The position numbers and the translations under genes are program-made. DNA of 64,000 nucleotides from Rubrivivax sp. GTDB taxonomy: Bacteria > Pseudomonadota > Gammaproteobacteria > Burkholderiales > Burkholderiaceae_C. Of the stretch, positions 1 to 64,000 are shown one piece after another. How positions within the stretch are numbered: position 1 is the first letter of the stretch; each line of letters opens with the position of its first letter. The stretch covers positions 40,686-104,685 of the forward strand of contig JAHCKS010000008.1 of the NCBI GenBank assembly GCA_026125665.1, in the 5' to 3' direction. The notes beneath the pieces were generated by a model that saw only the letters and a list, made by a program, of their open reading frames with translations, did no database searches and was not told the DNA's origin.

Positions 1-1
1 C

Positions 2-550
2 GCGGTGCCCAACCGCGGCTTCTTCGTGCGCCAGATCTCGGTGCGCGAGATGCTCGAGATCTACGAGCTGCGCGCGCTGCTCTTCGCGTTCGCCGCCGAA
101 CGCGCCGCCGAGCACCTGAGCGCGGCCGACCGCGCCGAGTTCGGGCAGCTGCTCGAAGGCATGGACGCCGCCTGCGCCGCCGACAACGGCCAGCGCTACT
201 ACGTGCTGAACCTGCGCTTCCACGCGCTCTTGATGGCGCAGGCGCGCAACCGGCGCATCGAGCTGGCCTACGAGGCGCAGGTCAAGGAGCTGCACCTCTT
301 CCGCCGCCGCTACTTCAACGCCGCGATCAACATGCGCCGCTCGAACAACGAGCACCGGCGCATCTTCGAGGCCATCGCCGAAGGCCGCGCCGAGCGCGCC
401 CGCAAGCTGGCGCAGGACCACGTGCTGCAGGGTCGCCAGCGGCTGCTGGCGACGCTGGACGTGCCGGCCACGGCCGGCGTGCCGCCACACGACACGTCGA
501 GCGACCCGAACGACCCGAACGACCGAAACCACGACAGGAGACGCGCATGA
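2..550 (+). CDS. GntR-family regulator, FCD effector domain (5'-truncated by window edge)
   Basis: The frame is open to the left edge, so the N-terminal winged helix lies outside the window. The first visible residues (AVPNRGFFVRQIS) are the end of the wing that joins the DNA-binding domain to the effector domain in FadR/VanR-type GntR proteins. The rest is an all-helical FCD ligand-binding domain. Helices such as EIYELRALLFAFAAERAA, LNLRFHALLMAQARN and NNEHRRIFEAIAEG carry the polar and His residues that bind metal or carboxylate in this family. The last 25 residues are Asp/Asn/Arg-rich. Its stop overlaps the start of the Bug receptor gene (ATGA), so it probably controls that gene and the MmgE/PrpD gene. 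Ligand unknown. Confidence 0.85.
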   Translation, partial: AVPNRGFFVRQISVREMLEIYELRALLFAFAAERAAEHLSAADRAEFGQLLEGMDAACAADNGQRYYVLNLRFHALLMAQARNRRIELAYEAQVKELHLFRRRYFNAAINMRRSNNEHRRIFEAIAEGRAERARKLAQDHVLQGRQRLLATLDVPATAGVPPHDTSSDPNDPNDRNHDRRRA

Positions 551-1542
551 TCCTCCGCCGCACACTGCTGCAAGCCACGCCCACGCTGCTGGGCGCCCCT
601 GCCCTGCTCGGCCTTGCGAGCCTTCCGGCACGCGCGCAGGCCGCCTTCCCGAGCAAGCCCATCCGCTACATCGTGCCGGTGGCGCCCGGCGGCGGCAGCG
701 ACTTCGTTGGCCGCACCGTCACCGAACGCTGGGGCCAGGTGCTGAAGCAGACCTTCGTCGTCGAGAACCAGAGCGGCGGCGGCGGCACCATCGCCTGCCA
801 GACCACCGCGCGCGCCGCACCCGACGGCTATACGCTGATGCAGGGTTATGTCGCCACGCATGGCACGAGCCCGGCGACGCGCAAGCTGCCCTACGACGCG
901 GTGAAGGACTTCACGCCGGTCGGCATGATCGGCGGCACGCCGAACGTGCTGGTGGTGAACGCGTCGGTTCCGGCCGGCAACCTGAAGGAGTTCGTCGCCT
1001 ACCTGAAGGCCAACCCCGGGCGGCTGAGCTACGGCTCGGCCGGCCCCGGCTCGCTGACGCACCTGACGATGGAGCTCTTCAAGCAGCAGGTGAGCTCGTT
1101 CATCGTGCACATCCCGTACCGCGGCATCGCGCCGGCGTTCACCGACCTCATCGGCGGCCAGACGCAGGCCATGTTCCCCGGCCTCGCCGCGGCGGTGCCG
1201 CACATCCGCTCCGGCCGCGTGCGGCCACTTGCGGTGACGGGCCTCGCGCGCCACCCGCTCTTCAAGGACCTGCCGACGCTGGACGAGTCCGGCTACAAGG
1301 GCTTCGACGCGCAGCAGTGGTACGGCGTCGTCGGGCCTGCCGGCATTGCGGAGCCCATCGTGCGCCAGCTCAACGAGACGCTGAATGCCGCGCTCGGTGC
1401 GAGCGACCTGCGGGAGAAGCTCTCGATCGAGGCGCTCGAGCCCAACCCGATGAGCGCGGCGAAGTTCGGCGAGTTCCTGCGTGCCGACATCGAGCGCTGG
1501 ACGAAGCTCGCCAAGGAACGCAACATCCAGCTCGACAGCTGA
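547..1542 (+). CDS. Bug/TctC-family periplasmic solute receptor
   Basis: A 331-residue protein of the tripartite tricarboxylate transporter receptor family, usual length about 320-330. It starts with a signal peptide (MILRRTLLQATP..., probable cleavage after ARA near residue 30). The conserved VAPGGGSD loop near residue 47 binds a carboxylate of the ligand through backbone and water contacts in known Bug structures. The later motifs IPYRGIAPAF, FPGLAAAVPHIRSG and VGPAGI are also typical. The start codon overlaps the regulator's stop. No TctA or TctB membrane gene is in the window, so it either feeds a transporter encoded elsewhere or acts in sensing, as is common for the many orphan Bug proteins of Burkholderiales. 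The ligand cannot be read from sequence. Confidence 0.9.
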   Translation: MILRRTLLQATPTLLGAPALLGLASLPARAQAAFPSKPIRYIVPVAPGGGSDFVGRTVTERWGQVLKQTFVVENQSGGGGTIACQTTARAAPDGYTLMQGYVATHGTSPATRKLPYDAVKDFTPVGMIGGTPNVLVVNASVPAGNLKEFVAYLKANPGRLSYGSAGPGSLTHLTMELFKQQVSSFIVHIPYRGIAPAFTDLIGGQTQAMFPGLAAAVPHIRSGRVRPLAVTGLARHPLFKDLPTLDESGYKGFDAQQWYGVVGPAGIAEPIVRQLNETLNAALGASDLREKLSIEALEPNPMSAAKFGEFLRADIERWTKLAKERNIQLDS

Positions 1543-1559
1543 GGAGGCGCGAGAGGACC

Positions 1560-2933
1560 ATGGCCCGCAACACCCAGGTCGCCGCCGACCACCACGCCCC
1601 GCCCGTCACGCGGCTTCTGGCGCAGTTCGTCGCCCGCCACCCCTCGCGCGGCTGGAGCGATGCCGTCGAGCGCGAGGCGCACCGCACGTTCATGAACTGG
1701 GTGGGCTGCGCTGTCGGCGCGTCGCAGCACGAGACGGCCGAGGCCGCACTCGGCGCCGTGCTCGCGCTGCAACCCGCGGCGCAGGCCGGCATCCTCGGCC
1801 GGCGCGAACGCGTGGACATGGCCGGCGCGGCGCTGGTGAACGGCATCACCTCGCACACCTTCGACTTCGACGACACGCACCTGAAGACGATCATCCACCC
1901 CGCCGGGCCCGTGGCGAGCGCCGCGCTGGCGCTGGCCGAGCGCACCGGGTCGAGCGGGCGCGAGCTGATCGACGCGCTCGTGCTCGGCATCGACGTCGCC
2001 TGCCGAGTCGGCAACGCGATGTACCCCGAGCACTACGACCGCGGCTGGCACATCACCGGCAGCACCGGCACGCTGGGCGCGGCGGCGGCCTGCGCACGGC
2101 TGCTGAAGCTGGACGAGCAGAAGACGGCGATGGCGCTCGGCATCGCCGCGTCGCAGCCGATCGGCGTGCGCGAGCAGTTCGGCACGATGACCAAGCCCTT
2201 CCATCCGGGCGCTGCGGGGCGCGCCGGCCTGATGAGCGCGCTGCTCGCGCAGCACGGCTTCACGGCCAGCGCCAAGGCGCTCGAGGCGCCTCGCGGCATG
2301 ATGCAGACGGTGTCGACGAAGAACGACTGGTCGCAGATCACCGACGAGCTCGGCGATCGCTTCGAGATCAGCTTCAACACCTACAAACCCTTCGCCTGCG
2401 GCATCGTCATCCACCCGAGCATCGACGCCTGCACGCGGCTGCGCGCGCAGGGCGTGAAGGCCGATCAGGTGGAGCGTATCGAGCTCAAGGTCCACTCGCT
2501 CGTGCTCGAGCTCACCGGCAAGAAGGAGCCGGCCGACGGCCTGCAGGCCAAGTTCAGCGTCTACCACGGCTGCGCCGCCGGGCTGATCTTCGGCCGCGCC
2601 GCGGAAGACGAGTACCACGACAACGTCGTCAACCGCGCCGACATGGTGGCGCTGCGGCGCAAGGTCGTGGCCACGGTCGACGACACCATCGACGAGGCGA
2701 GCGCCGACGTCACCGCCTTCCTCGCCGACGGACAGCGCATGCACGTCTTCGTCGAGCACGCCGTGGGCTCGCTCGCCAACCCGATGAGCGACGCGCAGCT
2801 GGAAGCCAAGTTCACCGGCATGGCCGACGCGGTGCTGGGCGCGGCGCGCTGCCGCGAGCTCGTCGCCGCCTGCCGGGGCGTGGCCAAGGCGCCCGACCTG
2901 CGCGCGCTGGTGCGGCTGGCGACGCCGGCCTGA
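1560..2933 (+). CDS. MmgE/PrpD family protein
   Basis: A 457-residue member of the MmgE/PrpD fold, which includes 2-methylcitrate dehydratase and cis-aconitate decarboxylase. Family signatures are visible: FMNWVGCAVGAS near the N-terminus, FDFDDTHLKTIIHPAGPV in the first third, LAAR-type helices around LGIAASQPIG, and FNTYKPFACGIVIHP before the C-terminal lid domain. The ATG at 1560 follows AGGAGGCGCGAGAGGACC, a convincing ribosome site. It lies 17 bases after the Bug gene and is probably co-transcribed. In this context it likely dehydrates or otherwise processes a branched hydroxy-tricarboxylate brought in by the receptor. That role is inferred; family members next to Bug genes are mostly uncharacterised. 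Confidence 0.88.
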   Translation: MARNTQVAADHHAPPVTRLLAQFVARHPSRGWSDAVEREAHRTFMNWVGCAVGASQHETAEAALGAVLALQPAAQAGILGRRERVDMAGAALVNGITSHTFDFDDTHLKTIIHPAGPVASAALALAERTGSSGRELIDALVLGIDVACRVGNAMYPEHYDRGWHITGSTGTLGAAAACARLLKLDEQKTAMALGIAASQPIGVREQFGTMTKPFHPGAAGRAGLMSALLAQHGFTASAKALEAPRGMMQTVSTKNDWSQITDELGDRFEISFNTYKPFACGIVIHPSIDACTRLRAQGVKADQVERIELKVHSLVLELTGKKEPADGLQAKFSVYHGCAAGLIFGRAAEDEYHDNVVNRADMVALRRKVVATVDDTIDEASADVTAFLADGQRMHVFVEHAVGSLANPMSDAQLEAKFTGMADAVLGAARCRELVAACRGVAKAPDLRALVRLATPA

Positions 2934-2960
2934 GGGCGCGGGTGATCGCCGGCGGCGCCC

Positions 2961-4463
2961 TCAACGCGGCGCGACTTCGGCGACCCGGTCGTCGGCCTCG
3001 CTCCAGCCGCCGCCCAGCACCTTGTAGACCGTCACCTGGTTGGCCAGCCGCGCCAGGCGCACGCCGATCAGCTCCTGTTGCGCGGCGTACGTCGCGCGTT
3101 GCGCGTCGAGCACGGCGAGGTAGCTCTCGACACCCTCGCGGAAGCGGATGTCGGACAGCCGGTGGCTGTCGACGCTCGCCTCCACCAGCGACTGCTGCGC
3201 CGCGAGCCGCTCGCCGAGCGTGCCGCGCTCGGCCAGCGCGTCGGCCACTTCGCGGAAGGCGGCCTGGATGGCGCGCTCGTAGGCGGCGAGCGCGATGTCG
3301 CGGTCGACACTCGCCACGTCGAGCCGCGCCTGGTTGCGCCCGCCGTCGAAGATCGGCAGCGTGATGCGCGGCAGGAAGCTCCAGGCGCCGGCGCCTCCCT
3401 GGAAGAGACCGGACAGCGCATCGCTCGCGACACCGCCGGCCGCGGTCAGCGAGATGCTCGGGAAGAACGCCGCACGCGCCGCGCCGATGTGGGCGTTGGC
3501 CGCCTGCAGCTGGTGTTCTGCCCGGCGGATGTCGGGTCGGCGCCGCAGCACTTCCGCCGGCACGCCGGAGGGCAGCTCGGCGATCGACGCCACGGGCGCG
3601 AGCGCCGGCGGCAGCAGCCCGGCGGGCAGCGGCGCGCCGACCAGCAGCGCGAGCGTGTTCTCGTCCTGCGCCACGGTGCCCGTGTAGCGCGCCACGTCGG
3701 CGCGTGCCGCATCGACGGTCGTCTGTGCCCGACGCAGGTCGAGCTGCGAACCGGCGCCGGCCTCGACGCGCCGGCGGATCAGCGTGTAGGCGCTCTCCTG
3801 GTTGGCGAGCGTGTCGCGCGCCAGCTGCAGCCGCTCGCGGTCGGCGGCCAGCCGCAGGTAGGCGCCGGCCACCTCGGCGACGAGGCTGATCTGCACGCTG
3901 CGCCGTGCCTGGCCCGCGGCCAGGAACTGCTGCAGCGCCGCGCCTTCGAGGTTCTTCACGCGGCCGAAGAAGTCGAGCTCGTAGGCGGTGATGCCGATGT
4001 TCGCGTCGTAGCGCTTCGTCGTCGCCGCGGCGCCGGTGGGCGACAGGCTGGCCGGCGTGCGCCCGGCGTGCGCCGCGCCCGTTGCGTCGATCGTCGGCCA
4101 GCGATCGGCGCGCTCGATGCCGTGAAGCGCCCGCGCGCGTTCGACGTTCAGCGCCGCGAGGCGCAGGTCGCGGTTGCTGGCCAGCGCGAGGGCGATCAGC
4201 TCGCGCAGGCGCTCGTCGGCGAAGAAGGCCTGCCAGGCGATGTCGGCGGCGGCACCCTCGGGCCGTGCGGTCGCGGCTTGCGCGGTGGCCGGCGTGCCCG
4301 CCGCCCCACCCGCGGGCCACTCGCCAGGCACGGGCGCAGGCGGCCGTTCGTAGCGCGGGGCAAGGTTCATGCAGCCGGCAAGCAGCGCCGCGGCGGCGGC
4401 AACGACCAGCACCTTGGCCGTCGGCAGACTCATGGAGGCGACGGACCTGCCTGAAGTACTCAT
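2961..4463 (-). CDS. RND efflux outer-membrane lipoprotein, NodT/OprM family
   Basis: A 500-residue outer-membrane factor that forms the trimeric exit duct of an RND pump. The N-terminus carries a lipoprotein signal with lipobox LLAGC; the acylated Cys is residue 31 from the start used here. Two long TolC-like repeats follow, with the alpha-barrel motifs LNVERARALHGIERADRWP and RRRVEAGAGSQLDLRRAQT, and a second repeat around VASVDRDIALAAYERAIQAAF. The start overlaps the pump gene's stop (ATGA), which favours it over the internal Met at 4433. That alternative would shorten the signal peptide by 10 residues. It is the last gene of the adaptor-pump-channel operon. Confidence 0.93.
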   Translation of the reverse strand: MSTSGRSVASMSLPTAKVLVVAAAAALLAGCMNLAPRYERPPAPVPGEWPAGGAAGTPATAQAATARPEGAAADIAWQAFFADERLRELIALALASNRDLRLAALNVERARALHGIERADRWPTIDATGAAHAGRTPASLSPTGAAATTKRYDANIGITAYELDFFGRVKNLEGAALQQFLAAGQARRSVQISLVAEVAGAYLRLAADRERLQLARDTLANQESAYTLIRRRVEAGAGSQLDLRRAQTTVDAARADVARYTGTVAQDENTLALLVGAPLPAGLLPPALAPVASIAELPSGVPAEVLRRRPDIRRAEHQLQAANAHIGAARAAFFPSISLTAAGGVASDALSGLFQGGAGAWSFLPRITLPIFDGGRNQARLDVASVDRDIALAAYERAIQAAFREVADALAERGTLGERLAAQQSLVEASVDSHRLSDIRFREGVESYLAVLDAQRATYAAQQELIGVRLARLANQVTVYKVLGGGWSEADDRVAEVAPR

Positions 4464-7400
4464 GCCACTCCCCCTTGCGGCGCAGGCAACGCGCCCGGCT
4501 CGGGCGCGGCGCCCGGCCGTGCCGGCGCCGCGGCGCGGTCGCGGGCGATCAACGAATAGAACACCGGCACGACGAAGAGCGTGAACAGCGTGCCCACGAC
4601 CATGCCGGCAACGAGCACGGTGCCGATGCTGTGGCGCGCCTGCGAGCCCGGCCCCGACACCAGCACCAGCGGCAGGTGGCCGAAGACGGTGGCCGCCGAG
4701 GTCATCAGCACGGGCCTCAAGCGCGTCAGCGACGCTTCGCGCAACGCCGCCATCCTGGCCACCCCGCGCGCCTGCAGCGTGTTGGCGAACTCGACGATCA
4801 GGATGCCGTTCTTGGCGATCAGCCCGACGAGCGTGATCAGCCCCACCTGCGAGTAGATGTTGATCGTCGTCAGGTCGAGGAAGCTGAAGACGAGCGCGCC
4901 GGAGATGGCCAGCGGCACCGAGCCGAGCAGCACGATCAGCGGGTCGCGGAAGCTGTGGAACTGCGCCGCCAGCACGAGGTAGATGAGGGCCAGCGAGAAG
5001 CCGAGCGTCACGGCGAGCGCCGAGCCCTCGTGGCGGATCTGGCGCGACTCGCCGGCGTGGTCGAGCGCCACGCGCGGCCCGCCCGCAGCGGCCACCGCCT
5101 CGGCGGCCTGCTCGAGCACGCGCAGGCCCTCCTCCTTCGTCACGCCGGGTTGCACGCCGCCGAACACGCGCACCGCGTTGCGCTGCTGGAAGCGGTTGAG
5201 CGTGCGCGGCGCGGCGCTCGTCTCCACCCGCGCGAAGGTCGACACCGGCACGAGGTCGCCGCGCGGCGTCCTGATCTTCAGGTCCATGAGCGGCGCCAGC
5301 GACGCGCGCCCCTCCTCCCCGATCTGCGGGATGACCTTGTAGCTGTGGTCGAAGTAGTTGAAGCGGTTGACGTGCCCGCCGCCCAGCAGCGTGCCGAGCT
5401 CGCGCCCGACACCCGCCAGGTCGAGGCCGAGGTCGGCGATGCGCTCGCGGTCGAGCACGATGCGCGCCTCGGGCAGGTCGATCTTGAGGTCGGTGTCGAC
5501 GTAGAGGAACTTGCCACTCTGCATGCCCTTGGCGACGACCTGCATCGCCGTGTCGAGCAGCTGCTCGACCGGGGCTTCGCTCTGCAGCACGAGCTCGACG
5601 TCGTAGTTGCCCGGCGTGGGCAGCGGCGGGTCCAGCCGCGGGAAGACGCGCAACCCGGGCACCTGCGACACGGCGCCCCAGACCTCGCCCAGCATCTGCT
5701 CCGTGGAGCGGCTGCGCTCGCGCCAGTCCTTGGCGACGATGCCGCCGAAGCCGCCCCAGTTGGCGGTGAGCGACCAGGTGAACTCGGTCTCGGGGAAGGC
5801 GGTGACGGCTTTCACCACCTCGAGATGGTCGCGGTTGGTCGCCGCCAGCGACGCGTCGGGCGAGGCCTGGAAGAACAGGCTGATGTGCCGCTGGTCCTCC
5901 ACCGGCGCCAGCTCCTGGCGCGACAGCTGGTACAGCGGCCAGGCGGCGGCGGTGACCAGGAGCGCCGCGGCGACGATCGCGCCGCGCATGCCGAGCGCGA
6001 CGTCGAGCGCGCGTGCGTAGCCGCGCTTCACGTGCTCGAAGCCGCGGTTGACGAGGATCGTCAGGCGCCCCTGGCGGCCGTTCTCGTGCACGAAGCGCGA
6101 GCTCATCACCGGCGACAGCGTCACGGCGACGATGCCCGACACCACCACCGCCGCGGCGAGCGTGATCGCGAACTCGAGGAAGAGTGCACCGGTGAGCCCG
6201 CTCTGGATGCCGATCGGCGCGTACACCGCCGCCAGCGTGATCGTCATCGCGACGATCGGGCCCAGCAGCTCGCGCGCGCCGACGAGCGCCGCCTCCAGCC
6301 GCGTCCTGCCTTCGCGCACATGGCGCTCGACGTTCTCGACGACGACGATGGCGTCGTCGACGACCAGCCCCACCGAGAGCACGATGGCCAGGATCGTCAG
6401 CAGGTTCAGGCTGAAGCCGAAGGCGAACATCACCGCGCCGGCGCCGATCAGCGACACCGGCATCGCCACCAGCGGCACGAGGGCCGTGCGCACCGAGCCC
6501 ATGAAGAGGAAGACCACCAGCGCGACGATGGCGATCGTCTCCGCGAGCGTCTTGCTGATCTCGGTGAGCGCGTCGCGCATGAACAGCGTGCCGTCCCAGA
6601 CGAGCCGCATCTCGATGTCGCGCGGCAACGTCGGGCGCAGCTGGTCCATCGCCGTGCGCAGCCGCGCCGCGACCTCGAGCTCGTTGGCGCCGGGCACCGG
6701 CCACACGCCGAGGTACACCCCCTGCTGCGCGTTGTACTTGGCGACGAACTCGGCCTCCTCGGCGCCGAGCTCGACGCGCGCCACGTCCGCCAGGCGCACG
6801 ACCGCACCGCGCCGCTCGGCAACGATGAGCTGGCGGAACTCCTCCAGCGAGCGCAGGTCGGTGTTGGCCAGCACGTTCACCTGCACGAGGTCGCCCTTCG
6901 TCTGGCCGACGGCGGCGAGGTAGTTGTTGCGCTGCAGGGCCGCCTGCACGTCGCCCGGCGTGAGGTGCAGCGCCGCCAGGCGGTCGGGGTCGATCCACAC
7001 GCGCATCGCGAGGTTGCGGCCGCCTTCGTTGTTGGTGACGCGCTGCACGCCCTCGATCGTGGCGAGCTGCGGCTGCACGGTGCGCGTGAGCCAGTCGGTG
7101 ATCGCCGACAGGCTGCGCTCCGACGAGTTGAAGCTGATGTAGAAGGCGGCGTAGGGCCGGTCGGCGCGCCGCACCTCCACCACCGGCGGCTGCGCCTCGG
7201 CCGGCAACTCGGCGCGCACCTGCTGCAGCCGCGCCGTCACTTCCGCCAGCGCCGCCGTGCTGCTGTGGTTGAGCGCGAGCCGCACGGTGACGGTGCTGAC
7301 GCCGGCGCGGCTGCTCGACTCGACATGGTCGACGCCGCCGATCGCCGACACGGCGCGCTCGATCGGCGTCGTCAGGAAACCGCGCACCGTCTCGGCGCTG

Positions 7401-7564
7401 GCACCGGTGTAGACGGTGGTGATCTCGACCGACGAGCTCTCGAGATTCGGGTACTGCTGCACCGGCAGGTTCGCGAGCGCGCGCCAGCCGACGAGCACCA
7501 GCACGAGGTTGACGACCACGGCGAGCACCGGGTGCTTGACGAAAAGGTCGGTGATCGAGCGCAT
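4460..7564 (-). CDS. RND-family multidrug efflux pump, inner-membrane permease
   Basis: A 1034-residue proton-driven HAE1-type transporter with the full 12-helix, two-repeat layout of AcrB/MexB. It opens with the usual MRSITDLFVKHPVLAVVVNLVLVLVGW first helix region. The TM4 proton-relay pair is visible in VGLVVDDAIVVVENVERH near residue 400. Later landmarks include YSLIARD-type ends and GLIAKNGILIVEFAN near residue 920, the equivalent of TM10-11. It lies between its adaptor (59 bases upstream) and its outer-membrane partner (4-base overlap), so the system is structurally complete. Substrates are unknown; no local TetR or MarR repressor is present, and the nearest regulator is the sigma/anti-sigma pair upstream. 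Confidence 0.95.
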   Translation of the reverse strand: MRSITDLFVKHPVLAVVVNLVLVLVGWRALANLPVQQYPNLESSSVEITTVYTGASAETVRGFLTTPIERAVSAIGGVDHVESSSRAGVSTVTVRLALNHSSTAALAEVTARLQQVRAELPAEAQPPVVEVRRADRPYAAFYISFNSSERSLSAITDWLTRTVQPQLATIEGVQRVTNNEGGRNLAMRVWIDPDRLAALHLTPGDVQAALQRNNYLAAVGQTKGDLVQVNVLANTDLRSLEEFRQLIVAERRGAVVRLADVARVELGAEEAEFVAKYNAQQGVYLGVWPVPGANELEVAARLRTAMDQLRPTLPRDIEMRLVWDGTLFMRDALTEISKTLAETIAIVALVVFLFMGSVRTALVPLVAMPVSLIGAGAVMFAFGFSLNLLTILAIVLSVGLVVDDAIVVVENVERHVREGRTRLEAALVGARELLGPIVAMTITLAAVYAPIGIQSGLTGALFLEFAITLAAAVVVSGIVAVTLSPVMSSRFVHENGRQGRLTILVNRGFEHVKRGYARALDVALGMRGAIVAAALLVTAAAWPLYQLSRQELAPVEDQRHISLFFQASPDASLAATNRDHLEVVKAVTAFPETEFTWSLTANWGGFGGIVAKDWRERSRSTEQMLGEVWGAVSQVPGLRVFPRLDPPLPTPGNYDVELVLQSEAPVEQLLDTAMQVVAKGMQSGKFLYVDTDLKIDLPEARIVLDRERIADLGLDLAGVGRELGTLLGGGHVNRFNYFDHSYKVIPQIGEEGRASLAPLMDLKIRTPRGDLVPVSTFARVETSAAPRTLNRFQQRNAVRVFGGVQPGVTKEEGLRVLEQAAEAVAAAGGPRVALDHAGESRQIRHEGSALAVTLGFSLALIYLVLAAQFHSFRDPLIVLLGSVPLAISGALVFSFLDLTTINIYSQVGLITLVGLIAKNGILIVEFANTLQARGVARMAALREASLTRLRPVLMTSAATVFGHLPLVLVSGPGSQARHSIGTVLVAGMVVGTLFTLFVVPVFYSLIARDRAAAPARPGAAPEPGALPAPQGGVA

Positions 7565-7622
7565 GGTTGTGCGGTGGGTGGGGTGGCAGGAAGTTCGAGG
7601 GAGTGCGCAGGCAGCGCGCGCG

Positions 7623-8744
7623 TCAGCTGCCGGTGGCCGCCGGGCGCGCCTGCGCCGTCTTGCCGCTGCCGGCGGCCACGGCGACGAGCATCGCGTCGCG
7701 CAGCTTGAACGAGCCGGAGGCCGCGACCTGCTCGCCGGGGGCGAGGCCGTCGACGACGAGCACCTCGTCGCCGAGCGTGGCACCGACCTGCACGGCGCGC
7801 AGGTGCACGCGCGTGCGCCTGTCCTTGTCCTCGGCGAGCACGAACACGTGGTCGCCAGTCGGTCCCTTGCGCAGCGCGCTTGCAGGCACGGCGACGGCCG
7901 GCTGCGGCGCGCCGACGGCGACGCTGACACGCACCGACGAGCCCGGCGCCGGGGCCTGCGCGCCGCGGTCGATGCGTGCGCGCACGAGGCTCGCGCGCGT
8001 GGCCGGGTCGACCCGCGCGTCCACGGCCGTCACGCGGGCGGTGATCGGCGGCGCGCCGGCACTCGCCTGCACCTCGACGCGATCGCCCTTGCGCAGGCCG
8101 GCGGCCACCGCCTGCGGCACGGAGAAGTCGACGTGCAGCGCGTCGTCGACGCCTTGCAGCGTCGTCAGCTCGGTGCCTTCGTTCAGGTACTGGCCCGGGT
8201 GCACGTCCGCGAGGCCGACGCGGGCGCGGAACGGCACGCGGATCGTCTTGCGTTCGATGACGGCCTCGGTGCGCGCGATCTGCGCCTGCGCCACGTCGCG
8301 CTCAGCGCGCGCGCGGTCGACCTCGATCTCGGAAGTGGCGTTGAACTCGCGCAGGCGCTGCAGCCGCGCGAGCGTGGCCGTGGCCAGCGCCAGCTGCGCC
8401 CGCTGCGCCTGCAGGTCGGCGTGCTCGACCGAGACGTCCAGCGCCACCAGCACGGTGCCGGCCTCGACGATCTCGCCCGGGCGCAGCGCCACGTGGCGCA
8501 CGGTGCCTGCGAGCTCGTTGCGCAGCGTCACCGAGCGCGTCGCGAGCACGGTGCCGATGGTGGTGGAGGCCTGGCGGTGCGCGCGCGCCTCGGCGAGCGC
8601 CACGCGCACCGTCTCGGCCATCTCCGGGTGGCTGGCCGCGGCCGCCTGGGCCTGCTGAAATGTCGAGAACTTCCACGCCGCGAGGCCGGAGCCGATCGCG
8701 GTGAGGGCAACAAAGAGCGCGGACGAAGCGATCCAACGGTTCAT
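7623..8744 (-). CDS. RND efflux periplasmic adaptor (membrane fusion protein)
   Basis: A 373-residue HlyD/AcrA-type adaptor. An uncleaved signal-anchor or signal peptide (MNRWIASSALFVALTAIGSG) is followed by a split lipoyl domain (LRPGEIVEAGTVLVALDVS and GLADVHPGQYLNEGTELTTL). Between these lies a short alpha hairpin with coiled-coil character (LQAQRAQLALATATLARLQRLREF). A beta-barrel and a membrane-proximal domain ending in DEVLVVDGLAPGEQVAASG complete it. It bridges the pump and the outer-membrane channel. First gene of the three-gene efflux operon, with 246 bases separating it from the anti-sigma gene upstream. Confidence 0.93.
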   Translation of the reverse strand: MNRWIASSALFVALTAIGSGLAAWKFSTFQQAQAAAASHPEMAETVRVALAEARAHRQASTTIGTVLATRSVTLRNELAGTVRHVALRPGEIVEAGTVLVALDVSVEHADLQAQRAQLALATATLARLQRLREFNATSEIEVDRARAERDVAQAQIARTEAVIERKTIRVPFRARVGLADVHPGQYLNEGTELTTLQGVDDALHVDFSVPQAVAAGLRKGDRVEVQASAGAPPITARVTAVDARVDPATRASLVRARIDRGAQAPAPGSSVRVSVAVGAPQPAVAVPASALRKGPTGDHVFVLAEDKDRRTRVHLRAVQVGATLGDEVLVVDGLAPGEQVAASGSFKLRDAMLVAVAAGSGKTAQARPAATGS

Positions 8745-8990
8745 GAGCGGCGCCCTCCTGCAGCGCCCGGCGGTCTGCGGTCCAGGGCGTGACGATCCGG
8801 GCTGGTGGTTGCGCCGCCGTTTCAGCGCCGCCGCGCGCGGGTTTCGGTTGCAACGCGGCGCACCAGTGCGGGCTTCGATGCGCTGCATGCGCTGCAAGCC
8901 GAGGTGCGGGCACTGGTGTCGCGGCACATGCCCGAGGTCGACCTCGAGGCCGTGCAGCGGCGGCACCGCTCGGATCTGGGGGCCCGAAGC

Positions 8991-9581
8991 TCAACCGCCC
9001 GGCCAGGCGCGGTGGTGGAACGTGTAGCGCCCGAGCTCGCGCCGGCCATCCGGCTCCACCGCCAGCAGCGTCAGGCGCGCGGTGTGGTCGGGCAGGCGCT
9101 TCATCTGCGCCATGCGGTACAGGTGCAGCACCTCGCCGGCGCGGGAGTCGAACGGCAGGTCGTGCAGCTCGTGCCGCACGCCCGGCTCGGTCGAGATCTC
9201 GAGCACGGCGTCGAGCCGCTGCACGCCGGCCAGCGGCACCTCCATGCGCGAGACGAGCACGTCGTCGTCCGGCGCCACGGTGCAGTTGACGCTGCCGCCC
9301 GGCGGCACGCGGTACTCGCGCAAGCGCAGGCCCTGCGCCGCCAGGTGCTGCACGAACGGGGCGGGCACCACCGTCGAGACGACGCCGGCGCGGAAGGCGG
9401 ATCGGATGCCTTCGCCCAGCGCGACGAGCTCGTCGAGCGCGTGCCCGCAGGCGTCGCACTCCATCAGGTGTGCGTCGACGCGCTCGGTCGTGGCCTCGTC
9501 GCTGTCGTGCAGCCAGTAGTCGAGCAGCACGTCGGGCGGCAGGTGGCCGGTGGTCGCGGCGGCGGCGACGGGAGTGTTCAT
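8991..9581 (-). CDS. Putative zinc-finger anti-sigma factor
   Basis: A 196-residue soluble protein. Residues 12-50 form an anti-sigma zinc-binding domain with the HxxxCxxC signature (H38, C42, C45 in AHLMECDACGHAL). The remaining 140 residues look like a cupin/ChrR-type beta domain, rich in short strands (LRLREYRVPPGGSVNCTVAPDD, HELHDLPFDSRAGEVLHLYR). No membrane helix is visible, so it is probably cytoplasmic, like ChrR that restrains an ECF sigma factor until a chemical signal is sensed. Its start overlaps the stop of the sigma factor gene (ATGA), the classical arrangement. The signal sensed is unknown. Confidence 0.75.
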   Translation of the reverse strand: MNTPVAAAATTGHLPPDVLLDYWLHDSDEATTERVDAHLMECDACGHALDELVALGEGIRSAFRAGVVSTVVPAPFVQHLAAQGLRLREYRVPPGGSVNCTVAPDDDVLVSRMEVPLAGVQRLDAVLEISTEPGVRHELHDLPFDSRAGEVLHLYRMAQMKRLPDHTARLTLLAVEPDGRRELGRYTFHHRAWPGG

Positions 9582-10189
9582 GCGGCGGCCCTCCGGACGC
9601 CGTCGCCCTGCTGGACGCAGCGCCTGAGCTTGTCGATGCCGCGGTGGCGGATGACGCGCACGTTGCCGGCCGTGAGGCCGAGCTGCGCGCCGACGGCCTC
9701 GGACGGCTGGTCGTCGTAGAAGCTGAGCACGAGCACCGCACGCTCGCGCTCGGGCAGGCGCTCCAGGCAATCGGCGACGCGCTGGTGGTCCAGGCGCGGC
9801 CCGGCGTGGATGCCGGCACTCAGGTCGGCGTACGGCACGGCGTCGGCGTGCAGCTGCAGCAGTTCCTCGCGCCGGCGCTCGCCGCGCCGCTGGTGCTGCA
9901 CCGTCAGCCGGCAGGCGCCGAGCACGAACGACAGCACGCGCTCGGGCTCGCGCAGCCGACCGTCGCGCAGCTGCTCGATCGTCAGCACCATCACGTGCTG
10001 TGCCAGGTCGGCCGCGGCGTGCGCGTCGCGCAGGTGGCGCTGGCCGAAGCGGCGCAGGCGCGGCGCGAGCAGGCGGTAGAGCTCGGCCTCGGCGGCACGC
10101 GCCTCGCCGGGCGGCGCGCTGGCGATCTGGCGCGCGGCGCGGGCCTCGGGCGTCTCGGCCAGGGTGGCCGCGGCGGTGTCGGCGGTCAT
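9578..10189 (-). CDS. RNA polymerase sigma factor, sigma-70 family (ECF-like)
   Basis: A 203-residue group-IV-like sigma factor. A region 2 helix bundle spans about residues 30-100 (RLLAPRLRRFGQRHLRD, ADLAQHVMVLTIEQL). A region 4 helix-turn-helix covers about 140-190 (CLERLPERERAVLVLSFYDDQPSEAVG, TAGNVRVIRHRGIDKLRR). It is coupled to the following anti-sigma gene by a 4-base overlap. The start at 10189 is chosen by length; an in-frame ATG at 10228 would add 13 residues and neither has a strong ribosome site. It may control itself and possibly the RND operon downstream, which is inference from position only. Confidence 0.85.
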   Translation of the reverse strand: MTADTAAATLAETPEARAARQIASAPPGEARAAEAELYRLLAPRLRRFGQRHLRDAHAAADLAQHVMVLTIEQLRDGRLREPERVLSFVLGACRLTVQHQRRGERRREELLQLHADAVPYADLSAGIHAGPRLDHQRVADCLERLPERERAVLVLSFYDDQPSEAVGAQLGLTAGNVRVIRHRGIDKLRRCVQQGDGVRRAAA

Positions 10190-10375
10190 CGGGCTGGGGT
10201 GGGCGGCGGCAGCGCCCGGCGCGTGCATGGCGGCCAAGCATAGCGGCAGCACCGGGCCGCCCGGCGGGCGCTGCAGCAAGGGCGCCCGGGAAGAAAAGGC
10301 TGTAACGCCCGGCCGGGTGGCGCCACATCCTGCGGCAACCCCCTTCCTCCACCCTCCATTTCGAGGAGCACTCCC

Positions 10376-11107
10376 GTGATCACCAATCTGCAGGCCGGCA
10401 CCAACGTGCACGAAATCGCCGACGGCATCTACCGCATCAACACGCCCATCGCGCTGCCCGACGGGCAGGCGTTCAGCTTCAACCAGTACCTGCTCGTCGA
10501 CGACGAGCCGCTGCTGTTCCACACCGGGCCGCGCCGGATGTTTCCGCTGGTGCGCGACGCGGTGGCGGCGGTGATGCCGGTGGCACGGCTGCGCCACGTG
10601 GCGCTGTCGCACTTCGAGGCCGACGAGTGCGGCGCGCTGAACGAGTGGCTCGCCGCAGCGCCGCAGGCCACGCCGCTGTGCAGCCAGGTGGCGGCGATGG
10701 TGTCGGTGGCCGACTACGCCGACCGGGCGCCGCGCGCGCTGGCCGACGGCGAGAAGCTCGTGCTCGGCCGCCACACCGTGCAGTGGCACGACACGCCGCA
10801 CGTGCCGCACGGCTGGGACTGCGGGCTGCTGATGGACGTGACCACGTCCACCTTCTTCTGCGGCGACCTGTTCACGCAGGGTGGCCGTGGCGAGCAGGCC
10901 TTGACCGAGAGCGACATCCTCGGCCCGAGCGAGGCGTTCCGCCAGCCGATGGACTACTACGCGCACGCGCCGCACACGGCCGCGACGCTGGCCCGGCTGG
11001 CCGCAGCGAAGCCGCGCACGCTGGCGTGCATGCACGGCAGCGCGTGGCGCGGCGACGGCGCCACGCTGCTGCGGCACCTGGGCGAGGCGCTCGCGGCCCC
11101 GCGCTGA
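10376..11107 (+). CDS. Flavodiiron-like metallo-beta-lactamase-fold protein (stand-alone oxygen/diiron domain)
   Basis: A 243-residue MBL-fold protein starting with GTG after a GAGGAG ribosome site. The first metal motif is HFEADE (H79, E81, D83), the HxExD form seen in flavodiiron proteins rather than the HxHxDH of zinc hydrolases. Later ligand candidates are H142 or H145 (PHVPHGWDCG), D164 (FCGDLF) and H220 (ACMHGS). This matches the ODP-type diiron site spacing, but the flavodoxin domain of true flavodiiron reductases is absent and Glu rather than His follows D83. A role in O2/NO handling or sensing with a separate electron donor is possible, and a hydrolase role cannot be excluded. It stands alone on the + strand. 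Confidence 0.8.
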   Translation: MITNLQAGTNVHEIADGIYRINTPIALPDGQAFSFNQYLLVDDEPLLFHTGPRRMFPLVRDAVAAVMPVARLRHVALSHFEADECGALNEWLAAAPQATPLCSQVAAMVSVADYADRAPRALADGEKLVLGRHTVQWHDTPHVPHGWDCGLLMDVTTSTFFCGDLFTQGGRGEQALTESDILGPSEAFRQPMDYYAHAPHTAATLARLAAAKPRTLACMHGSAWRGDGATLLRHLGEALAAPR

Positions 11108-11148
11108 ACAGCGCGCCACGCTGTTCGATGACATGGAACGACATGCGC

Positions 11149-11250
11149 GAGGTCGTGGCACGCCGAGGCCGCCGGGTGAACGGCGTGGCACCGGGGTTGA
11201 TCTTCGACGGCCGAGCGCCAGGGCGGTTGCCGGATCGGGACGGCGGGGTG
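11149..11250 (+). repeat. Decayed family-A palindromic element (A5)
   Basis: This stretch between two + strand genes keeps the outer arm X of family A (GAGGTCGTGGCACGCCGAGG at 11149), then the end of the opposite arm with a degenerate central motif (GGCACCGGGGTTGATCTTCG), then arm Z (GCCGGATCGGGACGGCGGGG at about 11228). Both core segments and the final arm are missing, so it reads as a collapsed copy of the elements at 33006 and 38287. Confidence 0.7.
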
Positions 11251-11325
11251 AGGGGCGGGCACGGCCGCCGGGCGGCGCCGTGCGCGCGCTAGCATGCCGG
11301 CATCCCGCCTGCCCGAGGAGGACCG

Positions 11326-11535
11326 ATGAGCGCGCAGCCCCCGACCCCCCCCGTGCCGCTGCCGCGCCCACGCACCTACGGCCGCGCCACGGTGGCGGCC
11401 GTCATCCTCATCGCGCTCGGCACGCTGTTCCTGCTCGGCAACCTCGGCCTCATCCCGCGCCTCGGCCCGCTGCTGGCGCAGTGGTGGCCGTTGATCCTCA
11501 TCATCGTCGGGGCGTCGCTGCTGTTGCGGCGATAG
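11326..11535 (+). CDS. Small two-helix membrane protein, LiaF/DUF5668-like
   Basis: A 69-residue protein with a strong ribosome site (GAGGAGG, 7 bases before ATG). A Pro-rich cytoplasmic start (MSAQPPTPPVPLPRPR) is followed by two hydrophobic helices, VAAVILIALGTLFLLGNLG and LLAQWWPLILIIVGASLLL, ending in two Arg. The pattern, including the Gly-Leu turn and WWPLILIIVG, matches the LiaI/LiaF transmembrane domain found in many small envelope proteins. No partner gene is adjacent. Function unknown. Confidence 0.72.
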   Translation: MSAQPPTPPVPLPRPRTYGRATVAAVILIALGTLFLLGNLGLIPRLGPLLAQWWPLILIIVGASLLLRR

Positions 11536-11578
11536 GCTCCGAGGGCCTCGGCACGTTCCGCGGCGCCCCGGGCGCGCC

Positions 11579-12475
11579 TCAGGCAGCCCGCCAGGCCTGC
11601 GCCAGCAAGGCCGCCAGCCGCGCCGCCGCGGGCGAGAGGTAGCTGTTCTGCCGCCAGGTGACGACGAGCCGGCGCGACATCGTCGCCTCCTTGATGACCA
11701 CCTCCTTGAGCCCCGGGATGCCGCCCTTGCGCCCGAGGTGGTGCCGCGAGATGAAGCTCAGCAGCCCCGTCTGCACGATGAGCGAAGGCAGCATCAGCAG
11801 CATCGTGCTCTCGACCTGCACGCGCGGGCGCGGCAGGCGCCTGCGTTCGAAGGTGTGGTCGAGCCAGTCGCGCGTGGGCGCCCCAGGCGGCTGCAGCGCC
11901 CAGCGGTAGGCCGTCAGGTCCTTCAGCTTCGGTGCCGCGCTGCCGCGGAACAGTTCGTGTTCGGCACTCGCCGCGACCACGATCGCGTCCTCGGCCAGGA
12001 ACCGGCTCACGCAGCCGGGCTCCTGCGGGCTTTCGGTGCCCACCATCAGGTCGATCTCGCCGTCGCGCAGCAGCGGCTCCAGCATGGTGACCAGGCCGAC
12101 GACGGTGCGCAGCGTCACTTCCGGCGCCTCCTGCAGGAGCTGGCGCGCCGCCGCGGGCAGCAGGAACTGCGCCGCCGTCGGCACGATGCCGATGCGCACG
12201 TGGCCCGCGAGCCCCTGGCCGATGGCGGCGATCTCGCGCCGTGCGTCCTCGGCGTCGAAGCGCAGGCGCTGCGCCCACTTCAGCAGCACGCGCCCTGCCG
12301 GGCTCAGGCGGATGCCGCGCCCGGCCTTCTCGAACAGCGGCGCGCCGCAGTGTTCCTCCAGCCGCCGGATCGCTGCCGTCAGCGCCGGCTGCGTGCGGTG
12401 CAGCTGCTCGGCCGAGCGGCCCATGTGCTCGAGCCTGGCGATGGTCTCGAAGTAGCGCAGGTCCCGCAGGTCCAT
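11579..12475 (-). CDS. LysR-family transcriptional regulator
   Basis: A 298-residue LysR regulator. The N-terminal winged HTH occupies residues 1-60 (LRDLRYFETIARLEHMGRSA, then QPALTAAIRRLEEHCGAPLF). A two-lobed periplasmic-binding-protein-like effector domain follows from about residue 90 (GHVRIGIVPTAAQFLLPAAA, EIDLMVGTE). The start is placed at MDLRDLRYF, where the family normally begins; the longer frame to 12586 would run through the promoter region. It diverges from a Bug receptor gene with 132 bases between them. A LysR-box-like palindrome lies at 12492-12510. It most likely controls the receptor-aldolase-dehydrogenase operon. The inducer is probably an acid from that pathway. Confidence 0.93.
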   Translation of the reverse strand: MDLRDLRYFETIARLEHMGRSAEQLHRTQPALTAAIRRLEEHCGAPLFEKAGRGIRLSPAGRVLLKWAQRLRFDAEDARREIAAIGQGLAGHVRIGIVPTAAQFLLPAAARQLLQEAPEVTLRTVVGLVTMLEPLLRDGEIDLMVGTESPQEPGCVSRFLAEDAIVVAASAEHELFRGSAAPKLKDLTAYRWALQPPGAPTRDWLDHTFERRRLPRPRVQVESTMLLMLPSLIVQTGLLSFISRHHLGRKGGIPGLKEVVIKEATMSRRLVVTWRQNSYLSPAAARLAALLAQAWRAA

Positions 12476-12491
12476 GGCAAAAGTCCCATTG

Positions 12492-12510
12492 ATGGTTTTC
12501 AAGAAACTAT
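12492..12510. promoter_or_regulatory. Candidate LysR operator
   Basis: An imperfect 19-base palindrome, ATGGTTTTCAAGAAACTAT, sits in an AT-rich island between the divergent LysR and Bug genes. Its half sites GTTT and AAAC flank a short centre, and the form agrees with the T-N11-A LysR consensus. It is 17 bases from the regulator's start codon and directly upstream of a possible promoter for the Bug operon, a usual place for activation and autorepression. Confidence 0.6.
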
Positions 12511-12513
12511 CGA

Positions 12514-12543
12514 TTGGACTGTAGGTGATCGGCGGCCAATACT
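12514..12543 (+). promoter_or_regulatory. Possible promoter of the Bug-aldolase-dehydrogenase operon
   Basis: TTGGAC (12514-12519) and AATACT (12538-12543) are separated by 18 bases and lie 64 bases before the Bug start codon. Both boxes are weak matches to the sigma-70 consensus, which suits a promoter that needs LysR activation from the adjacent palindrome. This is a consensus match by eye only. Confidence 0.35.
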
Positions 12544-12607
12544 GCAATCCGTCGAACGAGCCCGGCAACGACCGGGCGCCCGCCACGCCGAACCGGAGAC
12601 ATCACCG

Positions 12608-13585
12608 ATGCAAGCCTCCCGCCGCCTGCTGCTCGCTCTCGCCGCCAGCACCCTCGCGACCGCCACCGGCGGCGCCTTCGCGCAAGCCTGGCCCGCCAAG
12701 CCGATCCGCCTCGTCGTGCCCTTCCCGCCCGGCGGCGGCACCGACACCATCGCCCGCGAGACGAGCCAGCGCGTGGCCGCCGCCACCGGCTGGACCTTCG
12801 TCATCGACAACAAGCCGGGTGCCGGCGGCAACCTGGGCGTCGACTCGGTCGCCAAGGCGCCCGCCGACGGCTACACCATCGTCATCGGCCAGACGAGCAA
12901 CCTGGCGATCAACCCGACGCTGTACGCGAAGATGCCGTACGACTCGCAGAAGGACCTGGCGCCGATCGTGCTGCTCGCCAACGCGCCGCTGGTCATGGTC
13001 ACCGGCACGACCACGCCCTACAAGACGCTCGCCGATGCGGTGAACGCGGCCAAGGGCAAGCCGGGCGCGATCAACTTCGCCTCGCCCGGCAACGGCACCG
13101 TCGCGCACCTGACGAGCGAGCTCTTCCAGAAGGCCGCGGGCGTGAAGACGCAGCACATCCCGTACAAGGGCGCCGCGCAGGCGCTCACCGACGTGATCAG
13201 CGGCAACGTCGAGCTGTACATGTCGTCGGTGCCCACGCTCATCGGCCAGATCCGCAACGGCAAGCTGCGCCCGCTGGCCGTGACCTCGGCCAAGCGCGTG
13301 GACGACCTGCCGAACGTGCCGACGATCAACGAGTCGGGCTACAAGGGCTTCGACGCCGTCACCTGGTTCGGCCTGCTGGCGCCCGCCGGCACGCCCAAGG
13401 ACGTGATCGCGAAGCTGAACGCCGAGTTCAACAAGGCGCTGCAGAGCCCCGAGGTGCGCAAGTCGCTCGGCGAACAAGGCGCCGATCCGGCCGGCGGCAC
13501 GCCCGAGCAGTTCGCCGCGCTGATCAAGGACGACCTGCCGCGCTGGGGCAAGGTCGTCAAGGAATCCGGCGCGAAGATCGACTGA
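12608..13585 (+). CDS. Bug/TctC-family periplasmic solute receptor
   Basis: A 325-residue receptor with signal peptide (MQASRRLLLALAASTL..., probable cleavage after AFA near residue 26). It has the ligand loop VPFPPGGGTD, the second-lobe motif IPYKGAAQALTDVISG and the late APAGTP turn. It is clearly paralogous to the receptor at 547-1542 but diverged. The start ATG follows ACCGGAGAC. It is divergent from LysR and co-directional with an RraA-type aldolase and a 2-hydroxyacid dehydrogenase, so its ligand is plausibly a substrate of that short pathway, such as a hydroxylated di- or tricarboxylate. No TctA/TctB lies nearby. Confidence 0.92.
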   Translation: MQASRRLLLALAASTLATATGGAFAQAWPAKPIRLVVPFPPGGGTDTIARETSQRVAAATGWTFVIDNKPGAGGNLGVDSVAKAPADGYTIVIGQTSNLAINPTLYAKMPYDSQKDLAPIVLLANAPLVMVTGTTTPYKTLADAVNAAKGKPGAINFASPGNGTVAHLTSELFQKAAGVKTQHIPYKGAAQALTDVISGNVELYMSSVPTLIGQIRNGKLRPLAVTSAKRVDDLPNVPTINESGYKGFDAVTWFGLLAPAGTPKDVIAKLNAEFNKALQSPEVRKSLGEQGADPAGGTPEQFAALIKDDLPRWGKVVKESGAKID

Positions 13586-13764
13586 GGCGCCGCGCGCCCG
13601 GCTGCGGTCCACGGCGGACTGGTCCCCCCGCGGGATCGGCCTGACCCGCCGAGCCGCGTCGGGCCGAGCCTCAACTCACCTTCGCCCCTGGGCCTGGCCG
13701 CCGAGCCGCCCGAGCCCGCCGGGGCTGGCACCGGCAACCCCACCGAACCCTCTTGGAGATTCGC

Positions 13765-14463
13765 ATGAGTCAAGCCGCTGCATTGCCCGACGTGATCCGG
13801 GACTTTCAACGTGTCGACGCCAAGGTCGTCGCCGAAGCCGCGCAGTTCCCCTCGTCGATCCTCGCCGACGTTGCCGGCCGGCGCGGCGCGCTGAGCGGCC
13901 GCATCGCGGCGCTGGCACCGACGATGAAGTTCGCCGGCCCCGCGCTCACCGTCGAGGTGCGACCCGGCGACAACCTGATGATCCACGCCGCGATGGCGAT
14001 CGCCAAGCCGGGCGACGTCATCGTCGTCGACGGCAAGGGCGACCTCTCGAGCGCGCTGATGGGCGAGATCATGTGCCAGCAGTGCGTGGCGCTCGGCGTG
14101 GCCGCCGTCGTCATCGACGGCGCGGTGCGCGACAGCGTCGCCATCCGCGAGCTTGGCCTGCCGATGTACGCGGCGGGGCTGAACCCCAACGGCCCGACGA
14201 AGTTCGTGCCCGGCCGGCTGAACCATCCCATCTCCATTGGCGGCGTGAGCGTGCGGCCCGGCGACCTCGTCGTCGGCGACGCCGACGGCGTCACAGTCAT
14301 CGAGCGCGAGAAGGCCGCAGCGATGCTGCCACTGGCCGCGGAGAAGGTGGCCGCCGAGACGAAACGCATCGCCGACATCAAGAGCCGCAAGGCGCTGCGC
14401 CCGGGCTGGCTCGACGGCGCGCTGCGCGCCGCCGGCGTCATCAAGGAAGGCGAGACGCTGTGA
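13765..14463 (+). CDS. RraA-family 4-hydroxy-4-methyl-2-oxoglutarate/oxaloacetate aldolase-like protein
   Basis: A 232-residue RraA-fold protein; HMG/CHA aldolases of this fold are 210-240 residues. The aldolase signature is present: a Gly-rich PGDVIVVDGKGD stretch near residue 85 and, about 30 residues later, the IDGAVRD motif with R122 and D123, which bind pyruvate enolate and Mg in characterised class II HMG aldolases. The ribosome site TCTTGGAGAT sets the start. It overlaps the next gene by GTGA. In this operon it probably cleaves a 4-hydroxy-2-oxoacid to pyruvate, with the dehydrogenase handling the 2-oxo or 2-hydroxy acid. A pure RraA (RNase E inhibitor) role is unlikely given the context. 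Confidence 0.85.
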   Translation: MSQAAALPDVIRDFQRVDAKVVAEAAQFPSSILADVAGRRGALSGRIAALAPTMKFAGPALTVEVRPGDNLMIHAAMAIAKPGDVIVVDGKGDLSSALMGEIMCQQCVALGVAAVVIDGAVRDSVAIRELGLPMYAAGLNPNGPTKFVPGRLNHPISIGGVSVRPGDLVVGDADGVTVIEREKAAAMLPLAAEKVAAETKRIADIKSRKALRPGWLDGALRAAGVIKEGETL

Positions 14464-15386
14464 GCACGAAACGCCCCGTCTTCCTCGTCACCGGCAACGA
14501 CCTGGCGCCCGAAGCGCTGGCGCTGCTCGGCGACTACGAGGTGGTGTTCGCCGGCAAGACGCCGACCGAGGACGACATCGTCGCGCTGTGCAAGCAGCAC
14601 GACCCGGTGGCGATCATCGTGCGCTACAGCAAGGTAGGCGCGGCCGCGATGGACGCGGCACCGCATCTCAAGGTCATCTCCAAACACGGCAGCGGCACCG
14701 ACACGATCGACAAGGTGGCGGCCAAGGCGCGCGGCATCGAGGTCGTGGCGGCCGTCGGTGCCAACGCCGCCGCGGTGGCCGAGCAGGCGCTGGCGCTGCT
14801 GCTGGCCTGCGCCAAGTCGGTGGTCACGCTGAACGAGCGGATGCACGCCGGGCATTGGGACAAGGCGACGCACAAGAGCGTCGAGCTCGAAGGCCGCACG
14901 GTCGGAGTCATCGGCCTGGGCGCCATCGGGCTGCGCTTTGCGCGCATGGCCGACGCGATGGGGATGCGCGTGCTCGGTTTCGATCCGTATGCGAAGAACC
15001 TGCCGGCCTACGTGCAGAGCGTCGATCTCGCGACGATCTGGCGCGAGTCCGATGCGATCTCGTTGCATTGCCCACTGACCACCGACAACGCGAAGCTCCT
15101 CAACACACGCACGCTGGCCGCGTGCAAGCAGGGCGTCATCGTCGTCAACACGGCGCGCGGCGGGTTGATCGACGAGGCCGCGCTGCTCGACGCGGTGCGC
15201 TCGGGGCAGGTCGGCAGCGCCGGCCTCGACAGCTTCGCGGTGGAGCCGATGACAGCGCCGCACCCGTTCCACGGCGAGAAGCGGATCACCCTTAGCCCGC
15301 ACATCGGCGGCGTCACCGCCGACGCGTACGTGAAGATGGGCGTCGCCGCGGCGCGGAACGCACTCGCCGTGCTCGTCAAGCGCTAG
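14460..15386 (+). CDS. D-isomer-specific 2-hydroxyacid dehydrogenase
   Basis: A 308-residue NAD(P)-dependent dehydrogenase of the phosphoglycerate/hydroxypyruvate reductase type. The Rossmann motif GLGAIG is at residues 152-157. The catalytic triad candidates are R233 (NTARGG), E262 (AVEPM) and H281 (SPHIGG). An HGSGTDTID substrate-loop segment precedes them. It starts with GTG overlapping the aldolase stop, so the two are translationally coupled. It probably interconverts a 2-oxoacid and 2-hydroxyacid in the same pathway; the exact acid cannot be inferred. It ends 16 bases from the convergent GST gene. Confidence 0.92.
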   Translation: MSTKRPVFLVTGNDLAPEALALLGDYEVVFAGKTPTEDDIVALCKQHDPVAIIVRYSKVGAAAMDAAPHLKVISKHGSGTDTIDKVAAKARGIEVVAAVGANAAAVAEQALALLLACAKSVVTLNERMHAGHWDKATHKSVELEGRTVGVIGLGAIGLRFARMADAMGMRVLGFDPYAKNLPAYVQSVDLATIWRESDAISLHCPLTTDNAKLLNTRTLAACKQGVIVVNTARGGLIDEAALLDAVRSGQVGSAGLDSFAVEPMTAPHPFHGEKRITLSPHIGGVTADAYVKMGVAAARNALAVLVKR

Positions 15387-15402
15387 GCGGGCGCGCACCC
15401 CC

Positions 15403-16044
15403 TCACCACTTCGGCGCGATGCGCTCCCCCGGCAGCACCTCGTACGGGTCGCCCCAGCCCGGCAGCGCGCGCAGCCGCTCCACCCACGCGGCGACGTTCG
15501 GGAACTTCGCGGGCCAGTCGTAGCCGCTCTCGGCCACCGGGTAGAAGAGGTAACCCGAGAGCGAGAAGTCGGCGATCGAGGGTTGATTGCCGACGAGGTA
15601 CTGCGAGGTCGCCAGGTGCTTGTCGACGATGCCGAAGGCGTTGTCCAGCCGCCCGCGCAGCCAGTTCATCACCGCCGGGTCGGGCGCCGCGGGGCCGAAG
15701 GCCTTCATGAAGCGGTAGCTCGCGAAGTAGCTCGTGAGCCTGTGGTTGTCGAAGAACAGCCAGCGCAGCGCCTCGAACTTCTCGTCGTCGCCGGCGCCGA
15801 GGAAGCGGCCGTGTTTGCCCGCCAGGTACGTGAGGATGACGCCCGACTGCGTCAGCCGGCGCGTGCCGTCGTCGAGCACCGGCACCTCGCCCATCTCGTT
15901 GGTGGCGCCGCGCCACTCGGGCGTGCGCGTCACGCCGTGCATGAAGTCGACGAAGCGCGTCTCGTAGCGCAGGCCGAGCGCGCGCAGCATGAAGGCGACC
16001 TTGAAGGTGTTGCCGGACTGGCAGAAGCCGTGCAGGACGAGCAT
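15403..16044 (-). CDS. Glutathione S-transferase family protein
   Basis: A 213-residue GST. The thioredoxin-like N-domain begins [20 protein letters not shown], with the SGNTFK segment at the catalytic serine position of theta/beta-like bacterial GSTs. It has the cis-proline motif GEVPVL and the glutathione-binding QSGVILTYL. The C-terminal helical domain contains the N-capping motif [13 protein letters not shown] role in conjugation or in a glutathione-dependent catabolic step is possible. It is transcribed toward the 2-hydroxyacid dehydrogenase and away from the TrpB2-like gene, so it is a single gene unit. Confidence 0.92.
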
Positions 16045-16166
16045 GGGCAGGATCCTCCGGGGGATGCGGTGGTGCGCCGATTCTTCCGCAAGCCGTGCCT
16101 GGCGCGACCGGCCGTGCGACCGGGCGTAGCATGGTCGTTCCCGCCACGCCGCCGAGGAGACAGCGA

Positions 16167-17540
16167 ATGAACGCGCCCACCAAGTACGTCCTGGACGAGT
16201 CGCAGATGCCGCGCCACTGGTACAACATCATGGCCGACCTGCCCGAGCCGCTGGCGCCGCCGCTGCACCCGGGCACGCTGAAGCCGCTCGGGCCCGACGA
16301 CCTGGCGCCGCTGTTCCCGATGGAGCTCGTCATGCAGGAGGTGAGCGCCGAGCGCGAGGTGCCGATTCCGGAGCCGGTGCGCGAGGTGTTCCGCCTGTGG
16401 CGGCCCTCGCCGCTGGTGCGTGCGCACCGGCTCGAGAAGGCGCTCGGCACGCCGGCGAAGATCTACTACAAGTACGAAGGCGTCTCGCCCGCCGGCTCGC
16501 ACAAGCCGAACACCGCCGTGCCGCAGGCCTGGTACAACGCCCAGGCCGGCATCAGGAAGCTCACCACCGAAACCGGCGCCGGCCAGTGGGGCAGCTCGCT
16601 CGCCTTCGCGGGCGCCCTCTTCGGCATCGACGTCACCATCTACCAGGTGCGCGTGTCGTACGACCAGAAGCCGTACCGCCGCGCGCTGATGGAGACCTAC
16701 GGCGCGAAATGCCTGCCGTCGCCGTCGGACACCACGCAGTCCGGCCGCGCCATCCTCGCGAAGGACCCGAACCACCCCGGCTCGCTCGGCATCGCCATCA
16801 GCGAGGCGGTGGAGGTGGCCGCCACGCACGACGACGTGAAGTACTCGCTCGGCTCGGTGCTGAACCACGTGCTGATGCACCAGACCATCATCGGCCAGGA
16901 GGCGATGATGCAGCTCGAGATGGCCGGCGACGACCCCGATGTCATCGTCGGCTGCACCGGCGGCGGCAGCAACTTCGCCGGCATCGCCTTCCCGTTCATC
17001 GGCCAGCAGCTGCGCGGCAAGGGCAAGACGAAGCAGCGGCGCATCGTCGCCGTGGAGCCGGCCGCCTGCCCGAGCCTGACGCGTGGCAGGTTCGCCTACG
17101 ACTTCGGCGACACGAGCCACCTCACGCCGCTGGTGAAGATGCACACGCTGGGCAGCACCTTCACGCCGCCCGGCTTCCATGCCGGCGGGCTGCGGTATCA
17201 CGGCATGGCACCGCTCGTCTCGCACCTGCACGCGCTGAAGCTGATCGAAGCCACCGCGTACCCGCAGAACGCCTGCTTCGAAGCGGGCGTGCTGTTCGCG
17301 CGTGCCGAAGGCATCGTGCCGGCGCCCGAGGCGAACCACGCGGTGAAGGGGGCCATCGTCGAGGCGCTGCGCTGCAAGCAGCAGGGCAGGAGCGAGGTGA
17401 TCCTCTTCAACCTGTGCGGCCACGGCCACTTCGACATGAGCGCCTACGCCGCCTACGCGGCGGGCAAGCTGGTCGACCAGGCCTACGACGAGAAGGAGCT
17501 GGCGATGGCACTCGCCGGCCTGCCGGCGGTCCCGGCCTGA
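16167..17540 (+). CDS. TrpB2-like PLP-dependent enzyme
   Basis: A 457-residue TrpB-like protein of the TrpB2 subgroup, longer than the 400 residues of classical TrpB and with an extended N-terminus. The PLP lysine is in the SHKPN motif (K113). [11 protein letters not shown] forms the phosphate-binding loop, and the [10 protein letters not shown] motif precedes the COMM domain. Start ATG follows GAGGAGACAGCG. No trpA is adjacent, so it may be a stand-alone tryptophan synthase beta chain that makes tryptophan from indole and serine, or an enzyme of altered specificity. The last nine codons and stop are duplicated directly downstream. Confidence 0.9.
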
Positions 17541-17571
17541 GCGCCGGCCTGCCGGCCGTGCCCGCCTGAGC
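17514..17571 (+). repeat. 29-base tandem duplication including a stop codon
   Basis: Two adjacent 29-base copies (17514-17542 and 17543-17571) differ at three positions. Each encodes AGLPAVPA or a close form followed by TGA. The first is the natural end of the TrpB2-like gene and the second is non-coding unless the first stop is read through. Confidence 0.85.
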
Positions 17572-17596
17572 CGCCGGCCCGGCCCCCGCAGGCCGA

Positions 17597-18799
17597 TCAG
17601 GCGGGCGCGCGCAACGCGGCCTCCGGGTCGTGGCCGTAGAGCCACCCGTTGGCGCGCAGCGGGTCGCCCTGCGCGAGCTCGGCATCGCGCCGAAGCTGCT
17701 CGGGGCCGTCGGGCAGGTGGTTGCGCAACTCGCGGCCGCGGCTCATCAGCTGCACCTGGCTGGCGCGCGGCCGGCGCACGGCCTCGTAGCGCAGCAGCGC
17801 CTGCGGCGCGCTCTCGCGCGTGGCGCCGGCGAAGCAGGCGGCGAGCACCTGCGCGTCTTCCAGCGCCTGCGCCGCGCCCTGCCCGAAGAACGGCAGCATC
17901 GCGTGCGCCGCGTCGCCCAGCAGCGTGACGCGGCCGTCGGTCCACTGCGGCAGCGGGTCGCGGTCGTACAGGGCCCAGCGCATCGTGCGCCCGGCCGCGC
18001 CGACGAGCCCGCGCAGCCGGGCGTCCCAGCCTTCGAACTCCGCCGCGAGCTCGGCCACGTCGCCTTCGGCCGTCCACGACTCGGTGCGCCAGTCGCCCGC
18101 GGGCACGATGGCCACCAGGTTCACGAGCCGCCCGCCGGAGATCGGGTAGTGCACGACGTGGCGCCCGGGCCCGAGCCACAGCGTCTGCACGGGCCGCCGC
18201 GCATGCGCGGGTGCACGTTCGGCGTCGATCAGGCAGCGGAAGGCACACAGCCCCGAGAAGCGCGGCGACGGCGCGGCGGCCGGGCCGGGCAACGCCGACG
18301 CGACCACCGAGTGGATGCCGTCGGCGCCGACGACGACGTCGGCCACGACCTCGTGCCGCGTGCCGTCGCGCGAGCTGAAGGTGATCTCGACCTCGCCGCC
18401 GGACTGCCGGCAGCCGATGCAGCGGTGATCGAGCCGCAGCTGCTGCGGCGGCAGCGCCTCCTGCAGCAGCGCCAGCAGGTCGGCACGGTGCGCCACGTAG
18501 CACGGCGCGCCGTACATCCGTTCGCACGCCTCGCCCATCGGCTGCACGAAGAGCACGCGGCCGTCCTGCCAGCGGCGGAACTCCCACGCCGCCTCGAGGC
18601 GCACGGCGAAGCGCGCGAGCCCGTCCGCCAGGCCGAGCAGCGCCAGCGGCCGCACCATGTTCGGCGCCACGACGACGCCGGCGCCCACCTCGCGCAGCAC
18701 CGGGGCCTGTTCGTAGACCGTGGCGTCCAGCCCGGCCCTGCGGAGAAGGAGCGCGGCGGCCAGCCCGCCGAGGCCGCCGCCGACGATGGCGATTCGCAT
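17597..18799 (-). CDS. FAD-dependent aromatic-ring monooxygenase (salicylate/3-hydroxybenzoate hydroxylase type)
   Basis: A 400-residue group A flavoprotein hydroxylase. MRIAIVGGGLGGLAAALLL gives the FAD dinucleotide fold (GGGLGG, residues 7-12). VVVGADGIHSVV is the DG motif used for FAD and NADPH, and VTLLGDAAHAMLPFFGQGAA is the GD motif that contacts the FAD ribityl chain. Length and motif spacing match salicylate 1-hydroxylase or 3-hydroxybenzoate 6-hydroxylase. Those enzymes add one hydroxyl to an aromatic acid using NAD(P)H and O2. It is a single gene convergent with the TrpB2-like gene, so its pathway partners are not local. The intradiol dioxygenase at 41.6 kb is a conceivable downstream enzyme. 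Confidence 0.9.
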   Translation of the reverse strand: MRIAIVGGGLGGLAAALLLRRAGLDATVYEQAPVLREVGAGVVVAPNMVRPLALLGLADGLARFAVRLEAAWEFRRWQDGRVLFVQPMGEACERMYGAPCYVAHRADLLALLQEALPPQQLRLDHRCIGCRQSGGEVEITFSSRDGTRHEVVADVVVGADGIHSVVASALPGPAAAPSPRFSGLCAFRCLIDAERAPAHARRPVQTLWLGPGRHVVHYPISGGRLVNLVAIVPAGDWRTESWTAEGDVAELAAEFEGWDARLRGLVGAAGRTMRWALYDRDPLPQWTDGRVTLLGDAAHAMLPFFGQGAAQALEDAQVLAACFAGATRESAPQALLRYEAVRRPRASQVQLMSRGRELRNHLPDGPEQLRRDAELAQGDPLRANGWLYGHDPEAALRAPA

Positions 18800-18883
18800 G
18801 CAGCGCAGGATAGTGGCTCCCGCACCGCACGCGCCGCGGCGGCGCGCCAGCCCGCGCGGGCGACGCCCTTCGCCGGGCGCGCG

Positions 18884-21331
18884 TCAGGCGCGGCGTGCCA
18901 TCTGCTCGGCGAGGCTGTCCTTGAAGGGCAGCCGCCGCAGGCGCACCCCGCAGGCGTTGAAGATGGCGTTGGCGAGTGCCGGCGCCACCGTCGCGATGCC
19001 CATCTCGCCGCAGCCGACGGGGTCGCGTTCGCTCGGCATCACGATCACCTCCAGCCGCCGGGGTGCGCGCGCCAGCGGCAGCAGCGGGTAGTCGGCGAAG
19101 CTGCGCTGCACGACGCGGCCGTCGTCGAAGGTGATCTCCTGCAGCAGCGCCGCGGCCAGCCCGTCGATCGTGCCGCCTTCCATCTGCGCTTCGACGCCAA
19201 GCGGGTTGATGGCACGACCGCAATCGACGGCGCAGACGACCCGCTCGATCGCCAGCTCGCCACGTTCGCCCACCTGCACCTGCACGGCGTGCGCGGCGTA
19301 GCCGCCGAAGGTGAAGTGCGCGGCCAGGCCGAGACCGCGGCGTTCGCTGCGCCGGCTGCGGTTCGCCGCGCTCCAGCCGATGGCCGCGGCGACGCGCTCG
19401 AGCACGGCGGCCAGCCGCGCCGGCTCGAAGTGCGGGCCGCCGTGCTGGCCGTACGGCAGGCGCTCGGTGGCGCCGCTTGCGTCATCGCTGCCACCACTGC
19501 GGCCGCGATCGCCACCACCACCACCACCGTGGCTGCCATCGCCGCCGCGCAGCAGCGCCAGCCGCAGCGCCAGCGCGTCGCGGCTGGCCGCGTGCGCGAT
19601 CTCGTCGATGAAGCTCTGCACCACGAAGGCGTTGGCCCAGTGCGCCGGCGCGCGCCACGAGCCGCGCGGCAGCGTCGACGCGGCGGCGCACCACTCGAGC
19701 CGCAGGTTCGGCACGCGCCGGGCCGGGAAGTCGTCGACGTAGAGCTCGGGCTTGTAGGCGTCCTCGGGCTTCAGCCCCGGGCGGCGGTGGTGCTTGGTGG
19801 CGCTGGCCAGCTTGTGGTGCCAGCCGGTGACGTGGCCGGCAGCGTCGAGCGCGGCACGCAGCCGGTGGTGGCCGCCGGGACGGTAGGCGTCGCAGCGCAG
19901 GTCGTCCTCGCGCGTCCACATCAACTGCACCGGCCGGCCGCGCGCCGCCGCGTTCGCCGAGGCGGCACAGGCCTTGGCGACGAGCGCCGCCTCGGTCACG
20001 TAGTCGGCCAGCAGACGGCGGCCGAAGCCGCCACCGGCGCGCGTCATGCGCACCTCGACCTTGTCGCGCGCGATGCCGGTGACGGTGAACACGCGCCGCG
20101 GCACCACCCCCGGCGACTGCGTCGCGACGACGACACGCGCGCTGCGGCCGTCGGCGGCCAGCTGCACGCAGGCGTTCGGCGGCTCCATCGGCGCGTGCGC
20201 GCCGAACGGCAGCACGTAGTCGGCCTCGACCACGCGCGCCGCGGCGCGCAGCGCCGCGTCGAGGTCGCCGTCGTCGCGCACCACCTGTCCCGGCGCGGCG
20301 AGCAGCCGCGTGCACTGCGCATCGAAGCCGTGGCTCGACTCGCCGGCCCCGGCCCCCTTCGACCAGCGCACGTTCAGCGCCGCGCGGCCCTGCAACGCCG
20401 CCCAGGTGTCGCGGGCGACCACGGCGACGCCGGTGACGAGGTTGTCGGTGATCGGCGCGCCGGGCTTCGGGCCGGGCACGACGACGACCTCGACCACGCC
20501 GGGCACGGCGCGTGCCGCCGAGTCGTCCACCGTTTCGATGCCGCCTTCGAACCACGGGCAGCGCGCCATCACCACGACGAGCGCGCCTTCGGTGGCGTCG
20601 AGCTCGAAGCGGCTGTCCAGCCCGTAGCGGGCGCGGCCGGTGACGATGTCGCGCGCGTCCACCACCTTCTGCGGCCGGCCGACGATGCGGTACTCGGCCG
20701 GCGACTTCAGCGGCGCGTGCAACGGCTTGCCGTCGCCGCCGGTGCGCTGCGGCAGGGCCGCCGCTTCGCGCGCCACGTCGGCATAACGCAGCGTGCGCCC
20801 GTCGGGGTGCCGCACGACACCTTCGCGCGTGCGCAGCCGCGCCGGGTCGGCCTCGCCCCAGCGCGCCGCCGCGGCGGCGACGATCAACGCGCGCGCGTCG
20901 GCGCCGAACTGCCGGTGGTCGGCCCAGGCCTCGCTGATGCTCGTGCTGCCGCCGGCCCCCTGCTCGCCGTAGATCCAGCGCGGCGGGTCGGCCAGGAAGT
21001 CCACCGCCAGCGGCAGCTGCTCGACGCGCACGTCGGCCCAGCGCAGGTCCAGCTCCTCGGCGATGAGCATCGGCAGCGCCGTGCGCACGCCCTGGCCGAT
21101 CTCGGGCTGGCGGCAGCCGATGACGACTCGGTTGTCCGGCTCGATGCGCACGAAGTGGCCGATGCGCGTGCCGCTGGCCGGCGCTGCGGCGGGCGACGAG
21201 GGCGACGCGGCGCCGACCTCGGCAGGCCGCAGCCACAACGCACCGCCTGCGGCTAGCGCGGCGTGCACGAAGCCGCGGCGGGTGATCGGGGCCGTGATCA
21301 CGGGCGCGGTTCGGCGTGTGGACGGGCTCAC
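18884..21331 (-). CDS. iorB: Molybdenum hydroxylase large subunit (isoquinoline 1-oxidoreductase beta / aldehyde oxidase type)
   Basis: An 815-residue xanthine-oxidase-family subunit that binds the molybdopterin cofactor. It has a twin-arginine-like N-terminus ([20 protein letters not shown] at 18-19), which suits periplasmic export with its iron-sulfur partner. Family landmarks include [20 protein letters not shown] near residue 67, [44 protein letters not shown] and the C-terminal [20 protein letters not shown] with the catalytic Glu. About residues 595-625 form a Gly/Ser/Asp-rich insert that is not part of the fold. It starts with GTG overlapping the iorA stop. No cytochrome c subunit or cofactor chaperone gene is adjacent. 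Substrate may be an N-heterocycle or aldehyde. Confidence 0.9.
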
Positions 21332-21906
21332 GGCGCACCCCCTTGCTTCGCCGCCACGAGCATGAGCGCCGCGGCGCGGTGGATGGCGCGCCGCACGCGC
21401 ATCTGCGTGCCGCAGCGGCACAGGTTGGTGATGGCGCGATCGATGTCGGCATCGGTGGGTCGCGGCATGCGCTGCAGCAGGTCCACCGCGGCCATGATCT
21501 GCCCGGCCTGGCAGTAGCCGCACTGCGCCACGTCCTCGTCGAGCCAGGCCTGCTGCACCGGGTGCAGGGCTTCATCACCCTGGGGCGGTGCCACCGCGGT
21601 GGCGCCGCCCGGCGCCGGGGCCGGCACCGGCCTCGCCAGCCCTTCGATCGTGCGCACCGCGCGGCCGGCGACGGCCGACATCGGCGTCACGCACGAGCGC
21701 GCCGCGCGTCCGGCCACGTGCACGGTGCAGGCGCCGCACTGCCCCTCGCCGCAACCGTACTTCGTGCCCGTGAGTCGCAGCTCGTCACGCAGGAACCACA
21801 ACAGCGGCATGGCGCCATCGCCGCGGTAGCGGCGGCGCCTGCCGTTGACGGTGAGCACCGCGTCCAGGTGGTTCATCGTGCGCTCGCCCGGGGTCGGCTC
21901 GGCCAT
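21328..21906 (-). CDS. iorA: (2Fe-2S)-binding small subunit of molybdenum hydroxylase
   Basis: A 192-residue ferredoxin-like subunit with two [2Fe-2S] domains. The plant-type cluster ligands are C52, C57, C60 and C72 ([13 protein letters not shown]... then SC). The helical C-terminal domain has the second pair of motifs, QCGYCQAGQ and NLCRCGT. It passes electrons from the molybdenum site of the large subunit encoded next. A 30-residue Ala/Pro/Gly-rich linker (about residues 93-112) makes it slightly longer than usual (150-160). The gene overlaps the large subunit by GTGA. Confidence 0.93.
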
Positions 21907-22044
21907 CGGTGTTCCTCCTCGTGGGCTGCCGCGCCTGCGGAACAGAAGTGACCGGCGGCGGCGCGGGGATCCTGCGAGGCGCAGGCCGAGGTGCCCAGGT
22001 GGCAGGCGACGGGCGGCGGTTTTCTGGGGGCGAGCGGCGGTTGT

Positions 22045-22225
22045 CGCCGCGCCACGCCTGGGGGGTCATCTCGAAGGCAAAGCCCAGGCTGAAGACACGC
22101 TCGATCCGGCCCTCGAGGATGGCCGGGAAGCCCCGAGGTACACCGGGGCCACGAAGGCCAGCGCGTCCGCCTGCGCCACCTTGGCCTGTTGCTCGGCCGG
22201 CGTTGGGGTATGGTCCTTCCGGGCC
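22045..22225 (-). pseudogene. Remnant of an NAD(P)H:quinone/FMN oxidoreductase gene
   Basis: On the minus strand one frame reads KDHTPTPAEQQAKVAQADAL followed by AFVAPVYLG, then after a frameshift near 22128 another reads GFPAILEGRIERVFSLGFAF and [10 protein letters not shown]. Joined, these match the central part of flavodoxin-fold NAD(P)H dehydrogenases (WrbA/KefF/YwrO type), where such segments form the NAD(P)H pocket. Neither the N-terminal flavin loop nor the C-terminal third can be found. The 366-base gap between iorA and the formyltransferase gene therefore holds a decayed internal fragment. Confidence 0.6.
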
Positions 22226-22271
22226 GCGGCGCCGGGTCTCTTGCGCCGATGGAGGCGGCCCCTTCACCCCT

Positions 22272-23453
22272 TCATGCCCTGGCGGGCGCGCGATCGTCCA
22301 GCGCGATGTCGATCATCATCTTCTGCGCCAGCGCGCCGAGATCGCGCCTGAGCGCCTCGATGTCGACGCTGCCGGGCACGCGCACGCGCGCCGTCACCTT
22401 GAAGGCCGGGCGGCCGGGGTGCGTGCCGTCGCCGCCCGCGCCGCCGCGCTGGATGTCGGTGTCCAGCGCGTCGATGCTCACGCCGCGTTCGGCCAGCAGC
22501 GTGGTGAACTGGCTGACGACACCGACACGGTCCTCGCCCGTCAGCTGCAGCTGGCAGGCGCGGAAGCCCGGCGGCAGCGCGCTCGCGCCGTCGCTCGCCG
22601 AGACGACGACGCGCAGGCCGGTGGACTCCAGCGCGCGCAGCGCGTCGGTGAGCGGCTGCGCGCTGGCGCGCGGCAGCTCGAAGTGCACGACGCCGGCGAA
22701 CTCGCCGGCGATGCTGGCCATGCGGCTGGCCGCCCAGTTGGCGCCGTGGCGCAGCGCGCGCTCGGCGATCTGGCGCACGATGCCCGGGCGGTCGGGGCCG
22801 ATGACGAGCACGACGAGCGACGTGTTCGCCGGCGCCTCGCCTTCGGCCAGCACGGCGGCCTTGCGCAGCATCGGCGCGCGCGTGGCGAATGCCGGGTCCT
22901 GCGCCTTCGCGGGCACCTCGCCGTGGTCGCGCGCGTGGCGCACCACTTCCGTCAGCAGGCGCAGGCCCATCGGCGCCAACGCGCGCTCCCACAGCTCGCG
23001 CGCGCCCTCGCCCTTGCCGACGAAACACCAGTCCTGCGCGGCGATGGCGCCGGCGTCCCAGCCGTCGGCGAGGTGGTACACCGAGCCGCCGGCGATCGGG
23101 TCGCCTTCGAGGATCGTCCACTCCACCGCGGCGATGCCGCGGTGCCGTGGCAGCAGCGAAGGGTGGTAGCCCACGCCGCGCAGCCGCGCGCGCGCCAGCG
23201 CCTCGTCGCTGACGCGCGCATGCGTGTGCGCGGCGACGATGAGGTCGGTGCCTTCGGGGATGGCCTCGCCCGGCACGATCTTCGGGTCGGCGAGCACGTT
23301 CACCGGCACGCCCGCCGCCTGCGCGGCCAGCGCCAGCCGGTCGTCTGCCGCCGGCGCGACCACCGCCGCGATCTGCACGCCGGTCTCCTTGCGCAGCGCC
23401 TCGAACACGAGCGCGCCGAAGTAGCGCGAGCCCACCACCGTCACCTTGAACAC
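22272..23453 (-). CDS. Formyltransferase-fold protein fused to two ACT (GcvR-type) domains
   Basis: A 393-residue two-part protein. Residues 1-200 are a formyl-THF-type transferase domain (MFKVTVVGSRYFGALVFEAL, GYHPSLLPRHRG at 95-106, YHLADGWDAG near 127-136). Residues from about 225 carry two ACT domains in the style of the glycine cleavage repressor GcvR (LVVLVIGPDRPGIVRQIAER and LTGEDRVGVVSQFTTLLAER). PurU has ACT and formyltransferase domains in the opposite order. The conserved catalytic Asn of the N-x-H motif is Gly here (G95), while H97 and D133 remain. The GTG start at 23453 follows GAGAGAGGGAACGACG; an ATG at 23474 lacks a ribosome site. It may sense an amino acid and act on formyl-folate, or be a regulator. 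Inference only. Confidence 0.82.
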   Translation of the reverse strand: MFKVTVVGSRYFGALVFEALRKETGVQIAAVVAPAADDRLALAAQAAGVPVNVLADPKIVPGEAIPEGTDLIVAAHTHARVSDEALARARLRGVGYHPSLLPRHRGIAAVEWTILEGDPIAGGSVYHLADGWDAGAIAAQDWCFVGKGEGARELWERALAPMGLRLLTEVVRHARDHGEVPAKAQDPAFATRAPMLRKAAVLAEGEAPANTSLVVLVIGPDRPGIVRQIAERALRHGANWAASRMASIAGEFAGVVHFELPRASAQPLTDALRALESTGLRVVVSASDGASALPPGFRACQLQLTGEDRVGVVSQFTTLLAERGVSIDALDTDIQRGGAGGDGTHPGRPAFKVTARVRVPGSVDIEALRRDLGALAQKMMIDIALDDRAPARA

Positions 23454-23579
23454 CGTCGTTCCCTCTCTCGTCATGGGCCGGCTGGCCGAACGGGAGGCAT
23501 TGTCGCCGCGGGGCAGCGTCCCACCGCACGGCGCGATGGCGCCGCAGGCCGAGCGCGGCCGGCGCGGCACCGCGCGGCC

Positions 23580-24163
23580 TCAGCGCGGCGGCTTGCCGTC
23601 GACCACGGCCGCGCCGGCCTCGTCGTCGATCGCCTTCTGCACCGCGCGGTACAAGGCCTCGCGCGCTTCGCTCGACGCGCGGTCGCTCGCACACGATGCT
23701 CGGCCCGTCGGCACGCGGCCGCGCGCCGTTCAGGATGAACTGCCCGAAGTGGGCGAAGTCGCGCGTCGCGGCCTGGATGCAACAGCCGCTGATCTCCCGG
23801 CCCGTGCGGTTGACGATCCACGTCGCGGGCTGCTCCGTGCAGCACCACCAGCGCGGCGCTGCGCTGGCCGGCCATGCAGGCGTCGACGTCCACCGCCAGC
23901 CTGGCGAGCGGCGGCCCCGGCGGCAGCGGCATCGGCGCCCCATTGCCCGCGGCGACGACACGCGACTTTGCCAGCACCGGCAGCCGGTCGAGCGCGCGAA
24001 AGGCCGCGTCGCGCTGCCGCTGGCTCCAGAAGAGGATGTCGCGGTTCGTCGGCAGCGCCACCAGCAGGCCGCGCGTTTCCTTGTCCAGCGAGGCCCACAC
24101 GCCCGCGCCGGCGAGCAACACGGCAGCCACGAGGCCGAGGGTGATCTTCTTCCAGCGCCTCAT
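23580..24163 (-). pseudogene. Serine hydrolase (beta-lactamase / 6-aminohexanoate-dimer hydrolase family), internally deleted
   Basis: The first frame from 24163 reads a signal-anchor MRRWKKITLGLVAAVLLAGA then NRDILFWSQRQRDAAFRALD and ends at RSAALVVLHG near 23842. The next frame reads EQPATWIVNRTGREISGCC followed by IQAATRDFAHFGQFILNGA, the C-terminal block of class C beta-lactamase-like serine hydrolases. A second shift near 23685 gives ASSEAREALYRAVQKAID and a C-terminal end at 23580. About 200 residues normally present between the first two blocks are missing, including the SxxK nucleophile and the YxN motif. The product cannot be active. A relic of one gene with one deletion and at least one frameshift. 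Confidence 0.85.
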
Positions 24164-24230
24164 CGCGACGGCTTACTCACCGACCGAGTGACGACGGCCC
24201 GCATTGGACACGATGGCAGCAGTGGGCGGT

Positions 24231-24583
24231 CCACGATCACGGCGCGCCGGGCCGACGCCGTGGGGCCGCTCAGGGCATGGCACCCGAACACACGACGAAG
24301 GTCCGAGCGACCGTCACCGCCGCCGCCGCGCCGCGGGTGCCATGCCCTGCGCGGCCCCACGGCATCGGCCCTCGACGTACTTGGGTGGCATCCGGCGGGC
24401 GGGGTCTCGCAGCGCCGTGCCCTTCGAGCCCGCGCGAAGACCACGAGCGCCTCGGGCAAGTCCGAGGTCGGTGGGAGCCGCTCAGGGCTTGGCACCCGAG
24501 GCGCGGCTGCCGACCTTGGAGTGCAGATAGCGGTGAGCCGTGTGTTCGGGTGCCAGGCCCTGAGCGACTCCCCACGGCCTCGG
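24231..24583 (-). repeat. Family-B double palindromic element (B1)
   Basis: Two hairpin units. Unit 1: 37-base arms at 24250-24286 and 24334-24370 pair at 35 of 37 positions around a 47-base core. Unit 2: 38-base arms at 24462-24499 and 24546-24583 pair at 33 of 38 around a 46-base core that weakly resembles the first core inverted. The arms of both units share GCTCAGGGC and GGCACCCG. The spacer carries CGAAGACCACGAGCGCC (24435-24451), a weaker form of the family-A/C motif on the minus strand. The flank 24231-24287 recurs at the right end of the window with one mismatch in 57. Confidence 0.85.
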
Positions 24584-24630
24584 ACTGGCACGCCGCGGTT
24601 CCGCATGAAGCAGGTTCAGCTTCTTGAGAG

Positions 24631-24785
24631 AGGTGGTGGCGCGCCAAGGCCGCCGGTTGGTCGGCTCCGCGAGCGTCCTCTCTCGAGGGACCAGGGAAGC
24701 CGGGCCGCCGGAAGGATGGCCGATCGAGAACATACAAGGACATTCGCGCAGCAGGGCCCCCCGTCGGCCCGAGCCCGCCACCACC
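24631..24785 (+). repeat. Shortened family-A element (A4)
   Basis: It begins with arm X (GGTGGTGGCGCGCCAAGGCC at 24632), keeps the first bases of the core (TCCGCGAGCGTCCTC), then jumps to the last bases of the inverted core (AGGACATTCGCG at about 24737) and arm Z' (GCAGGGCCCCCCGTCGGCCC at 24751) ending at 24785. It lacks the central motif and most of both cores. With the family-B element it fills the 637-base gap between the serine hydrolase relic and the MetF-like gene. Confidence 0.8.
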
Positions 24786-24800
24786 CGCGAAGTGCAACCC

Positions 24801-25718
24801 TCAGAGCACCGGCGCCACCGCCGTGCTGGCGCTCACGCGCTCGTGCACCCAGCGCGCCGTGCGCACGACGCCGCCGAAGCTGAACAGGTGCACGCCGACG
24901 ACGTTGTCGTGCCGCTGCGCGTAGCGCGCCGCCGCGGCCAGCTGCTCCGAAGGCTCGGTGTGCACCATCAGCTGCGCGATGCGCGTGCCCAGCGACGTGA
25001 GCGCGCGCCGCGCCGCGCCGACGCCGCAGCGCTGCGCGTAGCGCAGCAGCTGCACGGGGTCGCTCGGGCCTGGCATGCCCACGTACACCGGCAGTTGCGG
25101 CGCCTGCTGGTGCAGCGCGGCGAGCAGCGCCACGATGCGCTCGGGCGCGAAGCTGAACTGCGTCACCGCGTAGACGCCCAGGCCCTGCGCCGCCGCGGCG
25201 TGCAGCTTCGCGGCGAAGGCGGCCTGCAGCGCCGGCTGCGCGATCTTCGGGTGCCCCTCTGGATAGACGGCGATGCCGATCTCGCGCACGCCGGCGTCGC
25301 GCAGGATGCCGCTCTCGAGCAGCTCGACGCTGTCGCGCCACGGCCCTTGCGGGAGGTCCTCGTCGCCGCCGACGAGCATGACGCGGTGCACGCCGTGCTC
25401 GCGCACCGCCTGCTCGAGGAAGGCCACGAGGTCGGCGCGTGTCGTGGCGCGCCGGGCCGCGACGTGCGGCACCGGGTCGAAGCCGCGTGCACGGATGTCG
25501 GCCAGCAGCGGCAGCGAAAGCGCCGGCGGCCGCGCCGGCAGCGAAGGCACGTAGATGCCGGTGCCGGACGGCAGGAACGGCGCCGCGTCGGCGAGCGCGC
25601 CGGCCTCGCGCACGGTGATCTCGATCGACGCGTTGCCCAGCAGCTCGGCCAGCGTGTCGGCGAGCGGGCGCTCGGCCGTGGAAGCCGGCACGGGCGCGGC
25701 AATGGACGGAGCGCTCAT
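24801..25718 (-). CDS. Methylenetetrahydrofolate reductase-like protein (MetF family)
   Basis: A 305-residue TIM-barrel protein related to MetF but divergent. It keeps the barrel pattern and folate/FAD-site segments such as GIYVPSLPARPPALSLPLLA and FDPVPHVAARRATTRADLVA, with the family's VPHxxxR theme. HRVMLVGGDEDLP fits the MetF G-G-D loop. The late YAVTQFSFAPERIVALLAAL resembles the MetF TQ-F-D region. It starts directly after the stop of a methyltransferase gene (no gap), so the two are one operon. Such pairs are seen in one-carbon and demethylation pathways. It may move C1 units between folate and the methyltransferase's substrate. The pairing suggests, but does not prove, this. Confidence 0.8.
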   Translation of the reverse strand: MSAPSIAAPVPASTAERPLADTLAELLGNASIEITVREAGALADAAPFLPSGTGIYVPSLPARPPALSLPLLADIRARGFDPVPHVAARRATTRADLVAFLEQAVREHGVHRVMLVGGDEDLPQGPWRDSVELLESGILRDAGVREIGIAVYPEGHPKIAQPALQAAFAAKLHAAAAQGLGVYAVTQFSFAPERIVALLAALHQQAPQLPVYVGMPGPSDPVQLLRYAQRCGVGAARRALTSLGTRIAQLMVHTEPSEQLAAAARYAQRHDNVVGVHLFSFGGVVRTARWVHERVSASTAVAPVL

Positions 25719-27227
25719 TCAGTCTCGCTTGCGGGACACGACATAGGACTCGTCGAGGAACCACAGGCTGCCGTGCTTCTTCAGCACCTCGGCCGTGGCC
25801 TCGAGGTAGTGCGGGCGGCCGATCACCTGCGCCAGGCGCTCGTCGTCGATCTGCGCCACGTACACCGCGGCGTTCCACGCTGCGAACAGCGTGGAGGTGC
25901 CGATGGCCGCGGTGCCGGCCGCGGCCACCTCGTTGGGCAGGGTGTGCATGTCGTAGCGGAAGACGGCGCGGCTGTCGGCGAAGGCGTTGAAGTGGTAGTG
26001 CCGCGCGTCGCGCGCCAGCTCGTGCCGCACGGCGGCCAGCACGTCGTGGCGCGTCGTCGTGAACGGCGTCTCGCCCGGCCAGATGCGCTGCACGATCTCC
26101 AGCCCCGGGTCGTTGCCGCAGGAGTGGATGCCGAGCAGCCGCCCGCCCGGCCCGAGCGCACGCACGAGCGGCGCGATGACCTTCTGCGCCTTGAACTCGG
26201 CGCTGACGCGCGCGCGGTACGGCTGCGACGCGATGACGAGGTCGAACTCGGCCTGCGCCGCGCCCTGGCGCGGGATGACGCGGTCGAGCAGGAAGCGGTA
26301 GTCGGCGCGGTGGATGACGAGCACCACCGGCCGCTCGTAGATCGGGTTGCCGGTCTTCGGGCTGTGCCGCGCCTGCCAGTGCTGCGCGAGGAAGCGGTCG
26401 AGCGAGCCGATCTGCTCGGCGAACTCGTGCGACGTGGAGCCGGCGAGGGCCACCTCCTTCCACAGCAGCGAGCTGGCCGCCGGCAGCGAGCGCGGCGCGA
26501 GCCACGGCGCCTCGGCGTAGTACATGTTCGTCACGACGAGCACGGTGGAGGGGTGCTCGAAGAAGCGGTCGGCCATCTTGTGCAGCGACAGCCGAACGTC
26601 CTCGAGGCTGATCTCCTTGCCGACGACGTAGAACGGCATCGTCGGGTGGCGGCGGTGCATCTCGCGCATCACCGCGGTGAGCACGGTGCCGTCGCCCATG
26701 CCGGCGTCGAACAGGCGCAGCGCCGGCGGCCGCGGGTGCAGCTGCGCGAGCTCCATGCCCACGCGCCTGGCGATGACGTCCTTCTCGCCGCAGGTGGTGA
26801 CGAAGAGCAGGTACTTCTGGCGGTTGTCGAAGAAGCGGAAGTTGCGGCCGGGCGCGGCGCCTTCGGCCGCGCCGATCGCGGCGTTCGCGACGTGGGCCCC
26901 GTTCGCGCCGTGCGCCCCATGCCCGTCGGGCGCGTCGCGCAGGGCCGCGGCCCCGGGCAGCGCGTCGGTGCCGCGCACGAGCGGCTGCAGCTCGGGCGGC
27001 GCGCCGAGCTCGACGCGTGCGCCCTGCGTGCGCATGAACGCCTGCAGCCGCGCCAGCGTCTCGGGCCGGATGCGCGAGCCTTCACGCAGCCGCGCCACGA
27101 GCTTGCCGTCGTTCACGGCGCGACGGCCGAAGGTCGACTCCGCGACGCCGCTCGTGCGGCAGAACTCGGTGATGCTCTCCAGCAGCGTGGGCTGCTGGGC
27201 GGGGTTGCCAGGGACGGCAGCTTGCAT
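25719..27227 (-). CDS. SAM-dependent methyltransferase with N-terminal HTH-like domain
   Basis: A 502-residue protein. Residues 17-65 (SITEFCRTSGVAESTFGRRA through ETLARLQAFM) resemble the short HTH domain found alone in many proteobacterial regulators. A low-complexity Ala/Gly/His linker follows (about 98-125). From residue 135 there is a class I methyltransferase core, with motif I LRLFDAGMGDGTVL at 170-183, FYVVGKEISLEDV as the acidic loop, and LVRALGPGGRLLGIHSCGND as motif III. Start and stop are clear; the MetF-like gene follows immediately. A DNA-binding domain fused to a small-molecule-type methyltransferase is unusual. It could be a regulator-enzyme or the HTH may simply be a docking module. 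Confidence 0.78.
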   Translation of the reverse strand: MQAAVPGNPAQQPTLLESITEFCRTSGVAESTFGRRAVNDGKLVARLREGSRIRPETLARLQAFMRTQGARVELGAPPELQPLVRGTDALPGAAALRDAPDGHGAHGANGAHVANAAIGAAEGAAPGRNFRFFDNRQKYLLFVTTCGEKDVIARRVGMELAQLHPRPPALRLFDAGMGDGTVLTAVMREMHRRHPTMPFYVVGKEISLEDVRLSLHKMADRFFEHPSTVLVVTNMYYAEAPWLAPRSLPAASSLLWKEVALAGSTSHEFAEQIGSLDRFLAQHWQARHSPKTGNPIYERPVVLVIHRADYRFLLDRVIPRQGAAQAEFDLVIASQPYRARVSAEFKAQKVIAPLVRALGPGGRLLGIHSCGNDPGLEIVQRIWPGETPFTTTRHDVLAAVRHELARDARHYHFNAFADSRAVFRYDMHTLPNEVAAAGTAAIGTSTLFAAWNAAVYVAQIDDERLAQVIGRPHYLEATAEVLKKHGSLWFLDESYVVSRKRD

Positions 27228-27324
27228 CGTGCCACTCTAGGCGTGGTGCCGGTGGGACATCAACCACATACTGGGTGACTGCCGTCACACGCAGACGTGG
27301 GCCGTTGCCCACTGATGCGGGTTT

Positions 27325-30117
27325 TCACCGAGTGCGGCGGGCCAGCGCCTTGCGCCCTTCCTCCACCCACAGCACCACGCTCGCCAGCGCGACGATCGGC
27401 AGCAGCGTCGCCGCCTCGAGCGGCCGCGTGTGGAACATCGCCTGCAGCGGCGGCACGTAAAGCACGGCCGCCTGCAGCGCCACCGAGAGCAAAAGGCCGC
27501 CGAGCAGCCAGGGGTTGCGCAGCACGCCGAGCTTCAGCGCCGACGCGGTGGCCGACTGGCAGTTCACCACGTTGAACCACTGCGTCACCGCCACCAGCGT
27601 GAAGACCTCGGTGCGCACCAGCTCCACCGGCACGCCCGCCTGCAGCCGCCACGCGAACCAGCCGAAGGCCAGGGCGGCCGCGGTCAGCGCCATCAGCGCC
27701 GTGCGCTGCAGCATCGTGCGGTCGAACAGCGGGTCGTCGCGCGGCACGGGCGGGCGGGCCATCTCGCGGCCCTTGCCGTCCATGTCGGCCGGGTCCATCA
27801 CCAGGTTCACCGTCAGCGTGCCCTCGGTAACGATGTTGATCCACAGGATCTGCACCGCCACCAGCGGCAGCGGATAGCCGGCCAGCAGCGCCAGCAGCAG
27901 CACGATGACCTCGTCGAGCGACGTGGCGAAGAGGTACAGCAGGACCTTCTTCAGGTTGCCGTAGACGACGCGCCCCTGCTCGACCGCCGCCACGAGCGTG
28001 GCGAAGTTGTCGTCGGTGAGCACGATGCGCGCCGCGCTCTTGGCCACCTCGGTGCCGGCGATGCCCATGGCCACGCCGACGTCGGCGCGGGCCAGCGCCG
28101 GCGCGTCGTTGACGCCGTCGCCCGTCATCGCCACCACCTCGCCGCGCGCCTGCAGCGCCTCGACGATGCGCAGCTTCTGCGCCGGCTGCACGCGCGCGAA
28201 CACGGCGATGTGCGGCAGCGCGGCCATCAGCTCGGGTTCGCCCATGCGCTCGAGCTCGCTGCCGTCGACCGCACGATCGGCACCGTCGCCCCGCGCAATG
28301 CCCAGCTCTCGTGCGATGGCCAGCCCTGTGAGCTTGTGGTCGCCCGTCACCATCACCGGCCGGATGCCGGCGCGGCGGCACTCGGCCACGGCGGCGCGAG
28401 CCTCGTCGCGCGGCGGGTCGATCTCGCCGACGAGGCCCAGCAGCCGCACCCGCCCGGCCAGCACGTCGAAGCCGGTGCCCGGCTCGAGCGCCACGTCCTC
28501 GTCGACGGCAGCGACCGCGAGCACGCGCAAGGCGCGCCGCGCCATCGCGTCAGCGGCGGCGCGCGCCGCCTCGCGCGCCGCGACGGCAGCGCCGGGCAGC
28601 AGCCGCAGCACCGCCTCGGGCGCACCCTTCACGACGACGAAGGCGGGCGGCGACCCTGCCGGCGACGCCTGGCCGCGCACGTGCCGCGTCGCCATCAGCT
28701 TCGTGTCGGCATCGAAGGGCAGCTCGCCGCCGCGGGGCCACGCGGCACGCTCCGCGCCGACGTCGAGCCCCCCCTTGCGCGCCAGCACGAGCAGCGCGCC
28801 CTCGGTCGGGTCGCCCAGCACGCTCCAGGCGCCGCGCTCTTCGTCAGGCGGCAGCAGCTCGGCGTCGTTGCACAGCACGCCCGCGCGCAGCAGCGTCCCG
28901 AGTGCCACGTCGGCGCCGGCGGCGAGCACCCTGGGCACCGGCGCCGCCTCGTCGTTCGCGGCCGCGATGCGCCCGCCCGGCGCATAGCCGCTGCCGCTGG
29001 CCAGCAGCGTGCGGCCGCGCGCGGCCCCGCCCTCGTCGTCGTCGCCCTCGCCGTCGCCGCGCGGCAGCCACAGCTCGACCGCCGTCATCTCGTTCTTCGT
29101 CAGCGTGCCGGTCTTGTCGCTGCAGATCACGGTCGTCGAGCCCAGCGTCTCCACGGCGGCCAGCCGCCGGATGATGGCGCCGCGCGAAGCCATGCGCTGC
29201 ATGCCCACCGCCAGCGCGATCGTCATCGCCACCGGCAGCCCCTCGGGCACCATCGACACCATCTGGCTGATCGCCACCATCAGCACGTCGGCCAGCGGCA
29301 GCGCGCGCAGCACGCCGAGCGCCAGCACGAGCACGAACAGCACCACCGCCGCCACCACCAGCGCGCGGCCGAAGGCGGCGAGGCGCCTTTGCAGCGGAGT
29401 CGGCGGCTCCTCGGCGCGTTCGGTCAGCGCGGCGATGCGGCCGACCTCGGTGTGCGTGCCGGTGGCCACGACGATGGCACGGCCGCGTCCGGCGCTGACA
29501 TGCGTGCCGGCATGGACCATGTCGTGCCGGTCCGCCAGGCCGGTGGCCTCGTCGGCCGCGGCCACCCGCTTGGCCACCGGCACCGATTCGCCGGTGAGCG
29601 CCGCCTCGGCGAGCTGCAGCTGTGCCGCCTCGACGACGCGCGCGTCGGCGGCCACCGCGTCGCCGGCCGCCAGCAGCAGCACGTCGCCGGGCACGAGCTC
29701 GCGGGCCGGCAGCACCTGCTCGTGCCCTTCGCGCAGCACGCGCACCTGCAGCTCCGACAGGCGGCGCAGCGCCGCCATCGAGCGCTCGGCCCGCCCCTCC
29801 TGCAGGCCGCCGATGAGCGCGTTGACGACGACGACGACGAGGATCACCGCGGCGTCGCCGTGGTGGCCGAGCACGACGGCCAGCGCCGCCGCGACGAAGA
29901 GGATGGCGATCAGCGGGCTCTTGAACTGGCCCGCGAAGAGCTTCCACGCCGGGCGCGGCGGCGGCTCGGGCAGCGCGTTCGGGCCATGTTCGGCGCGGCG
30001 CCGCGTGGCCGCCTCGTGGCCCAGGCCGCGCTCGGCGTCGACCCCCAGACGCTGCGCCACCTCGAACGGCGACAACGCGTGCCAGAAGACGGGAGCCTCT
30101 TCACCGTGGGCCGACAT
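27325..30117 (-). CDS. P2-type cation-transporting ATPase
   Basis: A 930-residue P-type ATPase with an N-terminal cation-ATPase domain (HALSPFEVAQRLGVDAERGL). The actuator motif is ALTGESVPV and the TM4 metal-site motif is VPEGLP. The phosphorylation motif is CSDKTGTLTKNE (D334), followed by KGAPE in the nucleotide domain, MVTGDHKLT and MTGDGVNDAPALARADVGVA. A six-helix C-terminal cation-ATPase domain follows. PEGLP and overall length fit Ca2+/Mn2+-type or PMA1-like P2 ATPases of bacteria rather than heavy-metal P1B pumps, since no CPC motif or metal-binding domain is present. The start is the ATG at 30117 (MSAHGEEAPVFWH). It is a single gene and the ion is uncertain. Confidence 0.93.
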   Translation of the reverse strand: MSAHGEEAPVFWHALSPFEVAQRLGVDAERGLGHEAATRRRAEHGPNALPEPPPRPAWKLFAGQFKSPLIAILFVAAALAVVLGHHGDAAVILVVVVVNALIGGLQEGRAERSMAALRRLSELQVRVLREGHEQVLPARELVPGDVLLLAAGDAVAADARVVEAAQLQLAEAALTGESVPVAKRVAAADEATGLADRHDMVHAGTHVSAGRGRAIVVATGTHTEVGRIAALTERAEEPPTPLQRRLAAFGRALVVAAVVLFVLVLALGVLRALPLADVLMVAISQMVSMVPEGLPVAMTIALAVGMQRMASRGAIIRRLAAVETLGSTTVICSDKTGTLTKNEMTAVELWLPRGDGEGDDDEGGAARGRTLLASGSGYAPGGRIAAANDEAAPVPRVLAAGADVALGTLLRAGVLCNDAELLPPDEERGAWSVLGDPTEGALLVLARKGGLDVGAERAAWPRGGELPFDADTKLMATRHVRGQASPAGSPPAFVVVKGAPEAVLRLLPGAAVAAREAARAAADAMARRALRVLAVAAVDEDVALEPGTGFDVLAGRVRLLGLVGEIDPPRDEARAAVAECRRAGIRPVMVTGDHKLTGLAIARELGIARGDGADRAVDGSELERMGEPELMAALPHIAVFARVQPAQKLRIVEALQARGEVVAMTGDGVNDAPALARADVGVAMGIAGTEVAKSAARIVLTDDNFATLVAAVEQGRVVYGNLKKVLLYLFATSLDEVIVLLLALLAGYPLPLVAVQILWINIVTEGTLTVNLVMDPADMDGKGREMARPPVPRDDPLFDRTMLQRTALMALTAAALAFGWFAWRLQAGVPVELVRTEVFTLVAVTQWFNVVNCQSATASALKLGVLRNPWLLGGLLLSVALQAAVLYVPPLQAMFHTRPLEAATLLPIVALASVVLWVEEGRKALARRTR

Positions 30118-30268
30118 GCGGCGATGCTCACACGGGCCGCAGCCCCGTCCGCTGACCGGCGTCAACCCGCGGGGCGCCGCACGGGCTCGTGCGCAGGCCA
30201 TGCCCGCGGGTCAGGCGCCGGGCACACGTCTCGCCAGGGCCGCCGGTGCGGCCGCGGTCGCCGCCGGC

Positions 30269-31909
30269 TCACACCTCCTCGGGCACCATCTCGATCGCAC
30301 CGCAGGGGCACTCGGCCACGCACACGCCGCACCCCTTGCAGTAGTCGTAGTTGAACCTGAAGCGCCGGCCGGGCCCGAGCTTGACGACCGCGTTGTCCGG
30401 GCACACGCCGTAGCAGTTGTCGCACTCGAAGCAGTTGCCGCAGCTCAGGCACCGGCGCGCCTCGAAGAGCGCGTTGTCCTCGGTGAGGCCGCCCTGCACC
30501 TCGTCGAAGCTGCTCGTGCGGCGCGCCAGGTCGAGCTGCGGGCGCAGCGTCTGCGGCGCGTCGCTGTAGTACCAGGGGTTGAGCCGTTCGAACGCGGCGA
30601 GCTCGTGCTTCGCCGGCACCGCCGGCGTCGTGCCACGCAGCCACGCGTCGATGTGGCGCGCCGCCTTCTTGCCGTGACCCACGGCGACGGTGACGTTGCG
30701 CTCGGCCGGCACCATGTCGCCGCCGGCGAACAGGCCGCCGCGGCCGGTCATCATCGTCGCCGGGTCGACCTGCACGACCCCGTCCTTCAGCTCGAGGCCG
30801 GGCACGCCGTCGAGCAGCGAGAGGTCCACGTCCTGGCCCAGCGCCAGCACCAGCGAGTCGGCCTTCAGCGTCTCGAGCTCGCCGGTGGGCTGCGGGTGGC
30901 CGCCTTCGTCGAGCACCATCTTCTCGATCGTCAGCTCGCCCGGGTCGCCGTCGCCGCCGGCGCGCTTGATGGTCGAGAGCCACCTCACCATCACGCCTTC
31001 CTCGAGTGCCTCCTCGACCTCGAGCTCGTGCGCGGGCATGCGCTCGCGCGTGCGGCGGTAGACGATGATGGCCTCCGTGGCGCCGAGCCGGCGCGCCGTG
31101 CGCGCGACGTCGACCGCGGTGTTGCCACCGCCGTAGACGACGACGCGGCGGCCGAGCAGCGGCCGCTGCTCGCCCTCCATGCTGCGCAGCAGGCTCACCG
31201 CATCGAGGATGCGTGCGCTGTCCTTGGCCGGGATGAAGGCGCGCCTGGCGATGTGCGCACCCACGGCCAGGAACGCCGCGTCGAAGCCGCGCATCGCGTC
31301 CTCGATGCGCTCGACCTTGGCGTTCAGGCGAACCTCCACGCCCATGGCGACGATGCGCTGCATCTCGGCGTCGAGCACGTCGCGCGGCAGGCGGTACCTG
31401 GGGATGCCGAAGCGCATCATGCCGCCGATGCGCGGCCCGGCCTCGAGCACCGTCACCGCGTGCCCCAGGCGCCGCAGGTGGTACGCCGCCGACATGCCCG
31501 ACGGCCCCGCGCCGACCACCAGCACCTTCTTGCCGGACTCCGTGGCCGGAGGCTCGAAGCGCCAGCCGCGCTTCAGCGCCTCGTCGCCCAGGAAGCGCTC
31601 GACCGAGTTGATGCCCACCGGCGCGTCGAGCCGGCCGCGGTTGCACACGCCCTCGCAGGTGTGATAGCAGACGCGGCCCATGATGGCCGGGAACGGGTTG
31701 TCGCGCGTCAGGTGCCGCCACGCGGCTTCGTAGTCGCCGCTCTCGGCGTGGTAGAGCCAGCCCTGGATGTCCTCGCCGGCCGGGCACTGCGCATTGCACG
31801 GCGGCAGCCGGTCGACGTACACCGGGCGCTCGGTGCGCCAGGTGCCTGTCTTGTTCGCGAGCGAGGAGCCCGGGTCGAGCGTGATCGCGAAGGGCTTGCG
31901 CATCGTCAT
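30269..31909 (-). CDS. NAD(P)H-dependent electron-transfer subunit: GltD-like flavoprotein with 4Fe-4S ferredoxin tail
   Basis: A 546-residue protein. An N-terminal Cys-rich helical domain (CNAQCPAGEDIQGW, CYHTCEGVCNRG) is followed by the GltD-like double Rossmann fold, with FAD motif VLVVGAGPSGMSAA and NAD(P) motif VVYGGGNTAVDVA. A C-terminal double [4Fe-4S] ferredoxin domain has CLSCGNCFECDNCYGVCP and CKGCGVCVAECP. It resembles the NAD-binding subunit of phenylglyoxylate:NAD oxidoreductase combined with its ferredoxin. It is the last gene of the four-gene 2-oxoacid oxidoreductase set and overlaps the TPP subunit by ATGA. It probably passes electrons from the oxidoreductase to NAD(P). Confidence 0.88.
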   Translation of the reverse strand: MTMRKPFAITLDPGSSLANKTGTWRTERPVYVDRLPPCNAQCPAGEDIQGWLYHAESGDYEAAWRHLTRDNPFPAIMGRVCYHTCEGVCNRGRLDAPVGINSVERFLGDEALKRGWRFEPPATESGKKVLVVGAGPSGMSAAYHLRRLGHAVTVLEAGPRIGGMMRFGIPRYRLPRDVLDAEMQRIVAMGVEVRLNAKVERIEDAMRGFDAAFLAVGAHIARRAFIPAKDSARILDAVSLLRSMEGEQRPLLGRRVVVYGGGNTAVDVARTARRLGATEAIIVYRRTRERMPAHELEVEEALEEGVMVRWLSTIKRAGGDGDPGELTIEKMVLDEGGHPQPTGELETLKADSLVLALGQDVDLSLLDGVPGLELKDGVVQVDPATMMTGRGGLFAGGDMVPAERNVTVAVGHGKKAARHIDAWLRGTTPAVPAKHELAAFERLNPWYYSDAPQTLRPQLDLARRTSSFDEVQGGLTEDNALFEARRCLSCGNCFECDNCYGVCPDNAVVKLGPGRRFRFNYDYCKGCGVCVAECPCGAIEMVPEEV

Positions 31910-32949
31910 GCGACCTCCCTCGGCGTCACCGCGGCCGGGCCGCCCGCGCCGGCCTCGGCCGCTTCATCCAGCAACCCGAAGCGGCGGATGTTGCGGTCGG
32001 CCTCGGCCTGGAGGCGGTCGACCATCTCCGGCCCGCTCGGATGGCTGAACAGGTGCGCGAAGCGCTTCTGCGGCCGCAGGTACTCCTGCACGGGCACGCG
32101 GCGGCGGATCTTCGTCACCGCGGTCACCTCGCCGCGCTCGGCCTCGAACACCGGGAAGATGCCCGTCTCGCGCGCCAGCCGCGCGAGGCGGATCGTGTCG
32201 TGGCTCGCGGCACCCCAGCCCAGCGGGCACGGCACCAGCACATGCAGGTAGCGCGCGCCGTGCAGGCTCATGGCGCGCGCCACCTTCGACTCGAGGTCGC
32301 GCAGGTCGGCCACGGTGGCCGTGGCGACGTACGGAATCTCGTGCGCCATGGCGATCAGCGGCAGGTTCTTGCCCTGCCCGAAGCTCGCCCCGGGCTCGTG
32401 GCCCACGGCCATCGTGGTCGCGGTGCGGGCGGCCGGCGGCGTCGCGCTGCTGCGCTGCACGCCGGTGTTCATGTAGGCCTCGTTGTCGTAGCAGATGTAC
32501 AGCACGTCGTCGTCGCGCTCGAACATGCCCGACAGGCAGCCGAAGCCGATGTCCGTGGTGCCGCCGTCGCCACCTTGCGCGATGACACGCACGTCGCGCT
32601 GTCCCTTCACGCGCAGCGCCGCCGCGATGCCGGTGCCCACCGCCGCGGCGTTGCCGAACAGCGAGTGAATCCACGGCAGCTGCCAGCTCGTCTCCGGGTA
32701 CGGCGTGGAGAACACCTCGAGGCACCCGGTGGCATTGGCCGCGATCAGCTGCCCGCGCGTGGCGCGCATCGCCGCGTCGACGGCGTAGCGGGCGCCCAGC
32801 GCCTCGCCGCAGCCCTGGCAGGCGCGATGGCCCGAGTTCAGCGAATTGCTGCGCTCGAGGCTCGACTGCACGCTGCGCCGCTCGGGGGCGAGCAGCCGGT
32901 TGCCGACCGTGAAGGTGCCGGTCTGATAGAACTTCACTGGCGCGCTCAT
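31906..32949 (-). CDS. 2-oxoacid:acceptor oxidoreductase, TPP-binding (beta) subunit
   Basis: A 347-residue beta subunit. GHRACQGCGEAL near residue 41 supplies cysteines for the proximal 4Fe-4S cluster. The thiamine-diphosphate motif is GGDGGTTDIGFG with the partner NDE-type segment CYDNEAYMNTGVQ about 30 residues later. PCPLGWG follows in the C-terminal part, a signature shared with pyruvate and phenylglyoxylate oxidoreductases. It decarboxylates the 2-oxoacid with CoA as acceptor when joined with the alpha and gamma subunits. It is separated from the alpha gene by 377 bases that are almost wholly occupied by a palindromic repeat. Confidence 0.9.
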   Translation of the reverse strand: MSAPVKFYQTGTFTVGNRLLAPERRSVQSSLERSNSLNSGHRACQGCGEALGARYAVDAAMRATRGQLIAANATGCLEVFSTPYPETSWQLPWIHSLFGNAAAVGTGIAAALRVKGQRDVRVIAQGGDGGTTDIGFGCLSGMFERDDDVLYICYDNEAYMNTGVQRSSATPPAARTATTMAVGHEPGASFGQGKNLPLIAMAHEIPYVATATVADLRDLESKVARAMSLHGARYLHVLVPCPLGWGAASHDTIRLARLARETGIFPVFEAERGEVTAVTKIRRRVPVQEYLRPQKRFAHLFSHPSGPEMVDRLQAEADRNIRRFGLLDEAAEAGAGGPAAVTPREVA

Positions 32950-33005
32950 CTCAGTTGCTCCACCGCGCGCCGCGCGATCCGTGACCCATGAAACTCAACT
33001 CAAGC

Positions 33006-33315
33006 GAGGTCGTGGCGCGCCAAGGCCGCCGGGTGATCGGCTCCGCGAATGTCCTCTTCGAGCGGCCCAGCTTCGCTGGTCCCCTCGATGCCCCCTTGAT
33101 TTCGCTGCGCCGACCACCCGGCGTCCTCGGCGTGGCACCGTGGTCTGTGTTCGACGGGGTGCCACCGCGGGTGCCGGATCGGGCCGGTGGGGTGCCCTGC
33201 GCAGCGAAATCAAGGAGGCATTCGGGGGACCTGCGGAGCTTGCGGAGCAGGGCCGCCGAAAGAGGACCTTCGCGGAGCAGGGCACCCCGCCGGCCCGATC
33301 CCGCCACGACCTGCA
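33006..33315 (+). repeat. Full-length family-A double palindromic element (A1)
   Basis: Unit 1: arm X 33006-33041, core Y 33042-33110, arm X' 33111-33138. Central motif CGTGGTCTGTGTTCGA at 33139-33154. Unit 2: arm Z (CCGGATCGGGCCGGTGGGGT, about 33174-33200), inverted core Y' 33201-33276, arm Z' ending at 33315. Both outer ends read GGTCGTGGCG when viewed inward. It lies between the alpha and beta genes of one enzyme, on a stretch that should be transcribed with them, and its motif points against their direction. Confidence 0.9.
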
Positions 33316-33326
33316 TAGGTTTCACT

Positions 33327-34580
33327 TCAGCTCACCCTCGACGCCACCGTGCCGACGTCGCGCAGCAGGTTCTCGGCCACCGGCCCGCTGCGCCGCATCG
33401 CACGCTCTCGTTCGAGCTGGCGGTTGACGATGCCCCAGTCGAGGTCCATGAAGGTCAGGGGCTGCAGCCGGTCGGCCACGGCCTCGCGCAGCGTGCGCGC
33501 GAGCGAGGCCCGGGTGATGGCCCGACCGCCGAGCCCGGCCACCACCGTGTAGCCGTGCAGGTGCAGGCCCGAGAGCGCCAGCCGCACGTCGGTCGACACC
33601 ACGCCTCCCAGCCCCACCGAGAAGCTCTTCTCGAGCACGACGACGCGCTTGGCGCCCTGCAGCGCGGCGCGCACCGCCGCCAGCGGGAAAGGCCGGAACG
33701 ACGTGATGCCGAGCACGCCGATCTTCAGGCCCGTGGCGCGCAGCTCCTCCACCGTCTCGCGCAGCGTGCCGAGCACCGAGCCGAGCGCGACGACGACGGT
33801 CTCGGCGTCTTCGCAGTGGTAGCCGCGAACGAGGCCGCCCGTGGTGCGGCCGAACCGACCGAGGAACTCCTCGGCGATCTGCGGGATGCGTTCCAGCGCC
33901 AGCTGCTGCTTCGCATGCGCGAGGTAGCGCACCTCCATGAAGGCCTCCGGCCCGACCATCGCGCCGATCGACACCGGCTCGGCCGGGTCGAGCACCTGGC
34001 GCGGCTCGTAGGGCGGCAGGAAGGCGTCGACCTCGGCCTGCGAGGGCATGTCCACGCGCTCCACCGCGTGCGTGAGGATGAAGCCGTCCATGCACACCAT
34101 CACCGGCATGCTCAGCTCCTCGCCGAGCTTGAACGCCTGGATGTGCAGGTCGAGCGCCTCCTGGTTGTGCGCCGCGAACAGCTGGATCCAGCCGCAGTCG
34201 CGCTGGCTCATCGAGTCGCTGTGGTCGTTCCAGATGTTGATCGGCGCGCCGATGGCGCGGTTGGCCACCGTCATGACGATCGGCAGGCCGAGGCCGCTGG
34301 CGTTGTAGATCGCCTCGGCCATGAAGAGCAGACCCTGGCTCGCGGTGGCCGTGTAGGCGCGTGCACCGGCGGCGCTGGCGCCGATGGCCACGCTCATCGC
34401 CGCGAACTCGCTCTCGACGTTGATGAACTCGCACGGCGTGAGCTGGCCGCTCTTCACCAGCTCCCCGAGCCCCTCGACGATGTGCGTCTGCGGCGAGATC
34501 GGATACGCGCAGACGACCTCGGGGCGCGCCAGCGCCACGGCCTGCGCGACCGCCCGCGAGCCCTCAATCTGCCTGAGCAT
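33327..34580 (-). CDS. 2-oxoacid:acceptor oxidoreductase, alpha subunit
   Basis: A 417-residue alpha subunit with the pyrimidine-binding half of the thiamine fold. AYPISPQTHIVEGLGELV near residue 27 and FINVESEFAAMSVAIGASAA are diagnostic, the Glu of VESE assisting cofactor activation. TATASQGLLFMAEAIYNASG follows, then a transketolase-C-like domain (TVVVALGSVLGTLRETVEEL, VLEKSFSVGLGG). It matches the PorA/PadG family in length. Its start lies inside the end of the gamma gene (17-base overlap). Downstream the operon is interrupted by a family-A repeat before the beta gene. Confidence 0.9.
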   Translation of the reverse strand: MLRQIEGSRAVAQAVALARPEVVCAYPISPQTHIVEGLGELVKSGQLTPCEFINVESEFAAMSVAIGASAAGARAYTATASQGLLFMAEAIYNASGLGLPIVMTVANRAIGAPINIWNDHSDSMSQRDCGWIQLFAAHNQEALDLHIQAFKLGEELSMPVMVCMDGFILTHAVERVDMPSQAEVDAFLPPYEPRQVLDPAEPVSIGAMVGPEAFMEVRYLAHAKQQLALERIPQIAEEFLGRFGRTTGGLVRGYHCEDAETVVVALGSVLGTLRETVEELRATGLKIGVLGITSFRPFPLAAVRAALQGAKRVVVLEKSFSVGLGGVVSTDVRLALSGLHLHGYTVVAGLGGRAITRASLARTLREAVADRLQPLTFMDLDWGIVNRQLERERAMRRSGPVAENLLRDVGTVASRVS

Positions 34581-35154
34581 CGGAGAGCTCCTTCATCTCG
34601 CGGCGCACGACCTCGTGCGCCTCGGTCGCCGCGGCGACGTTGGCCTCGGCCACCGGGCCGCTGAACGTGTGCCGGATGGCGTGCACCACGGCATCGAGCG
34701 TGACCAGCCCCGCCAGCGCCGCGAAGCCGCCGAGCAGCACCGCGTTGGGCACCGGCCGGCCGACGTGCTTCATCGCGATCTCGGTGGCCGGCACGGTGAT
34801 CAGCCGCTCGTGGCGGAAGCGCTTCGCCAGGTCCGCCAGGCCCAGTCCGTCGAAGGTCTTGCGGCTGTTGATGAGCACCCAGCCGTCGGGCTTCAGGCCC
34901 TGGAAGACGTCGACCTGGTGCAGCAGCGTCGGGTCCTGCACGATCAGCACGTCGGGCTCGACGATCGGTTCGCGCAGCCGGATGTCGCGCTCGTCGATGC
35001 GGCAGAAGGCCACCACCGGCGCGCCGGTGCGCTCGGAGCCGAAGCTCGGGAAGGCCTGCGCGTGGCGGCCCTGCTCGAAGGCAGCCACGGCCAGCAACTC
35101 GGCTGCCGTGACCACCCCCTGGCCACCGCGGCCGTGGATGCGAACCTGGAGCAT
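34564..35154 (-). CDS. 2-oxoacid:acceptor oxidoreductase, gamma subunit
   Basis: A 196-residue gamma subunit. MLQVRIHGRGGQGVVTAAEL at the N-terminus, then FPSFGSERTGAPVVAFCRID and PDVLIVQDPTLL are the standard motifs of the PorC/PadE family, which binds CoA and stabilises the alpha-beta core. The start at 35154 matches family N-termini; an in-frame ATG at 35193 would add 13 residues. It is first in the operon, followed with a 17-base overlap by alpha. The 232 bases upstream should hold the operon promoter. Confidence 0.9.
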   Translation of the reverse strand: MLQVRIHGRGGQGVVTAAELLAVAAFEQGRHAQAFPSFGSERTGAPVVAFCRIDERDIRLREPIVEPDVLIVQDPTLLHQVDVFQGLKPDGWVLINSRKTFDGLGLADLAKRFRHERLITVPATEIAMKHVGRPVPNAVLLGGFAALAGLVTLDAVVHAIRHTFSGPVAEANVAAATEAHEVVRREMKELSDAQAD

Positions 35155-35386
35155 CGGCGCCACCCGTTCCTCGAATCGCGGCGCGCGCAGCACGCGGCTC
35201 CGTCATGCCATCGTGTCTGCAGCACCGAAAATCGATTGTCTCGATGGCAGGAATTCTCGGACGGTGCGCGCGCGTTGGCACCGGAGGCGGGTTGATCCAG
35301 CGCAAGCCTTGCGCGATGAGCGCGCCGCGCCGCTCGGCAACGGCGTCGGCCGCCGCGCCGCGGGCGGGCCGCGCGCCGGCGCCGGC

Positions 35387-35950
35387 TCAGCCCCTCATGC
35401 GCTGCACCGCGCCGATCCAGCGTTCGAGCGCCACCATCTGGTCGCCGACGAACTTGCGCGTGCCCTCGTCGGTGCAGCGGCCCTCGGCGTCGAACTTCGT
35501 GGCGGCCATGCCGATGAAGACCTCGGGCTTCGCGAGCACCATCGCGTTCAGGTACAGCATCACCTTGCGCAGGTCGTACTGCACGCGCGCGCCGCCCAGC
35601 GGCCCGGGCGACGCGGTGAGCACGGCCACCGGCTTGCCGTTCCAGGGCTGGTCGTCGCCGCGGCTCGTCCAGTCGAGCACGTTCTTCAGGCCGCCGGGCA
35701 CGGAGAAGTTGTACTCGGGCGTGGCGATGAGCACCGCGTCGGCGCGGCGGATGCGCTCGCGCACCGCGGCCACGGCCGGCGGCAGGCCGGCGGCGAGCAC
35801 GTCGCCGTCGAACACCGGCACCTCGCGCCAGTCGTACGGGTCGAGCTGCATCGTCTTCGGCATCAGCTCGCCGGCCAGGCGCATGGCGTGGCGGTTCAGC
35901 GAAGCCTTGCGCAGGCTGCCGCACAGGCCGAGGACGTCGAGGGTGGTCAT
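35387..35950 (-). CDS. NADPH-dependent FMN reductase family protein
   Basis: A 187-residue flavodoxin-fold reductase. The phosphate-binding loop is LCGSLRKASLNR near residue 9, ATPEYNFSVPGGLKNVLDW is the typical flavin-contact and dimer segment, and SPGPLGGARVQYDLRKVM follows. It provides reduced FMN or reduces quinones or azo compounds with NADPH. Start ATG after GGAGAGCACCGA. It overlaps the previous dehydrogenase gene by ATGA and closes the ten-gene minus-strand catabolic block. A flavin-dependent monooxygenase partner is not encoded beside it. Confidence 0.92.
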   Translation of the reverse strand: MTTLDVLGLCGSLRKASLNRHAMRLAGELMPKTMQLDPYDWREVPVFDGDVLAAGLPPAVAAVRERIRRADAVLIATPEYNFSVPGGLKNVLDWTSRGDDQPWNGKPVAVLTASPGPLGGARVQYDLRKVMLYLNAMVLAKPEVFIGMAATKFDAEGRCTDEGTRKFVGDQMVALERWIGAVQRMRG

Positions 35951-36873
35951 TCGGTGCTCTCCGGTGGAAGGTCGTCGGGGGAGTGTGTCGGACGGGATGC
36001 GCGGTCGCGCGCGGTGCGGATGACGACGGCGTAGTCCTCGCCCGCCGCGCCCGCGGCGGCGGCGCGCGCCAGGGCCGCGGCCGCCACGTCGGCCACCGGC
36101 GTGGCGACACCGAGCGACATGGCGGCCATGCGGATCAGCGACACGTCCTTGCGCATCTGCTCCACGGTGAAGGTGGGGGTGTAGTCGTGCGCGCGCAGCG
36201 CCGGTGCCTTGGCCTTGACGATCGGCGAGGCGGCGGCGCTGCTCTCGACCACCTGCCACAGTGTGGGCCAGTCGAGGCCGCCACGCTCGCCGAGGGTCAA
36301 GGCCTCGGCCAGCATCGTGCTGGTGCCGACGATCAGCAGGTTCACCGCCAGCTTCGCGAAACGTGCCTCGTCGTGCGCGCCGACATACAGCTGCTGCGGG
36401 CCCCAGCAGGCGAGCAGCGGCTGCACGGCGTCGAACGCGGCGCGCGGGCCGGAGGCGAAGACGGTGAGCTGCGCCCGCTCGGCCATCACGTTGTTGCCCG
36501 AGACCGGGCAGCGCAGCGCGGCGATGCCGCGTGCCGACACGCGCTCCGCGGCCCGGCGCGAGGCCTCGGGCGACACCGTGCTCGTGTCGACCCACGTGGC
36601 GCCGGCGCGGCCACCGCCGGCAAGCTGCTCGGCCACGGCCAGCAGCGCCGCGTCGTCGGGCAGCGAGCTGAAGACGAGCGGGGCGTCGGCGAGCGCCAGC
36701 GCCACCTCGTCCGCGCCGGGGCCGACGATCGGCAGGCCGCGTTCGCGCGCCATCGCCGCGCGTTCCGGCGCCGGGTCGTGCCCGGTCACGCGGTGGCCGG
36801 CCGCGTGCAGGTGCACCGCCATCGGCAAACCCATCTTGCCCAGGCCGAGGAAGAGCAGCGTCGCCGGCGTCAC
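35947..36873 (-). CDS. NAD(P)-dependent oxidoreductase, 3-hydroxyisobutyrate dehydrogenase family
   Basis: A 308-residue beta-hydroxyacid dehydrogenase. The N-terminal Rossmann motif is LLFLGLGKMGLPMA. VDTSTVSP and CPVSGNNVMAERAQLTVFAS are the substrate-binding Ser/Gly stretch, and ARFAKLAVNLLIVGTSTMLA carries the catalytic Lys. The GTG start at 36873 gives the usual short N-terminus and follows CAGGG; a TTG at 36906 overlapping the amidohydrolase stop is the alternative. It is the second member of this family in the operon (the other at 38703-39635) and the two are clearly diverged, so they probably act on different intermediates. Confidence 0.88.
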   Translation of the reverse strand: MTPATLLFLGLGKMGLPMAVHLHAAGHRVTGHDPAPERAAMARERGLPIVGPGADEVALALADAPLVFSSLPDDAALLAVAEQLAGGGRAGATWVDTSTVSPEASRRAAERVSARGIAALRCPVSGNNVMAERAQLTVFASGPRAAFDAVQPLLACWGPQQLYVGAHDEARFAKLAVNLLIVGTSTMLAEALTLGERGGLDWPTLWQVVESSAAASPIVKAKAPALRAHDYTPTFTVEQMRKDVSLIRMAAMSLGVATPVADVAAAALARAAAAGAAGEDYAVVIRTARDRASRPTHSPDDLPPESTE

Positions 36874-36902
36874 GTCAGCCCTGAGCGATCGGCGCTCGCC
36901 GG

Positions 36903-38258
36903 TCAATGCAGCCCGAGCGCGCCGACGATCTTGCGGCCCGAGGCCTCGAGCGCCGCGAGCTGCGGCGCGAGGTCGAGCGCGACGCCCTCGCCATCCACGA
37001 GCCGGCCATGCCGCTTCTTCCAGCGCCCGGCCACCATGACGCTGTCGATGTTGGCCAGGCTCGCCTGGAACACCACCGCCGCCACCGGATCGTGCACCGG
37101 CCGCATGTTCAGCGCGCTCGCGTCGATCAGCACGAGGTCGGCCTGCTTGCCCGGTGCGAGACTGCCGATGCGATCCGACTGGCGCAGCATGCGCGCGCCC
37201 TCCACCGTCACCCAGGCCAGTGCCTCCGCAGCGGTGATCGTGCTCGTCGGCGGGATCGTGCCTTCGCGTTCGCGATGCGCCACGTTGTCCAGGCTGCGCT
37301 GGATGCCCAGCGCCACGCGCGCCTGGGTCAGCATGTCGCCCGACAGCACCGACTCGAGGTCCACGCCGAGCGACGGCGCACGGCCGAGCCTGCGCAGCCG
37401 CCCGGTGAGCGGGTGGCCGTGGCCTTGCGACATCTCGCTCTCGGCGGCGGCCGAGAAGCTCATGCCGAGCGCGCAGAAGCGCGCCAGCTCCTCGTCGGCA
37501 AGCGCATGCCCGTGCACGATGTTGACCTGCTCGCCGAGCAGCCCTTCGCGCTCCAGCAACTGCCAGCCGCCCGGCGTGCGCGCCGGGCCGCCGCCCTGGT
37601 GCAGCGAGGCGATGACGCCGAGCTCACGCGCCATCGCGAAGTCGTGCCGCGCCACTTCCAGCGTCGAGTAGTGCGGCCCCAGCACCGCGGCGTGCACGCT
37701 CAGCAGCGCGCGCCCCTGGTGCGCCTTCAGCAGCCGCTCGACCTCGGCGCGCGGATGCGGCTTTTCCCAGAACGGCGTCTCGCCGGGCTTCGGGTCGGGC
37801 TTGGGCGTGCCGTGGAAGAAGGCGGCGCGGATGCCGCTTTCGAGCAGCGCGGCCACCGCCGCGTCGTTGTGCGCAGGCGTGCGGTTGTTGTGGCACCAGT
37901 CCACCAGCGTCGTCGTGCCGCAGTTGAGCTGGTTCAGCGCACCCACCAGCGTGGCGATGTGCAGGTCTTCCGGAGTGAACGCCGTCGCCAGCCCGGCGTG
38001 CATCTTGCGGAAGTACTCCGGCAGCGTCCAGTTCGCCGCCACGCCGCGCAGCGCCGTCTGCCACGTGTGCATGTGCGCGTTGACGAGGCCGGGGATGACG
38101 ATGTGGCCGGTGGCGTCGATCCTTTCGACGTCGTCGGCGGCGATCGACGGAGCGATCGCGGTGATCGCGTCACCGATGACGAGGATGTCGGCGTTCGGCA
38201 GCACGCCTTGCCGGTCCATCGTGATGACGGTGGCGCCCTGGATCAGCGTGCGGGTCAT
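36903..38258 (-). CDS. Amidohydrolase-family deaminase/hydrolase
   Basis: A 451-residue metal-dependent hydrolase of the TRZ/ATZ/8-oxoguanine-deaminase group. Metal ligands are visible as the HxH of GLVNAHMHTWQTALRG (H62, H64), the later His of VIASLHQGGG and IVHGHALADEE, and the Asp of SLGVDLESVLSGD. The C-terminal composite domain ends with SLAPGKQADLVLID, typical of cytosolic amidohydrolases. These enzymes usually remove ammonia or an amine from a heterocycle. Placed in a block with ring-cleavage and CoA-dependent genes, it may start or continue breakdown of an N-containing ring. Start MTRTLIQG follows the family-A repeat by about 28 bases. Confidence 0.9.
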   Translation of the reverse strand: MTRTLIQGATVITMDRQGVLPNADILVIGDAITAIAPSIAADDVERIDATGHIVIPGLVNAHMHTWQTALRGVAANWTLPEYFRKMHAGLATAFTPEDLHIATLVGALNQLNCGTTTLVDWCHNNRTPAHNDAAVAALLESGIRAAFFHGTPKPDPKPGETPFWEKPHPRAEVERLLKAHQGRALLSVHAAVLGPHYSTLEVARHDFAMARELGVIASLHQGGGPARTPGGWQLLEREGLLGEQVNIVHGHALADEELARFCALGMSFSAAAESEMSQGHGHPLTGRLRRLGRAPSLGVDLESVLSGDMLTQARVALGIQRSLDNVAHREREGTIPPTSTITAAEALAWVTVEGARMLRQSDRIGSLAPGKQADLVLIDASALNMRPVHDPVAAVVFQASLANIDSVMVAGRWKKRHGRLVDGEGVALDLAPQLAALEASGRKIVGALGLH

Positions 38259-38286
38259 GGTTGCGCGCCGTGTAGTCCGCCCGGCC

Positions 38287-38662
38287 AGGTCGTGGCGCAC
38301 CAAGGCCGCCGGGTGGTCGGCTCCGCGAATGTCTTCTTCGAGCGGCCCAGCTTCGCTGGTCCCCTCGATGCCCCCTTGATTTCGCTGCGCCGACCACCCG
38401 GCGTCCTTGGCGTGGCACCGTGGTCTGTCTTCGATCGGAGGCCACTGCGGTTGCCGGATCGGGACGGCGGGGTGCCCTGCGCAGCGAAATCAAGGGGGCA
38501 TTGGGCGGACCAGCGCAGCTGGGCCGCCCAAAGAGGACATTCGCGGGCGAGCCCGGACACGAACAGTCCAGTGGACTGTTCGTGCCTGGCGAGCGGCCGG
38601 GCGCTTGCGACCGGCGCGGCCTGCAAGGCCAGGGCACCCCGCCGGCCCGATCCCGCCACAAC
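38287..38662 (+). repeat. Full-length family-A double palindromic element with an inserted hairpin (A2)
   Basis: Arm X 38287-38321, core Y 38322-38390, arm X' 38391-38418, motif CGTGGTCTGTCTTCGA 38419-38434, arm Z 38454-38480, inverted core Y' 38481-38547, then an extra 83-base stretch, and arm Z' 38631-38662. Y and Y' pair at about 59 of 66 positions. The element fills the gap between two co-directional catabolic genes and runs opposite to them. Confidence 0.9.
38558..38584. repeat. 27-base perfect palindrome inside element A2
   Basis: CACGAACAGTCC and GGACTGTTCGTG are exact inverses around a 3-base centre (AGT). The hairpin occurs only in this copy of the family-A repeats, within the 83-base stretch not found in A1 or A3. 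No T-run follows on either side, so it is not a standard intrinsic terminator. Confidence 0.85.
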
Positions 38663-38702
38663 CGGCCGAGGCACAACCAGCCGCGGCAGCACCGGCCGCA
38701 TC

Positions 38703-39635
38703 TCAGCCCCCCAGCCCATCGTCCACCTTCACGTTCTCGGGCTTGAGCTCAAGCCCCGCGTCGGCAGCGATCTCGCGCAGCAGGATCGCGAAGTCCACGT
38801 CGTCGTGCCCACGGCCCACCAGCCGCGCCACGCTCTCGCGCGTGGCCGCCGCGGCCGGCATCGGCACGCCGAGCGCCTTGCCCGCGGAAAGGCCGAGATC
38901 CATGTCCTTCAGCAGCAGCTTCGGCGTGAAGGTCACCTGCTCGAACGTGAGGTTCGTCAGCACCGGCGACTTGTAGCGCGTGTACATGCTGCCGAGCACC
39001 GAATCGTTGATGCTTTCCAGGAACACGTGGCGCGGGATGCCGGCCTTCTCGGCGAGCACGGTGATCTCGCAGAGGCTCTGGATGATCACGCCGAACATCG
39101 TGTTGTGCGCGATCTTCCACACGCGCGCGAGCTCGCCTTCGCCCACCCACATCGCCCGGCGCCCGATCGCTGCCAGCAGCGGCGCCGCACGCTCGTACTG
39201 CGAGCGCGGGCCCGAGGCGACGATCAGCAGCTTGCCCGCCTTCGCCACCTTGGCGTTGCCCGACACCGGCGCGCACAGGTACGCGATGCCCTGTGCCTCC
39301 AGCCGCTGGCGAATCTCGGCCGAGCCTTCCTGCGAGATCGACGAGCTGTCGACGATCAGCGCCGGCTTGCGCACGCCGGTGACGAGGCCCTGCTCGTCGA
39401 AGAGCACCTCCTTCAGGTCGTCGGTGGTGCTGACCATCGTGAAGACGATGTCGCAGCCGGCGAGGTCGAGCTTCTGGTCGACGATGGTCGCGCCGTGGTC
39501 GGCGAGCGGCAGCGCCTTGGCGCGCGTGCGGTTCCACACCTTCACGCCGTGGCCCGCGGCCGTCAGGCGCTTCACCATCGCCTCGCCCATGCGGCCGAGG
39601 CCGATCCAGCCGATGTCCGGTGATGTGTCGCTCAT
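38703..39635 (-). CDS. NAD(P)-dependent oxidoreductase, 3-hydroxyisobutyrate dehydrogenase family
   Basis: A 310-residue beta-hydroxyacid dehydrogenase. DIGWIGLGRMGEAMVKRL is the coenzyme-binding N-terminus, VDSSSISQEGSAEIR and CAPVSGNAKVAKAGKLLIVA form the substrate loop, and WKIAHNTMFGVIIQSLCEIT includes the catalytic Lys position followed by the Asn of the family. Its start overlaps the CoA transferase stop by ATGA. It likely oxidises or reduces a hydroxyacid or its semialdehyde formed in the same pathway. It is followed by the family-A repeat and then the amidohydrolase gene. Confidence 0.9.
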   Translation of the reverse strand: MSDTSPDIGWIGLGRMGEAMVKRLTAAGHGVKVWNRTRAKALPLADHGATIVDQKLDLAGCDIVFTMVSTTDDLKEVLFDEQGLVTGVRKPALIVDSSSISQEGSAEIRQRLEAQGIAYLCAPVSGNAKVAKAGKLLIVASGPRSQYERAAPLLAAIGRRAMWVGEGELARVWKIAHNTMFGVIIQSLCEITVLAEKAGIPRHVFLESINDSVLGSMYTRYKSPVLTNLTFEQVTFTPKLLLKDMDLGLSAGKALGVPMPAAAATRESVARLVGRGHDDVDFAILLREIAADAGLELKPENVKVDDGLGG

Positions 39636-40792
39636 GATTCCCTCGGCGCCCACAGCGAGCGCCCGGCGCGCAGCGCCTCGTCGTGGTCGCCGAGCAGCGG
39701 CGGCGCCGTCACGTCGAGCGCGCGTTCGCCGTCGAAGCTGACCGGCGAGCGCACCGTGCGCCAGCGCTCGCCCGGCTTGCCCGGGTGCGGCGCGTCGACG
39801 AACAGCTGCAGGTGCTTCGCCTGCGGGTCCTCGGGCACCTCGTTGGTGTCGTACATCGGCGCGTGCGGCACGTCCAGCGCCTCGAGCCGGCGGCACCACT
39901 CGGCGCGCGGCTGCCGCGCGAAGTAGCCGCCGAGCACGCCGATCAGCACCTCCTGGTGCTCGATGCGCGCCTCGCGCGTGGCGAAGCGCGGGTCGTCGAA
40001 GAGGTCGGGCTTCTCGATCGCCTTCGCGAGCCCCTCCCAGAACTTCGGCGGGCTGCTCATGTGCAGCGCGATCCACCGGCCGTCGGCGCACCTCAGCACG
40101 TAGCTCTGCGAGACGCTCGGCCGGCTGTACGGCCCCATCACCTCGCCTTCGCTGAAGAGGTGCGTGAACGCGTCGAGGTTGAAGTGCGTCATGGCCTCGA
40201 ACATCGAGACTTCCACCCGGCGCCCCTTCGTGCCCTTTGTGCGCTCGCGTTCGTACAACGCACCGAGGATGCCGTACGCAGCGTAGAAGCCGGTCAGCGC
40301 GTCGGCGAGCGCGGGCCCCACGACCCGCGGGTTCGCCGGATTGACCAGCAGCTTGAGGAAGCCGCTGGCCGCCTGCGCCACGCTGTCGTAGCTCGGCCGC
40401 ATCGCCGCGGGCCCGTCTCGGCCGAAGCCGCTGATGGCGCAGTAGATCAGCTTCGGGTTCAGCTCGCGCAGCCGCGCCTCGCCGGCGCCGATCTTCTCGG
40501 CCACGCCGGGGCGGAAGTTCTGGATGTAGACGTCGGCCTCGGCGACGAGCCGCTCGAAGAGCTTCAGGTCGGCGGCCTGGCGCGTGTCGAGCCGCACGCT
40601 CTTCTTGTTGCGGTTGTAGGTCTGGTAGTGCGGGCTGTAGGTGCCGCCGCGGAAAGCGCGGAACGGGTCGCCTTCGGGCTGCTCGACCTTCACCACGTCG
40701 GCGCCGAGGTCGGCGAGCAGCATCGACGCCGCCGGCCCGGTGATGAAGGTGCCGTGCTCGAGCACGCGCACGCCGGCGAGTACCTTGGCCAT
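39632..40792 (-). CDS. CaiB/BaiF (class III) CoA transferase
   Basis: A 386-residue family III CoA transferase. LAGVRVLEHGTFITGPAASM and LADLGADVVKVEQPEGDPFR are the N-terminal signature. The NRNKKSVRLD segment binds the CoA phosphate. The ISGFGRDGPAAMRPSYDSVA to GALADA-type region contains the Asp region that carries the acyl anhydride. It moves CoA between an acyl-CoA and a free organic acid. It is sandwiched between a citrate-synthase-like gene (19 bases upstream) and a dehydrogenase gene (4-base overlap), so it may activate the acid that the lyase then cleaves. Confidence 0.92.
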   Translation of the reverse strand: MAKVLAGVRVLEHGTFITGPAASMLLADLGADVVKVEQPEGDPFRAFRGGTYSPHYQTYNRNKKSVRLDTRQAADLKLFERLVAEADVYIQNFRPGVAEKIGAGEARLRELNPKLIYCAISGFGRDGPAAMRPSYDSVAQAASGFLKLLVNPANPRVVGPALADALTGFYAAYGILGALYERERTKGTKGRRVEVSMFEAMTHFNLDAFTHLFSEGEVMGPYSRPSVSQSYVLRCADGRWIALHMSSPPKFWEGLAKAIEKPDLFDDPRFATREARIEHQEVLIGVLGGYFARQPRAEWCRRLEALDVPHAPMYDTNEVPEDPQAKHLQLFVDAPHPGKPGERWRTVRSPVSFDGERALDVTAPPLLGDHDEALRAGRSLWAPRES

Positions 40793-40811
40793 CGCGGTCT
40801 TCGTCCGGTTC

Positions 40812-41627
40812 TCAGCCGTGCGGCTTCAGCGTCACGCCCGGCGGCAGCGTGCCGGTGTAGCGCTGCTCGCGCGTTGCCTGGTACGAGAGCGCGAAGCCGA
40901 TCGGCCGCGCCAGCTCTTCGGTGAGGTGGCCGATGAGCCCGGCGCAGCGCGCCAGGATCGGCACGCCCTTCAGCGCCTCGGCCGGGAAGCCCACGTCCAG
41001 CAACACCGCCGGAATCGCCGCCGAGACGTTGAGCCGCAGGTCGCGCTGCGTGATGCCCGGCAGCACCTTCTCCACCGCCTCGGCCAGGGCGATGAAGTGG
41101 CCCGGCGTGCCCACCTCCTTCGCCACGGCGAAGAGGCGCGCCACGCGCGGGTCGCGGTCCTTGTGCAGCGGGTGGCCGTAGCCGGGGATCGCTTCCTTGC
41201 GCGAGCGCAGGTCGCGCACGACCTCGGCCGCCGCCTCTTCCAGCGACAGCTTCTTCTCGTTCGCCAGCGCGCCGATGCGCAGGAAGAGCCTTCCGGCCGT
41301 CTCCGACGCGCCGAGGATCACCGAGCCGCAGCCGAGGATGCCGGCAGCCACGCCGCCCTGCAGCGCATCGGGCGCCGCGGCCAGCGTCATGCGCGCCGCC
41401 TGCACGCTCGGCACGAGGCCGTGCTCGGCGATGGCCACCAGCGTGGCGTCGAGCATGCGGCTTTGTTTCGCGCTCGGCCGCTGGCCGGTGACGAGCAGCC
41501 AGAAGTAGTCGGTGAACGAGAGCTTGCCGATGAGGTCGCGGCACAGGTCGGCGCCGCGCACGACGATGGTCTCGTCGTCGCTGGTGCAGATCGCCGACTC
41601 GGGGACGGTGGCCTTGCCGATCTTCAT
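40812..41627 (-). CDS. Citrate-synthase-fold protein, probable citryl-CoA lyase-type C-C lyase
   Basis: A 271-residue protein, much shorter than citrate synthase (about 430), matching the citryl-CoA lyase-like group. It retains the active-site helix of the large domain (PGYGHPLHKDRDPR, with the His equivalent of citrate synthase His320), SVQAARMTLAAAPDALQGGV, and the C-terminal PIGFALSYQATRE. The Asp/His pair for enolisation of an acyl-CoA seems partly kept. Beside a CoA transferase it probably cleaves an activated 3-hydroxyacyl-CoA to acetyl-CoA plus a 2-oxoacid, as known for citryl-CoA or citramalyl-CoA cleavage. Exact substrate is inferred only. Confidence 0.85.
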   Translation of the reverse strand: MKIGKATVPESAICTSDDETIVVRGADLCRDLIGKLSFTDYFWLLVTGQRPSAKQSRMLDATLVAIAEHGLVPSVQAARMTLAAAPDALQGGVAAGILGCGSVILGASETAGRLFLRIGALANEKKLSLEEAAAEVVRDLRSRKEAIPGYGHPLHKDRDPRVARLFAVAKEVGTPGHFIALAEAVEKVLPGITQRDLRLNVSAAIPAVLLDVGFPAEALKGVPILARCAGLIGHLTEELARPIGFALSYQATREQRYTGTLPPGVTLKPHG

Positions 41628-41649
41628 GGTCGTGCGGCGCGCTGCGAGC

Positions 41650-42552
41650 TCAGGCCGGCGCAAGGACGAAGTCGTACTTCGCCTCGTGCCACGCCTTGTC
41701 CGGCACGCGCCCGTCCGGCGCCTTGGTGCCCTTGTCGTGGCGTTCGTACGGCACGATGAGGCTGTCGCGCACGCCGAACACGGCGTCGGAGTCGAGGTAC
41801 GGGCTGTCGGCCGCGAAGAGGTGCGTCGTCAGCGACACGTAGCCATCGCGGTAGACCATCATGTGGATGTGCCCCGGGCGGTTCGGGTGCCGGCCCATCG
41901 CCCGCAGCATGTCGCCCACCGGGCCGTCGGCGGGCACCGGGTAGTAGAAGGGCTTGATCGACCAGAAGCGGTAGTTGCCTTCGGCGTCGGTGTGGAAGCG
42001 GCCGCGCAGCCGCATGCCGACGTCGCCGGCCATCTGCATGTCGTAGACGCCCTCGCCGTCGCCGCTCCACACGTCGAGGCAGCAGTTGGCGATCGGCTTG
42101 CCGTGCGTGTCGATGACGCGGCCGCTGTAGTACGCCGGCTCGCCGGGCATGCCCTTGCCGATGTCGCTGCCGAGCGGCAGCACCGGCGCGCCCTCCCAGT
42201 AGAACGGCCCTTGCACCGTGGCCTCGGTGGCCGGTGTGACGGCCGTCTTGTCGGCCAGCGCCTTCTTCGAGCGCCGCGCCTGGTCGAGCTGCACGACGAG
42301 CATCGAGATGCCGAGCGTGTCGGACAGCAGGATGAACTCCTGGCGCTTGTCGTCGCAGGTCTGGCCCACCTTCGTGAGGAACTGGATCGCGCGCATCCAC
42401 TCGTCGGGCTTGAGGTCCACCTCGCGCACCAGCGCGTGCACGTGCTTCACCACCGCGGTGATGATCTCGCGGAAGCGCGGGTCGGTCTCGGGCGTCAGGC
42501 GGTCGAGCACGGCCTGCGTGATGTCGGCGGTCTGGTGCTGCGGGGTGGTCAT
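41650..42552 (-). CDS. Intradiol ring-cleavage dioxygenase (catechol/hydroxyquinol 1,2-dioxygenase type)
   Basis: A 300-residue non-heme Fe(III) dioxygenase. The N-terminal helical dimerisation domain characteristic of catechol and hydroxyquinol 1,2-dioxygenases is present (residues 10-100). The four iron ligands can be placed by alignment to CatA: Y170 (GEGVYD), Y204 (PFYYPVP), H228 and H230 (RPGHIHMMV). It cleaves the ring of a catechol or hydroxyquinol between the hydroxyls to a cis,cis-muconate or maleylacetate precursor. No maleylacetate reductase or muconate cycloisomerase is nearby, so the pathway seems to continue differently, through the CoA transferase and lyase genes just downstream. 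Confidence 0.92.
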   Translation of the reverse strand: MTTPQHQTADITQAVLDRLTPETDPRFREIITAVVKHVHALVREVDLKPDEWMRAIQFLTKVGQTCDDKRQEFILLSDTLGISMLVVQLDQARRSKKALADKTAVTPATEATVQGPFYWEGAPVLPLGSDIGKGMPGEPAYYSGRVIDTHGKPIANCCLDVWSGDGEGVYDMQMAGDVGMRLRGRFHTDAEGNYRFWSIKPFYYPVPADGPVGDMLRAMGRHPNRPGHIHMMVYRDGYVSLTTHLFAADSPYLDSDAVFGVRDSLIVPYERHDKGTKAPDGRVPDKAWHEAKYDFVLAPA

Positions 42553-42616
42553 GGTGTGGACTCCTGGGGAACTGGGCACGGGCGGCCCCGCCACGGTGGC
42601 GGGGCCGGCCGATGCG

Positions 42617-44212
42617 TCAAGACGGACGGAACAGGTCGCGCGGGATGCCGGCAGTGGCGAAGATGTGGTCGCGGGAGTTCTCGAGCTGGCGCCGGAGGTG
42701 GTTCAGGTTCACGTCGAGCATGCGCCCCTTCCACTTGCGCACCTTGCCGGCGACGATCACCGTCTCGACATTGTGGCGCTCCATCAGCGACACCACGGCA
42801 CCCGGCACGTGGTTCAGCGGCGCGACGTTGATCGCCTCGGCGTCGAGGATGACGATGTCGGCCTCCTTGCCCGGCTTCAGCGAGCCGGTCTTCGCTTCCA
42901 GCCGCAGGTCGCGCGCGCCGTTGATCGTGGCGTAGCCGATCACGTCGCGCGCGTTGAGCCGCGGCAGCGAGCCGGTGGGCGGCATGTTCGGCTCGCCCAG
43001 CGTGTTGGCGTTGACGAACATGCGCTGCAGCGCCATCGTCGTGCGCATCTGCGTGAAGAGGTCGGCCGTCAGCGTGCACTCCACGTCGGTCGAGAGCGAC
43101 GGCTTGATGCCGAGCGACATCACCTTCAGGATCGGCGGCGTGCCGTGCGCCATGTTCATCTCGATCGGCACCGCCAGCGACACGCTGGCGCCGACGTCCT
43201 TCACCTTCTGCCAAGCCAGGTCGGACATGCCGGTCATGTGGATGAAGAAGTTGTCGGGGCCGAGGCCGAGCGTGCCGCTGTCGCCGCCCAGGCCCTGGGC
43301 CAGCAGGTCGAAGGTGGGCCGCATGCCGAAGGTGCCGACGATGTGCGCGGCGATCGGCAGCCCGAGCTCGCGCCCGAGCTTCCACGCCGCCTCGTAGCCG
43401 GGCAGGTAGATCTCGCCGCCCATGAACATCGTCACCAGCTGGTCGGTGCTGCTGAAGTGCGTGAGCTTGAGGCGCTTCGCGTCGTTCGGGTACTGGTTGC
43501 CGGCCACGCCGCCGGCGCTCTCGAAGTAGCCGAACACGGCGCGCTGCCCCGAATCCTTGAGCGCCTTCACCTGCACGTCGCTGTGCGTGGGCGAGTGGTG
43601 GATCTGCGAGATGTCGTGCACCGTCGTCACGCCGGCGTCGAGCTGGCTGAGCGAGCCGAAGAGCGTGTTGATGTACACGTCCTGCGGCCGGTACACCGGC
43701 GCGAAGGTGAGCAGGATCTTCTGGAAGTAGTTCTGCGTGATGGCCGGGTCCAGGCCGTCGAACAGCAGGCCGTCGGCGAGAAAGCTGCGCAGCGAGGTCT
43801 CGAAGAGGTGATGGTGCGTGTCGACGAAGCCGGGCATGACGATGCGCCCGCGCGCGTCGATCACCGGCACGCCCCAGGCGTGCAGGTTCGGGCCGACGGC
43901 GAGGATCTTCCTGCCTTCGACCAGCACGTCGGCCTGCTCGAAGTTGCCGATGCCGGGGTCCATCGACATCACCGCGCCGCCCTTGATGAGGTAGCGGCGG
44001 CCATGCCGGCCGCTGTGCTCGGGCACGTCGTCGCCGCCGTGCGCGAGCGCGGGCTTCGGTGCGAAGAGCGCCATCGCGCCAGCGGCGGCCGTGCCCGCGG
44101 CGGCCGTGGCCTTCAGGAAGCCGCGGCGGGCGTCCCAGCGGGGTTCGGGGCGCGCCGGCGAGGCTTCGTCGTCGTGGCGTTGCGGAAGGCCTTGGTCACA
44201 GAGCTTGCACAT
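42617..44212 (-). CDS. Tat-exported amidohydrolase-family protein
   Basis: A 531-residue amidohydrolase with a twin-arginine leader (WDARRGFLKATAAAGTAAAG, RR at 29-30), so it probably works in the periplasm, unlike the related cytosolic enzyme at 36903. Metal motifs include GFVDTHHHLFETSLR, LPIAAHIVGTFG, NFFIHMTGMSD and KPSLSTDVECT. The C-terminal composite domain ends GSLKPGKEADIVILD. The Cys-rich start MCKLCDQGL before the leader is odd for a Tat substrate and may bind metal or reflect a mis-set start. It may hydrolyse an amide or deaminate a ring before uptake. The start overlaps the Dabb gene by 17 bases. Confidence 0.88.
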   Translation of the reverse strand: MCKLCDQGLPQRHDDEASPARPEPRWDARRGFLKATAAAGTAAAGAMALFAPKPALAHGGDDVPEHSGRHGRRYLIKGGAVMSMDPGIGNFEQADVLVEGRKILAVGPNLHAWGVPVIDARGRIVMPGFVDTHHHLFETSLRSFLADGLLFDGLDPAITQNYFQKILLTFAPVYRPQDVYINTLFGSLSQLDAGVTTVHDISQIHHSPTHSDVQVKALKDSGQRAVFGYFESAGGVAGNQYPNDAKRLKLTHFSSTDQLVTMFMGGEIYLPGYEAAWKLGRELGLPIAAHIVGTFGMRPTFDLLAQGLGGDSGTLGLGPDNFFIHMTGMSDLAWQKVKDVGASVSLAVPIEMNMAHGTPPILKVMSLGIKPSLSTDVECTLTADLFTQMRTTMALQRMFVNANTLGEPNMPPTGSLPRLNARDVIGYATINGARDLRLEAKTGSLKPGKEADIVILDAEAINVAPLNHVPGAVVSLMERHNVETVIVAGKVRKWKGRMLDVNLNHLRRQLENSRDHIFATAGIPRDLFRPS

Positions 44213-44615
44213 GGGGTTTGTCTCCAGTGGATTCCGGTGGACCCAACGAGTGGCCCGCGGCAGCAGCCCCGGCGGGCAAGGGGTATCGGGCGCGGTGCAT
44301 CGCCGCGCCTTCGTCTGGGGATTCGAAGTCGACCTGGTGGCGCGCGACCCGCAGGTCGCCGAGCGCCGCGCGCACGCGCAGGTGCTCGGGGTGCACGGCG
44401 TACTCGGCCAGCGCCTCTCGCGTGGTGAACTCGGTGTAGAGCACGACGTCGCAGGCGTAGTCGATGCGGCTCTCGTCGACGCCCACCTCGAGGTGCAGCA
44501 GGCCGGGCACGCGGCCGCGCAGCGACTCGAACTCGCTCTTCACCAGCGCGATGTGGCGGGCACGCGCGGCAGCGTCGTCGCCGCGCACGTTCCACATCAC
44601 GATGTGCTTGATCAT
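44196..44615 (-). CDS. Dabb (stress-responsive alpha/beta barrel) domain protein
   Basis: A 139-residue protein. Residues 1-97 form a dimeric ferredoxin-fold Dabb domain: MIKHIVMWNVRGD is the first strand, GLLHLEVGVDESRIDYACDV the second pair, and EFTTREALAEYAVHPEHLRV the conserved helix with the HPEH motif. The last 40 residues are Ala/Gly/Pro-rich with no fold visible. Dabb proteins include small isomerases and cyclases that act on reactive ring-cleavage products. It lies between a YCII-type gene and the Tat amidohydrolase gene, so it may act in the same pathway. Confidence 0.85.
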   Translation of the reverse strand: MIKHIVMWNVRGDDAAARARHIALVKSEFESLRGRVPGLLHLEVGVDESRIDYACDVVLYTEFTTREALAEYAVHPEHLRVRAALGDLRVARHQVDFESPDEGAAMHRARYPLPAGAAAAGHSLGPPESTGDKPHVQAL

Positions 44616-44633
44616 CGCGGCGCTCGGCCCTTT

Positions 44634-44954
44634 TCAGGCCGCGGGCGGGAAGCCCGCCTTCTGCGGCCACAGGTTCACGAAGGCGTGCACTTCGGTGCCG
44701 GCATAGAGGCCGGCGCGCGTGAACGGCTCGTCGGCGAGCCAGGCCATCGCCGCCTCGCGCGAGGGGAAGTCGATGGCGAGCAGGCTGCCGATCATCTCCT
44801 TGCCGTCGTCGTGCGTGAGCGGGCCGGCAAACGCGATGCGGTCGGCCACCTTGCCGAGATACGCCTTGTGCTCGGGGCGCATGCGGGTGCGCAGCTCGGC
44901 GGCGGCGGGCTTGTCGAGGAGGCGGAAGATGTAGATCACGCTCCGCTCCTTCAC
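44634..44954 (-). CDS. YCII-related (YciI/muconolactone-isomerase fold) protein
   Basis: A 106-residue ferredoxin-fold protein. RTRMRPEHKAYLGKV contains the conserved His/Arg region, FAGPLTHDDGKEMIGSLLAI carries the G-P-L and Asp of the YCII motif, and AMAWLADEPFTRAGLY is the closing helix. Many members are small isomerases or dehalogenase-like enzymes in aromatic degradation. It is the first gene of the ten-gene catabolic block. The family-C repeat occupies the 610 bases upstream, so the operon promoter must be inside or next to that repeat. Confidence 0.87.
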   Translation of the reverse strand: MKERSVIYIFRLLDKPAAAELRTRMRPEHKAYLGKVADRIAFAGPLTHDDGKEMIGSLLAIDFPSREAAMAWLADEPFTRAGLYAGTEVHAFVNLWPQKAGFPPAA

Positions 44955-44981
44955 CAGCGGCGGGCGATCGCCATCGAAGGG

Positions 44982-45532
44982 TCGTGGCGGCTCAGGCGTG
45001 GGTGGGCAAGCCGCTGCCGCACAGCTGCGGCGGTCGGGCCCCGGGGGGCCCGACTCCCCTGCGCTGCTCGAACTCTTGGCCCACGCGCAGAACTCGTTGC
45101 ACTCGCTTCGCTCGTGCCACTCGGACAGCTGCGCGAGTCAGAAGTGGATGCGCGCGAGTACGCGCGCGGGCCAAGAGTCCTGCGCTGCTCGGCACCGCAG
45201 ATGCGCGGCAGCGGCTTGCCCACCCGCGCCTGAGCGGCACCGCTCGTTGTGCTCGTTGAAGACAGCCCACGTTGCCGCAAGGTCGTGGGCCCGAAGGGTG
45301 GCGGCGCATTCAGGAGCGGGCGCCGAGCAGCGCAGGGCTTGTGGCCCGCGGGCGTACTCGCCCGCTTCCACATCTGACTCGCGCGGCTGTTCGAGTGGCA
45401 CGAGCGAAGCGAGTGCAACGAGTTCCGCGCGTGGGCCACAAGACCGAGCAGCGCAGGGCAGTTCCGAGCGCCAGCGAGGAACCGCCGCGACGCGCCGCCG
45501 CCCTTCGGGCCCGCTGCCTTGCCGCCACGACC
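44982..45532 (-). repeat. Family-C double palindromic element (C1)
   Basis: Unit 1: arms P 44992-45030 and P' 45195-45233 pair at 36 of 39 positions around a core at 45057-45192. Unit 2: arms Q 45277-45307 and Q' 45492-45522 pair at 27 of 31 around the same core inverted (45323-45458). Each core is bounded by direct copies of CCTGCGCTGCTCG or its inverse, and contains inner arms CTCTTGGCCCACGCGC / GCGCGCGGGCCAAGAG. The spacer reads TCGTTGAAGACAGCCCACG (45253-45271), the reverse complement of a family-A-like motif. Outer ends show GGTCGTGGCGG (44981) and, inverted, GAGGTCGTGGCGGC. No gene is visible within the 610-base gap. Confidence 0.9.
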
Positions 45533-45564
45533 TCCAAACGCCACCGCAGACATCGGCCCAACCC

Positions 45565-46683
45565 TCACAACGCCGGCGCCCCGCTGTCGATCCCCATCTC
45601 CCGCATCACATCCGCCACCGCCTCCACCGCCTGCCGCATCTCGTTGCGCCCGATGGCGCCGATGCAGCCGACGCGGAACGTCTCCACCTGCGTCAGCTTG
45701 CCAGGGTAGAGGATGAACCCGCGCGCCTTCGCCGCCGCGTAGAAGCGCCTGAAATCGTAGGCCGGATGCGCCGGTGCGTGGAACGTCACGATGATCGGCG
45801 CCTGCACCTCGGGCTTCAGGAACGGCTTGAAGCCGAGCTTGCCCATGCCCTCCACCAGCGCCCGGCAGTTGTCGGTGTAGCGCGCCAGCCGCGCCGGCTG
45901 CCCGCCCTCCTCGACGAACTGCTCGATGGCCGCATCGAGCGCCGCCACCACGTGCGTCGGCGGCGTGAAGCGCCACTGCCCCGTCCTGCCCATGTAGACA
46001 TGCTGGTCGTGCAGGTCCATCGCCAGGCTCTGGCTGTTGCCGGCGCAGGCGTCGAGCACGGCCTGGCGGATGAAGACGAACCCCATGCCCGGCACGCCCT
46101 CCAGGCACTTGCCGCTGGCGGCGACCAGCGCGTCGAAGCGGACCTTGCGTGCATCGATCGGCAAGGCCGCGAAGCTCGACATCGCGTCGACGATCAACCC
46201 CTTGCCGAGGCGCTCGCACACCGCGGCCACCTCGGCGAGCGGGTTCTCGACGCCGGTGCCCGTCTCGCAATGGATCAGCACCACATGCGTGATCGACGCA
46301 TCGGCCGACAGCCGCGCCTCGACCGCTGCGGCGCTGATCGGCGCGTCCTCGGCCACGGGCAGCACGGTCGCTCTGCGCCCCATCATCTGCGTCAGCTTCG
46401 CCGCACGCTTGCAGTAGGCGCCGTTGTCGGGCACGAGCACGTGGCCGTCCCGCGGCACGAGCGTGGCCACGGCCGCCTCGACGCTGAAGGTGCCGCTGCC
46501 CTGCAGCGGCACGACGACGTGCGTCTCGCGTCCGTGCACGACGTCCAGCAGCCGCTCGCGCACGCGGGCGGTGACGGCGTTGAAGTCGGCGTCCCAGCTG
46601 CCCCAGTCCTTCAGCATCGCGAGCTTGGTGCGCAGCGTCGTGGTCAGCGGGCCGGGGGTGAGGAGGATGGCGTCGCGATCCAT
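45565..46683 (-). CDS. phnW: 2-aminoethylphosphonate:pyruvate transaminase
   Basis: A 372-residue class V aminotransferase matching PhnW in length. [10 protein letters not shown] is the N-terminal signature, [12 protein letters not shown] binds the PLP phosphate, D166 sits in VDAMSSF, and the PLP lysine is K192 in [13 protein letters not shown]. It converts 2-aminoethylphosphonate and pyruvate to phosphonoacetaldehyde and alanine. It is the last gene of an importer operon and belongs functionally with the phosphonoacetate hydrolase on the divergent arm. The enzyme that would join them is absent here. Confidence 0.93.
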
Positions 46684-46709
46684 GGTCGAGTGTCCTGCGT
46701 CTTTGTCGT

Positions 46710-48455
46710 TCAGGCCTTCCACGCCTGCGTGCGCCGCTCGACGACGCGCGCCAGCAGCCAGAAGAGCCCCGTCGCCGTGGCCGACGCGGCGGCGATCATC
46801 ACCGCGCAGGCCGCCGCGGCGCCGATCTCGCCCGCCTCGTCGAGGTTGAGGATGGCGATGCTCGCCACCTTCGTCTCCGGCGAGTAGAGGAAGACGACGG
46901 CGGAGATCGTCGTCATCGCGTTGACGAAGAAGTAGCGCGCGATGTCCACCAGCGCCGGCGTGCAGATCGGCAGTGTCACGCGCCAGAAGGTCACCCAGGG
47001 CGGTACCTTGAGGCTCGCCGACACCGACTCGAACTCCGCATCGAGCGCCTTCAGCGCCGTCACCGCCGTCAGGTGGCCCGTGGTGTAGAAGTGCACGATG
47101 GTGCACAGCGTCAGCAGCGCCATCGTCTGGTACAGGCCGTTGAGCGGGTTCGCCGGCTTGTTGAAGAAGAAGATGTAGCCCAGGCCCAGCACGAGGCCGG
47201 GTACCGCCATCGGCAGCGTCGCGAGCAGGCGCACGCCGGAGCGCAGCACACGCCCGGCCGGGTGCGGCGAGTGTGTCTTCTCCAGCAGGTAGGCGCCGAC
47301 GAAGACGAGCATCGTGCCGAACAGGGCCGTGCCGCCGGACATCACGAGGCTGTTGACGAAGCCCTCGCCGAACTCCGCGTCGAACAGGCCCATGCGGTAG
47401 TGGCGCAGGCTCGGCGCCAGGTTGTAGGGCCAGAAGCTGGCGAAGCTGGCGAAGATGGCCATGCCGAGCATCGCCAGCATCAGCAGCGCGACGAGCGCGC
47501 ACCAGGCCGTCATCGCCGCGTCGAACAGCGGCGCGCGCTTCGGGCGGTAGGGCACGGCACGCGCCGTCAGCATCGCCGTCTGCCTGCGCTGCACCAGGTG
47601 GTCCACCGCGAAGGTCAGCACCGCGGGCGCCAGCAGCAGCAGCGCGACGACGGCGCCGCGCTGGAAGTCCTGCTGGCCGATGACGAGCTTGAACACGTCG
47701 GTGGCCAGCACGTTGAAGTTGCCGCCGATGACCTTCGGGATGCCGAAGTCGGTGATGACGAGCGTGAAGGTGACGAGGCTGGCGCTGATGAGGCCGTACT
47801 TGGCGCCCGGCAGCGTGATGGTGAAGAACTTGCGCACCGCACGGGTGCCCATCGCCTCGGCCGCCTCGTACAGGCGCGCGTCGGCGGCGGTGAGCGCGGT
47901 GACGAGGATCATCAACGCGTGCGGGAACACCGCGAAGGCCTCGGCGATGACGATGCCGGGCGCGCCGTAGATCTGGTCCACGCCGAGCCAGCCGAGCGCG
48001 GCGTCCAGCGCCCCCTTGGCCACTCCCTGGTTGCCGAACCAGTAGATGAGCGAGATGGCCGACAGCAGCGAAGGCGCGAACAGCGGAATGAGCGTGATGC
48101 CGCGGAACAGCGCCTTGCCCGGCATGCGGCTGCGCGTCAGCGCATACGCCGACAGGAACGCCGCCGGCACGGTGACGAGCGTGACGACCGCACTCACCCA
48201 CAGGCTGTTCCACAGCGACGTCAGCAGCGCCGGAGTCCGGGCGTAGCTGACGAAGTTGGCGACGCCGACGAAGCGGCCGGCGCGGTCTTCGAGCGACTGC
48301 ACGCCGATGGCCAGCAGCGGCGCGGCAAGGAAGGCGACGAGCAGCAGCGCGACGAGCACCAGGGCCGCGGTGGCCACGTGGTCGGCGGCCGTCGTGCGCA
48401 GCCGCATCGCGGCGCGTGGGGCGCCGGTCGGCGCGGCGACGGAAGCGCTGCTCAC
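46710..48455 (-). CDS. Phosphonate (2-aminoethylphosphonate-type) ABC importer, fused two-domain permease
   Basis: A 581-residue inner-membrane protein containing two binding-protein-dependent permease domains in one chain. The first EAA-like loop is [20 protein letters not shown] near residue 190. The second is [20 protein letters not shown] near residue 490. Each lies in a set of about six helices ([20 protein letters not shown] at the start, [20 protein letters not shown] at the end). In the Salmonella system the two permeases (PhnU, PhnV) are separate. The fusion is common in the Burkholderia-type phosphonate importer. It sits between the ATPase gene (42 bases) and phnW (26 bases). Confidence 0.93.
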
Positions 48456-48497
48456 TTCCTCACCGACGGAAGGTGCGAAGGGCTCATTCGCGCCTCC

Positions 48498-49697
<1,200 letters not shown>

Positions 49698-49698
49698 A

Positions 49699-50751
49699 TC
49701 ACTTCTTCGGTTCGCTCTTGGCCGCGTAGCGCTTGTTCCATTCGGCCAGGATGCGCTCGCGGTGCGTCGCCTCCCAGTAGAAGTCCTTCTTCACGAGGCG
49801 GCTCTCGTAGTCCTTGGGCACGTTGGGCAGCGGCGCGGCCACGCCCGGCTGCGCGGTGATGGCGAAGTTCTTGCCGTACAGCAGCATCGCGTCCTTGCTG
49901 CTCGCCCAGTCGGCGAGCTTCTTCGCCGCGGCGAGGTTCTTCGTGCCCTTGTGGATGCCGAAGGCCTCGAGGTCCCAGCCCAGGCCCTCCTTCGGGAACA
50001 CGAGGTCGATCGGCGCGCCCTTGGCCTTGTTGCTGTTGGCGCGGTACTCGAAGCTGATGCCGACGACGAACTCGCCCGCGGCGGCCATGTTGCACGGGCG
50101 CGAGCCGCTGTGCGTGTACTGCGCGATGTTCTCGTGCAGCGCGTCCATGAACTTCCAGCCGCCGCCCTTGCCCGCATCGTCGCCGAACAGCGTGAGCCAG
50201 GCGGTGACGTCGAAGAAGCCGGTGCCCGAGCTCGCCGGGTTGGGCATCACGACCTGCCCCTTGTACGCGGGCTTCGTGAGGTCGCGCCAGCTCTCGGGCT
50301 TCGGGATGTTCTTCTTCTTCGCCTCGACGGTGTTGAAGCAGACGGTGGCCCCCCACACGTCCATGCCGAACCAGGCCGGCGGGTTCTTCTTGTCGCGGTA
50401 CTGCGAAAGCAGCGCGTCGAGGTTCAGCGGCGCGTAGGGCTCGAGCATGCCCTGCTGGTCCATCAGTGCCAGGCTCGACGCGGCCACGCCCATCACGACG
50501 TCGGCCTGCGGGTTGCCCTTCTCGGCCAGCAGCTTGGCGGTGATGACGCCGGTGCTGTCGCGCACCCACTTGATGTCGATGTCCGGGTGGGCCCGGTTGA
50601 AGCCTTCCTGGTAGGCCTTCAGCTGGTCGGTCTCGAGCGCGGTGTAGACGAGCAGCGTCGTCTTCTGCGCGAAGGCCGCGCCGGCCAGCGCCAGCGAGGC
50701 GAAGGCGGCAAGCACGGTGCGACGAAGGGCTTGGCGGGCGACGGGGCGCAT
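49699..50751 (-). CDS. phnS: Phosphonate (2-aminoethylphosphonate-type) ABC importer substrate-binding protein
   Basis: A 350-residue periplasmic receptor with signal peptide (MRPVARQALRRTVLAAFASL..., cleavage near AFA, residue 28). LLVYTALETDQLKAYQEGF begins the mature iron/phosphonate-type binding fold. MPNPASSGTGFFDVTAWL is the ligand-binding helix start, and VVGISFEYRANSNKAKGAPI forms the second lobe. The ATG follows AGGAGGAGAACC. First gene of the importer operon. It diverges from the GntR regulator gene across 297 bases that hold a promoter and an operator-like palindrome. Its assignment rests on the linked phnW and phnA. Confidence 0.9.
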   Translation of the reverse strand: MRPVARQALRRTVLAAFASLALAGAAFAQKTTLLVYTALETDQLKAYQEGFNRAHPDIDIKWVRDSTGVITAKLLAEKGNPQADVVMGVAASSLALMDQQGMLEPYAPLNLDALLSQYRDKKNPPAWFGMDVWGATVCFNTVEAKKKNIPKPESWRDLTKPAYKGQVVMPNPASSGTGFFDVTAWLTLFGDDAGKGGGWKFMDALHENIAQYTHSGSRPCNMAAAGEFVVGISFEYRANSNKAKGAPIDLVFPKEGLGWDLEAFGIHKGTKNLAAAKKLADWASSKDAMLLYGKNFAITAQPGVAAPLPNVPKDYESRLVKKDFYWEATHRERILAEWNKRYAAKSEPKK

Positions 50752-50928
50752 GGTTCTCCTCCTGGCAGGGCCGCAGCGGCGGGATGGGGACGAGCGAACG
50801 AACGAGACTACAAGCGTGGGAGAGTCGCCTGCATGCATGACAACCCGATGTCTCGCTGGTGCGGGCGCCGCACGCGAACGGCGCCATCCGCACCGGCCGC
50901 GCCCGGCGACGGTGCGGCGCTTTGCAGA

Positions 50929-50945
50929 TTGTTGACAATCGACAA
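50929..50945. promoter_or_regulatory. Operator-like palindrome over the GntR-phnA promoter
   Basis: TTGTTGACAATCGACAA has inverted half-sites (TTGTnGA / TCnACAA). The size and form are those of GntR/FadR-type operators. It overlaps the -35 box of the + strand promoter, so the adjacent regulator probably represses its own operon. Binding is inferred, not shown. Confidence 0.6.
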
Positions 50946-50960
50946 TGCCCAGCCTACGAT
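50932..50960 (+). promoter_or_regulatory. Sigma-70 promoter for the regulator-phnA-MATE operon
   Basis: A perfect -35 (TTGACA, 50932-50937) and a near-consensus -10 (TACGAT, 50955-50960) are exactly 17 bases apart. They are 89 bases upstream of the regulator's ATG in a region that is otherwise very GC-rich, which makes the match stand out. Confidence 0.75.
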
Positions 50961-51048
50961 GCCCGCGGCAGGCCCGCCACGGTGAAGACCCCGATGCCGG
51001 CGCGGCCCGGCCCCCGCCGACCCGCCTGCCCATCTCCCGCCCCGTGCC

Positions 51049-51861
51049 ATGCCGCGCCTGCCCTTGCCCGAACGGCCCACCCGGGCCGATCGACCGGAGC
51101 CACCGGACCGGCCCGAACGCATCGCCGAGCGGCCGGCGCGCGGGCGCGCCGCGCCACCCGACAGCGCCGCCGCCATCGAGCTGCTGCGCGACAACTCGCT
51201 CGTCACGCTGGCCCAGCGCGAGCTCGAACGGCGCATTGTCGGCGGCGAGATCCCGGCCGGCACCAAGCTCAACGAGGTCGAGGTCGCGGCCAGCTTCGGC
51301 GTCAGCCGCGGCCCGGTGCGCGAGGCCTTTCGCGCGCTCGGCCAGATGGGCCTCGTGCGCGTCGAGAAGAACCGCGGCGTCTTCGTGCGCGAGGTCTCGC
51401 TCGAGGAGGCGAACGAGTTCTACGAGGTGCGCGCCGCGCTCGAGGGGCTGATCGGGCGCCTCGCGGCCCGGCGCGCCGACGCCGCCGAGCTCGACGCGCT
51501 GCGCGGCGTCGTCAAGCGCATGCAGGCCGTGCCGAAGGCCCGCCGCGCCGAGGCCTACTTCGCGCTGAACGTCGAGTTCCACGACGGGCTCGCGCGGGCC
51601 GCACGCAACCAGGCGCTGCTCGCCAACTACCGCGGCGTCGTCAACCAGCTCGACCTCTACCGCCGCGCCACCCTGTCGCGCAGCAGCGAACACATCCCGC
51701 AATCCACCGCCGAGCACGAAGCCATCGTCGAAGCCGTGGCCGCGCGCGACGAGGCCCGCGCCGAGCGCCTGCTGGTGCAACATGTGCTCGGCAGCCGTGC
51801 ACGGCTGCAGCAGGCGCTGGCCGGCCCGGCCGCCCCGGCGAACCCGAGATCAGAACGATGA
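51049..51861 (+). CDS. GntR-family (FCD) regulator of phosphonate use
   Basis: A 270-residue FadR-type regulator. Residues 1-45 are a Pro/Arg-rich extension without a clear fold. The winged HTH spans about 48-120 (LAQRELERRIVGGEIPAGTK, GVSRGPVREAFRALGQMGLV, EKNRGVFVRE). The FCD domain covers about 123-250 (EFYEVRAALEGLIGRLAARR, LNVEFHDGLARAARN, TAEHEAIVEAVAARDEARAE). Its stop overlaps the phnA start (ATGA). Position between the two arms of the cluster and the operator-like palindrome suggest control of both by a phosphonate or phosphonoacetate. The same family is linked to such clusters in other Burkholderiales. Confidence 0.9.
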   Translation: MPRLPLPERPTRADRPEPPDRPERIAERPARGRAAPPDSAAAIELLRDNSLVTLAQRELERRIVGGEIPAGTKLNEVEVAASFGVSRGPVREAFRALGQMGLVRVEKNRGVFVREVSLEEANEFYEVRAALEGLIGRLAARRADAAELDALRGVVKRMQAVPKARRAEAYFALNVEFHDGLARAARNQALLANYRGVVNQLDLYRRATLSRSSEHIPQSTAEHEAIVEAVAARDEARAERLLVQHVLGSRARLQQALAGPAAPANPRSER

Positions 51862-53120
51862 GCCCCTCCACGCGCGCCGCCGTCACCGTCAACGGCACGA
51901 GCTACCGCTGGCCGCTGCGCCCGGTGGTCGTGGTCTGCATCGACGGCGGCGACCCGCGCTACCTGCAGCGCTACCTGGCCGAAGGCCGCATCCCGCACAT
52001 CGCGCGTTTCGTGCGCGAAGGCTTCGCCGGTGTCGCCGACGGCTCGATGCCGTCGTTCACCTGCCCGAACAACATGTCGATCATCACCGGCACGCCGACG
52101 GCGCGGCACGGCATCTCGGGCAACTTCTACCTCGACACGCGCACCTGGGAACCGGTGGTGATGACCGGGCCCGAGCTGCTGCGCGGCGACACGATCCTCG
52201 CGCGCTTCGCCGCGGCCGGCGCCAAGGTGGTGTCGATCACCGCCAAGGACAAGCTGCGCCGCCAGCTCGGCAAGGGCCTGGACGTGAGCCAGGGGCACGT
52301 GTCGCTGTCCAGCGAACACGCCGGCCGCTGCACGCTGGCCGAGAACGGCATCGAGAACGTGCTCGAGTACGTGGGCATGGCGCAGCCGGACATGTACTCG
52401 ATGGAGCTGTCGCTGCTCGTGCTGGAGGCGGGGCTGAAGCTGCTGGCCGACCGCCGGCCCGATCTGCTGTACCTCTCGCTGACCGACTGGGTGCAGCACA
52501 AGTGGGCGCCCGAGGAAGCCGACGCGCTGAAGTTCTACGAGAAGCTCGACGACGCCTTCGGCCGCCTGGCGGCGCACGACATCACGCTCGCGCTCACCGC
52601 CGACCACGGCATGAGCGACAAGAGCAACGCGGCCGGCGAGCCCAACGTCATCTGGCTGCAGGACATCCTCGACGCGCGCTTCGGCGCCGGCGAGACGACC
52701 GTCATCTGCCCGATCACCGACGCCTTCGTCGGCCACCACGGTGCGCTCGGCGGCTTCGTGCGCGTGTGGTCGCGAGGTCGTGTCACGGCGCGGCAGATCA
52801 TCGACGCCATCGCCGGCATCGATGGCATCGAGCTGGCGCTGGACCGCGAGACGGCGGCGCGCCTGTTCGAGATGCCGGCCGACCGCGAAGGTGACGTCGC
52901 CGTCATCGCGCGCGAGCACCATTGCATCGGCAGCTCGGCGAGGAACCACGACCTCGCGGGCCTGGCCGGCCACCGCCTGCGCACGCACGGCGGCCTCAGC
53001 GAGGCCAAGGTGCCGATGATCTTCAGCCGGCCGCTGAACGACGCCTACAAGGCGCGCGCCGCGGCGGTGCCGCTGAAGAGCTGGCAGATCTTCGACTACG
53101 CCATCAACGGGACGGTGTGA
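51858..53120 (+). CDS. phnA: Phosphonoacetate hydrolase
   Basis: A 420-residue alkaline-phosphatase-superfamily enzyme that splits phosphonoacetate into acetate and phosphate using two zinc ions. The metal Asp is D29 (VCIDGGDPRYL). The nucleophile is probably T68 (MPSFTCPNNMSIITG). The second metal set is in LTDWVQHKW and TADHGMSDKS, and a late His occurs in LRTHGGLSEAKVPM. Length and motifs match known PhnA proteins. It is translationally coupled to the regulator before it and to the MATE gene after it. With PhnW, it defines the aminoethylphosphonate-to-acetate route, although the intermediate dehydrogenase is missing locally. Confidence 0.93.
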   Translation: MSPSTRAAVTVNGTSYRWPLRPVVVVCIDGGDPRYLQRYLAEGRIPHIARFVREGFAGVADGSMPSFTCPNNMSIITGTPTARHGISGNFYLDTRTWEPVVMTGPELLRGDTILARFAAAGAKVVSITAKDKLRRQLGKGLDVSQGHVSLSSEHAGRCTLAENGIENVLEYVGMAQPDMYSMELSLLVLEAGLKLLADRRPDLLYLSLTDWVQHKWAPEEADALKFYEKLDDAFGRLAAHDITLALTADHGMSDKSNAAGEPNVIWLQDILDARFGAGETTVICPITDAFVGHHGALGGFVRVWSRGRVTARQIIDAIAGIDGIELALDRETAARLFEMPADREGDVAVIAREHHCIGSSARNHDLAGLAGHRLRTHGGLSEAKVPMIFSRPLNDAYKARAAAVPLKSWQIFDYAINGTV

Positions 53121-54535
53121 GCGGCGGCCGGCCGGCGGCCGCCGGCCTCGAGAACCCGCTGCTGCACGGCCCGGTGCTGCCGACGCTGCTGCGCCTGGCC
53201 GCGCCGAACGTGACGGCGATGCTGCTGACGGTGGCGGTGGGCATCGCCGAGACCTGGTACATCGGCCGGCTGGGCACCACGCCGCTGGCGGCGATGGCGC
53301 TGGTGTTCCCGTTCGCCATGCTGACGCAGATGCTGTCGGCCGGCGCGATGGGCGGCGGCGTCAGCTCGGCCATCGCGCGTGCGCTCGGCGCCGGCGACAC
53401 GGCGCGCGCGCGCACGCTGGCGATGCACGCGCTGGCCATCGGCGCCGGCGCCGGCGTGCTCTACAGCGTGCTGCTGCTGGTGCTCGGGCCGCTCCTGTAC
53501 CGCACGCTCGGCGGCCGCGGCGACGTGCTCGCCGAGGCGGTGCGCTACGCCGCCGTGCTCTTCGGCGGCGCGCTGCTCGTGTGGCTGATGAACACGCTCG
53601 CTTCGGTGCTGCGAGGCACCGGCAACATGCGCGTGCCCTCGCTCGGCATCGCCGGCGCGGCGGTGCTGCAGATCGTGCTCGGCGGCGTGCTCGGGCTCGG
53701 CGCCGGGCCGGTGCCATCGCTGGGCATGGCCGGTGTCGCGCTCGGCCACCTCGCGGCGATGGCCGCCGGTACCGCCTTCTTCGCCTGGGTGCTGACGCGC
53801 CCCGGCGGCCGCCTGCCGCTGGACCTGCACGCCGCGGCCTGGCGCGCACTGGCCTGGCAGCGCGAGATGTTCCGCGACATCCTGCGGGTCGGCGCGCTCG
53901 CCTGCCTGTCGCCGCTGCAGTCGGTGCTGACGGCGGTGATCTTCACCGGCCTCGTCGCGCGGCTCGGCCTGGCGCCGCTGGCCGGCTACGGCATCGGCCA
54001 GCGGCTGGAGTTCCTGCTCGTGCCGATCGCCTTCGGCATCGGCGTCGCGTCGGTGCCGATGGTCGGCATGGCCATCGGCGCCGGCGACGTGGCGCGCGCG
54101 CGGCGCGTCGCCTGGGTGGCCGGCGCGGTGAGCACGGGCGGGCTCGCGGTGATCGGCGGCGTGGTGGCCATCGCGCCGGACCTCTGGGCCGCGCTCTTCA
54201 CGGGCGAGGAGACCGTGCTCGCCAGCGCCCGCAGCTACCTGCGCATCGTCGGGCCGGCTTTCCCGCTGTTCGGGCTCGGTCTGACGCTGTACTTCGCGGC
54301 GCAGGGTGCGGGCGCCGTGCTCGGGCCGGTGCTCGCGGGCACGGCGCGCCTGGCGGTGGTCCTGCTCGGCGGCGCGTGGCTGCTGGCCGGCGTGCCGAGC
54401 ATCCAGGGGCTGTTCGCGCTCGCCGCGGGGGGCATGGCGGTCTACGGCGTGGCCACCCTGCTCGCCGTGCGCGCCACGCCCTGGGGCGCCCCGGCAGGCG
54501 GCTCGCCTGCCACGCCGCGATCGCGGCCGTCCTGA
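53117..54535 (+). CDS. MATE-family multidrug/toxin efflux transporter
   Basis: A 472-residue membrane protein with about 12 helices in two homologous halves. PLLHGPVLPTLLRLAAPNVT and VAVGIAETWYIGRLGTTPLA are the first-half signature; SPLQSVLTAVIFTGLVARLG and EFLLVPIAFGIGVASVPMVG represent the second. It exports cationic or other compounds using H+ or Na+. The GTG start overlaps the phnA stop by GTGA, so it is part of the phosphonate operon. This is unusual, since no MATE transporter is part of known aminoethylphosphonate systems. It may export a toxic intermediate or be an unrelated passenger. Confidence 0.88.
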   Translation: MSGGRPAAAGLENPLLHGPVLPTLLRLAAPNVTAMLLTVAVGIAETWYIGRLGTTPLAAMALVFPFAMLTQMLSAGAMGGGVSSAIARALGAGDTARARTLAMHALAIGAGAGVLYSVLLLVLGPLLYRTLGGRGDVLAEAVRYAAVLFGGALLVWLMNTLASVLRGTGNMRVPSLGIAGAAVLQIVLGGVLGLGAGPVPSLGMAGVALGHLAAMAAGTAFFAWVLTRPGGRLPLDLHAAAWRALAWQREMFRDILRVGALACLSPLQSVLTAVIFTGLVARLGLAPLAGYGIGQRLEFLLVPIAFGIGVASVPMVGMAIGAGDVARARRVAWVAGAVSTGGLAVIGGVVAIAPDLWAALFTGEETVLASARSYLRIVGPAFPLFGLGLTLYFAAQGAGAVLGPVLAGTARLAVVLLGGAWLLAGVPSIQGLFALAAGGMAVYGVATLLAVRATPWGAPAGGSPATPRSRPS

Positions 54536-54935
54536 GCCCTCGTGCGGCGCGGGGCGGAGGGCCGGGCCGCACGCGACGGCGACGCTGTCGAAGATCGTGC
54601 TGGCCAGTCGCCGGAGGGCGCATCGGCCGCTGGGCGCGCGAAGCCACGAAGGCCAGGCGCGACGGCGGCTTGGTGTTGCGGAGCCGACGCGCCTCCCGCT
54701 GCCCCATGGGGCGGCGGTGCGCGGCGCGCCCATGCCTGGGCCGTGCGTGGCACCGCACGCGGCCCGGTCCTGGGCACGCACCACGCCGCGGGCACGCAGC
54801 GCGGCCCGGGTGGCGGGCTGCCTTGCCCGCCGGCGCGCAGTTGGCCATCATCGGGGGCAGGGGGGGCACACGTGCCTGGGACCGAGCGGCTCGACAGGCG
54901 CATCCGCCCCTCGTCCTGCGCGCCGGAGACCGCCG
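54536..54935. other. 400-base gap without a supported gene
   Basis: No reading frame here has a plausible start with domain support, and the region is extremely GC-rich. It contains one inverted repeat around GGGCCGTGCG / CGCACGCGGCCC (about 54737-54765) that may act as a terminator for the phnA-MATE operon, although no T-run follows. No family A, B or C module was recognised. Confidence 0.6.
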
Positions 54936-55361
54936 ATGCTCTACCACGTCATCTACTCCTCCCGGGCCACGCCGCCGCTGACGGTGGAGCAGCTGCAGGA
55001 GATCCTCGAGGACGCGCGCGCCGGCAACGAGAAGCGCGACGTGACCGGGGCGCTGCTGTACATCGACGGGGTCTTCATGCAGGTCCTCGAGGGCGAGAAG
55101 GACACGGTGGTGGCGCTGATGGCGCGCATCACCGCGGACACGCGGCACGAGGACGTGCGCGTGTACCACGAGGGGGCCGTCGACCACCGCGTCTTCGGCT
55201 CGTGGCGCATGGCCTACGCCGACGGCACGCCGGCGCAGCTGTCGGCCTGGGCGGGGCTGCCGGGCACCACGACCCTCGACGCCATCCTCGCCGAGCTGGG
55301 CCGCGACACGACGCGTGCCTCGGCGGTCGCCCGGGGCATCCTGGGCGCCATCGCAGGTTGA
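54936..55361 (+). CDS. BLUF-domain blue-light photoreceptor
   Basis: A 141-residue protein that is almost wholly a BLUF domain (residues 1-95), which binds FAD and senses blue light. The photocycle residues are all present at AppA-equivalent spacing: Y7 (HVIYSSRA), N31 (NEKRDVTG), Q49 (FMQVLEG), W90 and M92 (GSWRMAY), each exactly 14 less than in AppA. About 45 C-terminal residues form the capping helices. It is a short BLUF with no output domain, so it signals through protein contacts. Its stop overlaps the start of a Coq4-like gene. Confidence 0.92.
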   Translation: MLYHVIYSSRATPPLTVEQLQEILEDARAGNEKRDVTGALLYIDGVFMQVLEGEKDTVVALMARITADTRHEDVRVYHEGAVDHRVFGSWRMAYADGTPAQLSAWAGLPGTTTLDAILAELGRDTTRASAVARGILGAIAG

Positions 55362-55873
55362 ACGAGCCGGGCCAGCCGATCGAGCCCGCCTTGGCCGCGC
55401 GCCCGCACGCCTTCGAGCTCGCCGGCAGCACGCAGACGCTGCACGAGGGGCTGGCGGAGTACTTCGCCGCCAACCCGCAGCTCAAGCGCGACGCGAACCT
55501 GTTGTCCGCCGAGGCGCGGCAGTTCTTCCGCTCGCACGACGCGGTGCACGTGCTGTACGGCTGCGGCACGTCGATGGTCGACGAGGCCGTCGTGAAGCTC
55601 GCCAGCCTGTTCGGCACCACCGGCGGGCTGCAGGTGCTGCGCGGCTACGCGCATGTCGAGACGCTCGACATCTACACGCGGCTGCCGCTGGCCGGCACGC
55701 TGCGCGCGCTGCTGATGGCGCCCTGGCTCATCGTGCGCACGGCATGGCATTGCGCCCGCCAGCCACGGCGTTGGCCGTGGGTGGGTCACGAGGAGTTCAT
55801 GAACGTGCCCCTGGCCGAGCTGCGGGCCCGCTTCGGCATCCGCGTGGCGCACGGGCACCGCAGCGCGCGCTGA
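55358..55873 (+). CDS. Coq4-family protein
   Basis: A 171-residue protein with the Coq4 metal motif HDxxH-x11-E: H60, D61, H64 and E76 in SHDAVHVLYGCGTSMVDEAV. The remaining sequence is helical (LHEGLAEYFAANPQLKRD, ALLMAPWLIVRTAWHCARQP). Coq4 takes part in ubiquinone biosynthesis in mitochondria and some alphaproteobacteria (C1 oxidative decarboxylation of the ring), or scaffolds the synthesis complex. The start is taken as TTG at 55358, overlapping the BLUF stop; no ATG lies upstream in a sensible place. The tight coupling to a photoreceptor suggests a common role, which is not described for Coq4 to my knowledge. Confidence 0.8.
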   Translation: MNEPGQPIEPALAARPHAFELAGSTQTLHEGLAEYFAANPQLKRDANLLSAEARQFFRSHDAVHVLYGCGTSMVDEAVVKLASLFGTTGGLQVLRGYAHVETLDIYTRLPLAGTLRALLMAPWLIVRTAWHCARQPRRWPWVGHEEFMNVPLAELRARFGIRVAHGHRSAR

Positions 55874-56003
55874 CGGCGCAGCAGGATCCTGCCAGGCCCG
55901 TGATCGGGAAGCCACCTGCAGCACCGGCAGCGTCTTCGGCGCGCAGGCGCGCTTCGGGCTCGAGGGCTTCCATGCTCACGGGATGCCGCTTCGCACTCAG
56001 ACC

Positions 56004-56333
56004 GGTGGTGGCGGGATCGGGACGGTGGGGCGCCCTGCTCCGTGAATGTCCTCTTCTGGCGGCCCAGCTTCGCTGGTCCCCCAGATGCCCCCTTGGTTTC
56101 ACTGCGCAGGGCGCCCCACCGTCCCGATCCGGCACCCGCAGTGCCACCACCTCGAAGACAGACCACGGTGCCACGCCAAGGACGCCGGGTGGTCGGCGCA
56201 GCGAAATCAAGGGGGCATTGGGGGGACCAGCGAAGCTGGGCCGCCCAAAGAGGACATTCGCGGAGCCGACCGCCCGGCGTCCTTGGCGCGCCACGACCTC
56301 GACCCCACGGCGGCCTTGGCGCGCCACGACCTC
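56004..56333 (-). repeat. Full-length family-A element in inverse orientation (A3)
   Basis: Read on the + strand: arm Z 56004-56038, core Y 56039-56107, arm Z' 56108-56132, the inverse motif TCGAAGACAGACCACG (56152-56167), arm X 56169-56197, inverted core 56198-56264, arm X' 56265-56300, then a second, partial X' (56301-56333). This is the exact reverse of the order in A1 and A2, so all three share one plan. It occupies most of the 542-base gap between the Coq4-like and DUF502 genes, opposite in direction to both. Confidence 0.9.
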
Positions 56334-56415
56334 CGAACGAAATGCGTCCGAGCGCGGCCCGGCAGGCCAGCCCGTCCATGCCAGACTCGCCGCCCACCCC
56401 TGCGAGCGCCCCGCC

Positions 56416-57063
56416 ATGACCCGCACGAGCCGCCGACTCCTCAACATCTTCGTCACCGGAGTCCTCGCGGCGCTGCCGCTGGCCGCGACGATCCTGATCT
56501 TCGTCTGGGGCGCACGCCTGGCGGTCGCCTACGTCGGCCCCGACAGCCTGGTCGGCGGCGCGCTCGTGCGCATCGGCCTGGGCATCACCGGCTCCGAGGT
56601 CGTCGGCTACGCCATCGGCGTGGCCGTCGTGATGGCCGCGCTCTTCCTGCTCGGCCTGCTGGTGCAGACGCGGCTGCGCGAGGTGCTGACGGCGCTGCTC
56701 GACGGCATCGTGCAGCGCATCCCGTTCGTGCGCGGCATCTACGGCCTGGTCAGGAAGTTCGTCGACCTGCTCGCGCAGCGCGACGAGGACGGCCTGGGCT
56801 CGATGCGCCCGGTGTGGCTGCACTTCGGCGGCGTGGGCGGCGCGGCGGTGCTCGGCCTGCTGTCGACGCCCGAGCCGGTGCGCATGGGCGAGCTCGACTA
56901 CTTCGCCGTGCTGGTGCCGACGGCGCCGGTGCCGGTGGGCGGCGGGCTGCTGTACGTGCCTAGCGGCTGGGTGACGCCGGCCGAGGTCGGCCTCGAGGGG
57001 CTGACGAGCATCTACGTGTCGATGGGCATCACCTCGCAGCAGCACCTCGGCCGCGCCGCCTGA
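56416..57063 (+). CDS. DUF502 family membrane protein
   Basis: A 215-residue protein with two N-terminal membrane helices ([20 protein letters not shown] and VVGYAIGVAVVMAALFLLGL). The characteristic IPFVRGIYGLVRKFVDLL follows, then a soluble domain with the family motif VPTAPVPVGGGLLYVPSGWV. DUF502 proteins are widespread, of unknown molecular function and sometimes linked to membrane trafficking or dehydrogenase genes. Start ATG at 56416 matches family N-termini. It precedes the dehydrogenase complex genes by 87 bases and is probably a separate unit. Confidence 0.88.
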   Translation: MTRTSRRLLNIFVTGVLAALPLAATILIFVWGARLAVAYVGPDSLVGGALVRIGLGITGSEVVGYAIGVAVVMAALFLLGLLVQTRLREVLTALLDGIVQRIPFVRGIYGLVRKFVDLLAQRDEDGLGSMRPVWLHFGGVGGAAVLGLLSTPEPVRMGELDYFAVLVPTAPVPVGGGLLYVPSGWVTPAEVGLEGLTSIYVSMGITSQQHLGRAA

Positions 57064-58413
<1,350 letters not shown>

Positions 58414-58418
58414 GCGCC

Positions 58419-59432
58419 ATGGCCACGATGACGATGATCCAGGCGCTGCGCTCGGCGATGGACGTGATGCTCGGCCACGACGAGAACGTCGTCGTCTTCG
58501 GCGAGGACGTCGGCTACTTCGGCGGCGTCTTCCGCTGCACCGAGGGGCTGCAGGCCAGGTACGGCAAGCACCGCGTGTTCGACTCGCCCATCGCCGAAGG
58601 CGGCATCGTCGGCACCGCCATCGGCATGGCCGCCTACGGCCTCAGGCCCGTGGTGGAGGTGCAGTTCGCCGACTACTTCTACCCGGCGTCGGACCAGATC
58701 GTCTCCGAGGCGGCGCGCCTGCGCTACCGCTCGGCCGGCGACTTCACCGCGCCCATCGTCATCCGCATGCCCTGCGGCGGCGGCATCTACGGCGGCCAGA
58801 CGCACAGCCAGAGCCCGGAGGCGCTGTTCACGCACGTGTGCGGCCTGCGCACGGTGATGCCGAGCACCCCGTACGACGCCAAGGGCCTGCTGATCTCGGC
58901 CATCGAGTGCGACGACCCGGTCATCTTCCTGGAGCCCAAGCGCCTGTACAACGGGCCGTTCGACGGCCACCACGAGCGCCCGGTCGTGCCGTGGTCGGCG
59001 CACCCGGCGAGCGAGGTGCCCGAGGGGCACTACACGGTGCCGCTCGATTCGGCCGCCGTCGTGCGGCCGGGCGAGGACCTCACGGTACTGACCTACGGCA
59101 CGATGGTCTTCGTGGCCGAAGCCGCCGCGCGCGAGACCGGCATCGACGCCGAGGTCATCGACCTGAGGAGCCTGTGGCCTTTGGACCTGCCGACGCTCGT
59201 GCGCTCGGTGCAGAAGACCGGCCGCTGCGTCGTGCTGCACGAGGCCACTCGCACCAGCGGCTTCGGCGCCGAGCTGGTGGCGCTGGTGCAGGAGCACTGC
59301 TTCTTCCACCTCGAGGCGCCGATCGAGCGCGTCACGGGGTGGGACACGCCGTACCCGCACGCGCTGGAGTGGGCCTACTTCCCCGGCCCCGAGCGCGTGG
59401 GGCAGGCCTATCGCAAGGTGATGGCGCGATGA
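58419..59432 (+). CDS. 2-oxoacid dehydrogenase E1 component, beta subunit
   Basis: A 337-residue E1-beta subunit. VVVFGEDVGYFGGVFRCTEG carries the Glu that activates thiamine diphosphate. FDSPIAEGGIVGTAIGMAAY and FADYFYPASDQIVSEAARLR belong to the pyrimidine domain; EVIDLRSLWPLDLPTLVRSV and TRTSGFGAELVALVQEHCFF to the transketolase-C domain. Motifs and length fit BkdA2 rather than PdhB. Its stop overlaps the E2 start by ATGA, so the three genes are one operon. Confidence 0.94.
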   Translation: MATMTMIQALRSAMDVMLGHDENVVVFGEDVGYFGGVFRCTEGLQARYGKHRVFDSPIAEGGIVGTAIGMAAYGLRPVVEVQFADYFYPASDQIVSEAARLRYRSAGDFTAPIVIRMPCGGGIYGGQTHSQSPEALFTHVCGLRTVMPSTPYDAKGLLISAIECDDPVIFLEPKRLYNGPFDGHHERPVVPWSAHPASEVPEGHYTVPLDSAAVVRPGEDLTVLTYGTMVFVAEAAARETGIDAEVIDLRSLWPLDLPTLVRSVQKTGRCVVLHEATRTSGFGAELVALVQEHCFFHLEAPIERVTGWDTPYPHALEWAYFPGPERVGQAYRKVMAR

Positions 59433-60694
59433 GCGTTCACACCGTGCGCATGCCCGACATCGGCGAAGGCATCGCCGAGGTCGAGGTGGTCGAGTGGCTC
59501 GTGAAGCCCGGCGACGAGGTGGCCGAGGACCAGATCCTGTGCCACGTGATGACCGACAAGGCCTCGGTCGAGATCCCTTCGCCGGTGGCCGGCCGCGTGC
59601 TCGAGCTGGGCAGCGACGTCGGCCGCATGCTGGCGGTGGGGTCGATGCTGATCCGCATCGAGGTGGACGAGAGCGGTCAGCCTGCGGCGGCGCCGGGGCC
59701 GCGCGCGTCCGCGCCTCCGCCTTCGTCTCCGCCTCCACCTGCACCGGCACCTGCGCCCTCGCCCGCCGCCACAACCGCGCGCGGGCCGGCGCCGGTGGGT
59801 GCTTCATCGCTCGCATCGTCCACGACCGCTGACCGCACGCTGGCCGCGCCGGCGGTGCGCCAGCGTGCGCGTGCCTTGGGCATCGACCTCGCGGCCGTCA
59901 ATGGCACGGGGCCCGACGGCCGCGTGCTGCACGCCGACCTCGACGCGCTGCAGGCGCGCGCGCCCTCGCCCGCCGCGCCACGCGCCGCACGCACCGACGC
60001 CACGCGCGAGGTCAAGGTCATCGGCCTGCGCCGCAAGATCGCGCAGAAGATGCAGGAATCCAAGCGCCGCATCCCGCACTTCACCTACGTCGAGGAGGTC
60101 GACGTCACGGAGCTGCTGGCACTGCGCGACGAGCTCAACCGGCAGCATGCAGCGGCGCGCGGCGAGCTCTCGCCGCTGGCCTTCATCGCCCGCGCCGTGG
60201 TTCGGGCGGTGGCCGACTTCCCGCAGGCCAACGCCCGCTTCGACGACGACGCCGGCGTGCTCACGCTGCACGAGGCCGTGCACCTGGGCGTGGCGACGCA
60301 GACCGACGGCGGCCTGATGGTGCCGGTGCTGCACCAGGCGCAGGCGATGGACCTGTGGGCCACCAGCGCCGCCATCGCCCGCCTGGCCGCCGCAGCGCGT
60401 GCCGGCAAGGCCACACGCGAGGAGCTCGCCGGTTCGACGATCACGCTCACGAGCCTGGGCAAGCTCGGCGGCATCGTCTCCACGCCGGTGATCAACCACC
60501 CCGAGGTGGCCATCGTCGGCGTCAACCGCATCGTCGCGCGCCCCGTCGTGCGCGAGGGCATCTTGCAAGTGCGGCAGATGATGAACCTGTCGTCGTCCTT
60601 CGATCACCGCGTCGTCGACGGTGCCGTGGCCGCCGCCTTCATCCAGCAGGTGCGCCGCCTGCTCGAACACCCGGCGATGCTCTTCATGGGCTGA
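59429..60694 (+). CDS. 2-oxoacid dehydrogenase E2 component (dihydrolipoyl acyltransferase)
   Basis: A 421-residue E2 with one lipoyl domain (lipoyl Lys K44 in VMTDKASVEIPSP). A long Pro/Ala/Ser linker spans about 83-125. The peripheral-subunit-binding domain is at about 138-172 (APAVRQRARALGIDLAAVNG). The acyltransferase core has the trimer motif ESKRRIPHFTYVEEVDVTEL and catalytic SFDHRVVDG (H393, D397). It forms the 24- or 60-meric core of the complex. No E3 dihydrolipoamide dehydrogenase gene follows; E3 must come from elsewhere, as a shared subunit. Confidence 0.95.
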   Translation: MSVHTVRMPDIGEGIAEVEVVEWLVKPGDEVAEDQILCHVMTDKASVEIPSPVAGRVLELGSDVGRMLAVGSMLIRIEVDESGQPAAAPGPRASAPPPSSPPPPAPAPAPSPAATTARGPAPVGASSLASSTTADRTLAAPAVRQRARALGIDLAAVNGTGPDGRVLHADLDALQARAPSPAAPRAARTDATREVKVIGLRRKIAQKMQESKRRIPHFTYVEEVDVTELLALRDELNRQHAAARGELSPLAFIARAVVRAVADFPQANARFDDDAGVLTLHEAVHLGVATQTDGGLMVPVLHQAQAMDLWATSAAIARLAAAARAGKATREELAGSTITLTSLGKLGGIVSTPVINHPEVAIVGVNRIVARPVVREGILQVRQMMNLSSSFDHRVVDGAVAAAFIQQVRRLLEHPAMLFMG

Positions 60695-60851
60695 GCGGCG
60701 GCGGGCAACGCCGCTGCGCCGCCACGGCGGCCGCTCGCGGCAGCTCACGGCCGGAGGTGGCATCCGCCCACGAGGCCGCTGCGTATGGGCGAGGGGCGTG
60801 CCCGCGTCGTCAGCGCGCCGCCCCCATCCACCTCAACCGGAGAACACCGTG

Positions 60852-61148
60852 ATGAACAAGCGCGCACTCTTCGTCGCCATGCTGGCCGCCGGGCTCGGCA
60901 CGGCCACCCTGCCCGCCACCGCCGAAACCGTGGAGGACATGTCGTTCAGCGGCATGTGGAACCTGTGCGACAGCGACAAGAACGGCGCCGTCACCAAGGC
61001 CGAGTTCCTCACCGCCATGGGCAAGGCCTACGACGCGCACATGAAGAAGATGAAGTCGATGCCCGACGGCGGCAAGATGATGAAGGGCGAAGCGCTCACC
61101 GCCGACGGGCTGCGCGCGCTGTTCCGCGCGACGTACCCGGGGCCGTGA
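60852..61148 (+). CDS. Exported EF-hand protein
   Basis: A 98-residue protein. A signal peptide (MNKRALFVAMLAAGLGTATL..., cleavage near ATA, residue 24) is followed by one canonical EF-hand calcium loop, DSDKNGAVTKAE, with ligands at positions 1 (D40), 3 (D42), 5 (N44) and 12 (E51). A Met/Lys-rich stretch (MKKMKSMPDGGKMMKGE) follows. The ribosome site CCGGAGA sets the ATG at 60852. Probably a periplasmic calcium-binding protein of unknown role. Its 3' end overlaps the end of the convergent GNAT gene by 53 bases. Confidence 0.82.
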   Translation: MNKRALFVAMLAAGLGTATLPATAETVEDMSFSGMWNLCDSDKNGAVTKAEFLTAMGKAYDAHMKKMKSMPDGGKMMKGEALTADGLRALFRATYPGP

Positions 61149-62034
61149 CGCGCCTTGCGCGCGAGAAGACGGCGCTCTGCGTGACGGGCTCGAACCCGAC
61201 GCCGAGATAGAGGTCCCGGGCCGCGGCGTTGTCCGGCTGGAAGCAGATCTTGATGCGCTCGGCGCCGGCCTCGGCGAGAAGCCGAATGCCGGCGGTCAGC
61301 AGGTGGCGCGCCAGGCCGCGCCGCCGATGCCCGTCTTCGGTTCGCATGGGTTCGACGAGGCCGGTGGCGGTCTGTCCATCGAGCCAGAACAGCGCGTACG
61401 CCGCGACGCCGTCGTGCGCGTCGAGCACGAGCAGGTCGAGGTCGGGGCGGTACAACGAGGTCTGGCGAAGGCGCGCCTCGACCCCGGGGCCGCTGCGCCC
61501 GACCATGTGGTGCGCGCGACCCGTCGTCTGCGCGCGGCTGCACCGCCGGTAGCCCGCGTGCAGCGGGCTGACGCCGGGCCGGGCCTGCGCGGCCAGCCAT
61601 GCCTCGACGACCGACAGGCGAGCGTCTTGCGCGATCGCGAAGCCGTGGCCGACCAGCACCTCGCGCATGACGGCGTCGGCACGGTCGACCACCACGTCGA
61701 CCCTTGCGAACCCGCACTCGGCGGCGTGGGCCAGGCCGCGCCCGACGACGTGCGCCACCCGGTCGGGCGTTGCGTCGGGCATCACGATCGGGTCCAGCGC
61801 GATCGCGTCGCCCCAGTCGGTCGCGATCACCGCCGCTTCCGGGCGGCCCATCTCGTCGAACCAGAAGAGCTGGGGAAGGTCGTCGGTCGAGCGCGGCGTA
61901 CGCCACCACCACTGCAGGTCGGCGGCTTCGAGCAGGCCCGCGGTGGGGTGGGCGCGGCGCACGCGCCGCAGCAGCGCCGTCGCGGCCTCGAGGTAGTGAA
62001 TCCCTACCCGATGTTGTTCCTGCAGGGCCTGCAC
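61096..62034 (-). CDS. GNAT-family N-acetyltransferase
   Basis: A 312-residue protein with a C-terminal GNAT domain. [20 protein letters not shown] contains the acetyl-CoA pyrophosphate loop (RRRGLA) and [20 protein letters not shown] gives the last conserved strand and helix. The N-terminal half also looks like a diverged GNAT repeat ([32 protein letters not shown]), so the protein may have two GNAT folds, as in some mycothiol-synthase-like enzymes. Acceptor unknown. Single gene, convergent with the EF-hand gene and divergent from the M14 carboxypeptidase gene. Confidence 0.87.
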
Positions 62035-62189
62035 TTCGCGATGCTACGGTGGCGGGCGCGCCCGGTCACCGGCGGTCGGCCGCCCGGCTTGCACGCGCCA
62101 CCTCCCCGGCCACCGGGCAGGTGTCATCATCCGCGCCCACCGTGGCCGCCGCGCCACCCGCGCCGCGCGACAACAACCAAGGACGCCGG

Positions 62190-63914
62190 ATGTTCCGCCA
62201 GAAGTACCTCGACCACCAGGAGCTCACCGCCCAGCTGGCCGCCTGGGCCGAACGGCACCCCGGCGTCGCGCACGTCGGCAGCCTTGGCCAGAGCGCCGAA
62301 GGCCGCGACATCCCCATGCTGACCATCGGCCGCCGCCCCGAGCAGAAGCGCCCGGCGGTGTGGATCGACGGCAACATGCACGCCAGCGAGCTGTGCGGCT
62401 CGAGCGTCGCGCTCGGCATCGCCGAGGACCTGCTCGCCATCCACGCCGGAAAGAACGAAGCGGGGGGCAAGCCGCTGCCGGCGCACCTGGCCGACGCGCT
62501 GCGCGAGACGCTCTTCTACGTCGTGCCGCGCATCTCGCCCGACGGCGCCGAGCTCGTGCTCAAGAGCGGCCGCTATGTGCGCTCGAGCCCCGTGAACGAC
62601 CGCACCGCGAAGGGCCATGCGCACTGGGAAGCCGCCGACATCGACGGCGACGGCCTGGCGCTGACGATGCGCAAGGCGGACCCCGAAGGCGAGCTCGTCG
62701 AGCTGCGCGGCGAGAACGGTGAGGTGCTGCAGCCGCCGGTGATGGTGGCCCGCGGCCCCGAGGACGAAGGCCCCTTCTACAAGCTCTACCCCGAAGGCCG
62801 CATCGTCCACTTCGACGGCCGCACGGTGCCGGCGCCCTTCTTCCTCTCCGACAACCTGAACGACTTCAACCGCAACTTCCCCTACGACTGGGCGCCCGAC
62901 CCCAAGCAGGTGGGCGCCGGCCACTACCCGGGCAGCACGCCCGAGACGCGTGCGGTGCTCGACTTCACGACGCGCCACCCGAACATCATGGTGTGGCTGA
63001 ACCTGCACACCTTCGGCGGCGTGCTGATCCGCCCGCTCGGCGACCAGCCCGACTCGAAGATGAACCCCGGCGACCTCGCCATCTTCGAGCAGGTGGAGGC
63101 GTGGATGACCGAGCACACCGGCTACGCCACGGTGAGCGGCTTCCACGAGTTCCTCTACGAGCCCGAGAAGCCGCTGCACGGCGACATGAGCGACTACGCC
63201 TACCACCAGCGCGGCGCGCTGGCCTACGTGGTGGAGCTGTGGGACCTGTTCAGGCAGCTCGGCATCGAGCGCAAGAAGCCCTTCGTCGACCACTACATGA
63301 AGCTCACGCGCAAGGACATGCGCGCGCTGGCCGCGTTCGACCGCGAGCACAACGCGGGGCGCCTGTTCAGGCCGTGGCGCAAGGTGCAGCACCCGCAGCT
63401 GGGCGAGGTGGAGCTCGGCGGCTTCGACCCGCGCGTGGGCATCTGGAACCCGCCGCTGGAGCGCATCGACGAGACCTGCCGCGCGCAGAGCGCCGCCTTC
63501 CTGCGCGTGGCCGCGCTCGTGCCGCGCGTGGACCTGGAGGTGGTGACGCAGGAGAAGGCGGCCGGCGGCAACACCACGCGCATCGAGCTGCGCGTCGTGA
63601 ACCGCGGCTACCTGGGCACCTGCGGCGTGCCTTCGGCGAAGGAGCTGCCGCATGCCGAGCCGCTGCGGCTGACGGTGGCGTGCACGGGCGACGTGCGGCT
63701 GCTCGCGCCGGCGCCGGCGGGCGCGGTGGAGATCGGCCACCTCGAAGGCTGGGGTGCAGGCCTGTACGGCGGCCCCACCGTCTTCGCGCCGTGGACGCGC
63801 GGCAACGCGCACGAGCGCTTCGTCACGCTGGTGGCGGAAGGCACGGGCACGCTGCGCGTGGCGGTCGGCAGCTGCCGCGTGGGCGAGCGCGCGATCCAGG
63901 TCGTCGTCGCCTGA
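62190..63914 (+). CDS. M14-family zinc carboxypeptidase
   Basis: A 574-residue metallopeptidase. Zinc ligands H64 and E67 lie in [15 protein letters not shown] (HxxE), the third His is in [10 protein letters not shown], the substrate Arg is in [12 protein letters not shown], and the catalytic Glu is probably in AYVVELWD. An insert of about 90 residues between the first and second metal regions contains DADGDG-like acidic turns ([13 protein letters not shown]). About 150 C-terminal residues form a beta-rich domain. No signal peptide is visible, so it is probably cytoplasmic. It may trim peptides or amide conjugates. Single gene. Confidence 0.92.
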
Positions 63915-63942
63915 GAAGGTGTGAATGGACCTGCTGCGCGCC

Positions 63943-64000
63943 CCACGATCACGGCGCGCCGGGCCGATGCCGTGGGGCCGCTCAGGGCATGGCACCCGAG
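63943..64000 (+). repeat. Start of a second family-B element (B2, cut by window edge)
   Basis: The first 57 bases match 24231-24287 at 56 positions, including the first arm of unit 1 (GCCGTGGGGCCGCTCAGGGC). The element begins 28 bases after the stop codon of the M14 gene and continues beyond the window. Confidence 0.9.

What the first reader, a model, noticed from the sequence alone, without database searches (positions are those of the whole stretch)
33006..56333. Long palindromic repeats with a common two-hairpin plan fill the intergenic gaps
Three sequence families (A at 33006, 38287, 56004, short copies at 24631 and 11149; B at 24231 and 63943; C at 44982) share one architecture although their arms and cores differ. 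Each has two units; each unit is a core enclosed by inverted arms of roughly 25-39 bases; and, clearly in A and C, the same core occurs in both units in opposite orientation, with different arms. In A the order X-Y-X' / Z-Y'-Z' is conserved in three full copies, one of them inverted. This is more elaborate than REP, BIME or ERIC repeats. It suggests a mobile or regulatory element class with an ordered internal structure, not random palindromes.
Basis: seen in the sequence. Interest (0 to 1): 0.82.

Follow-up and report, generated by a model that had tools for sequence, protein, structure and literature searches.

The report
Paired hairpin repeats across Burkholderiales
Many bacteria of one large group carry a roughly 300-base DNA repeat made of two mirror-image hairpins whose stems change freely as long as they still pair, while a short core stays fixed, so something appears to recognise the folded shape, and what copies it around is unknown.

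Summary
Family A is a dispersed ~296-bp repeat with at least 40 places in its own genome, 0 of 40 between divergent genes. It is two ~110-nt hairpin units in opposite orientation around a ~40-bp linker.

In 67 copies the pairs inside each unit covary (310 double changes, 79 in shuffles); pairs joining the units do so far less (114, 71). At two sites orthologs lack a ~375-bp insert lying exactly between neighbouring stop and start codons.

A model of the unit matched 53 of 150 family genomes (51 of 141 genera); a second, 13 of 300 order genomes in 3 families and two Variovorax replicons. The core is invariant; the arms keep pairing, not sequence (95.2% of cells, 66.0% shuffled).

Best reading: REPIN-like non-autonomous mobile DNA recognised through its fold. 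Y1 transposase was not found in 3 of 6 carriers, so the mobiliser is unknown. An RNA role at gene ends is the main rival. B and C share the plan, not the model. The ~90-bp repeat BRE may be the same unit; its sequence could not be compared.

The parts
33007..33311 (+). Family A element, full copy
   Evidence: alignment of 38 of 40 own copies, sharp ends; 40 places in the genome
33016..33133 (+). A unit 1 (outer arm - core - inner arm)
   Evidence: model R2, 88 bits, E 3.1e-15
33176..33302 (-). A unit 2, same core inverted, different arms
   Evidence: model R2, 92.9 bits, E 3.4e-16
32950..33006 (-). Leader of operon-type copies: Shine-Dalgarno-like GGAGC shortly before the ATG of the downstream gene (31906-32949, minus strand)
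   Evidence: 48-bp leader found beside 10 own A copies; not in the 9 empty sites
33312..33326 (.). Right edge shared by operon-type copies, up to the stop codon of gene 33327-34580 (minus strand)
   Evidence: end consensus of 12 copies
38287..38664 (+). Family A element with an extra palindrome inside the stem of unit 2
   Evidence: unit 1 at 38296-38413, weak unit 2 at 38456-38566 (29.9 bits)
56004..56299 (-). Family A element, full copy, inverted
   Evidence: units 56013-56130 (+) and 56173-56290 (-)
24631..24785 (+). Deletion derivative of A: outer ends only
   Evidence: not significant with R2 (E 0.52)
11182..11250 (+). Remnant of A (linker and start of unit 2)
24238..24597 (+). Family B element: two units with different arms
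   Evidence: inverted repeats; alignment of 7 own copies, one of them degenerate in unit 2; further matches in the genome
63935..64000 (+). Family B copy cut by the window end
44987..45488 (+). Family C element: two units, core repeated inverted
   Evidence: inverted repeats; further full and partial copies in the genome

Best explanation
Family A is a REPIN-like, non-autonomous mobile DNA element. Two copies of a ~110-nt unit sit in opposite orientation around a short linker. Each unit folds into a long hairpin: freely variable outer stem, an invariant two-sided internal loop (CTCCGCnnATGTCCyCC ... CTCCyCCTTnAnTTCGCTGC), and a variable inner stem-loop. Inferred mechanism: a nuclease, transposase or recombinase supplied in trans recognises the invariant loop inside the folded single strand, for instance on the lagging strand or on an extruded cruciform, and copies the doublet into new places. 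Insertions survive where they harm least: beyond gene 3' ends and between stop and start codons in operons, where one subset also brings a ribosome-binding leader. Shown: dispersal, architecture, covariation, empty sites, wide range. Inferred: mobilisation by an enzyme that reads the fold. Not found: the enzyme.
For: 40 own-genome places and more in three other genomes of the genus: G009 and G012 and G055. Empty sites: 9 of 9 fetched relatives with the gene pair of window 33006 lack A; in 7 of 9 the unaligned gap between the flanks is 1-20 bp. An own copy (L028) is a ~375-bp insert exactly between start and stop codons relative to one G012 ortholog; L029 and L035 also have orthologs without A. 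Pairs within units covary in 67 copies gathered by sequence similarity: 310 double changes against 79 in shuffles, 0/500; pairs joining the units give 22 covarying pairs against 23.7, 414/500 shuffles as high. Family-wide: 95.2% of cells paired against 66.0% shuffled, 21 of 23 pairs covarying. Inverted order: 21 of 21 neighbouring pairs among the 95 rows. At four gene slots filled in two or more species, the elements are no closer to each other than the own copy is to the median own-genome copy, and one slot (L036/L111) holds opposite orientations, as expected of turnover.
Against: No transposition was seen and no consistent target-site duplication was found. For L028, L029 and L035 only one ortholog each was compared, so loss is not excluded there. 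The Y1 transposase family, the REP mobiliser, is not found in G000, G012 (99% complete) or G055, though G009, G043 and G041 have matches. Of 20 loci, 9 show a single unit (one of them at a contig end) and 2 of 11 doublets have the opposite order. The covariation score of the joining pairs, although far lower, still exceeds its shuffles (0.101 against 0.081). Invariant sequence could equally be read by an RNA-binding protein.
Confidence: 0.5

Rival explanations
1. RNA-level element: the units act in transcripts as 3'-end or intercistronic structures (protecting, processing or tuning mRNA), recognised by an RNA-binding protein or nuclease at the invariant internal loop; spread is secondary.
For: 0 of 40 own copies lie between divergent genes; convergent pairs are 15 of 40 against 25 of 161 background pairs (rough, since the background uses the same loci and a stricter gene set); operon copies carry a Shine-Dalgarno-like leader; structure is conserved while arm sequence is not.
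Against: An inverted doublet puts opposite strands of the same core in one transcript, odd for an RNA device; carriers are scattered (53 of 150 genomes) and slots are empty in some relatives; 0 of 40 divergent is only mildly unexpected (P 0.016 to 0.077 by background). No match to an Rfam family at the gathering score in the window, and only chance-level ones in three other loci.
Confidence: 0.25
2. Arms stay paired through template switching between arms during replication (quasi-palindrome correction) and copies are homogenised by gene conversion; no recognition of the fold is needed.
For: It would produce double changes without selection; same-slot copies are not closer than random copies.
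Against: Correction should also keep the stems of the two units matched to each other and remove the internal loop; instead the two units' stems drift apart within the genus and the unpaired core keeps its sequence across genera.
Confidence: 0.12
3. The unit is the already named ~90-bp Betaproteobacterial repeat element BRE, seen here in more genomes and as a doublet.
For: BRE is 75-91 bp in Bordetella, GC 69%, mainly intergenic, reported also in Polaromonas, Delftia, Acidovorax and others (PMC3110155, section 14); taxa overlap.
Against: BRE is described as tandem, VNTR-like, with no or few bases between repeats and counted at over 70% identity; the word 'inverted' does not occur in the main text. 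Here units are mostly inverted, usually 40-156 bp apart, with arms of free sequence. The BRE sequence is only in a figure and additional files that were not held or not opened.
Confidence: 0.13

Closest known systems
REPIN (REP doublet forming hairpin) and BIME
   Same: Two inverted palindromic units with a spacer, dispersed, intergenic, compensatory changes in the hairpin (PMC3116915, abstract and section 10 part 1)
   Different: Units are ~110 nt, not the 20-40 bp given for REPs; the invariant part is an internal loop inside the stem; pairs within each unit covary, those joining the units far less; no Y1 transposase found in three of six carriers
CGTC-tagged REPs
   Same: No dedicated transposase known, mostly inverted dimers, located between co-directional and convergent genes (PMC3733652, abstract, passages, section 15)
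   Different: Stems of 8-9 bp with a terminal tag; here 21 outer-stem pairs and no conserved terminal tag (weak CGTC-like bases after the end of some copies)
BRE, Betaproteobacterial repeat element
   Same: Size class, GC, intergenic, overlapping taxa (PMC3110155)
   Different: Tandem VNTR arrangement; sequence not available for comparison
MITEs (general kind; recalled)
   Same: Short, non-coding, multi-copy, inverted ends, empty sites
   Different: No consistent target duplication and no parent transposase found

Membership tests
REP/REPIN (RAYT-mobilised) | short 20-40 bp palindromic unit | tested here: not met
   unit matches 93-132 nt long
REP/REPIN (RAYT-mobilised) | inverted doublet with spacer | tested here: met
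   21 of 21 neighbouring pairs '+-' rows; 11 of 20 loci with a doublet, 9 '+-' and 2 '-+'
REP/REPIN (RAYT-mobilised) | Y1 tyrosine transposase in the genome | tested here: not met
   no match in G000, G012, G055; matches in G009, G043, G041; not tested in other carriers
REP/REPIN (RAYT-mobilised) | GTAG tag at the foot of the hairpin | tested here: not met
   no conserved GTAG in end consensus or unit alignments
REP/REPIN (RAYT-mobilised) | 3'-end and convergent location | tested here: met
   own genome: 15 convergent, 25 co-directional, 0 divergent of 40; elsewhere 7, 10, 1 of 18 loci examined out of 20; gene calls are my own script
CGTC REP | CGTC tag, 8-9 bp stem, CCA tail | tested here: not met
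   21 outer-stem pairs; CGTC-like bases only in some right flanks
BRE | sequence identity to the published repeat | not testable with these tools
   sequence only in Figure 6 and additional files of PMC3110155
BRE | tandem array with few bases between repeats | tested here: inconclusive
   neighbouring units are inverted, 40-156 bp apart; two doublets in a row in one genome, G138
MITE | terminal inverted repeats | tested here: inconclusive
   imperfect GGTCGTGGC / GCCACnACC ends
MITE | target-site duplication | tested here: inconclusive
   no consistent duplication in empty/filled comparisons
Known Rfam RNA family | match at the gathering score | tested here: not met
   0 matches in the window; in L251, L256, L249 three matches up to E 1, all far below gathering scores

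The most novel reading that the evidence does not exclude
A previously unrecognised, order-wide class of mobile DNA whose identity is its fold: an invariant two-strand internal loop held between stems of free sequence, tending to inverted doublets, moved by an enzyme outside the Y1/RAYT family that reads folded single strands.
Probability: 0.35. Interest if true: 0.82.

Novelty: new variant of a known kind. Interest (0 to 1): 0.64.

Why it matters
It gives Burkholderiales a structural repeat class with very strong covariation that a covariance model can find across many genera. The missing mobiliser becomes a concrete search: which enzyme binds this loop. Because some of these elements sit at operon junctions with a ribosome-binding leader, they also bear on how tightly packed operons tolerate insertions.

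Tried and rejected
Long hairpin joining both units as the main conserved structure: not supported; 22 covarying pairs against 23.7 in shuffles, although double-change cells (114 against 71) and the covariation score (0.101 against 0.081) still exceed shuffles. RAYT mobilisation: not supported in 3 of 6 carriers tested. Autonomous parent: the one widely spaced doublet among 20 loci (L313, 649 bp apart) encloses open frames that look chromosomal, judged by eye only; the one gene found inside an A element is an IS110 insert, not a parent. Plasmid or phage carriage: the A element has no match in plasmids and its arm pattern none in viral contigs; a far relative (L251) matches three Variovorax replicons and no phage record; one viral-contig match to the core lies near a contig end. 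A conserved arm mismatch as a recognition feature: rejected, it varies between copies. tblastx of flanks: uninformative in GC-rich DNA. Exact empty site for the convergent copy L037: not obtained, gene order differs.

Literature: no description of this doublet found (open-licence papers only); led to BRE. Papers seen: PMC3733652 (abstract, passages, section 15), PMC3116915 (abstract, section 10 part 1), PMC3110155 (abstract, passages, section 14), PMC1525189 (abstract); others only as search listings.

Caveats: gene calls are my own hexamer script; low-score calls overlap some copies, and two of the 18 loci have distant or overlapping calls. L306 and L313 were left out of that context count. 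Rows typed into one search were a hand-picked adjacent subset (18 '+-', 2 '-+', the latter between neighbouring doublets), so only their order counts. One search hits were chosen by a structural model, which favours paired arms; others (copies chosen by sequence; 9 of 9 sequence-only core matches have arms pairing at 15 or more of 20, against 42 of 2000 random placements, but in loci already chosen by the model) answer that in part. Dropped: 2 of 40 own copies, too short; copies under 75% identity or not spanning the element; three of those 70 (L035, L038, L156) were left out of the 67-row alignment.
Full report
Observation. A begins AGGTCGTGG and ends GCCACNACC, ~296 bp, with sharp loss of alignment outside (38 of 40 own copies aligned). 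The 38287 copy carries an extra palindrome in unit 2. Unit 1 and the reverse complement of unit 2 align throughout: same core, different arms.

Copies and neighbours. The own genome has 40 places, with 40 of 158 first-look candidates scored. Many more lie in same-genus genomes G009 and G012, and G055 gave 13 matches with 7 candidates scored. In the relatives search 10 of 41 genomes matched: three with many long copies, seven only short or weak. Of 40 own copies, 15 lie between convergent genes, 25 between co-directional and 0 between divergent genes. The convergent excess against 25 of 161 background pairs has P 0.0035; zero divergent has P 0.016 to 0.077 depending on the background. These backgrounds come from the same loci and are rough.

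Empty sites. At window 33006, nine of the 31 genomes searched hold the same two genes and were fetched; none has A. In seven the unaligned gap is 1-20 bp, and in two other palindromes of 81 and 102 bp occupy the slot. L028 against its G012 ortholog is a ~375-bp insert exactly between the start codon of one gene and the stop codon of the other; L029 and L035 also have orthologs without A. Ten operon copies share a 48-bp leader with a Shine-Dalgarno-like stretch shortly before the start codon. That leader also occurs beside other palindromes or without A. At four slots filled in two or more species, elements are no more alike than the own copy and the median own-genome copy, and at one (L036/L111) they lie in opposite orientation.

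Structure. In 67 copies from several genomes, pairs within units are kept in 94.5% of cells (90.1% shuffled), with 310 double changes (79 shuffled; 0/500). Pairs joining the units: 91.3% (89.9%), 114 double changes (71), 22 covarying pairs (23.7; 414/500 shuffles as high), covariation score 0.101 (0.081). A 53-unit alignment gives 20 of 28 covarying pairs.

Range. Model R1 matched 53 of 150 genomes of the family, own genome included, in 51 of 141 genera. Fetched units show the invariant core CTCCGCnnATGTCCyCC / CTCCyCCTTnAnTTCGCTGC with widely differing arms that still pair. On 37 units, 95.2% of cells pair (66.0% shuffled), with covariation score 0.729 (0.177). Model R2 matched 13 of 300 genomes of the order, own genome included, in families f1, f13 and f21. 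Of neighbouring units in those rows, 21 of 21 are '+-'. In 20 larger loci, 9 have '+-', 2 '-+' and 9 a single unit. Two fetched Variovorax replicons carry the doublet. The fetched B and C loci and four other loci with junction palindromes do not match R2, so these look like separate families with a similar plan.

Mobiliser. Y1_Tnp is not found in G000, G012 and G055; G009, G043 and G041 have matches. In G012 an IS110-family transposase gene (PF01548, PF02371) sits inside the A core; two contig ends show the same split and suggest a second copy. IS elements that use REPs as targets are known (PMC1525189, abstract), so A behaves like a REP in this respect.

Judgement. The architecture, covariation, range and presence/absence at junctions are shown. 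That a protein reads the folded unit and moves it is inference. REPIN membership fails on unit size, tag and, in three carriers, transposase, though the element works like a REPIN in its doublet plan and location. BRE identity is open.

Noticed in passing
L226:544-1674 (+), L227 and L228 contig ends: IS110-family transposase gene inserted in the A core of G012, splitting it at GTGTCCT|CTCTTTCGG with CT shared; two contig ends show the same split. Bridge-RNA targeting of this repeat core is a natural guess.
   Followed up: partly
L058, L062, L210, L198: Other palindromic repeats occupy gene junctions in relatives (81 and 102 bp in L058 and L062); in L198 and L210 they sit beside the same or a similar ribosome-binding leader.
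   Followed up: partly
window 32950-32997; L063, L064, L065: A 48-bp leader with a small hairpin and GGAGC before the start codon recurs upstream of different genes, also in genomes where A was not found.
   Followed up: partly
L038 and L049 left flanks; window 56300 left flank: The terminal AGGTCGTGGCGCGC-like stretch is repeated just outside some copies.
   Followed up: no
L313:4570-5410: Two units 649 bp apart enclose open frames that look chromosomal, like a composite element.
   Followed up: partly
unit core, reverse strand: The core reads AAGGAGG and, on the other strand, CCTCCTTTA, resembling Shine-Dalgarno and anti-Shine-Dalgarno sequence (resemblance recalled, not tested).
   Followed up: no
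L262:5467-5573: One viral contig ends in an A-type unit; possibly host DNA at its edge.
   Followed up: no
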